Source: a virus. Taken from it: 35,357 bases of DNA. The DNA lies in IMG/VR virus record IMGVR_UViG_3300006033_000066, positions 1 to 35,357 of that record; one strand, written 5' to 3'. Positions 1-35,357 of this stretch are shown one piece after another. A program made the translations under genes and the position numbers. Every line of letters begins with the position of its first letter. Position 1 is the stretch's first letter. Below the pieces are notes generated by a model that saw nothing but the letters and a program-made list of their open reading frames with translations, had not been told where the DNA came from and did not search any database.

Positions 1-1
1 G

Positions 2-3000
2 CTTTCCCAGGCACTCTCCGCTGGACAGATCCGACTGATGGACTGGCGATCGCTTACTAACGTTGGTCTTGGTAACAAGAACATGCAGCGTGGTATTCTG
101 GATATTGCTCTGGCTATGGGCACTCTTGAGGGTAAGAGCATTACTGCTGCCGATATTCAGCGTGACTTCAACGGGTCGCTTGAGAAGGGCTGGCTCACGG
201 CCGATGTGATGAGCAACTATCTCAAGATCATGTCTGGGGATATGGATGCTGCAACTCAGGCCTCCCTTGGGCTTTCTGACGCACAGATATCGGCCTTTGC
301 CAAGCAGCAGAACACCGCTGAAGAGGCCGCAACTAAGGTCCGTACCTACACACAGCTTCTCAGCACCCTTCGTGAGTCGGTGGGTTCGGGTTGGTCACAG
401 ACCTTCGATATTCTCCTTGGCGACTTTGAGGAGGCCACCGAGCTCTTCACCAATATCAACAACACTCTTGGTGGTATGATTGGTGCGGTCAGCGAGGCTC
501 GCAATAACCTTCTCCAGGACTGGGCGGATGCCGGCGGTCGCACCGCACTCATCGACACTCTGGCTAAGGCATTTGGTCTCCTCATGGATATCATGCGCCC
601 TGTCACGCTTGCCTTCCAAGACATATTCCCGCCTGTCACTGGTGAGATGCTGTTTAATATCACTAAGCGCGTTCAGGACTTCATTGAGTCACTTCAGATC
701 ACTGCAAATGTGACCAACGATCTCCGTCAGACTTTCAAGGGCGTCTTTGCCATATTTAGCATTGTCTGGTCGGTGGTTAAGGCTGCTGCTGGGGCTTTTG
801 GCGAACTCTTTGGGGTTGCCGCGGGCGGGGCTGGGAGCATCCTTGGCGTAACCGCCTCTATCGGTCGCTTCTTTGTTAAGGTGGACGAGGCAATCAAGTC
901 TGGAACGGGCCTGACTCGCTTCTTTGATGGTCTTGTTGCGGTGCTTAAGGTGCCGCTCAACCTTTTCAAGACTCTTATCGGCTTTATCGGTGTCATCATC
1001 GAAGAGGTTGGTAAGCTGGACATGTTCCAGTTCGACAATGTGGCTGGTCGCCTTAACGATCGCATGGAATCTCTGTCTAAGACGGGTGAGTTTGTCGCTA
1101 ATGTCTTTGCGGGCTTTGGCGATGTGCTCAAGAGCGTATGGAACTTCTTTGGTCCGTTTGCCGAGACGGTGGGTAAGTTCTTTGCCGGGCTTGGCGGCGC
1201 TATAGCAGACTCCTTCCAGAACGGTAACTTCAACACTCTGTTGGACTTCCTTAACACTGGTCTCTTTGCAACTGTCGTCGTGATGATATCCAAGTTTGTC
1301 AAGTCCATCAAGGGCACCTTAGACAGTCTTGGCTCCGGTGGTGGGCTTATTGACACTATCAAGGGCGTCTTTGGCGAGCTTAGTGGTACACTCCAGGCTA
1401 TGCAGGGACAGCTCAAGGCTAAGACCCTCCTCATGATTGCAGGAGCGGTAGGCATTCTTACCCTTTCTGTCATTGCTCTGTCAATGATCGACTCGGCTAA
1501 GCTGTTCATCGCACTAGGCGCTATCACGGTCATGTTTACCCAGCTTGGACTTGTCATGTACGCGTTTGACCGTATGTTTGCAATAACAAGCGGTGCAAAG
1601 ATGGCGATATTGGCCGCAGCAATGATCGGTATGGCTACCGCGATGGTTATATTTGCTGGTGCTGTTGCTATTCTTGGCGCAATGGACGCAGAAAGCCTTA
1701 CTCGAGGTCTTATTGGTCTTGCCGGGGCTATGGGTATTATGACATTAGCCATGCTCATAATGTCAAAGGCCGGACCGGGCGCAATACTAGGTTCTATAGG
1801 TATCGCCATTGCTTCTGGCGGAATATTGATTCTTGCGGGGGCACTAAAGGTACTAGCGACTCTCAGTTGGGATGACATAGGTCGAGGTCTTACCGCGCTT
1901 GGCGGGGCATTAGGGATATTGGCTCTTGGGTTGACCTTAATGAGTGGGTCTATTGTCGGAGCAATCGCCCTTACGACCGCTTCTGTGGGTATCCTTGTTA
2001 TTGCTGCTGCGCTTAAGGTCTTCTCAACTCTTAGTTGGGACGACATTGGAAGGGCTATGGTTCTTCTTGCTGGCACGCTCGCCATATTAGCGCTTGGACT
2101 TACACTTATGTCTGGCGCTATTCCTGGAGCAATAGCAATGGTTATCGTCGCCGGAAGTTTGGTCGTTCTTGGCGGGGCTCTAAAGATATTCTCTACGCTA
2201 GACTGGGAGGGTATCGCTAGAGCCATGGTTCTTCTAGGAGGTACCATGGCTATCTTGGCAATAGGTCTAAACCTTATGTCCGGGGCAATCCCCGGCGCGA
2301 TAGCTTTGATGTTCGCCGCTGGTGCCTTAGCTGTTATTGCTGGTGTTCTGGTTGTCTTAGGCGGGATGTCTTGGGAGCAGATTGGGACGGGCCTTGGCGC
2401 ACTTGCACTTGGGCTCGGACTTATTGCTCTTGCAGGTTATGCCCTTACGCCAGCTCTTCCGGGGCTTCTAGGGCTTGGCGCTGCCATGCTGTTGTTTGGT
2501 TTGGGGGCTCTTGCTGCCGGAGTTGGTATGACAGCAATCTCAATTGCGCTTACCGCCTTCTCTATAGCAGGCGGAGCTGCTATAACATTCTTGGTTGCAG
2601 CAGTTAGCGCTTTGGCTGGGCTTATTCCATTCGTAGCAAAGCAAATTGGTCTAGGCCTTATCGCAATCGCGGAAGTTATTGGCGATAGTGGTCCTCAGAT
2701 TCTTGAGGCAATATCTGCGATTCTCCAAGCACTAATCCAAGCCCTAATAGAGGTTATTCCGCCGCTCATTGAGGCTGCCGTACTGCTCATAACTGAGTTG
2801 GTGGCCGCTTTGATTGTTCTTATTCCACTCCTTGTCGACGCCGGTATGAAACTTGTAATCGGAATTCTGGATGGAATAGCTAAGAATATTGGACAGGTTG
2901 TTGAGAAGGGTGTCGATCTAATTGTCGCGCTTCTCGACGGTATCGGTAAGGCCATCCCCAGGCTGCTTATTGCTGGCGCGGATCTCGTTATTGATTTCCT

Positions 3001-3664
3001 CAACGGTATCGCAACCACAATTAGGGAGAAGTCGTCTGAGTTCCAGGATGCTGGTATCAACATTGCCAACGCCATTATCGAGGGTATGACTGGTGGCATC
3101 ACAAAGGGTATCACTACTGTCATTAACTCGGTAAAGAATATGGCAACGAACGCGCTCAACGCGGCTAAGAAGGCCCTTGGTATTGCCTCTCCCTCTAAGG
3201 AATTCAAGGAGGTTGGTAAGTTCTCAACTGAGGGTCTGGCTAACGGTCTGACTGCCTTCTCAAGCATATCTGAGAAGGCGGCTGGTAACCTGGGTAAAAA
3301 CACTCTCAAGTCGCTTAAGAAGTCCATGGCTAACGCCGGCGACTTTATGCGCTTTGGCGGTATGGACACCCAGCCTACCGTTCGTCCCGTGTTGGATCTG
3401 ACAGCCATCAAGCGCGACGCAGGTCTTATTGGCACTATCATTGGCGGTCAGTCACTCTCTGTCGAAGGCCCCACGGCCCGAGTCACTGCAGTGTCTGCCG
3501 ACTACGAGGACTACCAGGAGGCTATGGCCGAGGCTAACGGTCCTAAGACTGAGGTCAACATGACTCAGAACAACTACTCTCCGAAGGCACTTCCTGCTTC
3601 GGAGATATATCGTCAAAGCAAGAACCAAATGTCTATCCTGAAGGGAGAACTCGAGAGTGCTTAG
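2..3664 (+). CDS. Tape measure protein (5' partial)
   Basis: This is the tail tape measure protein, which sets tail length and passes through the tail tube during DNA entry. The open frame runs to the left edge, so the N terminus is missing; the first visible residues precede an internal ATG at 38, which I do not take as the start. About 1220 residues are visible. The middle is extremely hydrophobic (Ala/Gly/Leu/Ile), with about five tandem units of roughly 56 residues between about 1690 and 2520, each starting near a W-D/E-x-I/L motif (SWDDIG, DWEGIA, SWEQIG) and containing LMSG. The C-terminal third has amphipathic helices and ends in a polar tail. Length, composition and position just upstream of distal-tail genes all fit the family. 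The stop overlaps the start of the next gene by 8 bases, showing translational coupling. Confidence 0.93.
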   Translation, partial: LSQALSAGQIRLMDWRSLTNVGLGNKNMQRGILDIALAMGTLEGKSITAADIQRDFNGSLEKGWLTADVMSNYLKIMSGDMDAATQASLGLSDAQISAFAKQQNTAEEAATKVRTYTQLLSTLRESVGSGWSQTFDILLGDFEEATELFTNINNTLGGMIGAVSEARNNLLQDWADAGGRTALIDTLAKAFGLLMDIMRPVTLAFQDIFPPVTGEMLFNITKRVQDFIESLQITANVTNDLRQTFKGVFAIFSIVWSVVKAAAGAFGELFGVAAGGAGSILGVTASIGRFFVKVDEAIKSGTGLTRFFDGLVAVLKVPLNLFKTLIGFIGVIIEEVGKLDMFQFDNVAGRLNDRMESLSKTGEFVANVFAGFGDVLKSVWNFFGPFAETVGKFFAGLGGAIADSFQNGNFNTLLDFLNTGLFATVVVMISKFVKSIKGTLDSLGSGGGLIDTIKGVFGELSGTLQAMQGQLKAKTLLMIAGAVGILTLSVIALSMIDSAKLFIALGAITVMFTQLGLVMYAFDRMFAITSGAKMAILAAAMIGMATAMVIFAGAVAILGAMDAESLTRGLIGLAGAMGIMTLAMLIMSKAGPGAILGSIGIAIASGGILILAGALKVLATLSWDDIGRGLTALGGALGILALGLTLMSGSIVGAIALTTASVGILVIAAALKVFSTLSWDDIGRAMVLLAGTLAILALGLTLMSGAIPGAIAMVIVAGSLVVLGGALKIFSTLDWEGIARAMVLLGGTMAILAIGLNLMSGAIPGAIALMFAAGALAVIAGVLVVLGGMSWEQIGTGLGALALGLGLIALAGYALTPALPGLLGLGAAMLLFGLGALAAGVGMTAISIALTAFSIAGGAAITFLVAAVSALAGLIPFVAKQIGLGLIAIAEVIGDSGPQILEAISAILQALIQALIEVIPPLIEAAVLLITELVAALIVLIPLLVDAGMKLVIGILDGIAKNIGQVVEKGVDLIVALLDGIGKAIPRLLIAGADLVIDFLNGIATTIREKSSEFQDAGINIANAIIEGMTGGITKGITTVINSVKNMATNALNAAKKALGIASPSKEFKEVGKFSTEGLANGLTAFSSISEKAAGNLGKNTLKSLKKSMANAGDFMRFGGMDTQPTVRPVLDLTAIKRDAGLIGTIIGGQSLSVEGPTARVTAVSADYEDYQEAMAEANGPKTEVNMTQNNYSPKALPASEIYRQSKNQMSILKGELESA

Positions 3665-4478
3665 TCTTTTAGAAGTAAGAACAGATCAGGGCCTCTTGCT
3701 GTCTCTCCCGCTGTTTGACCAGAGTGACGGATTCCTTATCAAGGATATTCAAGGGTTAGACCCCGTAGACGCCACTCTCGTATATTCGAGTATGGCGAGC
3801 CAGGACGACGAGCAGGAGCAATCCAGCAAGCGTGTTAAGCGCAACGTCGTCCTCAAACTGGGTTATAACCCCGATTACGTCAACACGACGGTAAAGGCGC
3901 TTAGGGATACTCTTTACGGGTTCTTTATGCCTAAGTCGCAGGTTAAACTCCGGTTCTACTCTGACGATATGCCGACGGTGGAGATTGTGGGGCGCGTTGA
4001 GAAGCTTAACGCGCCCCTCTTCGCCAAAGATCCTGAAGCAACTATATCCATACTGTGTGCTAAGTCCAGTTTCTACGCCTTGGACACCTTAACGTTCGGT
4101 GGTAACACAACGGCTGGGACCACCGAAACGTTAAGGACCTATGACGGCTCAATCGAGACTGGAGGGTTGTTCAGAATATTGCCCGATCGCACTATGAGCG
4201 GGTTTACCATCCACAACACCCTCCCGGATGACTCTGTGGAGTCTCAGGAGTTTGTATTCCCGCTTCTGGCTGGGGATATTCTTGAGATTAACAGCGTTAA
4301 CCTTAGTAAGAGCGCCCGACTTACTCGATCGGGTGTCACAACGTCGGTCCTGTACGGTATCTCGCCATATTCTAAGTGGCTTAACCTCTATCCGGGGGTG
4401 AACAAACTTCGCGTTGCGGCGTCTGGTGCAGCAGTGCCCTGGACGTTCGCCTACATCAACAAATACGGAGGGCTTTAA
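3657..4478 (+). CDS. Distal tail protein (Dit-like)
   Basis: A 273-residue protein directly after the tape measure gene, where siphophages encode the distal tail (Dit) hub protein joining tail tube to baseplate. It starts at GTG 3657, inside the end of the tape measure gene, with AAGGGAG about ten bases upstream. The sequence is beta-rich, with alternating hydrophobic strands. An N-terminal half with a KRVKRNVVLKLGY segment resembles the tube-like domain, and a galectin-like C-terminal half follows. There are no transmembrane segments. Its last base is shared with the next start (TAATG), so the two tail genes are coupled. The call rests on synteny and composition more than on one diagnostic motif; minor tail protein is the safe fallback. 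Confidence 0.72.
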   Translation: MLSLLEVRTDQGLLLSLPLFDQSDGFLIKDIQGLDPVDATLVYSSMASQDDEQEQSSKRVKRNVVLKLGYNPDYVNTTVKALRDTLYGFFMPKSQVKLRFYSDDMPTVEIVGRVEKLNAPLFAKDPEATISILCAKSSFYALDTLTFGGNTTAGTTETLRTYDGSIETGGLFRILPDRTMSGFTIHNTLPDDSVESQEFVFPLLAGDILEINSVNLSKSARLTRSGVTTSVLYGISPYSKWLNLYPGVNKLRVAASGAAVPWTFAYINKYGGL

Positions 4479-5884
4479 TGGAGCTATACACGCTCGACGG
4501 CCTTCTAAGGCGTACGGAGCTTGTCGAGGGGTTCGAGTCTTATATTTGGACCGAGCGCTACTCAGACCTTGGCGAGTTGCAGATCGTAGCTCCATCATCA
4601 CAGCAGTTCCGTAACCTTTTGCCCTCGGGTACCTTCCTCGGGCTCTCTGAATCGCGCCGTGTCATGCAAATTGAGACGGTCGAAGATGTAGAGTCCGAGG
4701 ATGGCACCAAGAAGCTTAAGTTCACCGCCACCGAGATAACCAACATATTCAAAGACCGTATTGCCATGACTGGTATTGCGGGTACTGAGGTTAACACTTG
4801 GCGTAAAACGGCAACTCCTCGTGGCATAATTGAGGCCTTATTTGACTACGTTTGTCGATTCGGGACGTCAGACGCAGGCGATGAGTTACCTCTGCTTGTC
4901 TCGGGTAGCCTATATGCTGCCGGAAACCTACCTGAGGACACCGACACGTACACTGTCGAGCGACCGACGGGCCCTTTATTTGACGCGATAAAGGAAATTG
5001 CCGACGTTTGGGACTTAGGTTTCCGGATGTACAAGGGCGACGACGATGGTACGCTATATTTCGACGTCTACAAGGGTAACGATCGTACGACTAACCAGTC
5101 GACCCTTAACGCTGTTATATTCTCGGAGGAATTGGATTCGCTGCAGAGCGTTTCTGAACTTACGAGTGTCGCTAAGTCAAAGAATGTCGCCTTCGTCAAA
5201 AACGACTACTACACCGTTGTCGTTTACGGCGCCGGTGCTAGCGCAACTACCTCGGGGTTCGCCAAGCGGACTCTGAACGTCGACGCAAGCGATATTCGCT
5301 ATTTTGAGCGCACTAACACGATACCCAGTGATTCCGAGATAGCCATAAATAAGGCTATTGGTCTCAAAGAGGCTCTTACTGCGCAGAAAGACGCGCTGCA
5401 GAAACTCCTTGACAAGGTACGCTTTGACGCCGGAGAAGCAGCGGTCATTACGGCGTTTACTACGGATATGGTGACGGCAACACTGCTCACCTCCGGAGAA
5501 AAAACGCTTATCGACGCTGAGGTTACTGCCTCTACAGCGCTTGAGGCGACTGAGTACACCAATATGGTTAACGCGCTTGTCCAGAGAGGCGAAGAGGAGT
5601 TGGCTAAGCACCGCTCCATATCAGCCTTCGACGGAGAGATCACCCAACTTAGCCCCTACAAGTACAACAGGGATTACCAGATGGGCGATCTTGTCGAGAT
5701 GCGTAACGGGTCTGGGCTTACCAATCAGATGCTTGTAACAGAGCAGATATTTGTGTCCGACGAAGCGGGCGAGCGAGCATATCCGACGCTTACAATCAAA
5801 CTGTTCATCACTCCCGGTTCCTGGCTGGCTTGGGAGAACACACAGGTCTGGCTGGATGCTCCCGGCACCTGGTCCGAGGCCTAG
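4478..5884 (+). CDS. ReqiPepy6 Gp37-like tail protein
   Basis: A 468-residue protein resembling the Siphovirus ReqiPepy6 Gp37-like family, a baseplate or tail-tip component of many Gram-positive phages. The N terminus (MELYTLDG, then E-GFESYIWTERYSDLGE) with GxFLGLSESRRVMQIE is typical: a short strand-rich domain describing a binding hub. The middle carries RPTGPLFDAIKEIAD. The C terminus has DYQMGDLVEMRN followed by a VTEQIF segment and a final TLTIKLF strand. The start codon overlaps the previous stop. The protein probably sits below the distal tail ring and holds the fibre encoded downstream. The family is recognisable from memory of its pattern; a profile search was not possible here. Confidence 0.8.
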   Translation: MELYTLDGLLRRTELVEGFESYIWTERYSDLGELQIVAPSSQQFRNLLPSGTFLGLSESRRVMQIETVEDVESEDGTKKLKFTATEITNIFKDRIAMTGIAGTEVNTWRKTATPRGIIEALFDYVCRFGTSDAGDELPLLVSGSLYAAGNLPEDTDTYTVERPTGPLFDAIKEIADVWDLGFRMYKGDDDGTLYFDVYKGNDRTTNQSTLNAVIFSEELDSLQSVSELTSVAKSKNVAFVKNDYYTVVVYGAGASATTSGFAKRTLNVDASDIRYFERTNTIPSDSEIAINKAIGLKEALTAQKDALQKLLDKVRFDAGEAAVITAFTTDMVTATLLTSGEKTLIDAEVTASTALEATEYTNMVNALVQRGEEELAKHRSISAFDGEITQLSPYKYNRDYQMGDLVEMRNGSGLTNQMLVTEQIFVSDEAGERAYPTLTIKLFITPGSWLAWENTQVWLDAPGTWSEA

Positions 5885-5899
5885 AAAGGGGTTTGACAA

Positions 5900-6145
5900 A
5901 TGGCTGTTGGAGATGACGCCCTTGCGGCTGGATATTCCCTTGTCCCCGACACGGGTGAGGACGGTAAGGTCAAGTGGGGGGCTCGAGAAATCAACCGAAC
6001 GCGAGATTTTATCGCTCAGGTTAAGGCTTCTCTGCCCACAGGTAAGGCTGGATACCGAGCTGCAGCGGGTATCACGGCTGGTACCGCCGATCCTCTCAAC
6101 TCGTTCGGGGATAATGGGGATATTTATCTCAAGATTCTAGCGTAA
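5900..6145 (+). CDS. Small tail-associated protein
   Basis: An 81-residue protein between two tail genes, with an AAAGGGG ribosome site 12-16 bases before its ATG. It is glycine- and alanine-rich with no membrane segment. It contains an INRTRDFIAQVK helix and a C-terminal NSFGDNGDIYLKIL stretch. Proteins of this pattern, often with a GDxYL ending, lie next to tail fibre genes in actinophages, and the C-terminal repeat looks like a fibre tip or linker. No enzymatic motif is visible. It is likely a virion minor tail component, inferred from position; the function is unproven. Confidence 0.6.
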   Translation: MAVGDDALAAGYSLVPDTGEDGKVKWGAREINRTRDFIAQVKASLPTGKAGYRAAAGITAGTADPLNSFGDNGDIYLKILA

Positions 6146-6146
6146 T

Positions 6147-6965
6147 ATGGCACAGACACAAAGAATCTCTTATACGTCTGCCGGCCAACCGATCATCGAG
6201 CTAAATCTCGGTGCGGATATTGTCGCGCAGTCGCAGTCGGGTAACTATTCCGTCGTCCGTATTAGCGCACAGGGTATTAGACGCTCTGGTAGTACCTCGT
6301 TCTCAAACAACAATGGTTCGCACGTCTGTGCCATTGACGGTTACGCGGGTTCTGCTAGCAGGTCTGGTACCCTTCCCTCGGGTGTCCCCATTAACACCAT
6401 ATCCTGGGACGTCTCTGCCGATATCACAATCGCTCACGACGCTGACGGCAACAAGAGTGCCGTGACACTAAGGCAGACGCAGTCCGGATGGCACCCAACG
6501 GACGTGCGGACGGCTTCCTTTGGCGGATTCCCTCGAATTCCTAAGGCGCCTAGTGCCCCTGGAACCCCAACGTTCACAGAGGTCCTTCCAACGTCCGTAA
6601 GGGTGTCTTGGACGGCCTCTGCGGACAATGCGGGCTCCGCAATCACGGGATATTTGCTTCGCTACTGGCCTAACGCGGAGGGTACTGGCGCGTATGTCGA
6701 CGTATCTTCGACGAACGACCTTTCCCGGGTTGTTTCGGGCCTTACTCCGGGGCAGCAGTACCGTTTTGTAGTATACGCTATGAACGGCTCCCACGCTGTA
6801 TATTCGGTGGCCTCTGGAGCTGCTGTCGTCCGCACGCTCTCGGGTATGTGGTCTAAACTGGCTGGGGTATGGTACCGTACAATCCCTTACGTCAAGGTAA
6901 ATGGTATCTGGACGGCTGTGAGTGTATTTATTAAAGATGCCGGCGTGTGGAAGCGCGGCGGTTAA
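6147..6965 (+). CDS. Minor tail/fibre protein with fibronectin type III domain
   Basis: A 272-residue probable fibre protein. Residues 1-130 form a serine- and glycine-rich beta region (GNYSVVRISAQG, then SWDVSADITIAHDADG) like the N-terminal part of phage fibre proteins that bind or shape around polysaccharide. Residues about 133-228 are a fibronectin type III domain, seen in the PSAPGTPTF entry strand, the VRVSWTAS strand, the GYLLRYW strand and the GLTPGQQYRFVVYAMN segment. The C terminus repeats W-x-VxGxW-like units (MWSKLAGVWYR, VKVNGIWTAV, KDAGVWKRGG), a small repeat typical of phage fibre ends. It starts one base after the previous stop, so it is co-translated. It is probably exposed on the tail tip for host surface binding. 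Confidence 0.82.
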   Translation: MAQTQRISYTSAGQPIIELNLGADIVAQSQSGNYSVVRISAQGIRRSGSTSFSNNNGSHVCAIDGYAGSASRSGTLPSGVPINTISWDVSADITIAHDADGNKSAVTLRQTQSGWHPTDVRTASFGGFPRIPKAPSAPGTPTFTEVLPTSVRVSWTASADNAGSAITGYLLRYWPNAEGTGAYVDVSSTNDLSRVVSGLTPGQQYRFVVYAMNGSHAVYSVASGAAVVRTLSGMWSKLAGVWYRTIPYVKVNGIWTAVSVFIKDAGVWKRGG

Positions 6966-6981
6966 CAAAAAAGGAGAAGAA

Positions 6982-7368
6982 ATGACTGATTCAAACGAGA
7001 ACACGCCTCCCACCGGAGGTTTCGTGCTTCCCGCTAAGTACTACGAGTTCGTCAAGTGGTTCGTTCTGATTTTCCTGCCGGGTCTGAGTAGCTTCTACTA
7101 CGGCCTCTCTCTTATTTGGGAGGGCGTCCCTGCTGCAGGTCAGGTTGTTGGTACTCTCGCGCTTCTCGCGACGTTCCTCGGCCTTATCTTGGGTGTTTCT
7201 AACCGAAACTTCAAGGCTCAGGGTGCTGACGGATATTTGAACGCGGCCATCGACGGCGATAACGTCGTATTCTCGCGTATTGCGCTTCCCAATATCACGG
7301 CGGAGGAGCTCACTCGCAAGAAGAGTGTTACCATCCAGGTTAACCCCACTTTCGGAGCCTCGCAGTAA
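6982..7368 (+). CDS. Holin (Dp-1-like)
   Basis: A 128-residue membrane protein. I chose ATG 6982 because a strong AAGGAG lies 6-11 bases upstream; an upstream in-frame start would overlap the fibre gene. Two transmembrane segments are clear: one around KWFVLIFLPGLSSFYYGLSLIW and one around VVGTLALLATFLGLILGV, followed by SNRNF and a soluble C-terminal tail of about 60 residues. This layout (short polar N terminus, KYYEFVKW, Pro-Gly break, two helices, LGVSxxxF end) matches the Dp-1-type holin family, which makes membrane holes at lysis. No endolysin is visible in this window. The C-terminal tail is longer than in the smallest family members and may regulate timing. Confidence 0.82.
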   Translation: MTDSNENTPPTGGFVLPAKYYEFVKWFVLIFLPGLSSFYYGLSLIWEGVPAAGQVVGTLALLATFLGLILGVSNRNFKAQGADGYLNAAIDGDNVVFSRIALPNITAEELTRKKSVTIQVNPTFGASQ

Positions 7369-7384
7369 AAACACGCGTTATAAT
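7360..7384 (+). promoter_or_regulatory. Phage promoter copy 1
   Basis: TCGCA at 7360-7364, ACAC at 7371-7374, and TATAAT at 7379-7384 followed by GACACC. This is one of ten copies with the same spacing of 14 bases between TCGCA and the -10 box. It begins inside the stop region of the holin gene and drives the gene starting at 7407. There is no TTGACA-type -35 box. Confidence 0.85.
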
Positions 7385-7406
7385 GACACCTCTGAAAGGA
7401 TATCGC

Positions 7407-7703
7407 GTGTTTCCCAAGAAAACCAACGCAGAAACCTCGACGCTTGTCGACGTGAAAAACGCCATTACCTCAGCCCTCGGAAACGAAGAGCCTGGTACTG
7501 AAATCTACGAAAAGCTCCTCACGGAACTGGAACGTGTAGAGGCCATGATCACCAAGAACCCCTCTTGGTCCTTCAAGCCCTCTGCCGACACCATTCTCAA
7601 CGGAGTCTTTACGCTGCTCAGTATCCTCTTCATCACGAAGCACGAGTCTCTGAACGTCATCACATCGAAAGCTGTCGGTTTTCTGCCGAAGCTCATGAAG
7701 TAA
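7407..7703 (+). CDS. Small lysis-region membrane protein
   Basis: A 98-residue protein. I chose GTG 7407, preceded by GAAAGGA 7-13 bases upstream. The longer in-frame ATG at 7383 lies within the TATAAT box and so is probably upstream of the transcript start. The sequence has a charged helix (IYEKLLTELERVEAM) and then a segment KPSADTILNGVFTLLSILFI with HE and NVITSKAVGF, a pattern seen in small phage proteins that follow holins or sit near membrane-protein blocks. One hydrophobic segment (about residues 62-76) suggests membrane association. It may assist lysis or act with the membrane proteins downstream; the function is not known. Confidence 0.7.
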   Translation: MFPKKTNAETSTLVDVKNAITSALGNEEPGTEIYEKLLTELERVEAMITKNPSWSFKPSADTILNGVFTLLSILFITKHESLNVITSKAVGFLPKLMK

Positions 7704-7726
7704 CACACTCACCCACACAGATGTAC

Positions 7727-7784
7727 AAAACCGAAAGGACTTGTAAACGCCGCAACTAGGCCGATACAAGTCCTTTCGGTTTTA
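7727..7784. terminator. Terminator closing the tail/lysis operon
   Basis: A perfect 19-bp inverted repeat (arms 7727-7745 and 7765-7783, loop of 19 bases). The 5' arm starts with AAAA and the 3' arm ends in TTTT, so it can stop transcription from either side. It sits just after the last lysis-region gene. Confidence 0.85.
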
Positions 7785-7802
7785 CACTGCCTTTAAGTTT
7801 TC

Positions 7803-7817
7803 CCTCTTGTATCACTT
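7803..7817. repeat. Dispersed CCTCTTGTATCACTT repeat, copy 1
   Basis: A 15-base sequence found again without mismatch at 28322-28336. Its core TCTTGTATCA also appears three times near 32572-32696. Here it abuts the TCGCA element of promoter copy 2, so it could be a regulator site. Confidence 0.5.
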
Positions 7818-7841
7818 CGCAAGATATACACGGGTTATACT
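7817..7841 (+). promoter_or_regulatory. Phage promoter copy 2
   Basis: TCGCA at 7817, ACAC within the spacer, and TATACT at 7836-7841, with the same 14-base gap as the other copies. The GACACC tail is replaced by GAAAGGAG, which is the ribosome site of the next gene. The leader is therefore extremely short. Confidence 0.75.
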
Positions 7842-7855
7842 GAAAGGAGTTCCAA

Positions 7856-8065
7856 ATGGAAAAACTATCTGATTTCGCATTTGAGATCACCCCTGAAAAC
7901 ATCGAGTACATTCGACGCGCCACCGGTCTCCCGGAAGCAACGCTCAAAGCAAACCTTAACTGGATTGTTTACCGCGATGCCCTAACCTATTACCAATGGC
8001 AAGTCGTCCCTCCTCGAGAATTCAAGGCAACTCACCCGACAGTTACGCCCCATATTCCCCTTTAA
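7856..8065 (+). CDS. Hypothetical 69-residue protein
   Basis: A small soluble protein starting at ATG 7856 after GAAAGGAG, under promoter copy 2. It has an acidic N-terminal half with a helix (ITPENIEYIRRATGLPEATLKANLNWIVYRDAL) that resembles a small helical bundle or DNA-binding helix pair, and a proline- and threonine-rich C terminus. I do not recognise the family. It is the first gene of the accessory block, and its stop overlaps the 5' arm of a terminator. The separate promoter and terminator make it a single-gene unit. Confidence 0.65.
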   Translation: MEKLSDFAFEITPENIEYIRRATGLPEATLKANLNWIVYRDALTYYQWQVVPPREFKATHPTVTPHIPL

Positions 8066-8098
8066 AACTAACAGCCCCTAACACGGGCTTTAGTTTTT
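8064..8098 (+). terminator. CTAACAC-loop terminator A
   Basis: Inner stem AGCCC (8073-8077)/GGGCT (8085-8089), loop CTAACAC (8078-8084), outer stem AAAACTA (8064-8070)/TAGTTTT (8091-8097) and a T run. It ends only 16 bases before the next start codon. One of four members with the same loop. Confidence 0.85.
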
Positions 8099-8114
8099 GC
8101 CAAGAAAGGATATT

Positions 8115-8441
8115 ATGCCTCTACCAACGCCACCCATGTATTACAAATCGGCCTCAGTGGTTCTCAGAATGCGATCTGACGGTGTTTTAACCCTTAAGAG
8201 TTTATATTCGGTCAAACAAAGACAAGGACACGCAGCGGAGCTTCTACGGCTTATTTGTGAGTATGCGGACGAGCATAGATTAGATATAGAGCTCGAGGCT
8301 AAGCAATACGGACATACAAGAGGTCTTGACAACCAGGGGTTAGTTATATTCTACGGTAAGTATGGGTTTGTCTTGAATGGGGGTTCTACGCCGGATCATT
8401 TGCTAATGCTTAGACGGTCGCAGGATTTACACGGGGTATAA
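8115..8441 (+). CDS. GNAT-family acetyltransferase-like protein
   Basis: A 108-residue protein. I chose ATG 8115, preceded by GAAAGGA; a TTG at 8097 lies in the terminator T run. The QRQGHAAELL segment (about residues 35-44) matches the acetyl-CoA pyrophosphate loop (Q-x-x-G-x-A/G), followed by a helix, an IELEAK strand, and LVIFYGKYGF, the typical helix before the last GNAT strand. At 108 residues it is a minimal GNAT fold. It would transfer an acetyl group to an amine; the target is unknown, but phage GNATs can modify host proteins or small molecules. Its stop codon TAA is part of the TATAAT box of promoter copy 3. Confidence 0.78.
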   Translation: MPLPTPPMYYKSASVVLRMRSDGVLTLKSLYSVKQRQGHAAELLRLICEYADEHRLDIELEAKQYGHTRGLDNQGLVIFYGKYGFVLNGGSTPDHLLMLRRSQDLHGV

Positions 8442-8442
8442 T
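8418..8442 (+). promoter_or_regulatory. Phage promoter copy 3
   Basis: TCGCA at 8418, TTACAC in the spacer, and TATAAT at 8437-8442 with the fixed 14-base gap. It overlaps the last codons of the acetyltransferase gene. No gene follows for 200 bases, so the product is probably an RNA. Confidence 0.82.
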
Positions 8443-8591
8443 GAGCCCCTGAAAAGGTATCAAACTAGCCTGTATTTATACAGTCCCCCGAGCTTCCCCT
8501 CTAACGAGAGGACTAAAAGTAATTCGGGAAATAGGTAGCTAGGGCTCTCTTCTAAACTTCTCACGGTAATTCCACAAAGGATTTAGTTTTT
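8443..8591 (+). ncRNA. Candidate structured non-coding RNA 1
   Basis: No credible ORF lies between promoter copies 3 and 4. The sequence right after the -10 box can fold into a closed multi-helix RNA: GAGCC (8443)/GGCTC (8543-8547); a CCT-GAAA-AGG hairpin with a GNRA loop (8448-8457); CTAGC (8465)/GCTAG (8538); CTGTA-TTTA-TACAG (8470-8483); and CCCGA (8487)/TCGGG (8524) enclosing CCTCT-AACG-AGAGG (8498-8511). A CTAAA...TTTAG pair with a T run (8552-8590) could end it. The fold is inferred by eye with no covariation. If transcription starts about 7 bases after TATAAT, the first bases of the outermost helix would be lost. Confidence 0.55.
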
Positions 8592-8594
8592 GCC

Positions 8595-8619
8595 TCGCAG
8601 ATTTTACACGCGTTATAAT
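8595..8619 (+). promoter_or_regulatory. Phage promoter copy 4
   Basis: TCGCA at 8595, TTACAC in the spacer, and TATAAT at 8614-8619 followed by GACACCC. It starts within a few bases of the T run ending RNA candidate 1 and drives the gene at 8653. Confidence 0.85.
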
Positions 8620-8652
8620 GACACCCATCCGCCTTCAACCAAAGGAATCATT

Positions 8653-8868
8653 ATGCGCATCGACCTCTTCAACAAGACCGCCGACGAGCAGAAGATCGCC
8701 TCGGCCATCGTCGACGGGACCTTCCGCTTCCGCTCCAAGCTGTACGCCAAGTACTGCGCCAAGAGCCTCGCGGAGGGTCTCATCGTCGGCACCGTCGCGT
8801 CCTTCGCTCTCATCGGTGTTCTCGCCACCATCGACAACGCTCTGACCCCCAACGAAGACTCTGAGTAG
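8653..8868 (+). CDS. Small single-span membrane protein
   Basis: A 71-residue protein. I chose ATG 8653 because AAAGGA lies 7-12 bases before it; a longer frame would begin in the promoter. The N-terminal half is charged and helical, one transmembrane segment spans roughly residues 42-60 (LIVGTVASFALIGVLATI), and the tail is acidic (NEDSE). It shares the single span and acidic tail with the protein at 11622-11792. The codon third positions are more GC-rich than in neighbouring genes. Function unknown; membrane-anchored. Confidence 0.72.
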   Translation: MRIDLFNKTADEQKIASAIVDGTFRFRSKLYAKYCAKSLAEGLIVGTVASFALIGVLATIDNALTPNEDSE

Positions 8869-8875
8869 TCCCAAC

Positions 8876-8907
8876 CCTAAAACCTCTAACACAGGTTTTA
8901 GGTTTTT
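8876..8907 (+). terminator. CTAACAC-loop terminator B
   Basis: A perfect 10-bp stem, CCTAAAACCT (8876-8885)/AGGTTTTAGG (8893-8902), with loop CTAACAC and five T. The next start codon lies 17 bases downstream, so read-through is needed for expression of that gene from promoter copy 4. Confidence 0.9.
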
Positions 8908-8923
8908 CCGATAGGAGAACCTA

Positions 8924-9175
8924 ATGAAAAAGCATCTGATGGACCTGCTAGTGCTCTCGCTTGGCCTCAACATCGTCGCTGCGTACGTCCTGTACGAGCA
9001 AGAAAAGACCACAAAGAAGTACCGCAAGGGCTACGCTAAGATGCACGTCTGGGCGAACGTCATGAACGAGGTCATGGAAAACCACTTCCAAAACGGTGGC
9101 ACTCTCGACATCTCAGACGAGCTCAACGAGAAGATGGCAGCATACGCTATATTCTCCAAAAACGACATGCTCTAA
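8924..9175 (+). CDS. N-anchored membrane protein, 83 residues
   Basis: ATG 8924 follows ATAGGAG. A hydrophobic segment near the N terminus (about residues 6-24, LMDLLVLSLGLNIVAAYVLY) looks like a signal anchor, followed by a basic stretch (EKTTKKYRKGY) and a soluble helical tail of about 45 residues. The positive residues after the span predict a cytoplasmic tail. I do not recognise the family. It is read through from terminator B and precedes promoter copy 5. Confidence 0.7.
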   Translation: MKKHLMDLLVLSLGLNIVAAYVLYEQEKTTKKYRKGYAKMHVWANVMNEVMENHFQNGGTLDISDELNEKMAAYAIFSKNDML

Positions 9176-9178
9176 GCC

Positions 9179-9203
9179 TCGCAAGAAAAACATGTCCTAT
9201 AGT
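9179..9203 (+). promoter_or_regulatory. Phage promoter copy 5
   Basis: TCGCA at 9179, ACAT in the spacer, and TATAGT at 9198-9203 followed by GACACG. It has the fixed 14-base gap, beginning four bases after the preceding stop. Confidence 0.82.
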
Positions 9204-9305
9204 GACACGTATGCCATTTCACTATGGCGCTACTCTGAACGATTCACAGTCTAGAATCGCCGTTTAGGAAGACTAGCAGAGCAACCGACGTGTCATTTAC
9301 TTTTT
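9204..9305 (+). ncRNA. Candidate structured non-coding RNA 2 (leader)
   Basis: Between promoter copy 5 and the next gene. GACACGT (9204-9210) pairs perfectly with ACGTGTC (9288-9294), closing GCCAT (9213)/ATGGC (9224) with a 6-base loop, and CTCTG (9233)/CAGAG (9277) enclosing GATTC (9241)/GAATC (9254). The closing helix is followed by ATTTACTTTTT, so the whole unit could be a terminated RNA or a leader controlling the gene at 9325. An alternative AGTCT/AGACT pair (9248/9270) could switch the inner part. The outer helix begins inside the conserved GACAC of the promoter, so the real transcript may lack its first bases. Confidence 0.55.
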
Positions 9306-9324
9306 GCCAAATTAAGGAGAAAAA

Positions 9325-9444
9325 ATGTCCAATCGACAGCGCTATTACGGCTTCTGGCACTTCATCGGCGACTTCATCATGACCTGTCTCACGGCGGGCT
9401 TCTGGCTCATCTGGGTCTTTGTCCGAGAGATGCGCAAGCGTTAA
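9325..9444 (+). CDS. 39-residue membrane protein
   Basis: A tiny gene with a very strong TAAGGAG ribosome site 8-14 bases before ATG 9325. The product has one transmembrane span (about residues 12-33, FIGDFIMTCLTAGFWLIWVFV) between an N-terminal RQRYYGFW and a basic end, REMRKR. The aromatic-rich membrane boundary is typical of a genuine membrane protein. It follows RNA candidate 2 and may be its regulated gene. Confidence 0.68.
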   Translation: MSNRQRYYGFWHFIGDFIMTCLTAGFWLIWVFVREMRKR

Positions 9445-9484
9445 CCACCAATCAACGCAACACCAAATCTAAGGAGAAAAACTG

Positions 9485-9775
9485 ATGCCCCCTGACTATA
9501 TTTCGCCGATCATCGGTATCCCCATCGCCCTCTTTCTGTGGACTTTGCTTTTCTCGATCGTTTTCTACCAGCCGGTAAAGGTTCGAATCGACGATTTCTT
9601 TGCCATGCGAAGGCACAAGCGTAGAGAACGCAAGCGACAGCAAGCAATCGAGGCAATGCGTAAATATGTTACTATGGACGCCCAAATGATTACGCAGCTT
9701 TACCGCAACAACCAGCCCAAGCCATATTCTGGTAACAGTCGTCAGCGTGGCCGTCACCGGCAACCCACCCGATAA
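9485..9775 (+). CDS. Membrane protein with basic cytoplasmic tail
   Basis: A 96-residue protein starting at ATG 9485 after AAGGAG. One transmembrane span lies at about residues 7-29 (PIIGIPIALFLWTLLFSIVFY), followed by a strongly basic helix (RRHKRRERKRQQAIEAMRK) and a polar, arginine-rich tail. The basic tail could bind nucleic acid or acidic lipids. It lies 14 bases before the larger membrane protein at 9790 and is probably co-transcribed with it. Confidence 0.7.
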   Translation: MPPDYISPIIGIPIALFLWTLLFSIVFYQPVKVRIDDFFAMRRHKRRERKRQQAIEAMRKYVTMDAQMITQLYRNNQPKPYSGNSRQRGRHRQPTR

Positions 9776-9789
9776 CAAGAAAGACACAA

Positions 9790-10569
9790 ATGGATATTGC
9801 TCGTATTTTCAAGGAAGCAGGACCGCTTCTCAAGCGTAACTCCTCGACCATTCTCACCGGTCTTGGCGTCGCGGGGTCCATCGGCTCTCTTATTCTGGGA
9901 GTCAAAGCAACGCCTCGTGCCCTCCGAAAGCTCGAGGGGGCTTACAACCTCAAAAACGTCACCGGTGTCTCGGATGACGTACCTCTGACAAAGGTAGAAG
10001 TCATCAAGACCGTCTGGGTCGACTACATGCCGGCTGTAGGTCTGCAGGTAGTGACTATCGCCAGCGTCATTGGCGCTCAGTCGATCAACATGCGCAAGCA
10101 GGCGGCTATCATATCCGCCTTCAGCATTTCCGAAGCAGCCCTCCGTGAGTACCAGGAGCGAATGGCTGTAGAGGCACCCACCAAAGACCGTAAGGTCCGA
10201 GACGACATCGCTCAGGCTCGTGTCGACGGCGATCCTGTGACCCAAAAGGAAGTTCTGATGATCGGTAACGGTGATCAGCTCTTCTACGAGGCTCACACGG
10301 GACGATATTTCATGTCGACCATGCAGAAAGTTCAGAAAGCCGTCAACGATCTGAATTTCCGGGTTCTCAATCAGAACTACGCCTCTCAAAATGAGTTCTA
10401 TGGGATGCTTGGTCTTGGTCCCGTGGCTCAGGGCGAGGAATTCGGCTGGACTCCCGAACACACGCTCGAAGTCGACTTCTCGACCACGATGTCCGACGAC
10501 GAGCGTGCTGCAATCTCGATCGACTACTACCGAAAGCCCGTCAGCAACTACTGGAAAGGCTTCAGCTGA
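9790..10569 (+). CDS. DUF6353-like two-span membrane protein, paralogue 1
   Basis: A 259-residue protein. A hydrophobic segment at about residues 20-37 (ILTGLGVAGSIGSLILGV), then KATPRALRKLE, a second at about 80-98 (MPAVGLQVVTIASVIGAQSI), then an NMRKQAAIISAF helix and a soluble C-terminal domain with NEFYGMLGL and YYRKPVSNYW. It is clearly related to the 302-residue protein at 14490: same order of ILTxxGxxGxIxS, ATxxxxxxxE, GxxxxxxSxIxAQ, helix, and a C-terminal domain with a YxxLG element. The pattern resembles DUF6353, a phage family of unknown role. It probably sits in the cell membrane with a large cytoplasmic domain. Confidence 0.75.
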   Translation: MDIARIFKEAGPLLKRNSSTILTGLGVAGSIGSLILGVKATPRALRKLEGAYNLKNVTGVSDDVPLTKVEVIKTVWVDYMPAVGLQVVTIASVIGAQSINMRKQAAIISAFSISEAALREYQERMAVEAPTKDRKVRDDIAQARVDGDPVTQKEVLMIGNGDQLFYEAHTGRYFMSTMQKVQKAVNDLNFRVLNQNYASQNEFYGMLGLGPVAQGEEFGWTPEHTLEVDFSTTMSDDERAAISIDYYRKPVSNYWKGFS

Positions 10570-10625
10570 AGAGAATGCAAAGGTAAGGCTGACTGCTACG
10601 ACTGTAGCTAGTTAGAAACATATTT

Positions 10626-10668
10626 GGGTGGCCTAGGCGGTTGCAAGACTTAGGCCACCCTCATATTT
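10626..10668 (+). terminator. Hairpin terminator or attenuator
   Basis: A perfect 10-bp stem, GGGTGGCCTA (10626-10635)/TAGGCCACCC (10651-10660), with a 15-base loop, then TCATATTT. It separates the 9790 gene from the next gene, whose AAGGAG begins right after it. Confidence 0.78.
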
Positions 10669-10682
10669 AAGGAGATAAACTG

Positions 10683-11081
10683 ATGGCCGAGACCAAATCA
10701 ATCCACATCGGCGATATCCTGACGATCACAACTGGTCGACTTGTGTCGCACGATCACGTAGGGGGTGCGTACAATATCCTTGACTGGATGACCGGCGAAA
10801 GCCTCATGACGCACCAGCTCCCGCGTGCTGCAGACGTCTGCAAACCCTTCCTTGAGGCGACTTTCCCGCAACTTGCGGCGATTGTATATCCTTCGTACCT
10901 GGAGGTGGATGGCGTCTCCGCTGACGCCATATTTACCTGGCTGGACACGCAAGGTGAGCTCTACGGTGAGTGGTGGGACGTTCCCAAGCTGCCCATCGAC
11001 GCCTATGACGCTAAGAACGCAATCATCGAGCTGGCAGAAATGATCGGTACCGACAAAACCATCATTGGAGTAGTGATATGA
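10683..11081 (+). CDS. DUF7736-like phage protein
   Basis: A 132-residue soluble protein starting at ATG 10683 after AAGGAG. The opening HIGDILTITTGRLVSHDHVGG and the following GAYNILDWMTGESLMTHQLPRA form a pattern common in phage genomes, where it is annotated only as DUF7736. The middle has a buried FPQLA segment, and the C terminus a DKTIIGVVI strand. Family function is unknown. Its stop overlaps the start of the next gene (ATATGA), so both are translated together. Confidence 0.7.
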   Translation: MAETKSIHIGDILTITTGRLVSHDHVGGAYNILDWMTGESLMTHQLPRAADVCKPFLEATFPQLAAIVYPSYLEVDGVSADAIFTWLDTQGELYGEWWDVPKLPIDAYDAKNAIIELAEMIGTDKTIIGVVI

Positions 11082-11293
11082 TCACCATTCAGATCGGAAA
11101 GCCCAGAGTGACACTCAAGAAAGGCGAAGACGCCGTCGAGGTTGACGCGGAGCCCGTATTCCGTCTCTTCACCATCCAGAATTTCGTCACGCTGGGTTTT
11201 GGTGTAGCTCTGGGTATCATCCTCAAGCAGCAGTCGGATATTCAGACGCTCAAGCGCACTCTGGATATCGTACAGGGAGGTTTCTATGGCTAA
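11078..11293 (+). CDS. Single-span membrane protein, 71 residues
   Basis: ATG 11078 overlaps the preceding stop. An N-terminal charged beta-like part (VTLKKGEDAVEVDAEPV) precedes one transmembrane segment (about residues 34-48, IQNFVTLGFGVALGIIL) and a short helical tail (KQQSDIQTLKRTLDIV). The design suggests a small anchor with a soluble N-terminal domain. It overlaps the next gene by 8 bases. I do not recognise the family. Confidence 0.66.
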   Translation: MITIQIGKPRVTLKKGEDAVEVDAEPVFRLFTIQNFVTLGFGVALGIILKQQSDIQTLKRTLDIVQGGFYG

Positions 11294-11564
11294 TACGCCT
11301 AAGGACCTTCCTCGAGTTGTTCAGAGCGACCTCCATGACGCTATTGACAAGCTAGGCGAGCAAGTAGCTCGAGGTGAGCTTGTGGAGATCGAAACTAAAA
11401 GAGACCCATTCTCGCCCTACAAAGTAAACGCCGACCGTTGCGTCTGTAAGCGATATTCTGAGCGGAATGGAGACGTAGTTACATATTGGGAAGAAAGAAA
11501 CCCCCTGTGTAAGTACGTGCACCTTGCCCCGCCGCAGGAAAAACCTTACAGCGTACCCGTCTAG
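11286..11564 (+). CDS. Hypothetical 92-residue protein
   Basis: ATG 11286 lies inside the end of the previous gene, with GGGAGG seven bases upstream. The N terminus is helical and acidic (LHDAIDKLGEQVARGELVEIE). The C-terminal half has three cysteines (DRCVCKRY and NPLCKYVH) with a following histidine that could hold a metal, but the spacing does not match a known zinc finger. It ends just before promoter copy 6. Function unknown. Confidence 0.65.
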   Translation: MANTPKDLPRVVQSDLHDAIDKLGEQVARGELVEIETKRDPFSPYKVNADRCVCKRYSERNGDVVTYWEERNPLCKYVHLAPPQEKPYSVPV

Positions 11565-11566
11565 CC

Positions 11567-11591
11567 TCGCAAAAATTACACGCCCTATAAT
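11567..11591 (+). promoter_or_regulatory. Phage promoter copy 6
   Basis: TCGCA at 11567, TTACAC in the spacer, and TATAAT at 11586-11591 followed by GACACCCC. This is the closest copy to the consensus. Confidence 0.87.
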
Positions 11592-11621
11592 GACACCCCG
11601 TCATCCTGAAAGGAAACTGAA

Positions 11622-11792
11622 ATGACCACTCCCGACATCACTTCGCTCCCCCCTGCTCCCAGGTTCTCCCCCCTCCTCAAGAAGGTCGCCATCATCGGCG
11701 CTGCTTCGCTCGGCCTCATCATCGCCGGCGCAGTCGCGTTCGCCACGGTCTCCAACATGAACGAGGGAGAGGACTCGGACTCGGCAGAGTAA
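11622..11792 (+). CDS. 56-residue single-span membrane protein
   Basis: ATG 11622, preceded by GAAAGGA and driven by promoter copy 6. A proline-rich N terminus (SLPPAPRFSP) is followed by a span at about residues 22-42 (VAIIGAASLGLIIAGAVAFAT) and an acidic tail (NEGEDSDSAE). The layout and codon bias match the 71-residue protein at 8653, so the two may be functional relatives. A terminator follows. Confidence 0.68.
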   Translation: MTTPDITSLPPAPRFSPLLKKVAIIGAASLGLIIAGAVAFATVSNMNEGEDSDSAE

Positions 11793-11833
11793 GACCCAAG
11801 GAATCATCCCCAACCCAACAGATCACGGAACAA

Positions 11834-11880
11834 CCTAAAAGATATGTCGCCCTAAACCAGCACATACCTTTTAGGTTTTA
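11834..11880 (+). terminator. Terminator hairpin before the 11906 gene
   Basis: CCTAAAAG (11834-11841)/CTTTTAGG (11868-11875), extended past one mismatch by TATG/CATA, followed by TTTTACTTTT. The next start codon lies 25 bases beyond, so this also acts as a leader attenuator. Confidence 0.78.
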
Positions 11881-11905
11881 CTTTTGCCTAGGAGGCAACA
11901 AAGCA

Positions 11906-12538
11906 ATGCTTAAGAAAACCATCAAGCACAAGGACCTCGAGGGTAACGATGTCGAGACCGATGCTTACTTCAACCTGACAAAGGCTGAGGCAATCGAGCT
12001 CCGAATCCGTAACGACCTCGACGTGATCGGTCGTAGCCGCGACAAGAACGAAACCATGGATGCCTTCAAGCGCATCCTTCAGATGTCTTACGGCGTCAAG
12101 ACGGGCGATGGGCGCTTCATCAAGGTCAACAACTACGGAACTCCTCTCTTCTATGAGTTCATGACGACCGAGGCATATTCCGAACTCTTCATCGAGATCT
12201 TCTCAAACGAAGGGTATGCTGTGGATTTCATCAAGTCTATCCTGCCCGCCGAGGCTGTCGCCGCAATGGACGAGCAGACGGCTCAGGAGAGCAAGTCAGA
12301 TATTCCGCCCAACCTTGCAAACCACCCGAGCATGCAGGGCCACAAGGCGCCTGAGGCCCGTCCTGATATTCCGGGGCAGACCTCAATCCGCCCTGGCGAG
12401 ACTCCCGAAGAGATGGAAGCCCGTATTCGTAGGCAGCTCCTCCAGGAAATGGCCCCCCAAACCCCGCCGGCACAGGTGTCCTTGACGCCGGCGGAAGCTC
12501 AGCAGCCGGGAGAACCCAATCGGGACCAGCTGATCTGA
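11906..12538 (+). CDS. Conserved phage protein, MLKKTI-type
   Basis: A 210-residue soluble protein with TAGGAGG upstream of ATG 11906. The opening MLKKTIKHKDLEGN, then YFNLTKAEAIELR, a MSYGVK-GDGRFIKV strand, and TEAYSELFIEIF resemble a family found in many Gram-positive phages in similar blocks. It is sometimes suggested to be a tail-assembly or structural helper, but its role is unproven. Residues about 85-120 form helices; the last 85 residues are proline- and glutamine-rich and probably disordered. No membrane segment. I see no slippery heptamer that would make it a frameshifting tail chaperone. Confidence 0.7.
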   Translation: MLKKTIKHKDLEGNDVETDAYFNLTKAEAIELRIRNDLDVIGRSRDKNETMDAFKRILQMSYGVKTGDGRFIKVNNYGTPLFYEFMTTEAYSELFIEIFSNEGYAVDFIKSILPAEAVAAMDEQTAQESKSDIPPNLANHPSMQGHKAPEARPDIPGQTSIRPGETPEEMEARIRRQLLQEMAPQTPPAQVSLTPAEAQQPGEPNRDQLI

Positions 12539-12543
12539 GATTG

Positions 12544-12645
12544 CAGGATGTGCGTGCTTACCCGAGCCGCACAAGTATATCCTGTGTAACACCGTCCAGC
12601 CGGGCTCTTAGCCTTGCCCCCAATCAGCTATTAGTCCGGCTGGAC
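12544..12645 (+). ncRNA. Two-hairpin structured 3' region
   Basis: No gene lies between 12539 and promoter copy 7. Two large hairpins fill it: CAGGAT (12544)/ATCCTG (12579) with an inner GTGC/GCAC pair, and a perfect 10-bp GTCCAGCCGG (12594)/CCGGCTGGAC (12636) with an inner TAGC/GCTA pair. No T run follows, so this is more likely a protected mRNA end or a small RNA than a simple terminator. Confidence 0.5.
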
Positions 12646-12649
12646 GCCC

Positions 12650-12674
12650 TCGCAAGAAAAACATATCCTATAGT
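12650..12674 (+). promoter_or_regulatory. Phage promoter copy 7
   Basis: TCGCA at 12650, ACAT in the spacer, and TATAGT at 12669-12674 followed by GACACCC. Same fixed spacing. Its TATAGT variant and AGAAAAACAT spacer match copy 5; both precede leader hairpins. Confidence 0.84.
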
Positions 12675-12681
12675 GACACCC

Positions 12682-12705
12682 ACCACTCACGTGGTTTCAT
12701 TTTTT
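12682..12705 (+). terminator. Leader attenuator hairpin
   Basis: ACCAC (12682)-TCAC-GTGGT (12695), then TTCATTTTTT. It begins 7 bases after the -10 box of copy 7, so the transcript would start at or inside it. Premature stopping before the gene at 12732 is plausible. Confidence 0.6.
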
Positions 12706-12731
12706 GCCCCACCAATTAAGGAGAAATACTG

Positions 12732-13118
12732 ATGAATATCGTACCCATCATCCAGACCGTTGCCGGTCTTATCAGCTCGGTTAGCGCCGGCGCTGTCGTC
12801 GGTAACGCTGTCAAGGCGACCACGCCTGCAGACATCAAGCGAGTCAACAAGGTGCTCGTGACCATCGGCGGCTTCGTCCTCAGCGGCGTTGCAGGCGACC
12901 TGGCGTCCAAGTACGTCGAGAAGGAAATCGGAAGCCTCGCCGAGAGCTTCAAGAACGCTCGCCTTGCTGGGGCCGCTAAGAGCGAGGTTGCTCAGGCGGC
13001 CAAGGAGACCTTCGAGGCGGCCAAAAACCTCGGCGCGGAGGTTGCTCAGGCAGCCAAAAGCGTTGTGGACGACGCCGTCTTTCTTGACGACCCCAAGCCC
13101 GCAGACGACAAGCTCTAA
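12732..13118 (+). CDS. Membrane-associated protein with long C-terminal helix
   Basis: A 128-residue protein starting at ATG 12732 after AAGGAG. The N-terminal 60 residues have two hydrophobic segments (IIQTVAGLISSVSAGAVVGNAV and VLVTIGGFVLSGVAGDLAS) separated by a charged KATTPADIKRVNK turn. The rest is a long alanine- and lysine-rich helix with repeats (KSEVAQAAKETFEAAKN, AEVAQAAKSVVDDA), likely a coiled coil. This would be an anchored rod facing the cytoplasm. It is driven by promoter copy 7 through a leader attenuator. I do not recognise the family. Confidence 0.72.
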   Translation: MNIVPIIQTVAGLISSVSAGAVVGNAVKATTPADIKRVNKVLVTIGGFVLSGVAGDLASKYVEKEIGSLAESFKNARLAGAAKSEVAQAAKETFEAAKNLGAEVAQAAKSVVDDAVFLDDPKPADDKL

Positions 13119-13128
13119 TATCCAAGAG

Positions 13129-13160
13129 ACCTAATCGCTTATCCATAGCTTTTAGGTTTT
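13129..13160 (+). terminator. Terminator hairpin before the 13190 gene
   Basis: ACCTAA (13129-13134)/TTAGGT (13152-13157) with an inner GCT/AGC pair and a TTTT run, 30 bases before the next start. Same CCTAA...TTAGG style as the hairpins at 8876 and 11834. Confidence 0.65.
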
Positions 13161-13189
13161 GCCTTCCATTTAAGCAGATTTGAGAAAAA

Positions 13190-13834
13190 ATGGCAGACGC
13201 ACCATCGGGACCCGAGAAGTACGCCAGTAACAGCAATCGAGACAAGGCTGCTGCGGATATTCCTGAGAAAAAAGTAGAAAAAGTCATAGAAGGCTCCGCT
13301 GTTCAGCGTAAGCGACCTCTCGGACGACGGATAATGGACAACTTCAAGGGTGAGGACGCCCAGAGCGTCGGTCACTACGTGTTGTTCGAGGTTGTCTTGC
13401 CCCAGCTGAAGGATCTGATCTTTGACGTGGGGTCTTCCGCTCTCCAGCGAGCCTTATTTGGCGACCGTGCGGGTCGTCCTTACACGCCGGCAGGACGTAA
13501 GGGCTACACTCCGTACAACACCATCGCTTCTTCGGCGATATCCAAGGCCGCTCAAGCAGCTAAGCCCACTCCGACCCTTGCTAGCGACGAATTTGGCGAT
13601 ATTATCGTCGAAACGCGCGGCGAGGCTCAGGAGGTCATGGACAAGATCGGTAACCTGATCGAGACCTACGGTATGGCCTCTGTGGCGGACCTGAAGGCGG
13701 CTGTGGGGCTCACTGGCAACTTCACCGATGAGAAGTTCGGTTGGGTTGCTATGGGTGGCACGGATATTCGCCGAATGGGCGGTGCTCAGCCGGGTTATGT
13801 GCTCATTTTCCCGCGGCCTGAGGAGCTTGTCTAA
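13190..13834 (+). CDS. Conserved phage protein (possible structural)
   Basis: A 214-residue protein, ATG 13190, with a weak ribosome site (GAGAAAAA). The N terminus is lysine-rich and disordered, then RPLGRRIMDNFKGED, a VLFEVVLPQLKDLIFD amphipathic segment, and FGDRAGRPYTPAG. The C-terminal half has FGDIIVETRGEAQEVMDKI, a helix, a short DLKAAVGLTG segment, DEKFGWVAMGGTDIRR and a final strand with FPRPEEL. This C-terminal pattern recurs in phages of Gram-positive hosts, usually as unknown or putative structural. Its stop overlaps the next start (TAATG). Confidence 0.68.
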   Translation: MADAPSGPEKYASNSNRDKAAADIPEKKVEKVIEGSAVQRKRPLGRRIMDNFKGEDAQSVGHYVLFEVVLPQLKDLIFDVGSSALQRALFGDRAGRPYTPAGRKGYTPYNTIASSAISKAAQAAKPTPTLASDEFGDIIVETRGEAQEVMDKIGNLIETYGMASVADLKAAVGLTGNFTDEKFGWVAMGGTDIRRMGGAQPGYVLIFPRPEELV

Positions 13835-14013
13835 TGGCACTCCCCATTCCGGCGCGTGAGGTGGCTGTGGGTGACTACAGCGCTGACTACGGGACCGTTC
13901 GACAGGTTAAGAAGAACCTCGGTGACTATATCGAGATCACCTTCATGAACGGTACCGTAATCACGCCCAACGAAGAGACAGAGCTCATGATCGACCAGGG
14001 AGGACGGTTTTAA
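13834..14013 (+). CDS. Small beta-rich paralogue 1
   Basis: A 59-residue protein starting at ATG 13834, overlapping the previous stop. It contains VGDYSADYGTVRQV, then YIEITFMNGTVITPNEETE. Two nearby proteins (14013 and 14251) show the same order: V/IGD near the start, a G-x-V/I strand, I/V-x-x-TF-x-x-G, and a final acidic strand. This looks like a small SH3-like barrel, inferred from the strand pattern only. The three adjacent copies suggest local duplication. Confidence 0.66.
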   Translation: MALPIPAREVAVGDYSADYGTVRQVKKNLGDYIEITFMNGTVITPNEETELMIDQGGRF

Positions 14014-14213
14014 TGGGCGACATATTTAGAGTCGCTAAGACGCCCGAGGAGTTCGAGATTGGTGACGTCATCAAACACCAGCCTGGTACTCGATATTCGG
14101 GCTCTCCCATAACCGCTCTTGAGTATCTGGGAGTGACACAGGTCCGAGTAACTTTCGAAAACGGCGAAATCGTCGAATTCTTCAGAGGAATCAAACACGA
14201 GATGCAGGGGTAA
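14013..14213 (+). CDS. Small beta-rich paralogue 2
   Basis: A 66-residue protein starting at ATG 14013 (overlapping TAATG). It carries FEIGDVIKHQPGTRYSG, an ITALEYLG strand, QVRVTFENGEIVEFF and a basic end. The TF-x-NG-x-I/V signature matches paralogue 1, although overall identity is low. Likely a small barrel that binds protein or nucleic acid; this is inference. Followed by a ten-codon ORF and the third relative. Confidence 0.66.
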   Translation: MGDIFRVAKTPEEFEIGDVIKHQPGTRYSGSPITALEYLGVTQVRVTFENGEIVEFFRGIKHEMQG

Positions 14214-14218
14214 ACACA

Positions 14219-14251
14219 ATGCGTCATATTCAGAGCGTTACCCGCCTGTAA
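14219..14251 (+). CDS. Ten-codon leader ORF
   Basis: ATG 14219, preceded by CAGGGG, encodes MRHIQSVTRL and stops at TAA 14249-14251, whose last base is the A of the next ATG. The next gene has no ribosome site of its own, so termination of this peptide probably supplies ribosomes by reinitiation. The peptide may have no function of its own. Confidence 0.45.
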   Translation: MRHIQSVTRL

Positions 14252-14493
14252 TGGACGACGTCAGGTCTATCCTGGTGCCCGCCAAGCTTATTCGTGTCGG
14301 TGACTACGTCCCTATGGGCGGTTGGGTCATTGCCATAAGCAAGAGCGGAACTAGGGGGCTCTTTCCCAAGAGCTATATTACACTGACGTTCTACACAGGT
14401 GTCGACATTGTTGACTTTACCACGGAAGACTATATTCCGGTCAACGTCGAAAGAATCTACAAGCAAATAGCAACAGCCAAGGAGAAGAAATGA
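14251..14493 (+). CDS. Small beta-rich paralogue 3
   Basis: An 80-residue protein. The first ATG in frame, 14251, overlaps the stop of the ten-codon ORF and lacks its own ribosome site. It contains IRVGDYVPMGGWVIAI, SYITLTFYTGVDIVDF and a final VNVERIYKQIATAKEKK helix. The VGDY and TF-x-x-G elements align with the two upstream proteins, with an added C-terminal basic helix. Its stop overlaps the start of the 14490 gene, placing it in the same operon as the large membrane protein. Confidence 0.66.
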   Translation: MDDVRSILVPAKLIRVGDYVPMGGWVIAISKSGTRGLFPKSYITLTFYTGVDIVDFTTEDYIPVNVERIYKQIATAKEKK

Positions 14494-15398
14494 ACATTGG
14501 CGCCTTAACGGCCAAAGTTGCAACTGTCGGCGGACCCAAAGTCCAGCTCGCAGCTGCCAAGGTAGCAAAATACAGCCCCCAGATCCTCACTGCGGTGGGT
14601 ATCGTCGGCGGTATCGCATCAACCGTCATGATCGCTCGTGCCACCCTCAAGGTAGAGGCGCTTGTCGAGAACCACGAGATGGGTCGCCGTGTCATTGCCG
14701 ATAAGACGGTCAATGACGAGTATGCCTCGGACCGGGACCGTACCAAGGACCTGACGTACCTTTACGTGCGCAGTGGTCTTGACTGGGTCAAGCTCTACGG
14801 ACCGGGTGTCTCGCTTGGTGTGGCGTCCATCGTTTCCATCATCGCCGCGCAGGGTATTCAGCAGAAGCGTCAGGTTGCGCTCGTCGCGGCTGTCAAGTCG
14901 GCTGAGTCGGCCTTTGCGGCCTACCGTGCTCGCGTGATCGAGGCCATCGGTGAGGAGAAAGAGCGGGAAATCCGCTACGGTATCTCTACCGAGATCGTCG
15001 AGGACGAGAACGGCAAGAAGACCAAGGTCCGCACCTTTGACCCGAGCGGTCTTTCCGACTACGTCCGTTATTTCGACGAGCACAACATCAATTTCAAACA
15101 TGGTACTAGGGAGCTCAACCTCCTGTTCCTTAAGAACATTCAGAACTGGGCAAATGACCGCCTGAATGCTCGTGGTTACGTCTACCTCAACGAGGTTTAC
15201 GGCTGGCTTGGCTTTGACGACGTCCCTGCCGGCCAGGTCGTTGGATGGCTCCACAAGGACTTCAACAACGGTGACGGATATATCGACTTCGGTTGGGATA
15301 ACCCCGTCAACGAGCAGGCCAAGAAGTTCATTGACGGACACGACGGCGGTATCCTCCTCGACTTCAACGTCGACGGCGAAATCATGAGCAAACTCTAA
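14490..15398 (+). CDS. DUF6353-like two-span membrane protein, paralogue 2
   Basis: A 302-residue protein, ATG 14490, with AAGGAGAAG just upstream. Segments: a hydrophobic helix at about residues 31-49 (ILTAVGIVGGIASTVMIAR), ATLKVEALVE, a second at about 103-121 (GPGVSLGVASIVSIIAAQG), then a KRQVALVAAVKSAESAF helix and a large soluble C-terminal domain with YLNEVYGWLGF, VGWLHKDFNNGDGYIDFGW and a final DFNVDGEI. It parallels the 9790 protein along its length and resembles DUF6353. The C-terminal domain is larger here. It is one of two related membrane proteins at opposite ends of the small-gene block, suggesting a hetero-complex. Confidence 0.76.
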   Translation: MNIGALTAKVATVGGPKVQLAAAKVAKYSPQILTAVGIVGGIASTVMIARATLKVEALVENHEMGRRVIADKTVNDEYASDRDRTKDLTYLYVRSGLDWVKLYGPGVSLGVASIVSIIAAQGIQQKRQVALVAAVKSAESAFAAYRARVIEAIGEEKEREIRYGISTEIVEDENGKKTKVRTFDPSGLSDYVRYFDEHNINFKHGTRELNLLFLKNIQNWANDRLNARGYVYLNEVYGWLGFDDVPAGQVVGWLHKDFNNGDGYIDFGWDNPVNEQAKKFIDGHDGGILLDFNVDGEIMSKL

Positions 15399-15423
15399 CC
15401 AACCCGACTAGAAAGGCTGAAAT

Positions 15424-15576
15424 ATGGCTAAGAAAGAGTTGAAGCTTTACCGCTTTCCTAAGAACAACCGAGTGTTTGTCGAAATAGAGGCAGCAAACCT
15501 CAACGACGCCCGAATCATATTTCAGCAAATTCACGGCTACTGGCCTGACAAGGAGATAACAGATGACCTCGAGTGA
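15424..15576 (+). CDS. Hypothetical 50-residue protein
   Basis: ATG 15424 follows GAAAGG. The product has the pattern KLYRFPKNNRVFVEIEAANLNDARIIFQQI: a strand pair followed by a helix, as in small ferredoxin-like or cold-shock-size domains. It ends in an acidic tail and overlaps the next gene by 14 bases, so the genes are coupled. I do not recognise a family. The coding call is supported by ribosome site, codon use and tight packing. Confidence 0.6.
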   Translation: MAKKELKLYRFPKNNRVFVEIEAANLNDARIIFQQIHGYWPDKEITDDLE

Positions 15577-15793
15577 CACCCCGCGACCCAAGCCGGCTCC
15601 GCCGAAGCCCAAGCCTACGGCAGAAGCTCCGGTAAAGGCCGCAAATACGCCTAAGGCCGAGAAACCCAAGTTCGTGCGCAAGCCTCACCTGACCGAGCGC
15701 CCGTTCAAGGCACACGAGGGCCTTCTGGAACTTCAGAAGCAGCTAGAGAAGAAATCTCCCAGCCAAGCCCGATCAAACAAGGGGAAGAAGTAG
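15563..15793 (+). CDS. Proline/lysine-rich disordered protein
   Basis: A 76-residue protein starting at ATG 15563 within the end of the previous gene, preceded by AAGGAG. The first half is a run of proline, lysine and alanine (PRPKPAPPKPKPTAEA), the second has HLTERPFKAHEGLLELQKQLEKK, one predicted helix. Highly basic with no membrane segment. It may be a linker or nucleic-acid binder in the membrane-protein operon; this is inference. Confidence 0.62.
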   Translation: MTSSDTPRPKPAPPKPKPTAEAPVKAANTPKAEKPKFVRKPHLTERPFKAHEGLLELQKQLEKKSPSQARSNKGKK

Positions 15794-16624
15794 ATGGAAA
15801 AGAAATCAATCCTGATCAATGCCGGCATATTCGTCGCAGGGGCCGGTATCGGCTTCGGTGTGGGATATCTGGTGTCGAAGCGTAAGTACTCGGCAATCGC
15901 TGAGGAGGAAATCGAGTCGGTTCGTGCGGCATACGCTAAGAGCGCTACGCCCAAGCCCGATCTCACGTCCTTCCGGAGCAATTACGTCGCCCCCGACGTG
16001 ATGGAACTTCCCGTTCCGAGCGCTGACGAGGTTATCCGCGACAACGGATATTCGGCTGACTCTGACGAGACCGACGCTGATGCCTTCTTCAAGGCCCACG
16101 GCCGGCCTCCGACAACGATGGAACTCATCCAGATGGGTCAGGGCATCGAGCCCTCGGAATTCGTGCGAGACCGTGCTGATGGCGACGACGTCAGTGTTGT
16201 CGAGGGTAACCTCTTCGAGACGCTAAACGACGCCGATCCGGAGGACCTGGGGCCTGGTGTGGACGAGCTTCCGCCGCGAAGCCCCGACCGTCCTTACGTT
16301 ATTCCGGCCAAGGAATGGTATCTGAACGAGACCAACTACGATCAGATCACTCTGACGTACTGGGCCGATGACGATGTCCTGGCGGACGACGGAAACCGCA
16401 TGATCCACGAAATCGACACTGTTGTGGGGGCTACCAACCTTCACCGCTTCGGTTTCTTGAGCGAGGACCCGGATATTGTCTATGTCCGCAACGAGCAGCT
16501 CAAGGCTGACTACGAAATCACTAAGGACGAGCGAAACTACGCTGAAATCGTTCTCGGAATCCCTGTGGATGACGAGCGAGACAGTAAGGTTCCTCGCCGG
16601 ATGAGGGGTAATGAAGAGCAATGA
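15794..16624 (+). CDS. N-anchored acidic phage protein
   Basis: A 276-residue protein starting at ATG 15794, directly after the previous stop. Residues about 6-26 (ILINAGIFVAGAGIGFGVGYLV) form a single membrane anchor followed by SKRKY. The rest is soluble and acidic, with a C-terminal domain PYVIPAKEWYLNE-NYDQITLTYWADDDVLAD, VVGATNLHRFG and DPDIVYVRNEQLKADYEI. This C-terminal pattern is widespread in phages of Gram-positive bacteria, usually beside the 16611-type protein and DUF6353-like proteins. Function unknown; the anchor and acidic domain suggest a scaffold on the inner face of the membrane. Confidence 0.75.
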   Translation: MEKKSILINAGIFVAGAGIGFGVGYLVSKRKYSAIAEEEIESVRAAYAKSATPKPDLTSFRSNYVAPDVMELPVPSADEVIRDNGYSADSDETDADAFFKAHGRPPTTMELIQMGQGIEPSEFVRDRADGDDVSVVEGNLFETLNDADPEDLGPGVDELPPRSPDRPYVIPAKEWYLNETNYDQITLTYWADDDVLADDGNRMIHEIDTVVGATNLHRFGFLSEDPDIVYVRNEQLKADYEITKDERNYAEIVLGIPVDDERDSKVPRRMRGNEEQ

Positions 16625-17156
16625 GAAAACACTGGATGAACGGTATCTAGACTGGCTCTATAAGCACATAGGGCCCACTCAAAACCGGAACCCCGCGCGA
16701 TCATATTGGCTATTAGCCACGGCCCTTTACCAAAAGGAATTTAAGTGGTTTATTCCCAACGATGACAACCGGGTTGAAGACGGCAAAGAGCTCCGTGAGG
16801 AATTCATTGACGAGACGTCGGCCGAGCGTGATATTCTCTGGATGGACGAAGGTTGTTCCATGCTAGAGATGTTAATTGCGCTCGGCCGACGTTGTGCATT
16901 CGAAACCAGCGAAGAACCTTTCGAGTGGTTTTGGGTTTTAGCGGATAATCTAGGCCTTCGTCCGTTTGTGGATGAGGAATTTACCGACGATTACGTTATA
17001 GACGTCGATGTGATTCTTGATCGAGTGATTGACCGTACGTACGAGCCTGACGGGCGCGGCGGGTTATTCCCCCTGCGTCACCCTGAGGAAGATCAGCGAG
17101 CAGTAGAGATCTGGTATCAGATGGCCGCATATTTAAGAGAAAACAATGCTAGTTAA
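16611..17156 (+). CDS. Conserved phage protein with WFIPNDDNR motif
   Basis: A 181-residue soluble, acidic protein overlapping the previous gene by 14 bases. Diagnostic elements: RYLDWLYKHI, SYWLLATALYQKEFKWFIPNDDNR, DGKELREEF, CSMLEMLIALGRRCAFE, a helix with WFWVLADNLGL, and GRGGLFPLRHPEEDQRAVEIWYQMAAYL. This signature is shared by many phages of Firmicutes and Actinobacteria, always near the membrane proteins seen here, but the function has not been assigned to my knowledge. It directly precedes the replication fusion gene. Confidence 0.75.
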   Translation: MKSNEKTLDERYLDWLYKHIGPTQNRNPARSYWLLATALYQKEFKWFIPNDDNRVEDGKELREEFIDETSAERDILWMDEGCSMLEMLIALGRRCAFETSEEPFEWFWVLADNLGLRPFVDEEFTDDYVIDVDVILDRVIDRTYEPDGRGGLFPLRHPEEDQRAVEIWYQMAAYLRENNAS

Positions 17157-17170
17157 GAGAGGAGGAGTTA

Positions 17171-20100
17171 GTGGATTTCTACCAAATCAAAGAGGTTGAC
17201 GACAAAGGCAAGAAGGGTATCGTAACGGTATATCCTGATTTCCGAGTTACTCGATCAAAAGACCTGATGGTCCGTGCTAAGAGCTTCTACGCAATATGGG
17301 ATGCTGAGCAGGGCATGTGGTCCAGGGACGAGTTTGACGTTCAGCGTCTTATGGATGAGGATATTAAGCAATACGAAGTCCAAACTCAAGCGTTTGAAGT
17401 ACATCGCAAGCTGCTTGGTAACTTCAGCTCGAATAGCTGGCTGCAATTCCGCAACTACGTAGGCCACTTAAGCGACTCATATGTCCAGTTGGACGAGAAG
17501 CTGACCTTTAGCAACACAGTTGTAACCAAGGAAGACTACGTATCACGGCGCCTGCCATATCCTCTCGAGGCGGGCAACTGCGAGGCCTTCAAGGAGCTCA
17601 TGGAGGTCCTGTACGACCCGGATGAGCGCGCTAAGCTTGAATGGGCTATTGGGGCAATCGTTGCGGGAGACGCTAAGGATATTCAGAAGTTCGTAGTCCT
17701 CTACGGTAAGGCCGGTAGCGGTAAGAGTACAGTTCTTAACATCATCCAGTGGCTCTTCGAGGGATATTTGGCAGTCTTTGAGGCCAAAGCTCTTGCTGGT
17801 AGTAACAACCTCTTTGCGACCGAGGCGTTTAGGCACAACCCCCTTGTGGCGATTCAGCACGACGGTGACCTCAGCAAAATCGAGGACAACACCAAGCTGA
17901 ATAGCATTATCAGCCACGAGGACCTTCTCATCAACGAGAAGAACAAGCCTAGCTACATGTCTCGGATCAACGCGTTCCTTTTCATGGGAACGAACAAGCC
18001 GGTGCATATTACGGACGCAAAGTCGGGTATTATCAGGCGACTGATTGACGTGCACCCGTCGGGGCGGCTTCTTACCCCGCGTAAGTACCAGGTCCTCATG
18101 TCTCAGATCAAATTTGAGCTTGGGGCTATCGCCTGGCACTGCCTGCAGGTATATCGTGAGATGGGTAAGGACTTCTACGCGTCCTACCGCCCCGTCGAGA
18201 TGATGCTGCAGACGGACGTGTTCTACAACTTCATCGAGGCATATTTCGACGTCTTCAGTGGGCAGGATGGTGTGACCCTCAAGCAGGCTTACAAGCTGTA
18301 CGAGGAATTCGTCACGGAAACCAACGTGCCCTACAAGTTAGCGCAGTATAAGTTCCGTGAGGAGCTTCGCAACTACTTCGAGAACTTTGAGGATCGCCAC
18401 GAGATGCCCGATGGGACGAGAGTCCGCTCCTGGTACTCTGGTTTCTCCGCCGACCGCTTCAAGGTGCAGACGGTCAAGGACGAGATGGCATTTTCGCTTG
18501 TCCTTGACTCGGATGAGTCTATATTCGACAAAGAGATGGCTAAGCAGCCTGCGCAATACAGCAACAAAGCAGGCAACCCTACCCGCTACTGGACAAATGC
18601 GCCCAGGACGAACGATAAAGGGGAGGAATTCACTCCATCTCACGACCAGGTCGTATCGACTGTTCTGGCAGATCTGGATACTAAGCGCGAGCACTACGTT
18701 AAGGTTCCGCTTAACCATATTGTCATCGATTTCGACCTTACGAACGAAAATGGAGAGAAAAGCGCAGAGCTTAACCTGGAAGCGGCGTCACAGTGGCCGG
18801 CGACTTACGCAGAGTTTAGTAAGAGCGGTGCAGGAATCCACCTACACTACAACTACGAGGGCGACGTCACCGAGCTTAGAAGAATCTTTGAGCCTGGAAT
18901 TGAGATCAAAGTATACAACGGAGACTCAGCCCTTAGGCGTCGTCTCTCAAAGTGTAACAACGTCCCAGTTGCTACACTGAACAGCGGCTTGCCGTTGAAG
19001 GAGAAAAAAGTGATCAACAAGGAGGCGATTAAGTCAGAGAAGGGGTTGCGGGACCTTATTGCAAGAAATCTCAATAAGGAAATTCACCCGGGAACAAAGC
19101 CCTCGATCGACTTCATCAAGCATATTCTGGATGAGGCTTACAACAAAGAAGGTTTCACGTACGATGTGAGCGACCTTCGTCCTAAGTTAATGGCGTTTGC
19201 CAACAACTCGACGCATCAGGCGCTGACGTGCCTCAAGATCGTCATGGACATGAAGTTGGCCTCAGAGGATATCGGAGAGAAGGGCCTGCCCACTGAGTAC
19301 GGTGGGGAAAAAGAGCTTGTCTTCTTTGACGTCGAGGTGTTCCCTAACCTCTTCGTTATTTGCTGGAGCTACGAAGACAGCGACGATGTTGTTCGAATGG
19401 TCAACCCGACCGCACAGGCCGTAGAGGAGCTTCTGCCTCTGCTTCTTGTGGGCTTTAACTGCCGCCGCTACGACAACCATATTCTGTATGCCGCAAGCCT
19501 GGGCTACTCGAATATTCAGCTTTACCGGCTGTCTAAGCGCCTTATCGAAGGGGAGAAGAATGCATATTTTGGTGCGGCTTATAACATCAGTTATACTGAC
19601 ATCTTTGACTTTGCTTCTGAAAAGAAGACACTAAAGAAATGGATGCTCGAGCTTGGCCTTCGCCACCTCGAGAACCAGTATGACTGGGATCAGCCCGTCC
19701 CGGAGGAAAAGTGGGGCGAGATTGTTGAGTACTGCGTAAACGACGTCCTGGGAACGAAGGCGGTCTTCAAGCACCGTCGTCAGGACTACGTGGCACGGCA
19801 GATCCTTGCCGACCTCTCGGGTCTCAGCATGAACTCCACTACTCAGCAGCACACCGCCAAGATTGTATTTGGCGATGACCGGAAGCCCCAAGACAAGTTC
19901 GTATATCGTGACCTGTCTGAGACTTTCCCGGGCTACGAGTACAAGTACGACCCTGAGAAGAAGCGGAGTGTCTCGACATATCGTGGTGAGAACCCGAGTG
20001 AGGGCGGTTACGTATTTGCCAAGCCGGGCATGTACACCAACGTTGCAGTACTGGATATTCAGTCGATGCACCCCACCTCGATCGAGGCGCTTGACCTGTT

Positions 20101-21004
20101 TGGGCCCTATACGCCTAACTTTAGCGAACTCAAGGCTGCCAGGCTTGCAATTAAGCACGGCGACTACGAGGCTGCTCGAGGGATGCTTAACGGGGCCCTT
20201 GCAAAGTATCTGACGGACGAGAACGAGGCTCAGGCCTTATCCTACGCCCTTAAGATCGTCATTAACATCGTCTATGGCCTCACCGCTGCGTCTTTTGACA
20301 ACTCGTTCCGTGACCCGCGCAATATCGACAACATCGTCGCTAAGCGTGGTGCTCTGTTCATGATTGACCTGAAGAATGCTGTCCTTGAGGGTGGATACGA
20401 CGTTATTCACATCAAGACCGACTCGATTAAGATACCAAACGCTACGAAGGAAATCATCGACTTCGTGATGGAGTTTGGTAGGCAGTACGGGTACGAATTC
20501 GAGCACGAGGCAACCTACGAGAAGATGGCGCTGGTCAACGACGCCGTCTATATTGCTAGAGTTGCCGCGGGTAAGAAGCCGGCTCACTGGGAGGCGGTTG
20601 GGGCGGAATTCAAACACCCTGTCGTCTTAAAGACGCTGTTTAGCAAGGAAAAAATCGAGTTTGCTGACATGGCTGAGACTAAGGCAGTGCAGAAGGGCGC
20701 TATCTACCTCGACTACGAGGGCGACGACGTTGCTATGGCACTGATGAAGGACAACATGAAGCAGTTCATTGGTAAGGTAGGAAGCTTCGTCCCCGTCACT
20801 GAGGGTGGAGGTACACTGCTGCGTATCGATGACGGCAAAGAATATGCGGTAACCGGCACTAAGGGTTATCGCTGGCTCGAGGCGGAGTTTGTCAAGCAGA
20901 CCGGCAAAGAGAAAGACGTCGATCCGAAGTACTACGACAAGCTCGTCAACAGCGCAGTAGCAACCATCCGTAAATTTGGAGACTTTGAGGAGTTCATAAG
21001 TTGA
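17171..21004 (+). CDS. SF3 helicase - AEP primase - family B DNA polymerase fusion
   Basis: A 1277-residue protein starting at GTG 17171 after GAGGAGG. Residues 150-300 form a superfamily 3 helicase core: Walker A GKAGSGKST (179-187), an acidic Walker B-like QHDGD (229-233), a sensor GTNKP (273-277) and an arginine finger region IIRRLID (287-293). Residues about 510-600 look like an archaeo-eukaryotic primase domain: IDFD (519-522), SGAGIHLH (552-559) and IEIK (577-580). Residues about 715-860 are a 3'-5' exonuclease (DVE at 720-722; N763 and D768; YCVND with D858). Residues about 955-1130 hold polymerase motifs A (LDIQSMHPTS, D962), B (K1028...YG1036) and C (KTDS, D1084). Motif C has Lys where DTDS is usual. 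A replisome in one polypeptide that could unwind, prime and copy the phage genome. Confidence 0.85.
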   Translation: MDFYQIKEVDDKGKKGIVTVYPDFRVTRSKDLMVRAKSFYAIWDAEQGMWSRDEFDVQRLMDEDIKQYEVQTQAFEVHRKLLGNFSSNSWLQFRNYVGHLSDSYVQLDEKLTFSNTVVTKEDYVSRRLPYPLEAGNCEAFKELMEVLYDPDERAKLEWAIGAIVAGDAKDIQKFVVLYGKAGSGKSTVLNIIQWLFEGYLAVFEAKALAGSNNLFATEAFRHNPLVAIQHDGDLSKIEDNTKLNSIISHEDLLINEKNKPSYMSRINAFLFMGTNKPVHITDAKSGIIRRLIDVHPSGRLLTPRKYQVLMSQIKFELGAIAWHCLQVYREMGKDFYASYRPVEMMLQTDVFYNFIEAYFDVFSGQDGVTLKQAYKLYEEFVTETNVPYKLAQYKFREELRNYFENFEDRHEMPDGTRVRSWYSGFSADRFKVQTVKDEMAFSLVLDSDESIFDKEMAKQPAQYSNKAGNPTRYWTNAPRTNDKGEEFTPSHDQVVSTVLADLDTKREHYVKVPLNHIVIDFDLTNENGEKSAELNLEAASQWPATYAEFSKSGAGIHLHYNYEGDVTELRRIFEPGIEIKVYNGDSALRRRLSKCNNVPVATLNSGLPLKEKKVINKEAIKSEKGLRDLIARNLNKEIHPGTKPSIDFIKHILDEAYNKEGFTYDVSDLRPKLMAFANNSTHQALTCLKIVMDMKLASEDIGEKGLPTEYGGEKELVFFDVEVFPNLFVICWSYEDSDDVVRMVNPTAQAVEELLPLLLVGFNCRRYDNHILYAASLGYSNIQLYRLSKRLIEGEKNAYFGAAYNISYTDIFDFASEKKTLKKWMLELGLRHLENQYDWDQPVPEEKWGEIVEYCVNDVLGTKAVFKHRRQDYVARQILADLSGLSMNSTTQQHTAKIVFGDDRKPQDKFVYRDLSETFPGYEYKYDPEKKRSVSTYRGENPSEGGYVFAKPGMYTNVAVLDIQSMHPTSIEALDLFGPYTPNFSELKAARLAIKHGDYEAARGMLNGALAKYLTDENEAQALSYALKIVINIVYGLTAASFDNSFRDPRNIDNIVAKRGALFMIDLKNAVLEGGYDVIHIKTDSIKIPNATKEIIDFVMEFGRQYGYEFEHEATYEKMALVNDAVYIARVAAGKKPAHWEAVGAEFKHPVVLKTLFSKEKIEFADMAETKAVQKGAIYLDYEGDDVAMALMKDNMKQFIGKVGSFVPVTEGGGTLLRIDDGKEYAVTGTKGYRWLEAEFVKQTGKEKDVDPKYYDKLVNSAVATIRKFGDFEEFIS

Positions 21005-21261
21005 CAGAAAACCTTCGTGATGTACTTACCTTCGTCAGTCCTGACGGCGGAAAAATCACCATGACGATGGATAACTATCCGGCCAAGGAAATCGAGCGAT
21101 TGAAAAAGCGCCTTTCCGAGAACGGATGGGAGTTTGTCGAGCACGACGTCAGCGTCATCGACACGTCGTGGATCGGCAAGTTCAGTCCATATTTCGCGGC
21201 CGCTGTCGTGGGCATGATCGTTCAGTGGATCATCCAGGCCTGGCTTGGATCCAATGTCTGA
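21001..21261 (+). CDS. C-anchored membrane protein, 86 residues
   Basis: A TTG start at 21001 overlaps the polymerase stop (TTGA), with GAGGAG about 8-13 bases upstream. The soluble part has TFVSPDGGKITMTMDNYPAKEIERLKKRL, suggesting a small beta-strand and helix domain. A transmembrane segment lies near the C terminus (about residues 62-81, FAAAVVGMIVQWIIQAWL). Coupling to the polymerase gene suggests a membrane tether for replication, but this is only an inference from position. Confidence 0.65.
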   Translation: MTENLRDVLTFVSPDGGKITMTMDNYPAKEIERLKKRLSENGWEFVEHDVSVIDTSWIGKFSPYFAAAVVGMIVQWIIQAWLGSNV

Positions 21262-21412
21262 GCGCAAACCCATAGTGGAGTGCAGTGTGTGCCGGCTCTT
21301 GGTCGTTATGAACGATCTGGGGCTGGTCACATCGCATTTTCCGCCTGGAGATCCCACCAAAAAGAAGGCCTGCACAGGTTCCAACCAGTCCGGCACAATA
21401 TATCCGACCTAA
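21254..21412 (+). CDS. Small CxxC protein
   Basis: A 52-residue protein starting at ATG 21254 within the end of the previous gene. Cysteines at 10, 13 and 40 and histidine 28 (C-x2-C...H...C) could bind one zinc ion. It contains VECSVCRLLV, a turn, SHFPPGDPTKKKACTG and a short tail. Supported by overlap, codon pattern and metal-ligand spacing. Function unknown; small zinc proteins in phages often bind nucleic acids or host proteins. Confidence 0.6.
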   Translation: MSERKPIVECSVCRLLVVMNDLGLVTSHFPPGDPTKKKACTGSNQSGTIYPT

Positions 21413-21422
21413 GGAAGCTTAG

Positions 21423-21644
21423 ATGATTAAGCAGACGTACGTCCCGGTATATTTGCCGGATCGTACTAAAATTGGCACGGCTCACGTAGATATTACGAAC
21501 GGCACGGCCACAATCAAGATCCAGTCCGACTCAGACCTGATGGAACTGCTTGGCGAGAACCTCGTCGGTTTCTCTGTCATGTATTTAGGTGCTGAGCGTT
21601 TAGAAAGAAAAACAGAAGGAGAAGAAACTGATGGCAGCACCTAA
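21423..21644 (+). CDS. Hypothetical 73-residue protein
   Basis: ATG 21423 after TAAGGAAG. The sequence has alternating strands (TYVPVYLPDRTKIGTAHVDI, TATIKIQ), a short helix (DLMELLGENLVGFSV) and an acidic, disordered tail. It overlaps the SSB-like gene by 14 bases. The beta-rich N terminus resembles small actinophage proteins of unknown role in replication operons. Confidence 0.62.
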   Translation: MIKQTYVPVYLPDRTKIGTAHVDITNGTATIKIQSDSDLMELLGENLVGFSVMYLGAERLERKTEGEETDGST

Positions 21645-22161
21645 GCGTCCGTATATTCCGGACTACACGATCAAGGATGCCAAGATCCGCTGGCGTAACT
21701 TTGCCGGCCGCGAGGAGAAGTACAACCGTAAGGGAGACCGTAACTTTACGATTTTCCTCAACGAGCACGACTCCAACCGACTGACCGAGATGGGTCTGAA
21801 CGTCAAGACCCTGCCCGTTCGTGAGGGCTACGAGGACGAGCCGCCTCAGGATATCCTCAAGGTCAAGGTCAACTTCAAGGGCCGTCCTCCGCGTCTGGTG
21901 CTTGTCACCTCTCGTGGTCGCACGCAGCTTGGCGAGGACGAGGCTATGATGCTCGACACCGCTGAGATGGCTAAGGTGGACCTTATTCTCTCGCCTTACT
22001 GGTGGGAGGTCGACGGCAAGGAGGGTATCGCTGTCAGTCTCAAGGCCATCTACATGACCATCGTCGAGGATGAGCTCGAGGTGGCATACGGCGACCTTCC
22101 CGAGGCCACTGGTTCTCTCCGCGGTCGTGAGTACACCCAGGAATACGAGGGCGAGGACTAA
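21631..22161 (+). CDS. ssDNA-binding protein-like
   Basis: A 176-residue protein starting at ATG 21631 after AGGAGAAG. Beta strands alternate with basic and aromatic residues: IRWRNFAGREEKYNRKGDRNFTIFL, then a helix-turn, DILKVKVNFKGRPPRLVLVTSRGR, VDLILSPYWWEV, and GIAVSLKAIYMTIV, ending in an acidic tail. This pattern matches a phage family annotated as single-stranded DNA-binding protein, with an OB-like core and acidic C-terminal tail. The position after the helicase-primase-polymerase gene supports the role. The fold is inferred from pattern, not from a search. Confidence 0.72.
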   Translation: MAAPKRPYIPDYTIKDAKIRWRNFAGREEKYNRKGDRNFTIFLNEHDSNRLTEMGLNVKTLPVREGYEDEPPQDILKVKVNFKGRPPRLVLVTSRGRTQLGEDEAMMLDTAEMAKVDLILSPYWWEVDGKEGIAVSLKAIYMTIVEDELEVAYGDLPEATGSLRGREYTQEYEGED

Positions 22162-22284
22162 ATGGACTTCGTCGCGTTCTTAGCCGGCGTTGGAACCATT
22201 ATGATTGGCATCATATTTGGTTTCTCGATGGCTATGAGTAAGGGCACCACCAAAACTAAGGAGAAGGAAGACAATGGCAGTTAA
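22162..22284 (+). CDS. 40-residue membrane protein
   Basis: ATG 22162 directly follows the SSB-like stop. One span at residues about 3-22 (FVAFLAGVGTIMIGIIFGFS) is followed by a short lysine-rich tail. Its 3' end overlaps the next gene by 11 bases, and the AAGGAG for that gene lies within it. Weak evidence for translation alone, but the clean hydrophobic profile and tight packing support it. Confidence 0.55.
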   Translation: MDFVAFLAGVGTIMIGIIFGFSMAMSKGTTKTKEKEDNGS

Positions 22285-22546
22285 GGAACTCAGCAACAGG
22301 GTTGTCACCAAGAAAGCCGACAACAACGGCCGTTCGGTCAAGCTCACCAAGGCCAACATCGGCCCGGTCTGCGTCTGGCTCGGCGACGCTCTCATTTCCT
22401 GGGAGGGCGGGCTTACCAAGCCGCTCAAGATCAAGCTGAAGACCCCCAAGGGTCCTCGAGTGGCCGGCCTGGATGACGTGATTGTCAAATATGGCACTCG
22501 TCGCAACGGCGGCAAGGTCACCTTCGAGGTCCACAAGGCTTCCTAG
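22274..22546 (+). CDS. Hypothetical 90-residue beta-rich protein
   Basis: ATG 22274, with AAGGAGAAGGAAG upstream. A soluble, basic protein with strands NGRSVKLTKA, PVCVWLGDALISW, KPLKIKLKTPKGPRV, VIVKYG and GGKVTFEV. The pattern is consistent with a small OB or beta-barrel domain. It lies just after the SSB-like and membrane genes in the replication operon and ends before a strong hairpin. Function unknown. Confidence 0.65.
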   Translation: MAVKELSNRVVTKKADNNGRSVKLTKANIGPVCVWLGDALISWEGGLTKPLKIKLKTPKGPRVAGLDDVIVKYGTRRNGGKVTFEVHKAS

Positions 22547-22559
22547 AGGCACCGCAACG

Positions 22560-22598
22560 CAGGTGGGGTCTTGAGGCGATATTCCAAGGCCCCACCTG
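22560..22598 (+). terminator. Strong hairpin, probable attenuator
   Basis: A 14-bp stem (one T-G wobble): arms 22560-22573 and 22585-22598, core CAGGTGGGG/CCCCACCTG, loop of 11. The following CTTT is weak as a terminator T run. It lies between two replication-region genes and may partly stop transcription or protect an mRNA end. Confidence 0.65.
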
Positions 22599-22632
22599 TC
22601 TGCTTTAACCATATTCCAAGGAGAAGAATTAG

Positions 22633-23352
22633 ATGGACGTCAAGACTTACGAAAAAATCAGCACCACCGTCGAGGTTGTCAAGTACGAGGGCGGCCACAT
22701 GGAAGCCATGGCGATCTCTCGCTGGCTGGGTGCGGGTAGCGCCTATATTCCGCCGACTGCAACCGACCCTCGCGAATACGTGCAGGTCCCCACCATGTTT
22801 GGTCCTAAGGACTGCAAGCCCGGTCACTACATCGTCAAGATCGGCCCCCAGGATTTCCTTGTCTACAAGCCGGAGGCGCTCGACGCCGAGTACCGAGAGG
22901 TTAAGACAAGTGATCACCCTCTCGTTAAGCACGCTATGGACGAGCTTGCGCGATTCCCCAATGAGGATATGGACTTCAAGCAGTCCATTGTCAACGCTAT
23001 CGTGGGTTTTACGTACTACAAAGGCCACTCCGGCAGCTCTGCCGAGATTGCTACTCACATGATATCTGCTCTGCTGCGTGGAGAGAACCTTCTGCCCCTT
23101 ACGGACGACCCGGAGGAGTGGGAGCTTCGTTCTGGCGCTCAGTACGGAATGCCGATGGATCTCTGGCAAAACAAGCGCAATAGCAAGGCCATTTCCGAGG
23201 ACGGCGGTAAAACCTACTACCGTGTTGACGAGAAGCCGGAGGGCGAGGAGGACAGCGAGGGCCGAGTACCTGTCAAGATCTACAAGTCCGAGCCGCACGA
23301 CTTCAAGCCTGAGATCGACCCGGAGGACCTTAAGAGCGAGGTTGTAGAGTGA
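22633..23352 (+). CDS. Conserved phage protein with HSGSSAEIA motif
   Basis: A 239-residue protein starting at ATG 22633 after AAGGAG. Residues 1-90 resemble the common phage PGDYIV-type domain (here KPGHYIVKIGPQDFLVYKP). Residues about 125-160 are GFTYYKGHSGSSAEIA, then LLRGENLLPLTDDPEEWEL, and about 178-195 NSKAISEDGGKTYYRVDE, a pattern shared with phage proteins of unknown role. The C-terminal 40 residues are acidic and probably disordered. Start and packing are clear. The two-part structure suggests a fusion of two widespread phage modules. Confidence 0.68.
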   Translation: MDVKTYEKISTTVEVVKYEGGHMEAMAISRWLGAGSAYIPPTATDPREYVQVPTMFGPKDCKPGHYIVKIGPQDFLVYKPEALDAEYREVKTSDHPLVKHAMDELARFPNEDMDFKQSIVNAIVGFTYYKGHSGSSAEIATHMISALLRGENLLPLTDDPEEWELRSGAQYGMPMDLWQNKRNSKAISEDGGKTYYRVDEKPEGEEDSEGRVPVKIYKSEPHDFKPEIDPEDLKSEVVE

Positions 23353-24008
23353 GCGCAGTAGAGCAGGGTAACTTCTATATTTGCCCGGAGTGCTTTCAAG
23401 GCAAACATGGCAACTGCAACGGTATCGCCAACCAGAATGACGACAACACCGTAGAGGCTTGTTTCTGTCGTGTCGCCGCGCATCCTAACCGACAGCCCTT
23501 GCGTCACCCCGCTACGGATGAGATTATGGTCGAGTTCGAGACGGAGGACAAGAGTAAGCTGGATATTGACGGGATGACATTCGTTGTGTCTCAGCAAATC
23601 GACCGGAAAACTCGTCAGATCTTAGATGAGAAGATGGTGCCTCTGCCGGGTATCAATATTCCTTTTGTGCCACTTACGGAAGAGAACAGTGCGGATGCTA
23701 TGCACCGTTTCCCGCCGGTCCCGGTCAATGTGCCTGAGAACGATCCGGGTATCTTGGCGGAGGCCTTTCCCGAGGTCGTCGAGGATCGATATTTCAACGT
23801 CCGTATGAAGCCTAACCGGGCTATCATTCAGGATCTCTTGGATGTCGAGGTCGAGAACGACAACGGTGACTGGGTGCCTCTGGTGCCGGCGCCCTTTGCC
23901 TCATATTTGTGGCTTAACCGCTGCTTGTGTGGCAAGTTCCGTCTTGGTATCATGCGCTACCAAGAGCACTACGCCTACGCTCATATTCTAGGAATGGACG
24001 AGATGTGA
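23349..24008 (+). CDS. Protein with N-terminal zinc motif
   Basis: A 219-residue protein starting at GTG 23349, overlapping the previous gene by 4 bases. A cysteine/histidine cluster at residues 12-40 (CPEC at 12-15, H20, C23, then ACFCRVAAH) could hold one or two zinc ions. The middle has beta strands and a proline-rich linker; the C terminus contains ASYLWLNRCLCGKFRLGIMRYQEHY, another CxC plus His. Function unknown. Overlaps with both neighbours place it in one operon with other zinc-motif genes. Confidence 0.66.
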   Translation: MSAVEQGNFYICPECFQGKHGNCNGIANQNDDNTVEACFCRVAAHPNRQPLRHPATDEIMVEFETEDKSKLDIDGMTFVVSQQIDRKTRQILDEKMVPLPGINIPFVPLTEENSADAMHRFPPVPVNVPENDPGILAEAFPEVVEDRYFNVRMKPNRAIIQDLLDVEVENDNGDWVPLVPAPFASYLWLNRCLCGKFRLGIMRYQEHYAYAHILGMDEM

Positions 24009-24259
24009 CACATGTAAAACACCCAAATTTAGAATCGGATAAGGGGTTAAGGACGCGAATAAACGTACCTTTATCCATGTGCGTCATACACCAGGTTAAC
24101 GCTGATAACACCGAAGGCGCTCTTGCAAATTTTGTGATTGGCGGAGTATCCGTCTGTGTGGACCACCTAAAGTCAATTACAGCTTTGCTTGTAGACCGTG
24201 AGGACTTCTGGATTGACGACGCAGTAGACGCTGTCCTTGCGGAATCGATGGAAGAGTAA
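24005..24259 (+). CDS. Hypothetical 84-residue protein
   Basis: I chose GTG 24005, overlapping the previous stop, with GGAATGGACGAG upstream; no closer in-frame start with a ribosome site fits. The sequence has VPLSMCVIHQV, ALANFVIGGVSVCVDHLKSI and a final acidic DDAVDAVLAESMEE helix, suggesting a compact alpha/beta domain. Overlap by one base with the next gene (TAATG) supports expression. Family not recognised. Confidence 0.58.
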   Translation: MTHVKHPNLESDKGLRTRINVPLSMCVIHQVNADNTEGALANFVIGGVSVCVDHLKSITALLVDREDFWIDDAVDAVLAESMEE

Positions 24260-24465
24260 TGACACGCGATCGCGGAGCACAGCCTGAGAGGGTTGTACAC
24301 GACGACCAGACGGTAGCCAAGGTGTATTTTGCTTTAGCTTCCGCTGGGATAACCGGTCAGCTCGCTATTGACGCGGTTAACCAAATGCAAAACCAGGGGA
24401 TCTTATTTAGGGAGCGTGACGAGCGCCCTGAGAAAGCCCCGCAAGGATTAACGGAGAAGAATTGA
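24259..24465 (+). CDS. Hypothetical 68-residue protein
   Basis: ATG 24259 overlaps the previous stop. A charged N terminus is followed by a helical segment (TVAKVYFALASAGITGQLAIDAVNQMQNQGIL) that resembles a small three-helix fold, and then a basic, proline-containing tail. Stop overlaps the next gene start. Probably a small adaptor or DNA-binding domain; not recognised. Confidence 0.58.
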   Translation: MTRDRGAQPERVVHDDQTVAKVYFALASAGITGQLAIDAVNQMQNQGILFRERDERPEKAPQGLTEKN

Positions 24466-24953
24466 TGGTTAACAAACGCGCTATTATCCTGACAGACGCC
24501 GAGAACCTCATCAACGGCGATCGTGCGCAGTCTTACGGTCCGCCTCAGGCGAGCTTCAGCCGCATTGCCAAGCTTTGGGCGGCAATGGGCTTCACTGTCA
24601 AAGTGGAGGCTCACGATATGGATGTCGTGTATCGTGAGCCAAACGCTACTGATGTGGCACTCGCGCTTATTCAGCTCAAGGCGGCACGTCTGACGGCTTC
24701 CCCCGACCACGAGGACAGCTGGGTAGATATTGCCGGCTATGCGGGATTAGGTGGTGAGATTGCGCTGGGTGGGTTATTGCTAGACGAGGAAAAGACTGAT
24801 CCTACCGTAAGGCATGGGGTAAGTCTTTTGTACACCCCAACTAGAAACAAGAACGTTGTCAATTGCTCTTTGTGTTTCGAGAAGGTTTTCCGAGGTGAAA
24901 TGGAGAATCACGCAGATGCACATCAGGTAACGGTTTTTGAGGTGGCGCTGTAG
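24465..24953 (+). CDS. DUF6378-like protein with C2H2 finger
   Basis: A 162-residue protein. I chose ATG 24465, next to the previous stop and after GGAGAAG; a TTG lies three bases earlier. Residues 1-100 match the phage DUF6378 pattern: AENLINGDRAQSYGPPQASFSRIAKLW, then NATDVALALIQLKAARL, DHEDSWVDIAGYAGLGGE. Residues about 133-152 (CSLCFEKVFRGEMENHADAH) form C-x2-C-x11-H-x3-H, one classical C2H2 zinc finger. DUF6378 often appears near nucleotide metabolism genes; the finger suggests DNA binding. Such a C-terminal finger is unusual as far as I know. Confidence 0.74.
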   Translation: MVNKRAIILTDAENLINGDRAQSYGPPQASFSRIAKLWAAMGFTVKVEAHDMDVVYREPNATDVALALIQLKAARLTASPDHEDSWVDIAGYAGLGGEIALGGLLLDEEKTDPTVRHGVSLLYTPTRNKNVVNCSLCFEKVFRGEMENHADAHQVTVFEVAL

Positions 24954-24955
24954 GC

Positions 24956-24980
24956 TCGCAAAAATTACATGGGTTATAAT
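24956..24980 (+). promoter_or_regulatory. Phage promoter copy 8
   Basis: TCGCA at 24956, TTACAT in the spacer, and TATAAT at 24975-24980 followed by GACACCCC. It starts three bases after the DUF6378-like stop and drives the gene at 25006. Confidence 0.85.
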
Positions 24981-25005
24981 GACACCCCTACGAAAGGATA
25001 AACTC

Positions 25006-25167
25006 ATGTTTGCATCCATCATCGCAACCCTCCTCACCCCTGCTCCGCGCAAGGTCGCTCCCGCGAACGACGAAATGATTCGTTGCTCCTCGGCTACCTG
25101 CTCGCTGTGCAATGGGATGAAGAAGGAAGGCGACTTTGAATTCAGCCACTTCATTCTCCAGTACTAA
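25006..25167 (+). CDS. Small cysteine-rich protein, 53 residues
   Basis: ATG 25006 with GAAAGGA 8-14 bases upstream, under promoter copy 8. A short hydrophobic N terminus (FASIIATLLTP) is followed by RKVAPANDEMIRCSSATCSLCNGMKKEGDF and a final FSHFILQY. The cysteines (C-x5-C-x2-C) plus a histidine could bind one zinc ion. It has its own promoter and terminator, forming a single-gene unit before the tRNA region. Function unknown. Confidence 0.64.
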   Translation: MFASIIATLLTPAPRKVAPANDEMIRCSSATCSLCNGMKKEGDFEFSHFILQY

Positions 25168-25174
25168 GTCACAC

Positions 25175-25211
25175 AAAAACCAACAGACCCTAACACGGTC
25201 TTAGGTTTTTT
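25175..25211 (+). terminator. CTAACAC-loop terminator C
   Basis: Inner stem AGACC (25185)/GGTCT (25197), loop CTAACAC (25190-25196), outer stem AAAAACC (25175)/GGTTTTT (25204). The A-to-C and C-to-T differences from terminator A in the inner stem are compensated on the other side. Confidence 0.88.
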
Positions 25212-25571
25212 ACTTTTCGTAGGGGTAACTCGTCTGAGCGAGTATAAATAGTTTCTTAGGCTCAGAGCGGGTGGTCTGACAAGGGTAGAGGCGAACAAGC
25301 CATACTTACAGCTAAGGGAAGATTGATCCATATACCCATCTTCCACCACCGTGAAAAACTTGCTGCGTCATACACTTCTTGGAATAGAGAAGATACAAAG
25401 TCCCTGACAACGCTGTTTCCCTGTATACGCGCTTAAACATTAAGGTGCACTTATGAAGCTGTCTTACCGGCATCATATTTAAGCATGCGCGTCAGGTTTT
25501 AATCACCATCATCTGACAGGTTATTTATTAACCTTTACCCGTCCTAGGCACGACACTAAACTGCCTGTCAA
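25212..25571 (+). other. Structured non-coding stretch before tRNA 1
   Basis: About 360 bases without a credible ORF or promoter copy. Visible hairpins: ACTCG/CGAGT (25228-25243); GGAAGAT/ATCTTCC (about 25317-25342, loop of 14); CTTCT/AGAAG (about 25376-25393); GTCAG/CTGAC and TGACAGG/CCTGTCA near 25490-25570, the latter enclosing AGGTTA-TTTAT-TAACCT. GGTGGT/ACCACC could join distant parts. The density of stems suggests a folded RNA, but no overall model can be proven here. Confidence 0.4.
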
Positions 25572-25645
25572 CCCCTCATAGCTCAGCCGGTTAGAGCAGC
25601 GGACTCATAATCCGTCGGTCCTCGGTTCAAGTCCGAGTGAGGGGA
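25572..25645 (+). tRNA. tRNA with CAT anticodon (Met or Ile2)
   Basis: A complete cloverleaf: acceptor CCCCTCA/TGAGGGG, D arm with GGTTAGAGC, anticodon stem GCGGA/TCCGT with loop CTCATAA, T arm CTCGG-TTCAAGT-CCGAG and discriminator A; no encoded CCA. The C1-G72 pair excludes an initiator tRNA. The CTCATAA loop occurs in both elongator Met and lysidine-modified Ile2 (AUA) tRNAs. Since the other phage tRNAs read A-ending codons, I favour Ile2, but the sequence does not decide. Confidence 0.9.
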
Positions 25646-25758
25646 CGCTTGTTGGTAGGCAAGACGGGGCTGGTCCGACACACGGGTATCACCCATATCT
25701 GACGATGGTGGCGGAGGGTGATATTAAACGACCGCCGATTCTGAAAAGGCGCCCGTTC

Positions 25759-25783
25759 TCGCAATAAATACACGGGGTATAAT
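25759..25783 (+). promoter_or_regulatory. Phage promoter copy 9
   Basis: TCGCA at 25759, ATACAC in the spacer, and TATAAT at 25778-25783 followed by GACACC. It separates the tRNA 1 trailer from the gene at 25805. Confidence 0.85.
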
Positions 25784-25804
25784 GACACCAACGAAAGGAA
25801 CATC

Positions 25805-26026
25805 ATGCCCCGTTTCTTCTGGAACCTCGAAGCTTTTACCACAGTCCTCGACCGCAGTCAGCAATTCAACAACGAATTCGCCACGATTCGCGCCACGATT
25901 GAAAGTCGTCCGATCCTCATCGCCACTCCCGGCGAGCTGATCCGGATGACGATCATCCTGCGCGAACTCAAGCGACTTCACAAAGAAATGGCTGCGATCG
26001 CCGACCAGTTTGAGCGCGAGCTCTAA
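25805..26026 (+). CDS. Hypothetical 73-residue helical protein
   Basis: ATG 25805 with GAAAGGA upstream and promoter copy 9. Mostly helical: FFWNLEAFTTVLDRSQQFNNEF, then ATIRATIESRP and a long amphipathic helix (RMTIILRELKRLHKEMAAIADQF) that could form a coiled coil. No cysteine or membrane span. The gene is flanked by its own promoter and by a CTAACAC-loop terminator. Family not recognised; a small dimeric regulator is possible. Confidence 0.66.
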   Translation: MPRFFWNLEAFTTVLDRSQQFNNEFATIRATIESRPILIATPGELIRMTIILRELKRLHKEMAAIADQFEREL

Positions 26027-26055
26027 GAACCAGCATAACCCTAATCACTGTCAAC

Positions 26056-26089
26056 AAACCAACAGCCCCTAACACGGGCTTAGGTTTTT
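26056..26089 (+). terminator. CTAACAC-loop terminator D
   Basis: Inner stem AGCCC (26064)/GGGCT (26076), loop CTAACAC (26069-26075), outer stem AAACC (26056)/GGTTT (26083) and five T. Confidence 0.88.
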
Positions 26090-26093
26090 GCTT

Positions 26094-26112
26094 CTTGGAG
26101 AAATACTCCAAG
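26094..26112 (+). promoter_or_regulatory. Leader hairpin
   Basis: A perfect 7-bp hairpin CTTGGAG-AAATA-CTCCAAG directly after terminator D and 17 bases before the next ATG. It may block or steer read-through and translation of the 26130 gene. Confidence 0.45.
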
Positions 26113-26129
26113 TAAGAGAAAGGAAACCC

Positions 26130-26273
26130 ATGTGGTTTTTGTTCTCTAGGGGCTACAACGACGAGACATATGGGTACGTTTACCATTATCTCTGGGTTGG
26201 GGTCCAACTCCCGCGCATTCACAGGTATAGGAAGTGGATTCCTATATTCTTGTACAAGCGGCGAGTGTACTGA
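26130..26273 (+). CDS. 47-residue hypothetical protein
   Basis: ATG 26130 with GAAAGGA 5-11 bases upstream. The product is aromatic- and arginine-rich (MWFLFSRGYNDETYGYVYHYL, then RIHRYRKWIPIFLYKRRVY), with two hydrophobic patches that could associate with a membrane. Codon use is less biased than in surrounding genes, and it lies between structured RNA and a tRNA, so it may not be translated at a high level. Confidence 0.42.
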   Translation: MWFLFSRGYNDETYGYVYHYLWVGVQLPRIHRYRKWIPIFLYKRRVY

Positions 26274-26314
26274 GTACCACGTCCGAAATGACGTTAAACT
26301 AAAGATAGCAGTAA

Positions 26315-26387
26315 GCCCCTATAGCTCAGTTGGTAGAGCAGCGGACTTTTAATCCGCGGGTCCTCGGTTCGAGTCCGAGTGGGGGTA
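26315..26387 (+). tRNA. tRNA-Lys(TTT)
   Basis: Acceptor GCCCCTA/TGGGGGT (G-T pairs at both 1-72 and 6-67), D arm GCTCAGTTGGTAGAGC, anticodon arm GCGGA-CTTTTAA-TCCGC, T arm CTCGG-TTCGAGT-CCGAG, discriminator A, no CCA. The anticodon TTT reads AAA and AAG. The T arm and acceptor closely match tRNA 1, so the two may share an origin. Confidence 0.92.
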
Positions 26388-26397
26388 CGCAACACGA

Positions 26398-26480
26398 GGG
26401 GCTTTCTATATTCAAGGTATAACCAAACGTCGGGTTGACCCTTGAACGGATAGACATAAGGTTCGAGTCCTTGAGCTCCA
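26398..26480 (+). pseudogene. tRNA-like remnant
   Basis: A T arm AAGG-TTCGAGT-CCTT and 3' GAGCTCC-A that can pair with GGGGCTT at 26398. The middle lacks a standard anticodon arm; instead TTCAAGG (26411) pairs with CCTTGAA (26440-26446). Probably a decayed tRNA or part of the local structured RNA. Confidence 0.4.
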
Positions 26481-26483
26481 CAG

Positions 26484-26620
26484 ATCCGGCTAGCCCCGGT
26501 AAGGGCTTTTCACGACAAGGCACCGATGCCGGATGTAGGGTGCACGGCCAGCTACCCACCTGTTACCGCAGAGAGCTGGATTTTATCGTAGGAGTGAGCC
26601 TTTGGCTTTTATCCTACATA
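26484..26620 (+). ncRNA. Candidate structured non-coding RNA 3
   Basis: Stems visible by eye: ATCCGGC (26484)/GCCGGAT (26528) enclosing AGCCC-CGGTAA-GGGCT (26492-26507); CCAGCT (26548)/AGCTGG (26574); and GTAGGA (26588)/TCCTAC (26612) with an inner AGCC-TTT-GGCT. A 63-codon frame overlaps but has no ribosome site. The series of perfect helices suggests a folded RNA downstream of tRNA-Lys; the start and end are not known. Confidence 0.48.
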
Positions 26621-26655
26621 TCCTGACGAGTTTCCCCCAATCTGCGTCAGGGCTC

Positions 26656-26680
26656 CTGGGCATGAGTTTAAAAGGCCCGC
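26656..26680 (+). promoter_or_regulatory. CTGGGCATG leader hairpin, copy 1
   Basis: CTGGGCATG followed by a GGGC/GCCC pair (26658-26661/26675-26678) and CCGC. A similar element at 27808-27831 also precedes a small gene, so this may be a shared leader or terminator form. Confidence 0.4.
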
Positions 26681-26717
26681 CTATCATATTCACACAACCA
26701 CCGTCAAAGGGGATGTA

Positions 26718-26948
26718 ATGCTGTTGTTTGATCGGCTTGAAGATGCAGAAGACGTAGTGTCAGAGTGCGTATTCTGCAAGAAGCCCAAGTTTATTGTCCA
26801 CACCATCAACAACGCCGTCCGTCAGATTGAATACGGTGTTGACCGGTGCGTCAAGAAGTTGTGCGACGAGCACTGCAAGTGGGATCACACCGGCAAGGCT
26901 TACACGCTCGACTGGGGCGACGAGGATCATGTGGACATGGTTAGTTAG
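26718..26948 (+). CDS. Small zinc-ribbon-like protein
   Basis: A 76-residue protein starting at ATG 26718 after AAAGGGG. Cysteines CVFC (18-21), then CVKKLC (44-49), C53 and H57 give a ribbon-like C-x2-C...C-x4-C-x3-C pattern. The sequence starts with LLFDRLEDAEDVV and ends acidic (DWGDEDHVD). It is likely a zinc-binding protein, possibly binding RNA or a host factor. It stands alone between structured RNA and tRNA 3. Confidence 0.65.
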   Translation: MLLFDRLEDAEDVVSECVFCKKPKFIVHTINNAVRQIEYGVDRCVKKLCDEHCKWDHTGKAYTLDWGDEDHVDMVS

Positions 26949-26954
26949 CAACAG

Positions 26955-27027
26955 GCACCTCTAGCCCAACGGTAGAGGCAATAGGTTTAGGTCCTATACA
27001 GTGTGGGTTCGAATCCCACGGGGTGTA
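26955..27027 (+). tRNA. tRNA-Leu(TAG), short variable loop
   Basis: Acceptor GCACCTC/GGGGTGT (with G-T pairs at 1-72 and 6-67), anticodon stem ATAGG/CCTAT with loop TTTAGGT (anticodon TAG, reading CUA), T arm GTGGG-TTCGAAT-CCCAC, discriminator A. The variable loop is only ACAGT, whereas bacterial tRNA-Leu usually has a long variable arm. The D arm (GCCC-AACGGTA-GAGGC) is also slightly irregular. Isotype is assigned from the anticodon only. Confidence 0.82.
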
Positions 27028-27268
27028 CGCTTGTGGTAGCAAGACAGGTTTAGTCCAACCTCCGTCCAAAAGAGACGGTAAGCATTTTCTATCTACCAAT
27101 AGATCTTGCGAAATATGGCTACACAATAGTGCAATAATTACGGAAGCAACGTTCCTCGGGGTTTAGAGTGAAACAAAGCTAGAGTACGTAGTATTGTCCG
27201 GTTATATTTAGACAAAATTCCCTTTGTCAATTAAATCAATCCGGCGGGTAGGCCACGATACGGTCTAC
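27028..27268 (+). other. Non-coding stretch between tRNA 3 and tRNA 4
   Basis: About 240 bases without a supported ORF. It starts with CGCTTG and a GCAAG pair like the trailer of tRNA 1 (25646 on), then CCGTC-CAAAAGA-GACGG (27062-27078), TCTAT/ATAGA near 27088-27103, and GACAAA-ATTCCC-TTTGTC (27211-27228). No promoter copy is visible. Confidence 0.4.
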
Positions 27269-27341
27269 GCTCCCTTAGCCCAATGGCAGAGGCAACGGAC
27301 TTAAAATCCGTTCAGTGTGGGTTCGAGTCCCACAGGGAGTA
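27269..27341 (+). tRNA. tRNA-Leu(TAA), short variable loop
   Basis: Acceptor GCTCCCT/AGGGAGT, anticodon stem ACGGA/TCCGT with loop CTTAAAA (anticodon TAA, reading UUA), T arm GTGGG-TTCGAGT-CCCAC, discriminator A, no CCA. It shares the D arm style and T arm with tRNA 3, and again lacks a long variable arm (TCAGT). The two probably arose by duplication. Confidence 0.87.
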
Positions 27342-27489
27342 CGCAGGTACGGATGCATATTTTATAAAAGGGTAACACCCACCGTACAACCCGCAAGATA
27401 AGCTGAAACTCGTATCGACAAACACGTGTGAGTCTCGAATGTTTCTGAGCGGATGTTCCAGAGAACAACAGCACAAACACTCTGGGGTA
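27342..27489 (+). other. Structured stretch between tRNA 4 and tRNA 5
   Basis: About 150 bases with no ORF. Stems: GTACGG (27347)/CCGTAC (27382) enclosing GGGT-AAC-ACCC; GAAAC (27405)/GTTTC (27441); and CCAGAG (27458)/CTCTGG (27480), which ends just before tRNA 5. Confidence 0.42.
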
Positions 27490-27564
27490 ACTCTAGTGGT
27501 TTAACGCGGTAAAACGGCAGTAGAAATGTTGACACTGATGCGGGTTCAAATCCCGCCTAGAGTA
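27490..27564 (+). tRNA. Atypical tRNA or tRNA-like gene, isotype unclear
   Basis: A perfect 7-bp acceptor ACTCTAG/CTAGAGT, D arm GTTT-AACGCGGTA-AAAC, T arm GCGGG-TTCAAAT-CCCGC and discriminator A are clear. The anticodon arm is abnormal: CAGT/ACTG with a 12-base loop (AGAAATGTTGAC) in place of five pairs and a 7-base loop. If ATGTTGA is the functional loop the anticodon would be GTT (Asn), but this is a guess. It may be degenerate, or a tRNA-like element. Confidence 0.6.
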
Positions 27565-27566
27565 CG

Positions 27567-27708
27567 GATAGACAAGGGGTAAAAACAGGCGACGGCCTGC
27601 GCCGGGACGTTTGATGCGTTCTGAACCGGCGACCTTTAACGACAAAAGTTGCCATACCCTTATAGCGCCTTGTCTATCTCATTATTTGGGCCTCGTGGTA
27701 AGCCCAAA
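27567..27708 (+). ncRNA. Candidate structured non-coding RNA 4
   Basis: A perfect 11-bp closing helix GATAGACAAGG (27567-27577)/CCTTGTCTATC (27668-27678) encloses CAGGC-GACG-GCCTG (27586-27599), GCCGG (27601)/CCGGC (27626), and GGCGAC (27628)/GTTGCC (27648) with an inner TTT/AAA pair. The last two stems share three bases, so only one can form fully. A 7-bp TTTGGGC/GCCCAAA hairpin (27685/27702) follows. It starts three bases after tRNA 5, so it may be made from the same transcript. This is the strongest RNA fold in the window, judged by helix length. Confidence 0.62.
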
Positions 27709-27854
27709 CCTGAGCGGAATACGCAGGGAAGAAATAAGCCACGGCCGAACCGGAGGTACATTGGTAGCCAGTCCCGGAGTAAGCGACTGGTGAATAGTAT
27801 ATGTGACCTGGGCATGTCCTAAAACTGCCCGCTTAAACTTTATGAAAGGAGTTT
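27709..27854 (+). other. Leader region of the 27855 gene
   Basis: No ORF with a ribosome site. Weak stems include CCTG/CAGG (27709-27735) and CCAGT/ACTGG (about 27770-27791). A CTGGGCATG hairpin (GGGC 27810/GCCC 27827), like the one at 26656, lies just before GAAAGGAG. Confidence 0.4.
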
Positions 27855-28025
27855 ATGATGGAAAAGAGAGATTACCTCAAAGAGCTCAAAGAAGAGCTTG
27901 ACGCTCTGATAGAAGACCAAAGAGAGTTCCCAACCGATTACAAAGATCGGCGTATCATGGAACTGACAAACCGCCTATCCAACTATGGCCCTAGAAAGGT
28001 TAACAATGCTGATATCACATCCTGA
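27855..28025 (+). CDS. Short charged helical protein, 56 residues
   Basis: ATGATG at 27855, preceded by GAAAGGAG; I use the first ATG. The product is dominated by charged helices (MMEKRDYLKELKEELDALIED, then DRRIMELTNRLS), suitable for a coiled coil. It overlaps the start of the next gene by 20 bases. Codon pattern and the strong ribosome site support expression. Function unknown. Confidence 0.6.
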   Translation: MMEKRDYLKELKEELDALIEDQREFPTDYKDRRIMELTNRLSNYGPRKVNNADITS

Positions 28026-28302
28026 CGTTGAGGAAGTTAACGACCTCATCACGCAAACTTACGAGGAGCCTGAGAACCCTGCTGAGCACCGCGCTCACAT
28101 TGTCAACCCTCCTAAGAACCTCCATATTTGGCAGGAAGGTATGACGGCCAAGGAGATGGTCGACATTGCTCGGAATGCCGGCTATGAGTTAACAGCTCTT
28201 TGCGGCTATACGTGGGTTCCTAAATTCAATCCGGAAAATCTTGACGCTTGTGGTGTCTGCATTGAGATTGCCGGACAGCTCATGCGAGAGATGGGCGAAT
28301 AA
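28006..28302 (+). CDS. DUF3039-like small zinc protein
   Basis: A 98-residue protein. I chose ATG 28006, with GAAAGG nine bases upstream; a longer frame from 27985 is possible. The C-terminal part TALCGYTWVPKFNPENLDACGVCIEIA has C-G-x2-W-x-P and C-x2-C-x-EI, as in actinobacterial DUF3039 proteins, and would bind one zinc ion. The N-terminal part has AEHRAHIV and a MTAKEMVDIARNAGYE helix. Function unknown. Confidence 0.64.
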   Translation: MLISHPDVEEVNDLITQTYEEPENPAEHRAHIVNPPKNLHIWQEGMTAKEMVDIARNAGYELTALCGYTWVPKFNPENLDACGVCIEIAGQLMREMGE

Positions 28303-28321
28303 ACACGCCATTTGGTTTTTG

Positions 28322-28336
28322 CCTCTTGTATCACTT
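28322..28336. repeat. Dispersed CCTCTTGTATCACTT repeat, copy 2
   Basis: Exact 15-base match to 7803-7817. It sits in a leader between a T run (TTTTTG) and the ribosome site of the next gene. Confidence 0.5.
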
Positions 28337-28356
28337 TCTGGAAGGAGAAAAAGATA

Positions 28357-28563
28357 ATGGCTACTATTACGATTAAAGAACCCGAGGGTCCATATTCGGC
28401 CACAATAGACACAGGTGTTATGGACGTGGTCTTAAAGCAAACCTTTATCGGAGTTACTTTTGTGACCGAGGAGGGTAAGGAACTCCACGTGTCTATGCGA
28501 GACGGAGGTTACGAAATTTATTGCCCTGAGGACACCTATCTTAATGTCCGAAGAAAAGCCTAA
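28357..28563 (+). CDS. Hypothetical 68-residue beta-rich protein
   Basis: ATG 28357 with GAAGGAG upstream; a longer frame would begin in the leader. Strands alternate: TITIKEPEGPYSATID, VMDVVLKQTFIGVTFVTE, KELHVSMRDGGYEIYC. The pattern fits a small beta sandwich or barrel. It overlaps the next gene by 20 bases. Not recognised. Confidence 0.62.
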   Translation: MATITIKEPEGPYSATIDTGVMDVVLKQTFIGVTFVTEEGKELHVSMRDGGYEIYCPEDTYLNVRRKA

Positions 28564-29080
28564 CGTCCCTTGGGATAGTCGGTGGAGACGTATACCGGCA
28601 TTTCCTGGTTATTACATAAGTCAGTATGGCGATGTCTTTAACATGAATCGTAAGGCTTTGGTAAAGCCATATCGTAACTCGCGTGGTAGCCGCTGTATAC
28701 GTATTTACAGGAAAGACGCTCAAGGGTGGACTGGTTACAGCCGTTTGGTAGCTAAGCTGCTGCGAGAGATATTTCCAAGAGAGGCGACGATGACTGATTT
28801 AGCACCAATGACCCTTGGCGATGAGGTGCAGGCCATGCGGGCAAGGCTTGAGGCCTCTCCGGACGGTGAGTACCATATTCCGGGCGTCAAGTTCTCAGAC
28901 CGCAATCCGACCGTTGCAAATCTGCATGCACTGATGAGTCGCCTCAGTTTCTATTTCCCCGAGTATGTCTGGATCACAGCAGACTCGTGGAGGCCCGAAG
29001 AAACTGGTATTACTGTGCGATGGCGTCGTAAGACTAAGCCGATTACAGACAACGTTAAAATTAAGGAGATAAACAGATGA
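28544..29080 (+). CDS. NUMOD4-domain protein without visible nuclease
   Basis: A 178-residue protein starting at ATG 28544 in the end of the previous gene. Residues about 13-75 match NUMOD4: RWRRIPAFPGYYISQYGDVFNM, SRCIRIYRKDAQGW and a SRLVAKLLREIF helix. In homing endonucleases this domain lies before an HNH nuclease, but no HNH motif follows here. The C-terminal half has EVQAMRARLEASPDGEYHIP and VWITADSWRPEETG, which I do not recognise. It may be a captured homing-endonuclease domain used as a DNA-binding regulator. No intron is visible beside it. Confidence 0.72.
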   Translation: MSEEKPNVPWDSRWRRIPAFPGYYISQYGDVFNMNRKALVKPYRNSRGSRCIRIYRKDAQGWTGYSRLVAKLLREIFPREATMTDLAPMTLGDEVQAMRARLEASPDGEYHIPGVKFSDRNPTVANLHALMSRLSFYFPEYVWITADSWRPEETGITVRWRRKTKPITDNVKIKEINR

Positions 29081-29364
29081 GTTTTATAGAGTTTGACCCG
29101 GACGATAAGATTAAACAAGACGCTGCTGCCGCTACTGCTTATCTAATATTTGAGCGCTCAAGAGCTGCAATGATCCGCCTTTTGGGTGCTCAGGAAGACT
29201 ACCTTGAGCGGATAGTGTCGGCGCTAGGTATTTCGGTAGAGGAATTTGTTGAAAACTACGATGTCGAATACAAAAATATCCAGACCGAATACGACACGCT
29301 TGCTAACACCGTGACCCTTCGTTTTAGCCAGGAATTCCGAGTTGTGCCTAAGGAGAAAAAGTGA
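29077..29364 (+). CDS. Hypothetical 95-residue protein
   Basis: ATG 29077 overlaps the previous stop and has AAGGAG upstream. Long helix content: KIKQDAAAATAYLIFERSRAAMIRLLG, then a second helix LERIVSALGISVEEFVE, and a final strand TVTLRFSQEF. The LGISVEEFV part looks like the second helix of a helix-turn-helix, but the evidence is too weak for a claim. Coupled to the 2H phosphoesterase gene. Confidence 0.62.
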   Translation: MSFIEFDPDDKIKQDAAAATAYLIFERSRAAMIRLLGAQEDYLERIVSALGISVEEFVENYDVEYKNIQTEYDTLANTVTLRFSQEFRVVPKEKK

Positions 29365-29936
29365 TGTTCACCAAGAGTATCTATGCTTACACCGACATGC
29401 TGCAGCGAATTGGGCTAAACCCAAAAGAGCTTGGCGCTGTCATGCTACCTGTCGAGCCATTTGACATATTTGGCGAGGGACGTGACCAGCTTCTCGATGT
29501 GGAGGATCTGTACGTCTCTGAGGACCCTGAGCTGTGGTGGGTTAATGGCGATGTGAGTGACAAGGCGCATATTACGCTGCGCTATGGCCTACTGACGCCT
29601 GCTTACGAGCAGAAAGAGAATGTCGACGAGTTACTTGCCGATTGGGACATGCCAGAGTACTTTGTCCCTGAGCGTATTACGTTCTTTCCCTCTAACGTGC
29701 CGTCCGACCCTAACTACGCCGCAATCGTGGTGGAGATCGACGATCCACATCTCGAGGAGGCCCACGCTCGGCTGTCATATTTGCCGCATGTCAACACCTT
29801 TCCTAAATACCGCTCTCACATGACGATTGCCTATGTGCGGTTGGCTGCAGCTCAAAGGTGGATGGATGTGCTGTCTGACGCGCAGTTCCATATTTATGTT
29901 AAAGAGGGTGGACTGGACTATGGGGAAAAGAAGTGA
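29364..29936 (+). CDS. 2H phosphoesterase-like protein
   Basis: A 190-residue protein. I chose ATG 29364, overlapping the previous stop, with AAGGAG 9-14 bases upstream. Two H-x-T motifs, HIT (69-71, AHITLRYGL) and HMT (152-154, SHMTIAYV), about 80 residues apart are the signature of the 2H phosphoesterase fold. The intervening VVEIDDPHLEEAHARLSYLPH fits the usual helix between the lobes. Enzymes of this fold cut cyclic or linear 2'-5' and 3'-5' phosphodiesters. In phages one such enzyme (Acb1) degrades cyclic nucleotide signals of CBASS defence; tRNA or RNA end repair is the main alternative. Substrate cannot be read from sequence. Confidence 0.82.
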   Translation: MFTKSIYAYTDMLQRIGLNPKELGAVMLPVEPFDIFGEGRDQLLDVEDLYVSEDPELWWVNGDVSDKAHITLRYGLLTPAYEQKENVDELLADWDMPEYFVPERITFFPSNVPSDPNYAAIVVEIDDPHLEEAHARLSYLPHVNTFPKYRSHMTIAYVRLAAAQRWMDVLSDAQFHIYVKEGGLDYGEKK

Positions 29937-30115
29937 GGATCGAGGTCGGTGAAGAATCAGCTGCTAAAGAATCATTTAGACGTGTGATTAATCACTTAAC
30001 GGAAGCCGACAAACAACATGGCATATTTGACCCTGAGAACAAATTAGGTCATGATCTTGCAAGGTTGGAAAAGATGATTGACCAACTTGAAGAGGTTGAA
30101 AGGGCGAAAAAGTGA
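29933..30115 (+). CDS. Hypothetical 60-residue helical protein
   Basis: GTG 29933 overlaps the 2H gene stop. A small acidic protein with two helices (SAAKESFRRVINHLTEADKQ and DLARLEKMIDQLEEVERAKK). Resembles DUF-type small helical proteins in phage accessory regions. Its stop overlaps the next start (GTGA). Function unknown. Confidence 0.6.
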   Translation: MRIEVGEESAAKESFRRVINHLTEADKQHGIFDPENKLGHDLARLEKMIDQLEEVERAKK

Positions 30116-30381
30116 GCACTATAGTAACGAGAGACACTGTATTCCAACATCTTTACTCGAGAACCCACAAACACAAGTTTCGCTTAGTAAAGGGGATTTA
30201 CAAACGCCGTGAGGGTAAGTTCTTAGATTTTAGGTGTATCACTTGTGGTCATCAGCACCTGTATGATCGAGATCTTTTCTACGATAACCTTTACCGTGGT
30301 TTCTTTGCTCGTCGTTGGCAGATGATTAAGCATCCTATTTTTGGTCGTGGTGGTAAAAGACCCCTTAAGGAGTTTGCATGA
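30112..30381 (+). CDS. Basic hypothetical protein with CxxC
   Basis: An 89-residue protein starting at GTG 30112 and overlapping the previous gene. It is basic and aromatic (THKHKFRLVKGIYKRREGKF, RDLFYDNLYRGFFARRWQMIKHP), with a single CITCGHQH motif that could hold a metal with histidines. Lower GC than the replication genes. Likely binds nucleic acid; not recognised. Confidence 0.6.
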   Translation: MSTIVTRDTVFQHLYSRTHKHKFRLVKGIYKRREGKFLDFRCITCGHQHLYDRDLFYDNLYRGFFARRWQMIKHPIFGRGGKRPLKEFA

Positions 30382-30518
30382 AAGTTTCTGAGTTAATTTT
30401 GAAGCTGAAAGAGTTAAATCAAGATTTTGATATAGTTTTGGTTTCAGACCGGGGTCTTGACGAGCCAAGTATATCAGGTCCTTATAAAGATAATCCTAAC
30501 GAGTACTGGATGGGCTGA
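30378..30518 (+). CDS. MKVSEL paralogue, short copy
   Basis: A 46-residue protein, ATG 30378, with TAAGGAG upstream. Its start, MKVSELILKLKEL, nearly repeats the start of the next gene (MKVSELINQLKEL), and both continue with an acidic strand (DFDIVLVSD versus DAIVMDYSD). The shorter copy has AT-richer codons and ends early (NEYWMG), so it could be a decaying duplicate or a small partner. Confidence 0.6.
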   Translation: MKVSELILKLKELNQDFDIVLVSDRGLDEPSISGPYKDNPNEYWMG

Positions 30519-30519
30519 C

Positions 30520-30834
30520 ATGAAAGTCTCTGAACTAATAAACCAGCTAAAAGAGCTGCCTGGTGACGCCATTGTAATGGACTACAGTGATGGCGATGGT
30601 AACGAAGTGCTGCACGTTAAGTACGACGCGCCTAGTCAGACTGTCTGGATGTCAGGCGATATTCCGTTGTCGGGGGCAGAGCTCCAGATGTCCACGGAAA
30701 AGCACCTAGCCGCCATTCTAACGGCTTGGAACACTACAGACGGGTATAAGATATATCCTGAGCTTCACGACGCTCTACGGGCCGCTGAGCTGGACTTTGA
30801 TGGGGTCGAGTTTGAGGGAGATAAAATTGCCTAG
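30520..30834 (+). CDS. MKVSEL paralogue, long copy
   Basis: A 104-residue protein. I chose ATG 30520, one base after the previous stop; the longer frame from 30457 lies inside the upstream copy. N terminus MKVSELINQLKELPGDAIVM, then an acidic DYSDGDGNEV loop, a DAPSQTVWMSGDIPL strand and a helix (KHLAAILTAW). Phages often carry similarly named small proteins that start MKVxEL. Function unknown. The next gene begins before its end. Confidence 0.66.
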   Translation: MKVSELINQLKELPGDAIVMDYSDGDGNEVLHVKYDAPSQTVWMSGDIPLSGAELQMSTEKHLAAILTAWNTTDGYKIYPELHDALRAAELDFDGVEFEGDKIA

Positions 30835-31108
30835 GGTTCTTAATATATCGGAGTTAAGGAAAAAACCTTGGCCTGAAAACGCTGTCTACATAGGTCGTTC
30901 TAGGAGAGGTAGCAACTGGGGTAACCCTTTTGTTATGCGTAGTGAGAAAGACCGATTAAAAGTAATTAACCAATACCGTGATTTCTTGTTGTCTAAACCG
31001 GATCTTATTGAAAAAGCTCAAAAAGAACTTAGAGGTAAAGATCTAGTATGTTACTGTGCACCTAAGTTTTGTCACGGAGACATTTTGTTAGAAATAGCTA
31101 ATGGCTAA
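30827..31108 (+). CDS. DUF4326 protein
   Basis: A 93-residue protein. I chose TTG 30827, overlapping the previous stop, with GAGGGAG nearby; ATG 30800 lies upstream in the same frame. The pattern NAVYIGRSRRGSNWGNPFV, INQYRDFLL, KELRGKDLVCYCAPKFCHGDILLEIAN is typical of DUF4326. The domain is common in phages and may bind nucleotides, but its activity is not established to my knowledge. Start is less certain than identity. Confidence 0.82.
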   Translation: MPRVLNISELRKKPWPENAVYIGRSRRGSNWGNPFVMRSEKDRLKVINQYRDFLLSKPDLIEKAQKELRGKDLVCYCAPKFCHGDILLEIANG

Positions 31109-32351
31109 TGTCGAGTTAGCACCGCACCAAATCGAAGCAATTGGTAAGATGCACAATGGTTGTATTCTGAAAGGAGGTGTTGGCAGTGGGAAGACGAGAA
31201 CAGCCCTGGCCTATTTCTACACCAAAGAAGCAAGGGGAACGCTCCGTATTAACGGTCGGGGTGATACGACAGAGCCAGCTACACCAAAGGATATCTACGT
31301 CATCACAACTGCCAAGAAACGTGACAGTAGAGATTGGGAGGCAGAAGCCCTTCCGTTCGTTCTGGCTACAAGTCCAGGGACCAGTGTCGGAGGCATTAAA
31401 TTTACGGTTGACTCCTGGAACAATGTTCAAAATTACACGGAGGTAAAGGATGCCTTCTTCATATTTGATGAACAGCGATTGGTTGGAAGTGGTGCATGGG
31501 TTAAAGCCTTTCTCAAGCTTGCAAAACACAATCGGTGGATCATGCTGTCGGCGACCCCTGGGGACAATTGGATGGACTATATTCCCGTCCTTGTGGCCCG
31601 TGGTTTCTATAAAAACCGTACGGAGTTCATTCGGCGTCACGTTGTATATTCAACGTTCACGCAGTTCCCTAAGGTGGATCGCTATGTGGAAACCCGCCAT
31701 CTGGAAGCTCTACGGCGCCGAATGGTTGTCGATATGGAGTTTGCTCGACACACTACTAGGCACATACGTTCCGTTAGTGTGTCGCATTCTGAAGAGAATT
31801 TCAATCGAGTCTGGAAAGACCGATGGCATATATTCGAAGAAAGGCCGATTCGTGATGTCGGCGAGCTATATCGTGTGGCTCGCCGAGTGGTCAACTCTGA
31901 TCCGGATCGAGTGGCTGCTGTTATGCAAACGCTTGAGAAACACCCACGACTTATTGTGTTCTACAATTTCGATTACGAGTTGGAGATACTCAGGGTCATT
32001 GGCAGTACCCTCGGAATACCAACCGCCGAGTGGAACGGTCACAAACATAACGATCTACCAGAAACCGACAAGTGGCTCTACCTCGTACAATACACAGCCG
32101 GCAATGAGGGATGGAATTGCACTACGACAGACGCCATACTCTTCTATTCGCTAAACTATAGCTACAAGATCTTTGAGCAGTGCATGGGTCGGATCGATCG
32201 TATGAACACACCATATTTTGATCTGAACTATTATGTACTGCGGTCTGATACGCCTATTGACAGGAGCATCTGGAAAGCCATTGTGACTAAGAAGAACTTC
32301 AATGAAAGGAGTCTGGTGCCGGTATGGGAGCAGTTACCTCAGGCCGCTTAG
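31101..32351 (+). CDS. SF2 DEAD-like helicase
   Basis: A 416-residue protein starting at ATG 31101. Motifs in order: Walker A GGVGSGKT (about residues 25-32), FFIFDEQ (Walker B; Q replaces the third residue of DEAH), LSATPG (motif III), a recombination-type second lobe with LIVFYNFDYEL, TAGNEGWN (motif V), and QCMGRIDRMN (motif VI). It is likely an ATP-driven DNA translocase acting in replication or recombination, next to VRR-NUC and RecB-like nucleases. It overlaps DUF4326 by 8 bases, so the pair is co-translated. Confidence 0.86.
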   Translation: MANVELAPHQIEAIGKMHNGCILKGGVGSGKTRTALAYFYTKEARGTLRINGRGDTTEPATPKDIYVITTAKKRDSRDWEAEALPFVLATSPGTSVGGIKFTVDSWNNVQNYTEVKDAFFIFDEQRLVGSGAWVKAFLKLAKHNRWIMLSATPGDNWMDYIPVLVARGFYKNRTEFIRRHVVYSTFTQFPKVDRYVETRHLEALRRRMVVDMEFARHTTRHIRSVSVSHSEENFNRVWKDRWHIFEERPIRDVGELYRVARRVVNSDPDRVAAVMQTLEKHPRLIVFYNFDYELEILRVIGSTLGIPTAEWNGHKHNDLPETDKWLYLVQYTAGNEGWNCTTTDAILFYSLNYSYKIFEQCMGRIDRMNTPYFDLNYYVLRSDTPIDRSIWKAIVTKKNFNERSLVPVWEQLPQAA

Positions 32352-32560
32352 TTGAATACGAGTGGCGAGAGGTTCCGGGTTTCCCGGAATATGAGGTAAC
32401 AAGTCTGGGTCACATTCGTCGAAAGAAGAATAAAGTAGCCCATGCGACTCATTTTACGGGCACTACGGAGACTGTACAGCTCACTAAGGACGGCAAAAGA
32501 TACCACAGAACGCTCACTTCTATAGTAAAAGCGGCCTTCCCAGGGGTCCTTTATCCATGA
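32324..32560 (+). CDS. Stand-alone NUMOD4 domain
   Basis: A 78-residue protein starting at ATG 32324 within the end of the helicase gene. The sequence YEWREVPGFPEYEVTSLGHIRRKKNKVAH, a middle strand TETVQLTKDGKRYHR, and SIVKAAFPG match NUMOD4, as in the 28544 protein. Nothing follows but the putative origin, so the nuclease domain is absent. Start is uncertain because of the distance to AAGGAG (about 14 bases). Possibly a regulator or remnant of a homing element. Confidence 0.66.
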   Translation: MGAVTSGRLVEYEWREVPGFPEYEVTSLGHIRRKKNKVAHATHFTGTTETVQLTKDGKRYHRTLTSIVKAAFPGVLYP

Positions 32561-32860
32561 TGGGTAGCGTGAAAATGATACAAGAAAATGATACAAGACT
32601 TCCCCAACCTGGGAGTTTCCTGAGAAAACGCTGAGAGCCAAAAAGGGCCAAAAAGCCCAAAAACGTGTTTCAAAAATGGGCGTCTTGTATCATTTTAATT
32701 CAAAAATGGGCGGAGAAAAACCCAGTAAAACACTGGGAAGTAGGGCCTTTCCGCCCAAAAACCCAAAAATTTTCTTAAGTTACTTTCTGAGAGAATAAAA
32801 AATATAGTAAGCTAATTAATCAAGTTTTACAAAAATGGGCGAAATCACCGGTCAAGACCT
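32561..32860. other. Candidate replication origin / control region
   Basis: A gene-free, AT-rich gap with repeats. AAAATGATACAAGA occurs twice in direct order at 32572-32585 and 32585-32598, and inverted as TCTTGTATCATTTT at 32683-32696. CAAAAATGGGCG occurs at 32671, 32701 and 32830. A nested cruciform at 32707-32757 has arms TGGGCGG/CCGCCCA and an inner CCCAGT-AAAAC-ACTGGG. An A/T-rich stretch (about 32758-32835) follows. Iteron-like repeats plus an AT-rich tract are typical of origins; the nearby helicase and nucleases fit. It could equally be an operator array. Confidence 0.6.
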
Positions 32861-32863
32861 CCC

Positions 32864-32888
32864 TCGCACGGAAAACATAGGTTATAAT
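32864..32888 (+). promoter_or_regulatory. Phage promoter copy 10
   Basis: TCGCA at 32864, ACAT in the spacer, and TATAAT at 32883-32888, with the fixed gap. The downstream GACACC is missing. It sits at the right end of the origin-like region and drives the recombination genes. Confidence 0.78.
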
Positions 32889-32900
32889 AGAAGGAATAGA

Positions 32901-32914
32901 ATGTCTCTAGACAT
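32901..32914. promoter_or_regulatory. Palindrome in leader, possible operator
   Basis: ATGTCT-CT-AGACAT, a perfect 6-bp inverted repeat 13 bases past the -10 box of copy 10. Too close a loop for an RNA hairpin of full length; better as a dimer-binding DNA site. Confidence 0.4.
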
Positions 32915-32946
32915 ACTTGACCTTTAGTTTTTGCAAAGGAGTGTTG

Positions 32947-33249
32947 ATGACCAAGTTAGAGGCGGAGTTTCAGGCAAAACTCGTAAAAGAGTTTGAGGAA
33001 CTCCTTCCTGAATGTATGGTCCTTGTAAAGCCGGGCTACTATATTCAGGGCTTTCCTGACTTGATGATCCTTTACAAGAACCAGTGGGTAGCGCTTGAGG
33101 TGAAACGATCTGCATCTGCTCCGTATGAGGTAAACCAGGAATGGTACCTTAACGAGCTAAACCAGATGGGATACGCCGCAACGATCTACCCCGAAAACTG
33201 TAAGGAGATAATTGATGAGGTTTTACAGTCATTCGGAATTAGCAGGTAG
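32947..33249 (+). CDS. VRR-NUC-type nuclease
   Basis: A 100-residue protein. I chose ATG 32947 after AAAGGAG. It contains GFPDLMIL (residues 35-42; G-x-P-D motif) and WVALEVKRS (47-55; E51 and K53), then NQEWYLNEL, which carry the D...ExK catalytic site of PD-(D/E)XK enzymes. Length and motif order match VRR-NUC domains, which cleave Holliday-junction-like or flap DNA. It is placed under promoter copy 10 and overlaps the next nuclease gene by 35 bases. Confidence 0.86.
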   Translation: MTKLEAEFQAKLVKEFEELLPECMVLVKPGYYIQGFPDLMILYKNQWVALEVKRSASAPYEVNQEWYLNELNQMGYAATIYPENCKEIIDEVLQSFGISR

Positions 33250-33775
33250 ACACGCATTTCTGTCTGCATCCCGGTATCACTGGATTAGGTACGACGAAGA
33301 CCATCTCTTTGAGAACTTCAAGAACCACATGGATGCAGCAATTGGGACTCGCCTGCACGCTTTTGCGGCTGAGGCGATCAAGCTTCGAATTCGGATGCCG
33401 GAAACGACAGCCACTCTCAATGCCTACATCAACGACGCTATTGGTTTTCGAATGACACCTGAGGTAACTCTTGTCGCTTCAGAGAACGCTTTTGGTACTG
33501 CCGACGCAGTATCGTTTCACGACAACGTATTAAGAATCCACGATCTTAAGAATGGTGTCAATGAGGCTAAGATTGACCAGCTTTTGGTTTACGCATGTTT
33601 CTTCCTGATTGAGTACAGGTTCAAACCTAACGAGATCGACATAGTTCTGCGTATTTACCAGAACGACCAGATCATCGAGTATATTCCAGAGTTGGATGAA
33701 CTCGCGCACATCATTGACAAGATTCACACATTCGACGATCTCATCAACAAGTGGAAGGCACAGGCCAGTTCATGA
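33215..33775 (+). CDS. RecB/Cas4-like PD-(D/E)XK nuclease
   Basis: A 186-residue protein starting at ATG 33215 after AAGGAG, inside the previous gene. SHSELAGRHAFLSASRYHW resembles the N terminus of phage exonucleases. GTADAVSFHDNVLRIHDLKNG (a D then DxK) and the QLLVYACFFL helix give the catalytic core of the RecB-like family. The D-x-K form replaces the more usual E-x-K. It would trim double-stranded DNA ends in recombination or replication. The final base pairs are coupled to the next gene (TCATGA). Confidence 0.8.
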   Translation: MRFYSHSELAGRHAFLSASRYHWIRYDEDHLFENFKNHMDAAIGTRLHAFAAEAIKLRIRMPETTATLNAYINDAIGFRMTPEVTLVASENAFGTADAVSFHDNVLRIHDLKNGVNEAKIDQLLVYACFFLIEYRFKPNEIDIVLRIYQNDQIIEYIPELDELAHIIDKIHTFDDLINKWKAQASS

Positions 33776-35357
33776 CAGAGGAAGTAGATGCAGTAACAGC
33801 TTTCCTCATGCATGAGGGAGTGCTTCGCCGGTCAGGGCGATATCCTTGGGGCTCGGGAGCGAACCCCAACCAGCGCAACAAGTCATTTCTCGATCACGTC
33901 GAGGAGCTTAAGAAGAAGGGTATGTCTGAGGCTGATATTGCCAAAGGACTCGGTCTTAAGTCGACCACCCAGCTTCGCGCGCTAAAGTCCGTCGCCAAAA
34001 ATGCCGTTCGCAAGGACGACATGATGATGGCGCTTCGCCTGAAGGACAAAGGGTATTCTAACGTTGCTATTGCAGAGCGTATGGGGCTCAAGGGCGAATC
34101 TTCGGTTCGTGCTCTCCTGAACCCCGCAATGCAAGATCGTAGCGACCAGCTTGTCAACACGACGCAGATGCTTCGTGACCAAATTGCGGAAAAGACATAT
34201 TTGGATGTCGGTACTGGTACAGAATTCTATCTTGGGGTCACCAACCAGAAAATGAAGACTGCTATCGCTGCCCTTGAGGAAGAAGGATATAAGTCATTCT
34301 ATGTCAAGGTCCCGCAGGTTGGAACCAACCAGTTCACCAACACCAAAGTCCTGGCGCCTCCTGGAACCACGTTCCCTGAGGTTCTTAAGAATCAGGACAA
34401 GATCCGTGGTGTTAACAGCTGGTCTGACGATTCTGGTCTTTCTTGGACCTCCGTCAAACCCCCGCTCCAAGTCAATCCTAAGCGAGTTGTGGTTAGATAC
34501 GCTGAGGAAGGCGGAGCAAAGGCTGATGGAGTCATAGAGATCCGTCGTGGCGTTGACGATCTTTCTATGGGTGAGGCTCGATTTGCTCAGGTCCGAATTG
34601 CTGTTGGTAAAACGCACTATCTCAAGGGTATGGCTATGTATGCGGATGATCTGCCTGACGGCGTTGATATTCGCTTCAACACCAACAAATCAAGCACTGG
34701 TAACAAGCTTGATGCAATGAAGCCTATCAAGAGCGATCCTGATAACCCGTTTGGCTCTATTGTCCGCCAACGCACTACGCCTGATGGAAAGAAAGTAACA
34801 TCTGCCTTAAATATCGTCAACGAAGAGGGAAACTGGTCCGAATGGTCCAAGAGTCTTTCTTCACAGTTCCTGTCTAAGCAGCCACCTGCTCTGGCTAAGG
34901 AACAGCTTGGTCTCCGCCTTGCGGAAAAGAAAGCCGAGTATGACGAGATCATGGCTCTGACTAATCCTGCCGTTCGCAAGTTGCTTCTCGAGAAATTTGC
35001 AGATGGCGCCGATTCTTCATCCGTGCATCTAAAGGCTGCTGGACTTCCTAGGACGCGCAACCACGTCATATTACCAATCAACTCTCTCAAAGACACAGAA
35101 GTCTATGCGCCTAACTATCGCGACGGCGAGAAAGTGGTTCTTATTCGTCACCCCCACGGTGGCAAATTTGAGATTCCAGAGTTGACCGTTAACAACAAGA
35201 ATCCTGAAGCTAAGCGCTTAATCAAAAATGCTGTTGACGCTGTTGGTATCAATGCTAAGGTTGCCCAGAAGTTATCTGGTGCTGACTTTGACGGCGATAC
35301 GGTGTTGGTCATTCCTAACAACAGTAGGAAAGTAAAGAGCGAACCATCGCTTGAGGG
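33772..35357 (+). CDS. RNA-polymerase-like DFDGD protein (3' partial)
   Basis: ATG 33772 overlaps the previous stop; the frame stays open to the right edge (528 residues visible). Residues about 12-30 carry VLRRSGRYPWGSG, a motif seen in phage head proteins. Residues about 40-122 contain two helix-turn-helix-like repeats (GMSEADIAKGLGLKSTTQLRAL and GYSNVAIAERMGLKGESSVRAL). Residues about 460-475 have VVLIRHPHGGKFEI, and 503-518 SGADFDGDTVLVIPNN with D505, D507 and D509. An R-x-P followed by D-x-DGD is the mark of the two-barrel RNA polymerases (beta-prime, YonO, eukaryotic RdRP). This points to a phage RNA polymerase, possibly carried in the virion. The remaining domains lie outside the window. 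Confidence 0.72.
   Translation, partial: MTEEVDAVTAFLMHEGVLRRSGRYPWGSGANPNQRNKSFLDHVEELKKKGMSEADIAKGLGLKSTTQLRALKSVAKNAVRKDDMMMALRLKDKGYSNVAIAERMGLKGESSVRALLNPAMQDRSDQLVNTTQMLRDQIAEKTYLDVGTGTEFYLGVTNQKMKTAIAALEEEGYKSFYVKVPQVGTNQFTNTKVLAPPGTTFPEVLKNQDKIRGVNSWSDDSGLSWTSVKPPLQVNPKRVVVRYAEEGGAKADGVIEIRRGVDDLSMGEARFAQVRIAVGKTHYLKGMAMYADDLPDGVDIRFNTNKSSTGNKLDAMKPIKSDPDNPFGSIVRQRTTPDGKKVTSALNIVNEEGNWSEWSKSLSSQFLSKQPPALAKEQLGLRLAEKKAEYDEIMALTNPAVRKLLLEKFADGADSSSVHLKAAGLPRTRNHVILPINSLKDTEVYAPNYRDGEKVVLIRHPHGGKFEIPELTVNNKNPEAKRLIKNAVDAVGINAKVAQKLSGADFDGDTVLVIPNNSRKVKSEPSLE

Follow-up and report, generated by a model that had tools for sequence, protein, structure and literature searches.

The window, that is the whole stretch of 35,357 nucleotides of viral DNA analysed here, carried ten copies of a motif with the core TCGCA-N6-ACAY-N4-TATAAT-GA and, close to its end, two nuclease genes followed by the gene of a predicted RNA polymerase. 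All features considered are on the plus strand. A megablast search of phage records with the window as query yielded no match, and no published description of this motif was found in the literature.

A scan of both strands of the window gave exactly ten copies of TCGCA-N14-TATANT, against 0.05 expected by chance; none of 100 shuffled sequences reached ten copies and a control scan with the reversed pattern yielded none. All ten were located on the coding strand, at the very coordinates given by an earlier note on this DNA. The fixed spacing and the constant place of ACAY described there were encountered in every copy and GACAC followed the hexamer in seven; the fuller consensus read TCGCA-RNNN-TTACAY-NNNY-TATAAT-GACACC. 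A matrix made from 482 actinophage sites (the window's own included) recovered exactly these ten copies, which scored 28 to 43, the top antisense score being 11. The note had reported that TTGACA is absent, and no -35 lay 16–18 bp from the hexamer, the sole exception being a chance TTGCCT at 8590. TCGCA (element I) starts 19 bases before the hexamer; a standard -35 would start about 23 bases before it, so that TCGCA is closer by about four bases rather than the five proposed. Canonical sigma-70 promoters were rare: with up to two mismatches allowed, the sense strand of the entire window had only two, and one of them overlapped the copy at 8595. Sigma-70-like sites between 7000 and 13500 were not more frequent than in shuffled sequences.

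Small genes followed the copies at 7360..7384 (GTG start at 7407), 7817..7841 (a TATACT variant, gene starting at 7856), 8595..8619, 11567..11591 (gene starting at 11622), 24956..24980 and 25759..25783 (gene starting at 25805). The copy at 8418..8442 preceded a non-coding stretch representing an RNA candidate, and that at 9179..9203 (TATAGT) preceded a conserved RNA of about 90 nt (9204..9294) ending in a U-run, for which an Rfam search gave no match. The remaining two were followed by a U-run hairpin and only then by a gene: the copy at 12650..12674 (TATAGT), with a terminator-like hairpin and a gene at 12732, and the copy at 32864..32888, which heads the nuclease and polymerase operon and is the one kept most widely among relatives.

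Two features pointed to the position of the transcription start. The closing helix of the conserved RNA begins at the first base 3' of the hexamer of copy 9179, and the start was placed there because the RNA folds from that base. Shine-Dalgarno sequences began at most six bases after the hexamer in 37 of 105 Shine-Dalgarno sites and, for copy 7817, directly 3' of it. Transcription thus appears to start directly after the hexamer, which is indirect evidence against a start some 7 bp further on, as for sigma-70.

The operon headed by the last copy comprised a VRR-type nuclease (32947..33249; phrog_93 endonuclease, E 7e-12), a Cas4-like exonuclease (33212..33775; phrog_3953, E 4e-69), both present in all 22 genomes compared, and the polymerase gene (33772..35357), which runs off the window end soon after its DFDGD. 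The partial polymerase matched phrog_4291 (E 1.8e-240) and also phrog_8308 (E 8e-7), here defined by YonO, so that homology to YonO was detectable by sequence. Its DxDGD metal-binding motif (GADFDGD) was invariant across 80 aligned proteins. Fold comparison was based on the model of a full-length relative, which displayed a core of two double-psi beta-barrels matching QDE-1 at a Foldseek E of 1.6e-10 and with Z 16.9 across 358 residues, as well as RDR2 (Z 17.3) and Thermus phage gp62 and gp64 (Z 13.7 and 13.4). Gp66 of crAss phage phi14:2 was not among these matches, which excludes nothing, and a PDB sequence search with the polymerase gave only chance sialidase matches. The gene is thus predicted to encode a single-chain two-barrel RNA polymerase of the YonO/QDE-1 type. 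Such proteins are usually annotated as "HTH DNA-binding" or "RNA-dependent RNA polymerase", both of which are probably misleading. The homologue from ReqiPepy6 carries the record note "similar to Lactococcus phage 1706_gp75, structural protein". The peptide SGRYPWGSG was considered as a general encapsidation tag and rejected, being confined, in the loci examined, to polymerases and two shorter, truncated-looking frames.

Motif and polymerase occurred together whichever of the two was used for selection. Among 50 records picked by the motif alone, 37 harbored the polymerase, including 20 out of 20 of those of at least 48 kb. Conversely, the search of relatives, in which 178 loci from several phyla were picked by the polymerase alone and scanned without using TCGCA, revealed a site 850–1500 bp upstream in 128 of them; a strong upstream site was missing at the other 50. 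Control scans of these 178 loci gave none on the antisense strand, none inside the polymerase gene and none in the cas4 stretch. A reverse-complement dyad control was uninformative since dyads mirror, and sense and antisense counts were used in its place. In ten host genomes, 59 out of 64 motif matches were located inside a polymerase prophage. Part of this co-occurrence reflects descent of whole phage genomes, as DNA polymerase, Cas4 and other genes co-occur too. Enterococcus and Listeria phages had been considered as polymerase-free controls and were dropped, since their DNA polymerase matches (~23–27 % over at most one third of the query) indicated that they are not true siblings. Single-sequence scans for further P118-like and L243-like polymerases gave one relative or none.

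Spacing was constant across phage groups while element I and the hexamer varied. Element I was TTTTA in P118 and mostly [TC]CACA in CHPC971, and FP_oengus displayed ACGCG with CTTTAT. Firmicute prophages combined CGC with a TATTAT or TTTTAT hexamer in unchanged geometry. A host-type -10 was encountered in actinophages (TATAAT in 358 out of 482 sites) and was lost in their Firmicute sister phages, where only four out of 144 sites displayed TATAAT and the base matching A-11, at the second hexamer position, was A in 35 %, hence not conserved. As the geometry is kept while the "-10" has become TTTTAT or TATTAT, the hexamer would not be a sigma-70 element in these prophages.

In view of these observations, the motif probably serves as a promoter devoted to the single-chain two-barrel polymerase that the phage itself encodes (PHROG 4291, related to YonO). 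As the reader of the motif, the earlier note had proposed either a dedicated activator or a subunit of a phage polymerase. The second of these proposals goes in the right direction, but the candidate is a predicted complete single-chain enzyme rather than a subunit. The polymerase would bind the motif, probably by means of HTH domains of its own and possibly aided by a cofactor from the phage, reading CGC of element I and CA of element II one helical turn apart, and would melt the adjoining AT-rich hexamer, RNA beginning at the purine directly 3' of it. Copies of the early region would drive short terminator-bounded units (small genes, tRNAs, small RNAs), and the copy some 0.9 kb ahead of the polymerase gene would drive nuclease, Cas4 and polymerase, possibly continuing into virion genes. 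Since the record of one homologue names it a structural protein, the polymerase may be brought into the cell along with the DNA and initiate early transcription.

HTH segments were displayed at both ends of the polymerase, mostly as weak Pfam matches. An arginine in the second HTH went with CGC in 112 out of 125 cases, as against one out of four without it (p = 0.006), a statistic that ignores phylogeny and includes only these four non-arginine cases. The polymerase of Lactococcus phage CHPC971 kept the arginine, yet its motif has CAC in place of CGC. A more specific reading can be advanced tentatively, namely that a virion-carried polymerase of the YonO/QDE-1 type reads double-stranded promoters directly, free of sigma, by HTH domains within its chain, and that the second-HTH arginine reads CGC, the pair being kept across Actinobacteria, Firmicutes, Bacteroidota and others. 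Specificity would then be re-targetable through that helix.

It is rather unlikely that the phage polymerase transcribes while a separate phage protein picks the promoter, in a sigma-like division of labour. A candidate for such a role is the core protein phrog_4079 (13190..13834), of unassigned function, which was present in 22 out of 22 compared genomes and may be a reader of the motif or a partner of the polymerase. Its C-terminal domain was modelled with confidence and had a winged-helix-like look (helix-helix-helix-strand order), whereas the N-terminal part was of low confidence and a structural search with the model gave no significant match, the top one being the MotA complex 6k4y (E 0.67, probability 0.04). 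The polymerase, moreover, has HTH segments of its own, one of which covaries with element I. As to which enzyme owns the promoter, such an arrangement would fall under the main explanation.

Use of TATAAT by host sigma-70 polymerase, aided by a phage activator on TCGCA/ACAY as MotA acts at -30 in T4, seems improbable. The mostly perfect actinophage hexamer, the element near -30 in place of a -35, as in T4 middle promoters, and the predicted winged-helix-like domain of phrog_4079 would all suit it, and the perfect -10 implies that host polymerase might also use the actinophage copies. The dedicated activator of the earlier note is thus conceivable for actinophages, but it fits the family-wide data poorly: Firmicute phages lose the sigma-70 features of the hexamer and keep the rest of the motif, RNA appears to start right at the 3' edge of the hexamer, matches in host genomes were mostly prophage, and phrog_4079 showed no significant match to MotA. 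It is very improbable that the motif is instead a repeat bound by some protein, such as a repressor operator or a site of partition or replication, with an incidental AT-rich hexamer: although short intergenic repeats of unknown role occur in many actinophages (PMC7302621, the available part of which gives them for clusters of Microbacterium phages other than EL and has none for EL), the motif is asymmetric, always has the same orientation and lies 5' of genes, tRNAs or small RNAs, in many cases at a constant distance from a Shine-Dalgarno site.

The preferred reading, a promoter owned by the phage polymerase, would provide a concrete promoter candidate for a widespread sister family of YonO. 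As motif and polymerase go together in viruses of many bacterial phyla, this candidate is directly testable for a poorly understood enzyme class, and easily grown phages of Arthrobacter, Streptomyces, Gordonia and Lactococcus carry the motif, which reduces the promoter question to a simple in vitro test. Two-barrel minimal polymerases are regarded as similar to the enzyme from which cellular polymerases descended, and the motif suggests how such an enzyme could locate promoters without sigma or TBP/TFB. Compact and mutually distinct enzyme-promoter pairs might also serve as expression tools in actinobacteria.

Among known systems, T7-type promoters are compact, conserved and reach the start site, with a TATA-like block right before a purine start. 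The window motif is equally compact and would likewise place its TATA-like block before a purine start, but the T7 polymerase fold is unrelated and spacing and sequence differ. Middle promoters of T4 (MotA/AsiA) replace the -35 by an element near -30 and are used by host sigma-70 with a -10-like hexamer; they resemble the motif in both elements, whereas the present family as a whole does not keep a -10 at the position of the hexamer. YonO of Bacillus phage SPbeta, a single-chain two-barrel polymerase with an aspartate triad and remote homology to the window polymerase, is a real RNA polymerase whose promoter and need for factors were left open (Forrest et al. 2017, PMC5467207). Late genes are transcribed there from one operon start, with the promoter reported as unknown (PMC5467207), whereas many motif copies are present here, mostly in the early region. 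Upstream of SPbeta yonK, the top motif match (13 out of 18 consensus positions) was equalled elsewhere on the strand and was not significant. Gp96 and gp64 of Thermus phage P23-45 are also single-chain two-barrel polymerases with their own upstream motifs and co-occurrence of motif and polymerase (PMC10770324). The virion enzyme of P23-45 is fused to the tape measure (PMC10770324), while the polymerase considered here is a separate protein of about 900 aa whose two ends carry HTH segments, and its motif is kept in phages of several bacterial phyla.

A full scan of the window for TCGCA-N14-TATANT, the proposed promoter, gave ten copies (7360, 7817, 8418, 8595, 9179, 11567, 12650, 24956, 25759 and 32864), all on the + strand, with a chance expectation of 0.05. 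These were exactly the ten reported in the earlier note, which had also correctly placed ACAY (Y, C or T) in every copy and GACAC after seven. Canonical sigma-70 promoters were nearly absent from the window, which is a fragment of 35,357 bases.

Terminator-like stems (8073-8089 and 8876-8902) lay just 5' of motif-headed units, forming terminator-promoter-small gene cassettes. Attenuator-like hairpins with a U-run (12682-12705 and 32889-32935) directly followed copies 12650 and 32864, so that read-through may be regulated there. Five tRNA genes (Met, Lys, Leu, Leu, Ser) occupied a mostly non-coding stretch (25572-27565) with more structured-looking sequence, and a Pistol self-cleaving ribozyme (25228-25286; Rfam RF02679, 43.8 bits) separated this cluster from a small gene.

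According to its DNA primase/polymerase (17171-21004), the phage was related to Arthrobacter phages Uzumaki and Nightmare and Microbacterium phages DizzyRudy and Camille (~60 % identity), and more distantly to Gordonia, Streptomyces, Rhodococcus, Lactococcus and Faecalibacterium phages. Six of eight metagenomic relatives recruited via tape measure (36-58 % identity) displayed three to eight copies of the motif each.

In relatives, the annotation of the last window gene (33772 to the end) reads "HTH DNA-binding" or "RNA-dependent RNA polymerase". The gene product belonged to PHROG 4291 (E 1.8e-240), contained GADFDGD and matched PHROG 8308 (E 8e-7), the family of SPbeta YonO. Because the window stops soon after DFDGD, the complete protein of the close relative L184 (895 aa) was modelled (80 homologues, pLDDT 85); structure comparison matched the model core to QDE-1, RDR2 and the Thermus phage polymerases gp62/gp64. 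By motif, family and modelled fold, the product is a single-chain two-barrel RNA polymerase, fitting this group in every feature testable here from sequence and model, and would synthesize RNA. GenBank records such as NC_041952, NC_048749 and NC_023735 label it an RNA-dependent RNA polymerase; homology to YonO makes a DNA-dependent enzyme more likely and this label probably wrong. Family polymerases, including that of the window (33772-33870) and all homologues, opened with an almost invariant HYG-x-x-R-x-SGRYPWGSG segment.

The polymerase was encoded in 37 of 50 records (four named relatives, the others recruited by motif or tape measure) and in all 20 records of at least 48 kb. The 13 records lacking it (19-47 kb) were probably incomplete, since the gene sits at the genome end. 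A reversed-pattern control gave no matches. In 80 loci recruited by polymerase alone, TCGCA stood 19 bases 5' of TATA[AG]T 28 times, and never at this distance on the opposite strand; other spacings from 12 to 29 occurred at most twice each. With a matrix blind to TCGCA, 128 of 178 loci showed a site lying 850-1500 bp 5' of the polymerase, as did 78 of 117 protein clusters; three control stretches gave no equal-scoring sites. Sequence comparison thus links motif and polymerase and shows a fixed copy before the polymerase operon; in the window this is copy 32864, heading VRR-nuclease, Cas4 and polymerase.

Phages of other hosts kept the geometry of the motif while its letters differed. De novo dyad searches yielded eight copies in Lactococcus phage P118 (TTTTA-N6-ACAY-N4-TATAAT, TTTTA in most), ten in Lactococcus phage CHPC971 (mostly [TC]CACA-N6-ACA-N5-TATAGT) and 14 in Faecalibacterium phage FP_oengus (ACGCG...CA...CTTTAT-GGA). 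Twenty Firmicute prophages displayed CGC-N8-CA-N7-T.AT, most with 5-13 sense sites versus 0-3 antisense and means of 0.1-0.5 at other spacings; G062 and G072 had fewer sense sites (three and one). TATAAT formed the closing hexamer of the motif in 358 of 482 actinophage sites versus 4 of 144 in Firmicutes; the latter sites mostly had TATTAT or TTTTAT, with A as second base in 35 %. A sigma-70 element requires A at this position. The -10 element is thus lost in Firmicutes, and the motif differs from a standard sigma-70 promoter. Nor is the Firmicute motif a host promoter class, since 59 of the 64 matches to its strict form in ten host genomes fell in or near a polymerase prophage.

Copy 9179 was followed by an RNA of ~90 nt (9204-9294) with a 7-bp closing helix and U-run, conserved in relatives L001 and L002 and matching no Rfam family. 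The helix (GACACGU/ACGUGUC) starts at the first base 3' of the hexamer; the z-score of the RNA was -2.4 in full and -0.7 without those seven closing-helix bases. Among 105 Firmicute sites with Shine-Dalgarno and ORF, the Shine-Dalgarno began at most six bases after the hexamer in 37, where a sigma-70-type start would remove part or all of it. Both observations point to transcription starting directly after the hexamer.

Two DUF6353 proteins, phrog_4079, DNA polymerase, helicase, VRR-nuclease, Cas4 and the RNA polymerase were present in all 22 compared genomes, and a single-strand annealing protein in 21; among core proteins, only the RNA polymerase was assigned as a transcription enzyme. The window DUF6353 proteins are encoded at 9790-10569 and 14490-15398, and the family occurred in all 22 phages. 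Pfam indicated HTH segments at both polymerase ends, mostly under curated cut-offs. The arginine of ESSVR in the second HTH accompanied CGC in 112 of 125 cases and non-arginine forms in one of four (p = 0.006); P118, with TTTTA in most copies, displayed threonine there. This covariation is suggestive of the second HTH reading CGC. The C-terminal domain of the phrog_4079 model was confident and winged-helix-like in the order of its elements; a structure search with the model gave no significant match, and phrog_4079 is a possible partner of the polymerase.

The polymerase would initiate at the motif and need no sigma for it. It may also enter the cell with the phage DNA, as the record of phage ReqiPepy6 terms the homologue in Lactococcus phage 1706 a structural protein. 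Copy 32864 may additionally feed downstream virion genes.

No published description of the motif was found in the literature searched, and the promoter of YonO was reported as unknown (PMC5467207). The motif resembles T7-type promoters in layout, and the proposed arrangement resembles that of P23-45, whose polymerases have dedicated motifs (PMC10770324).
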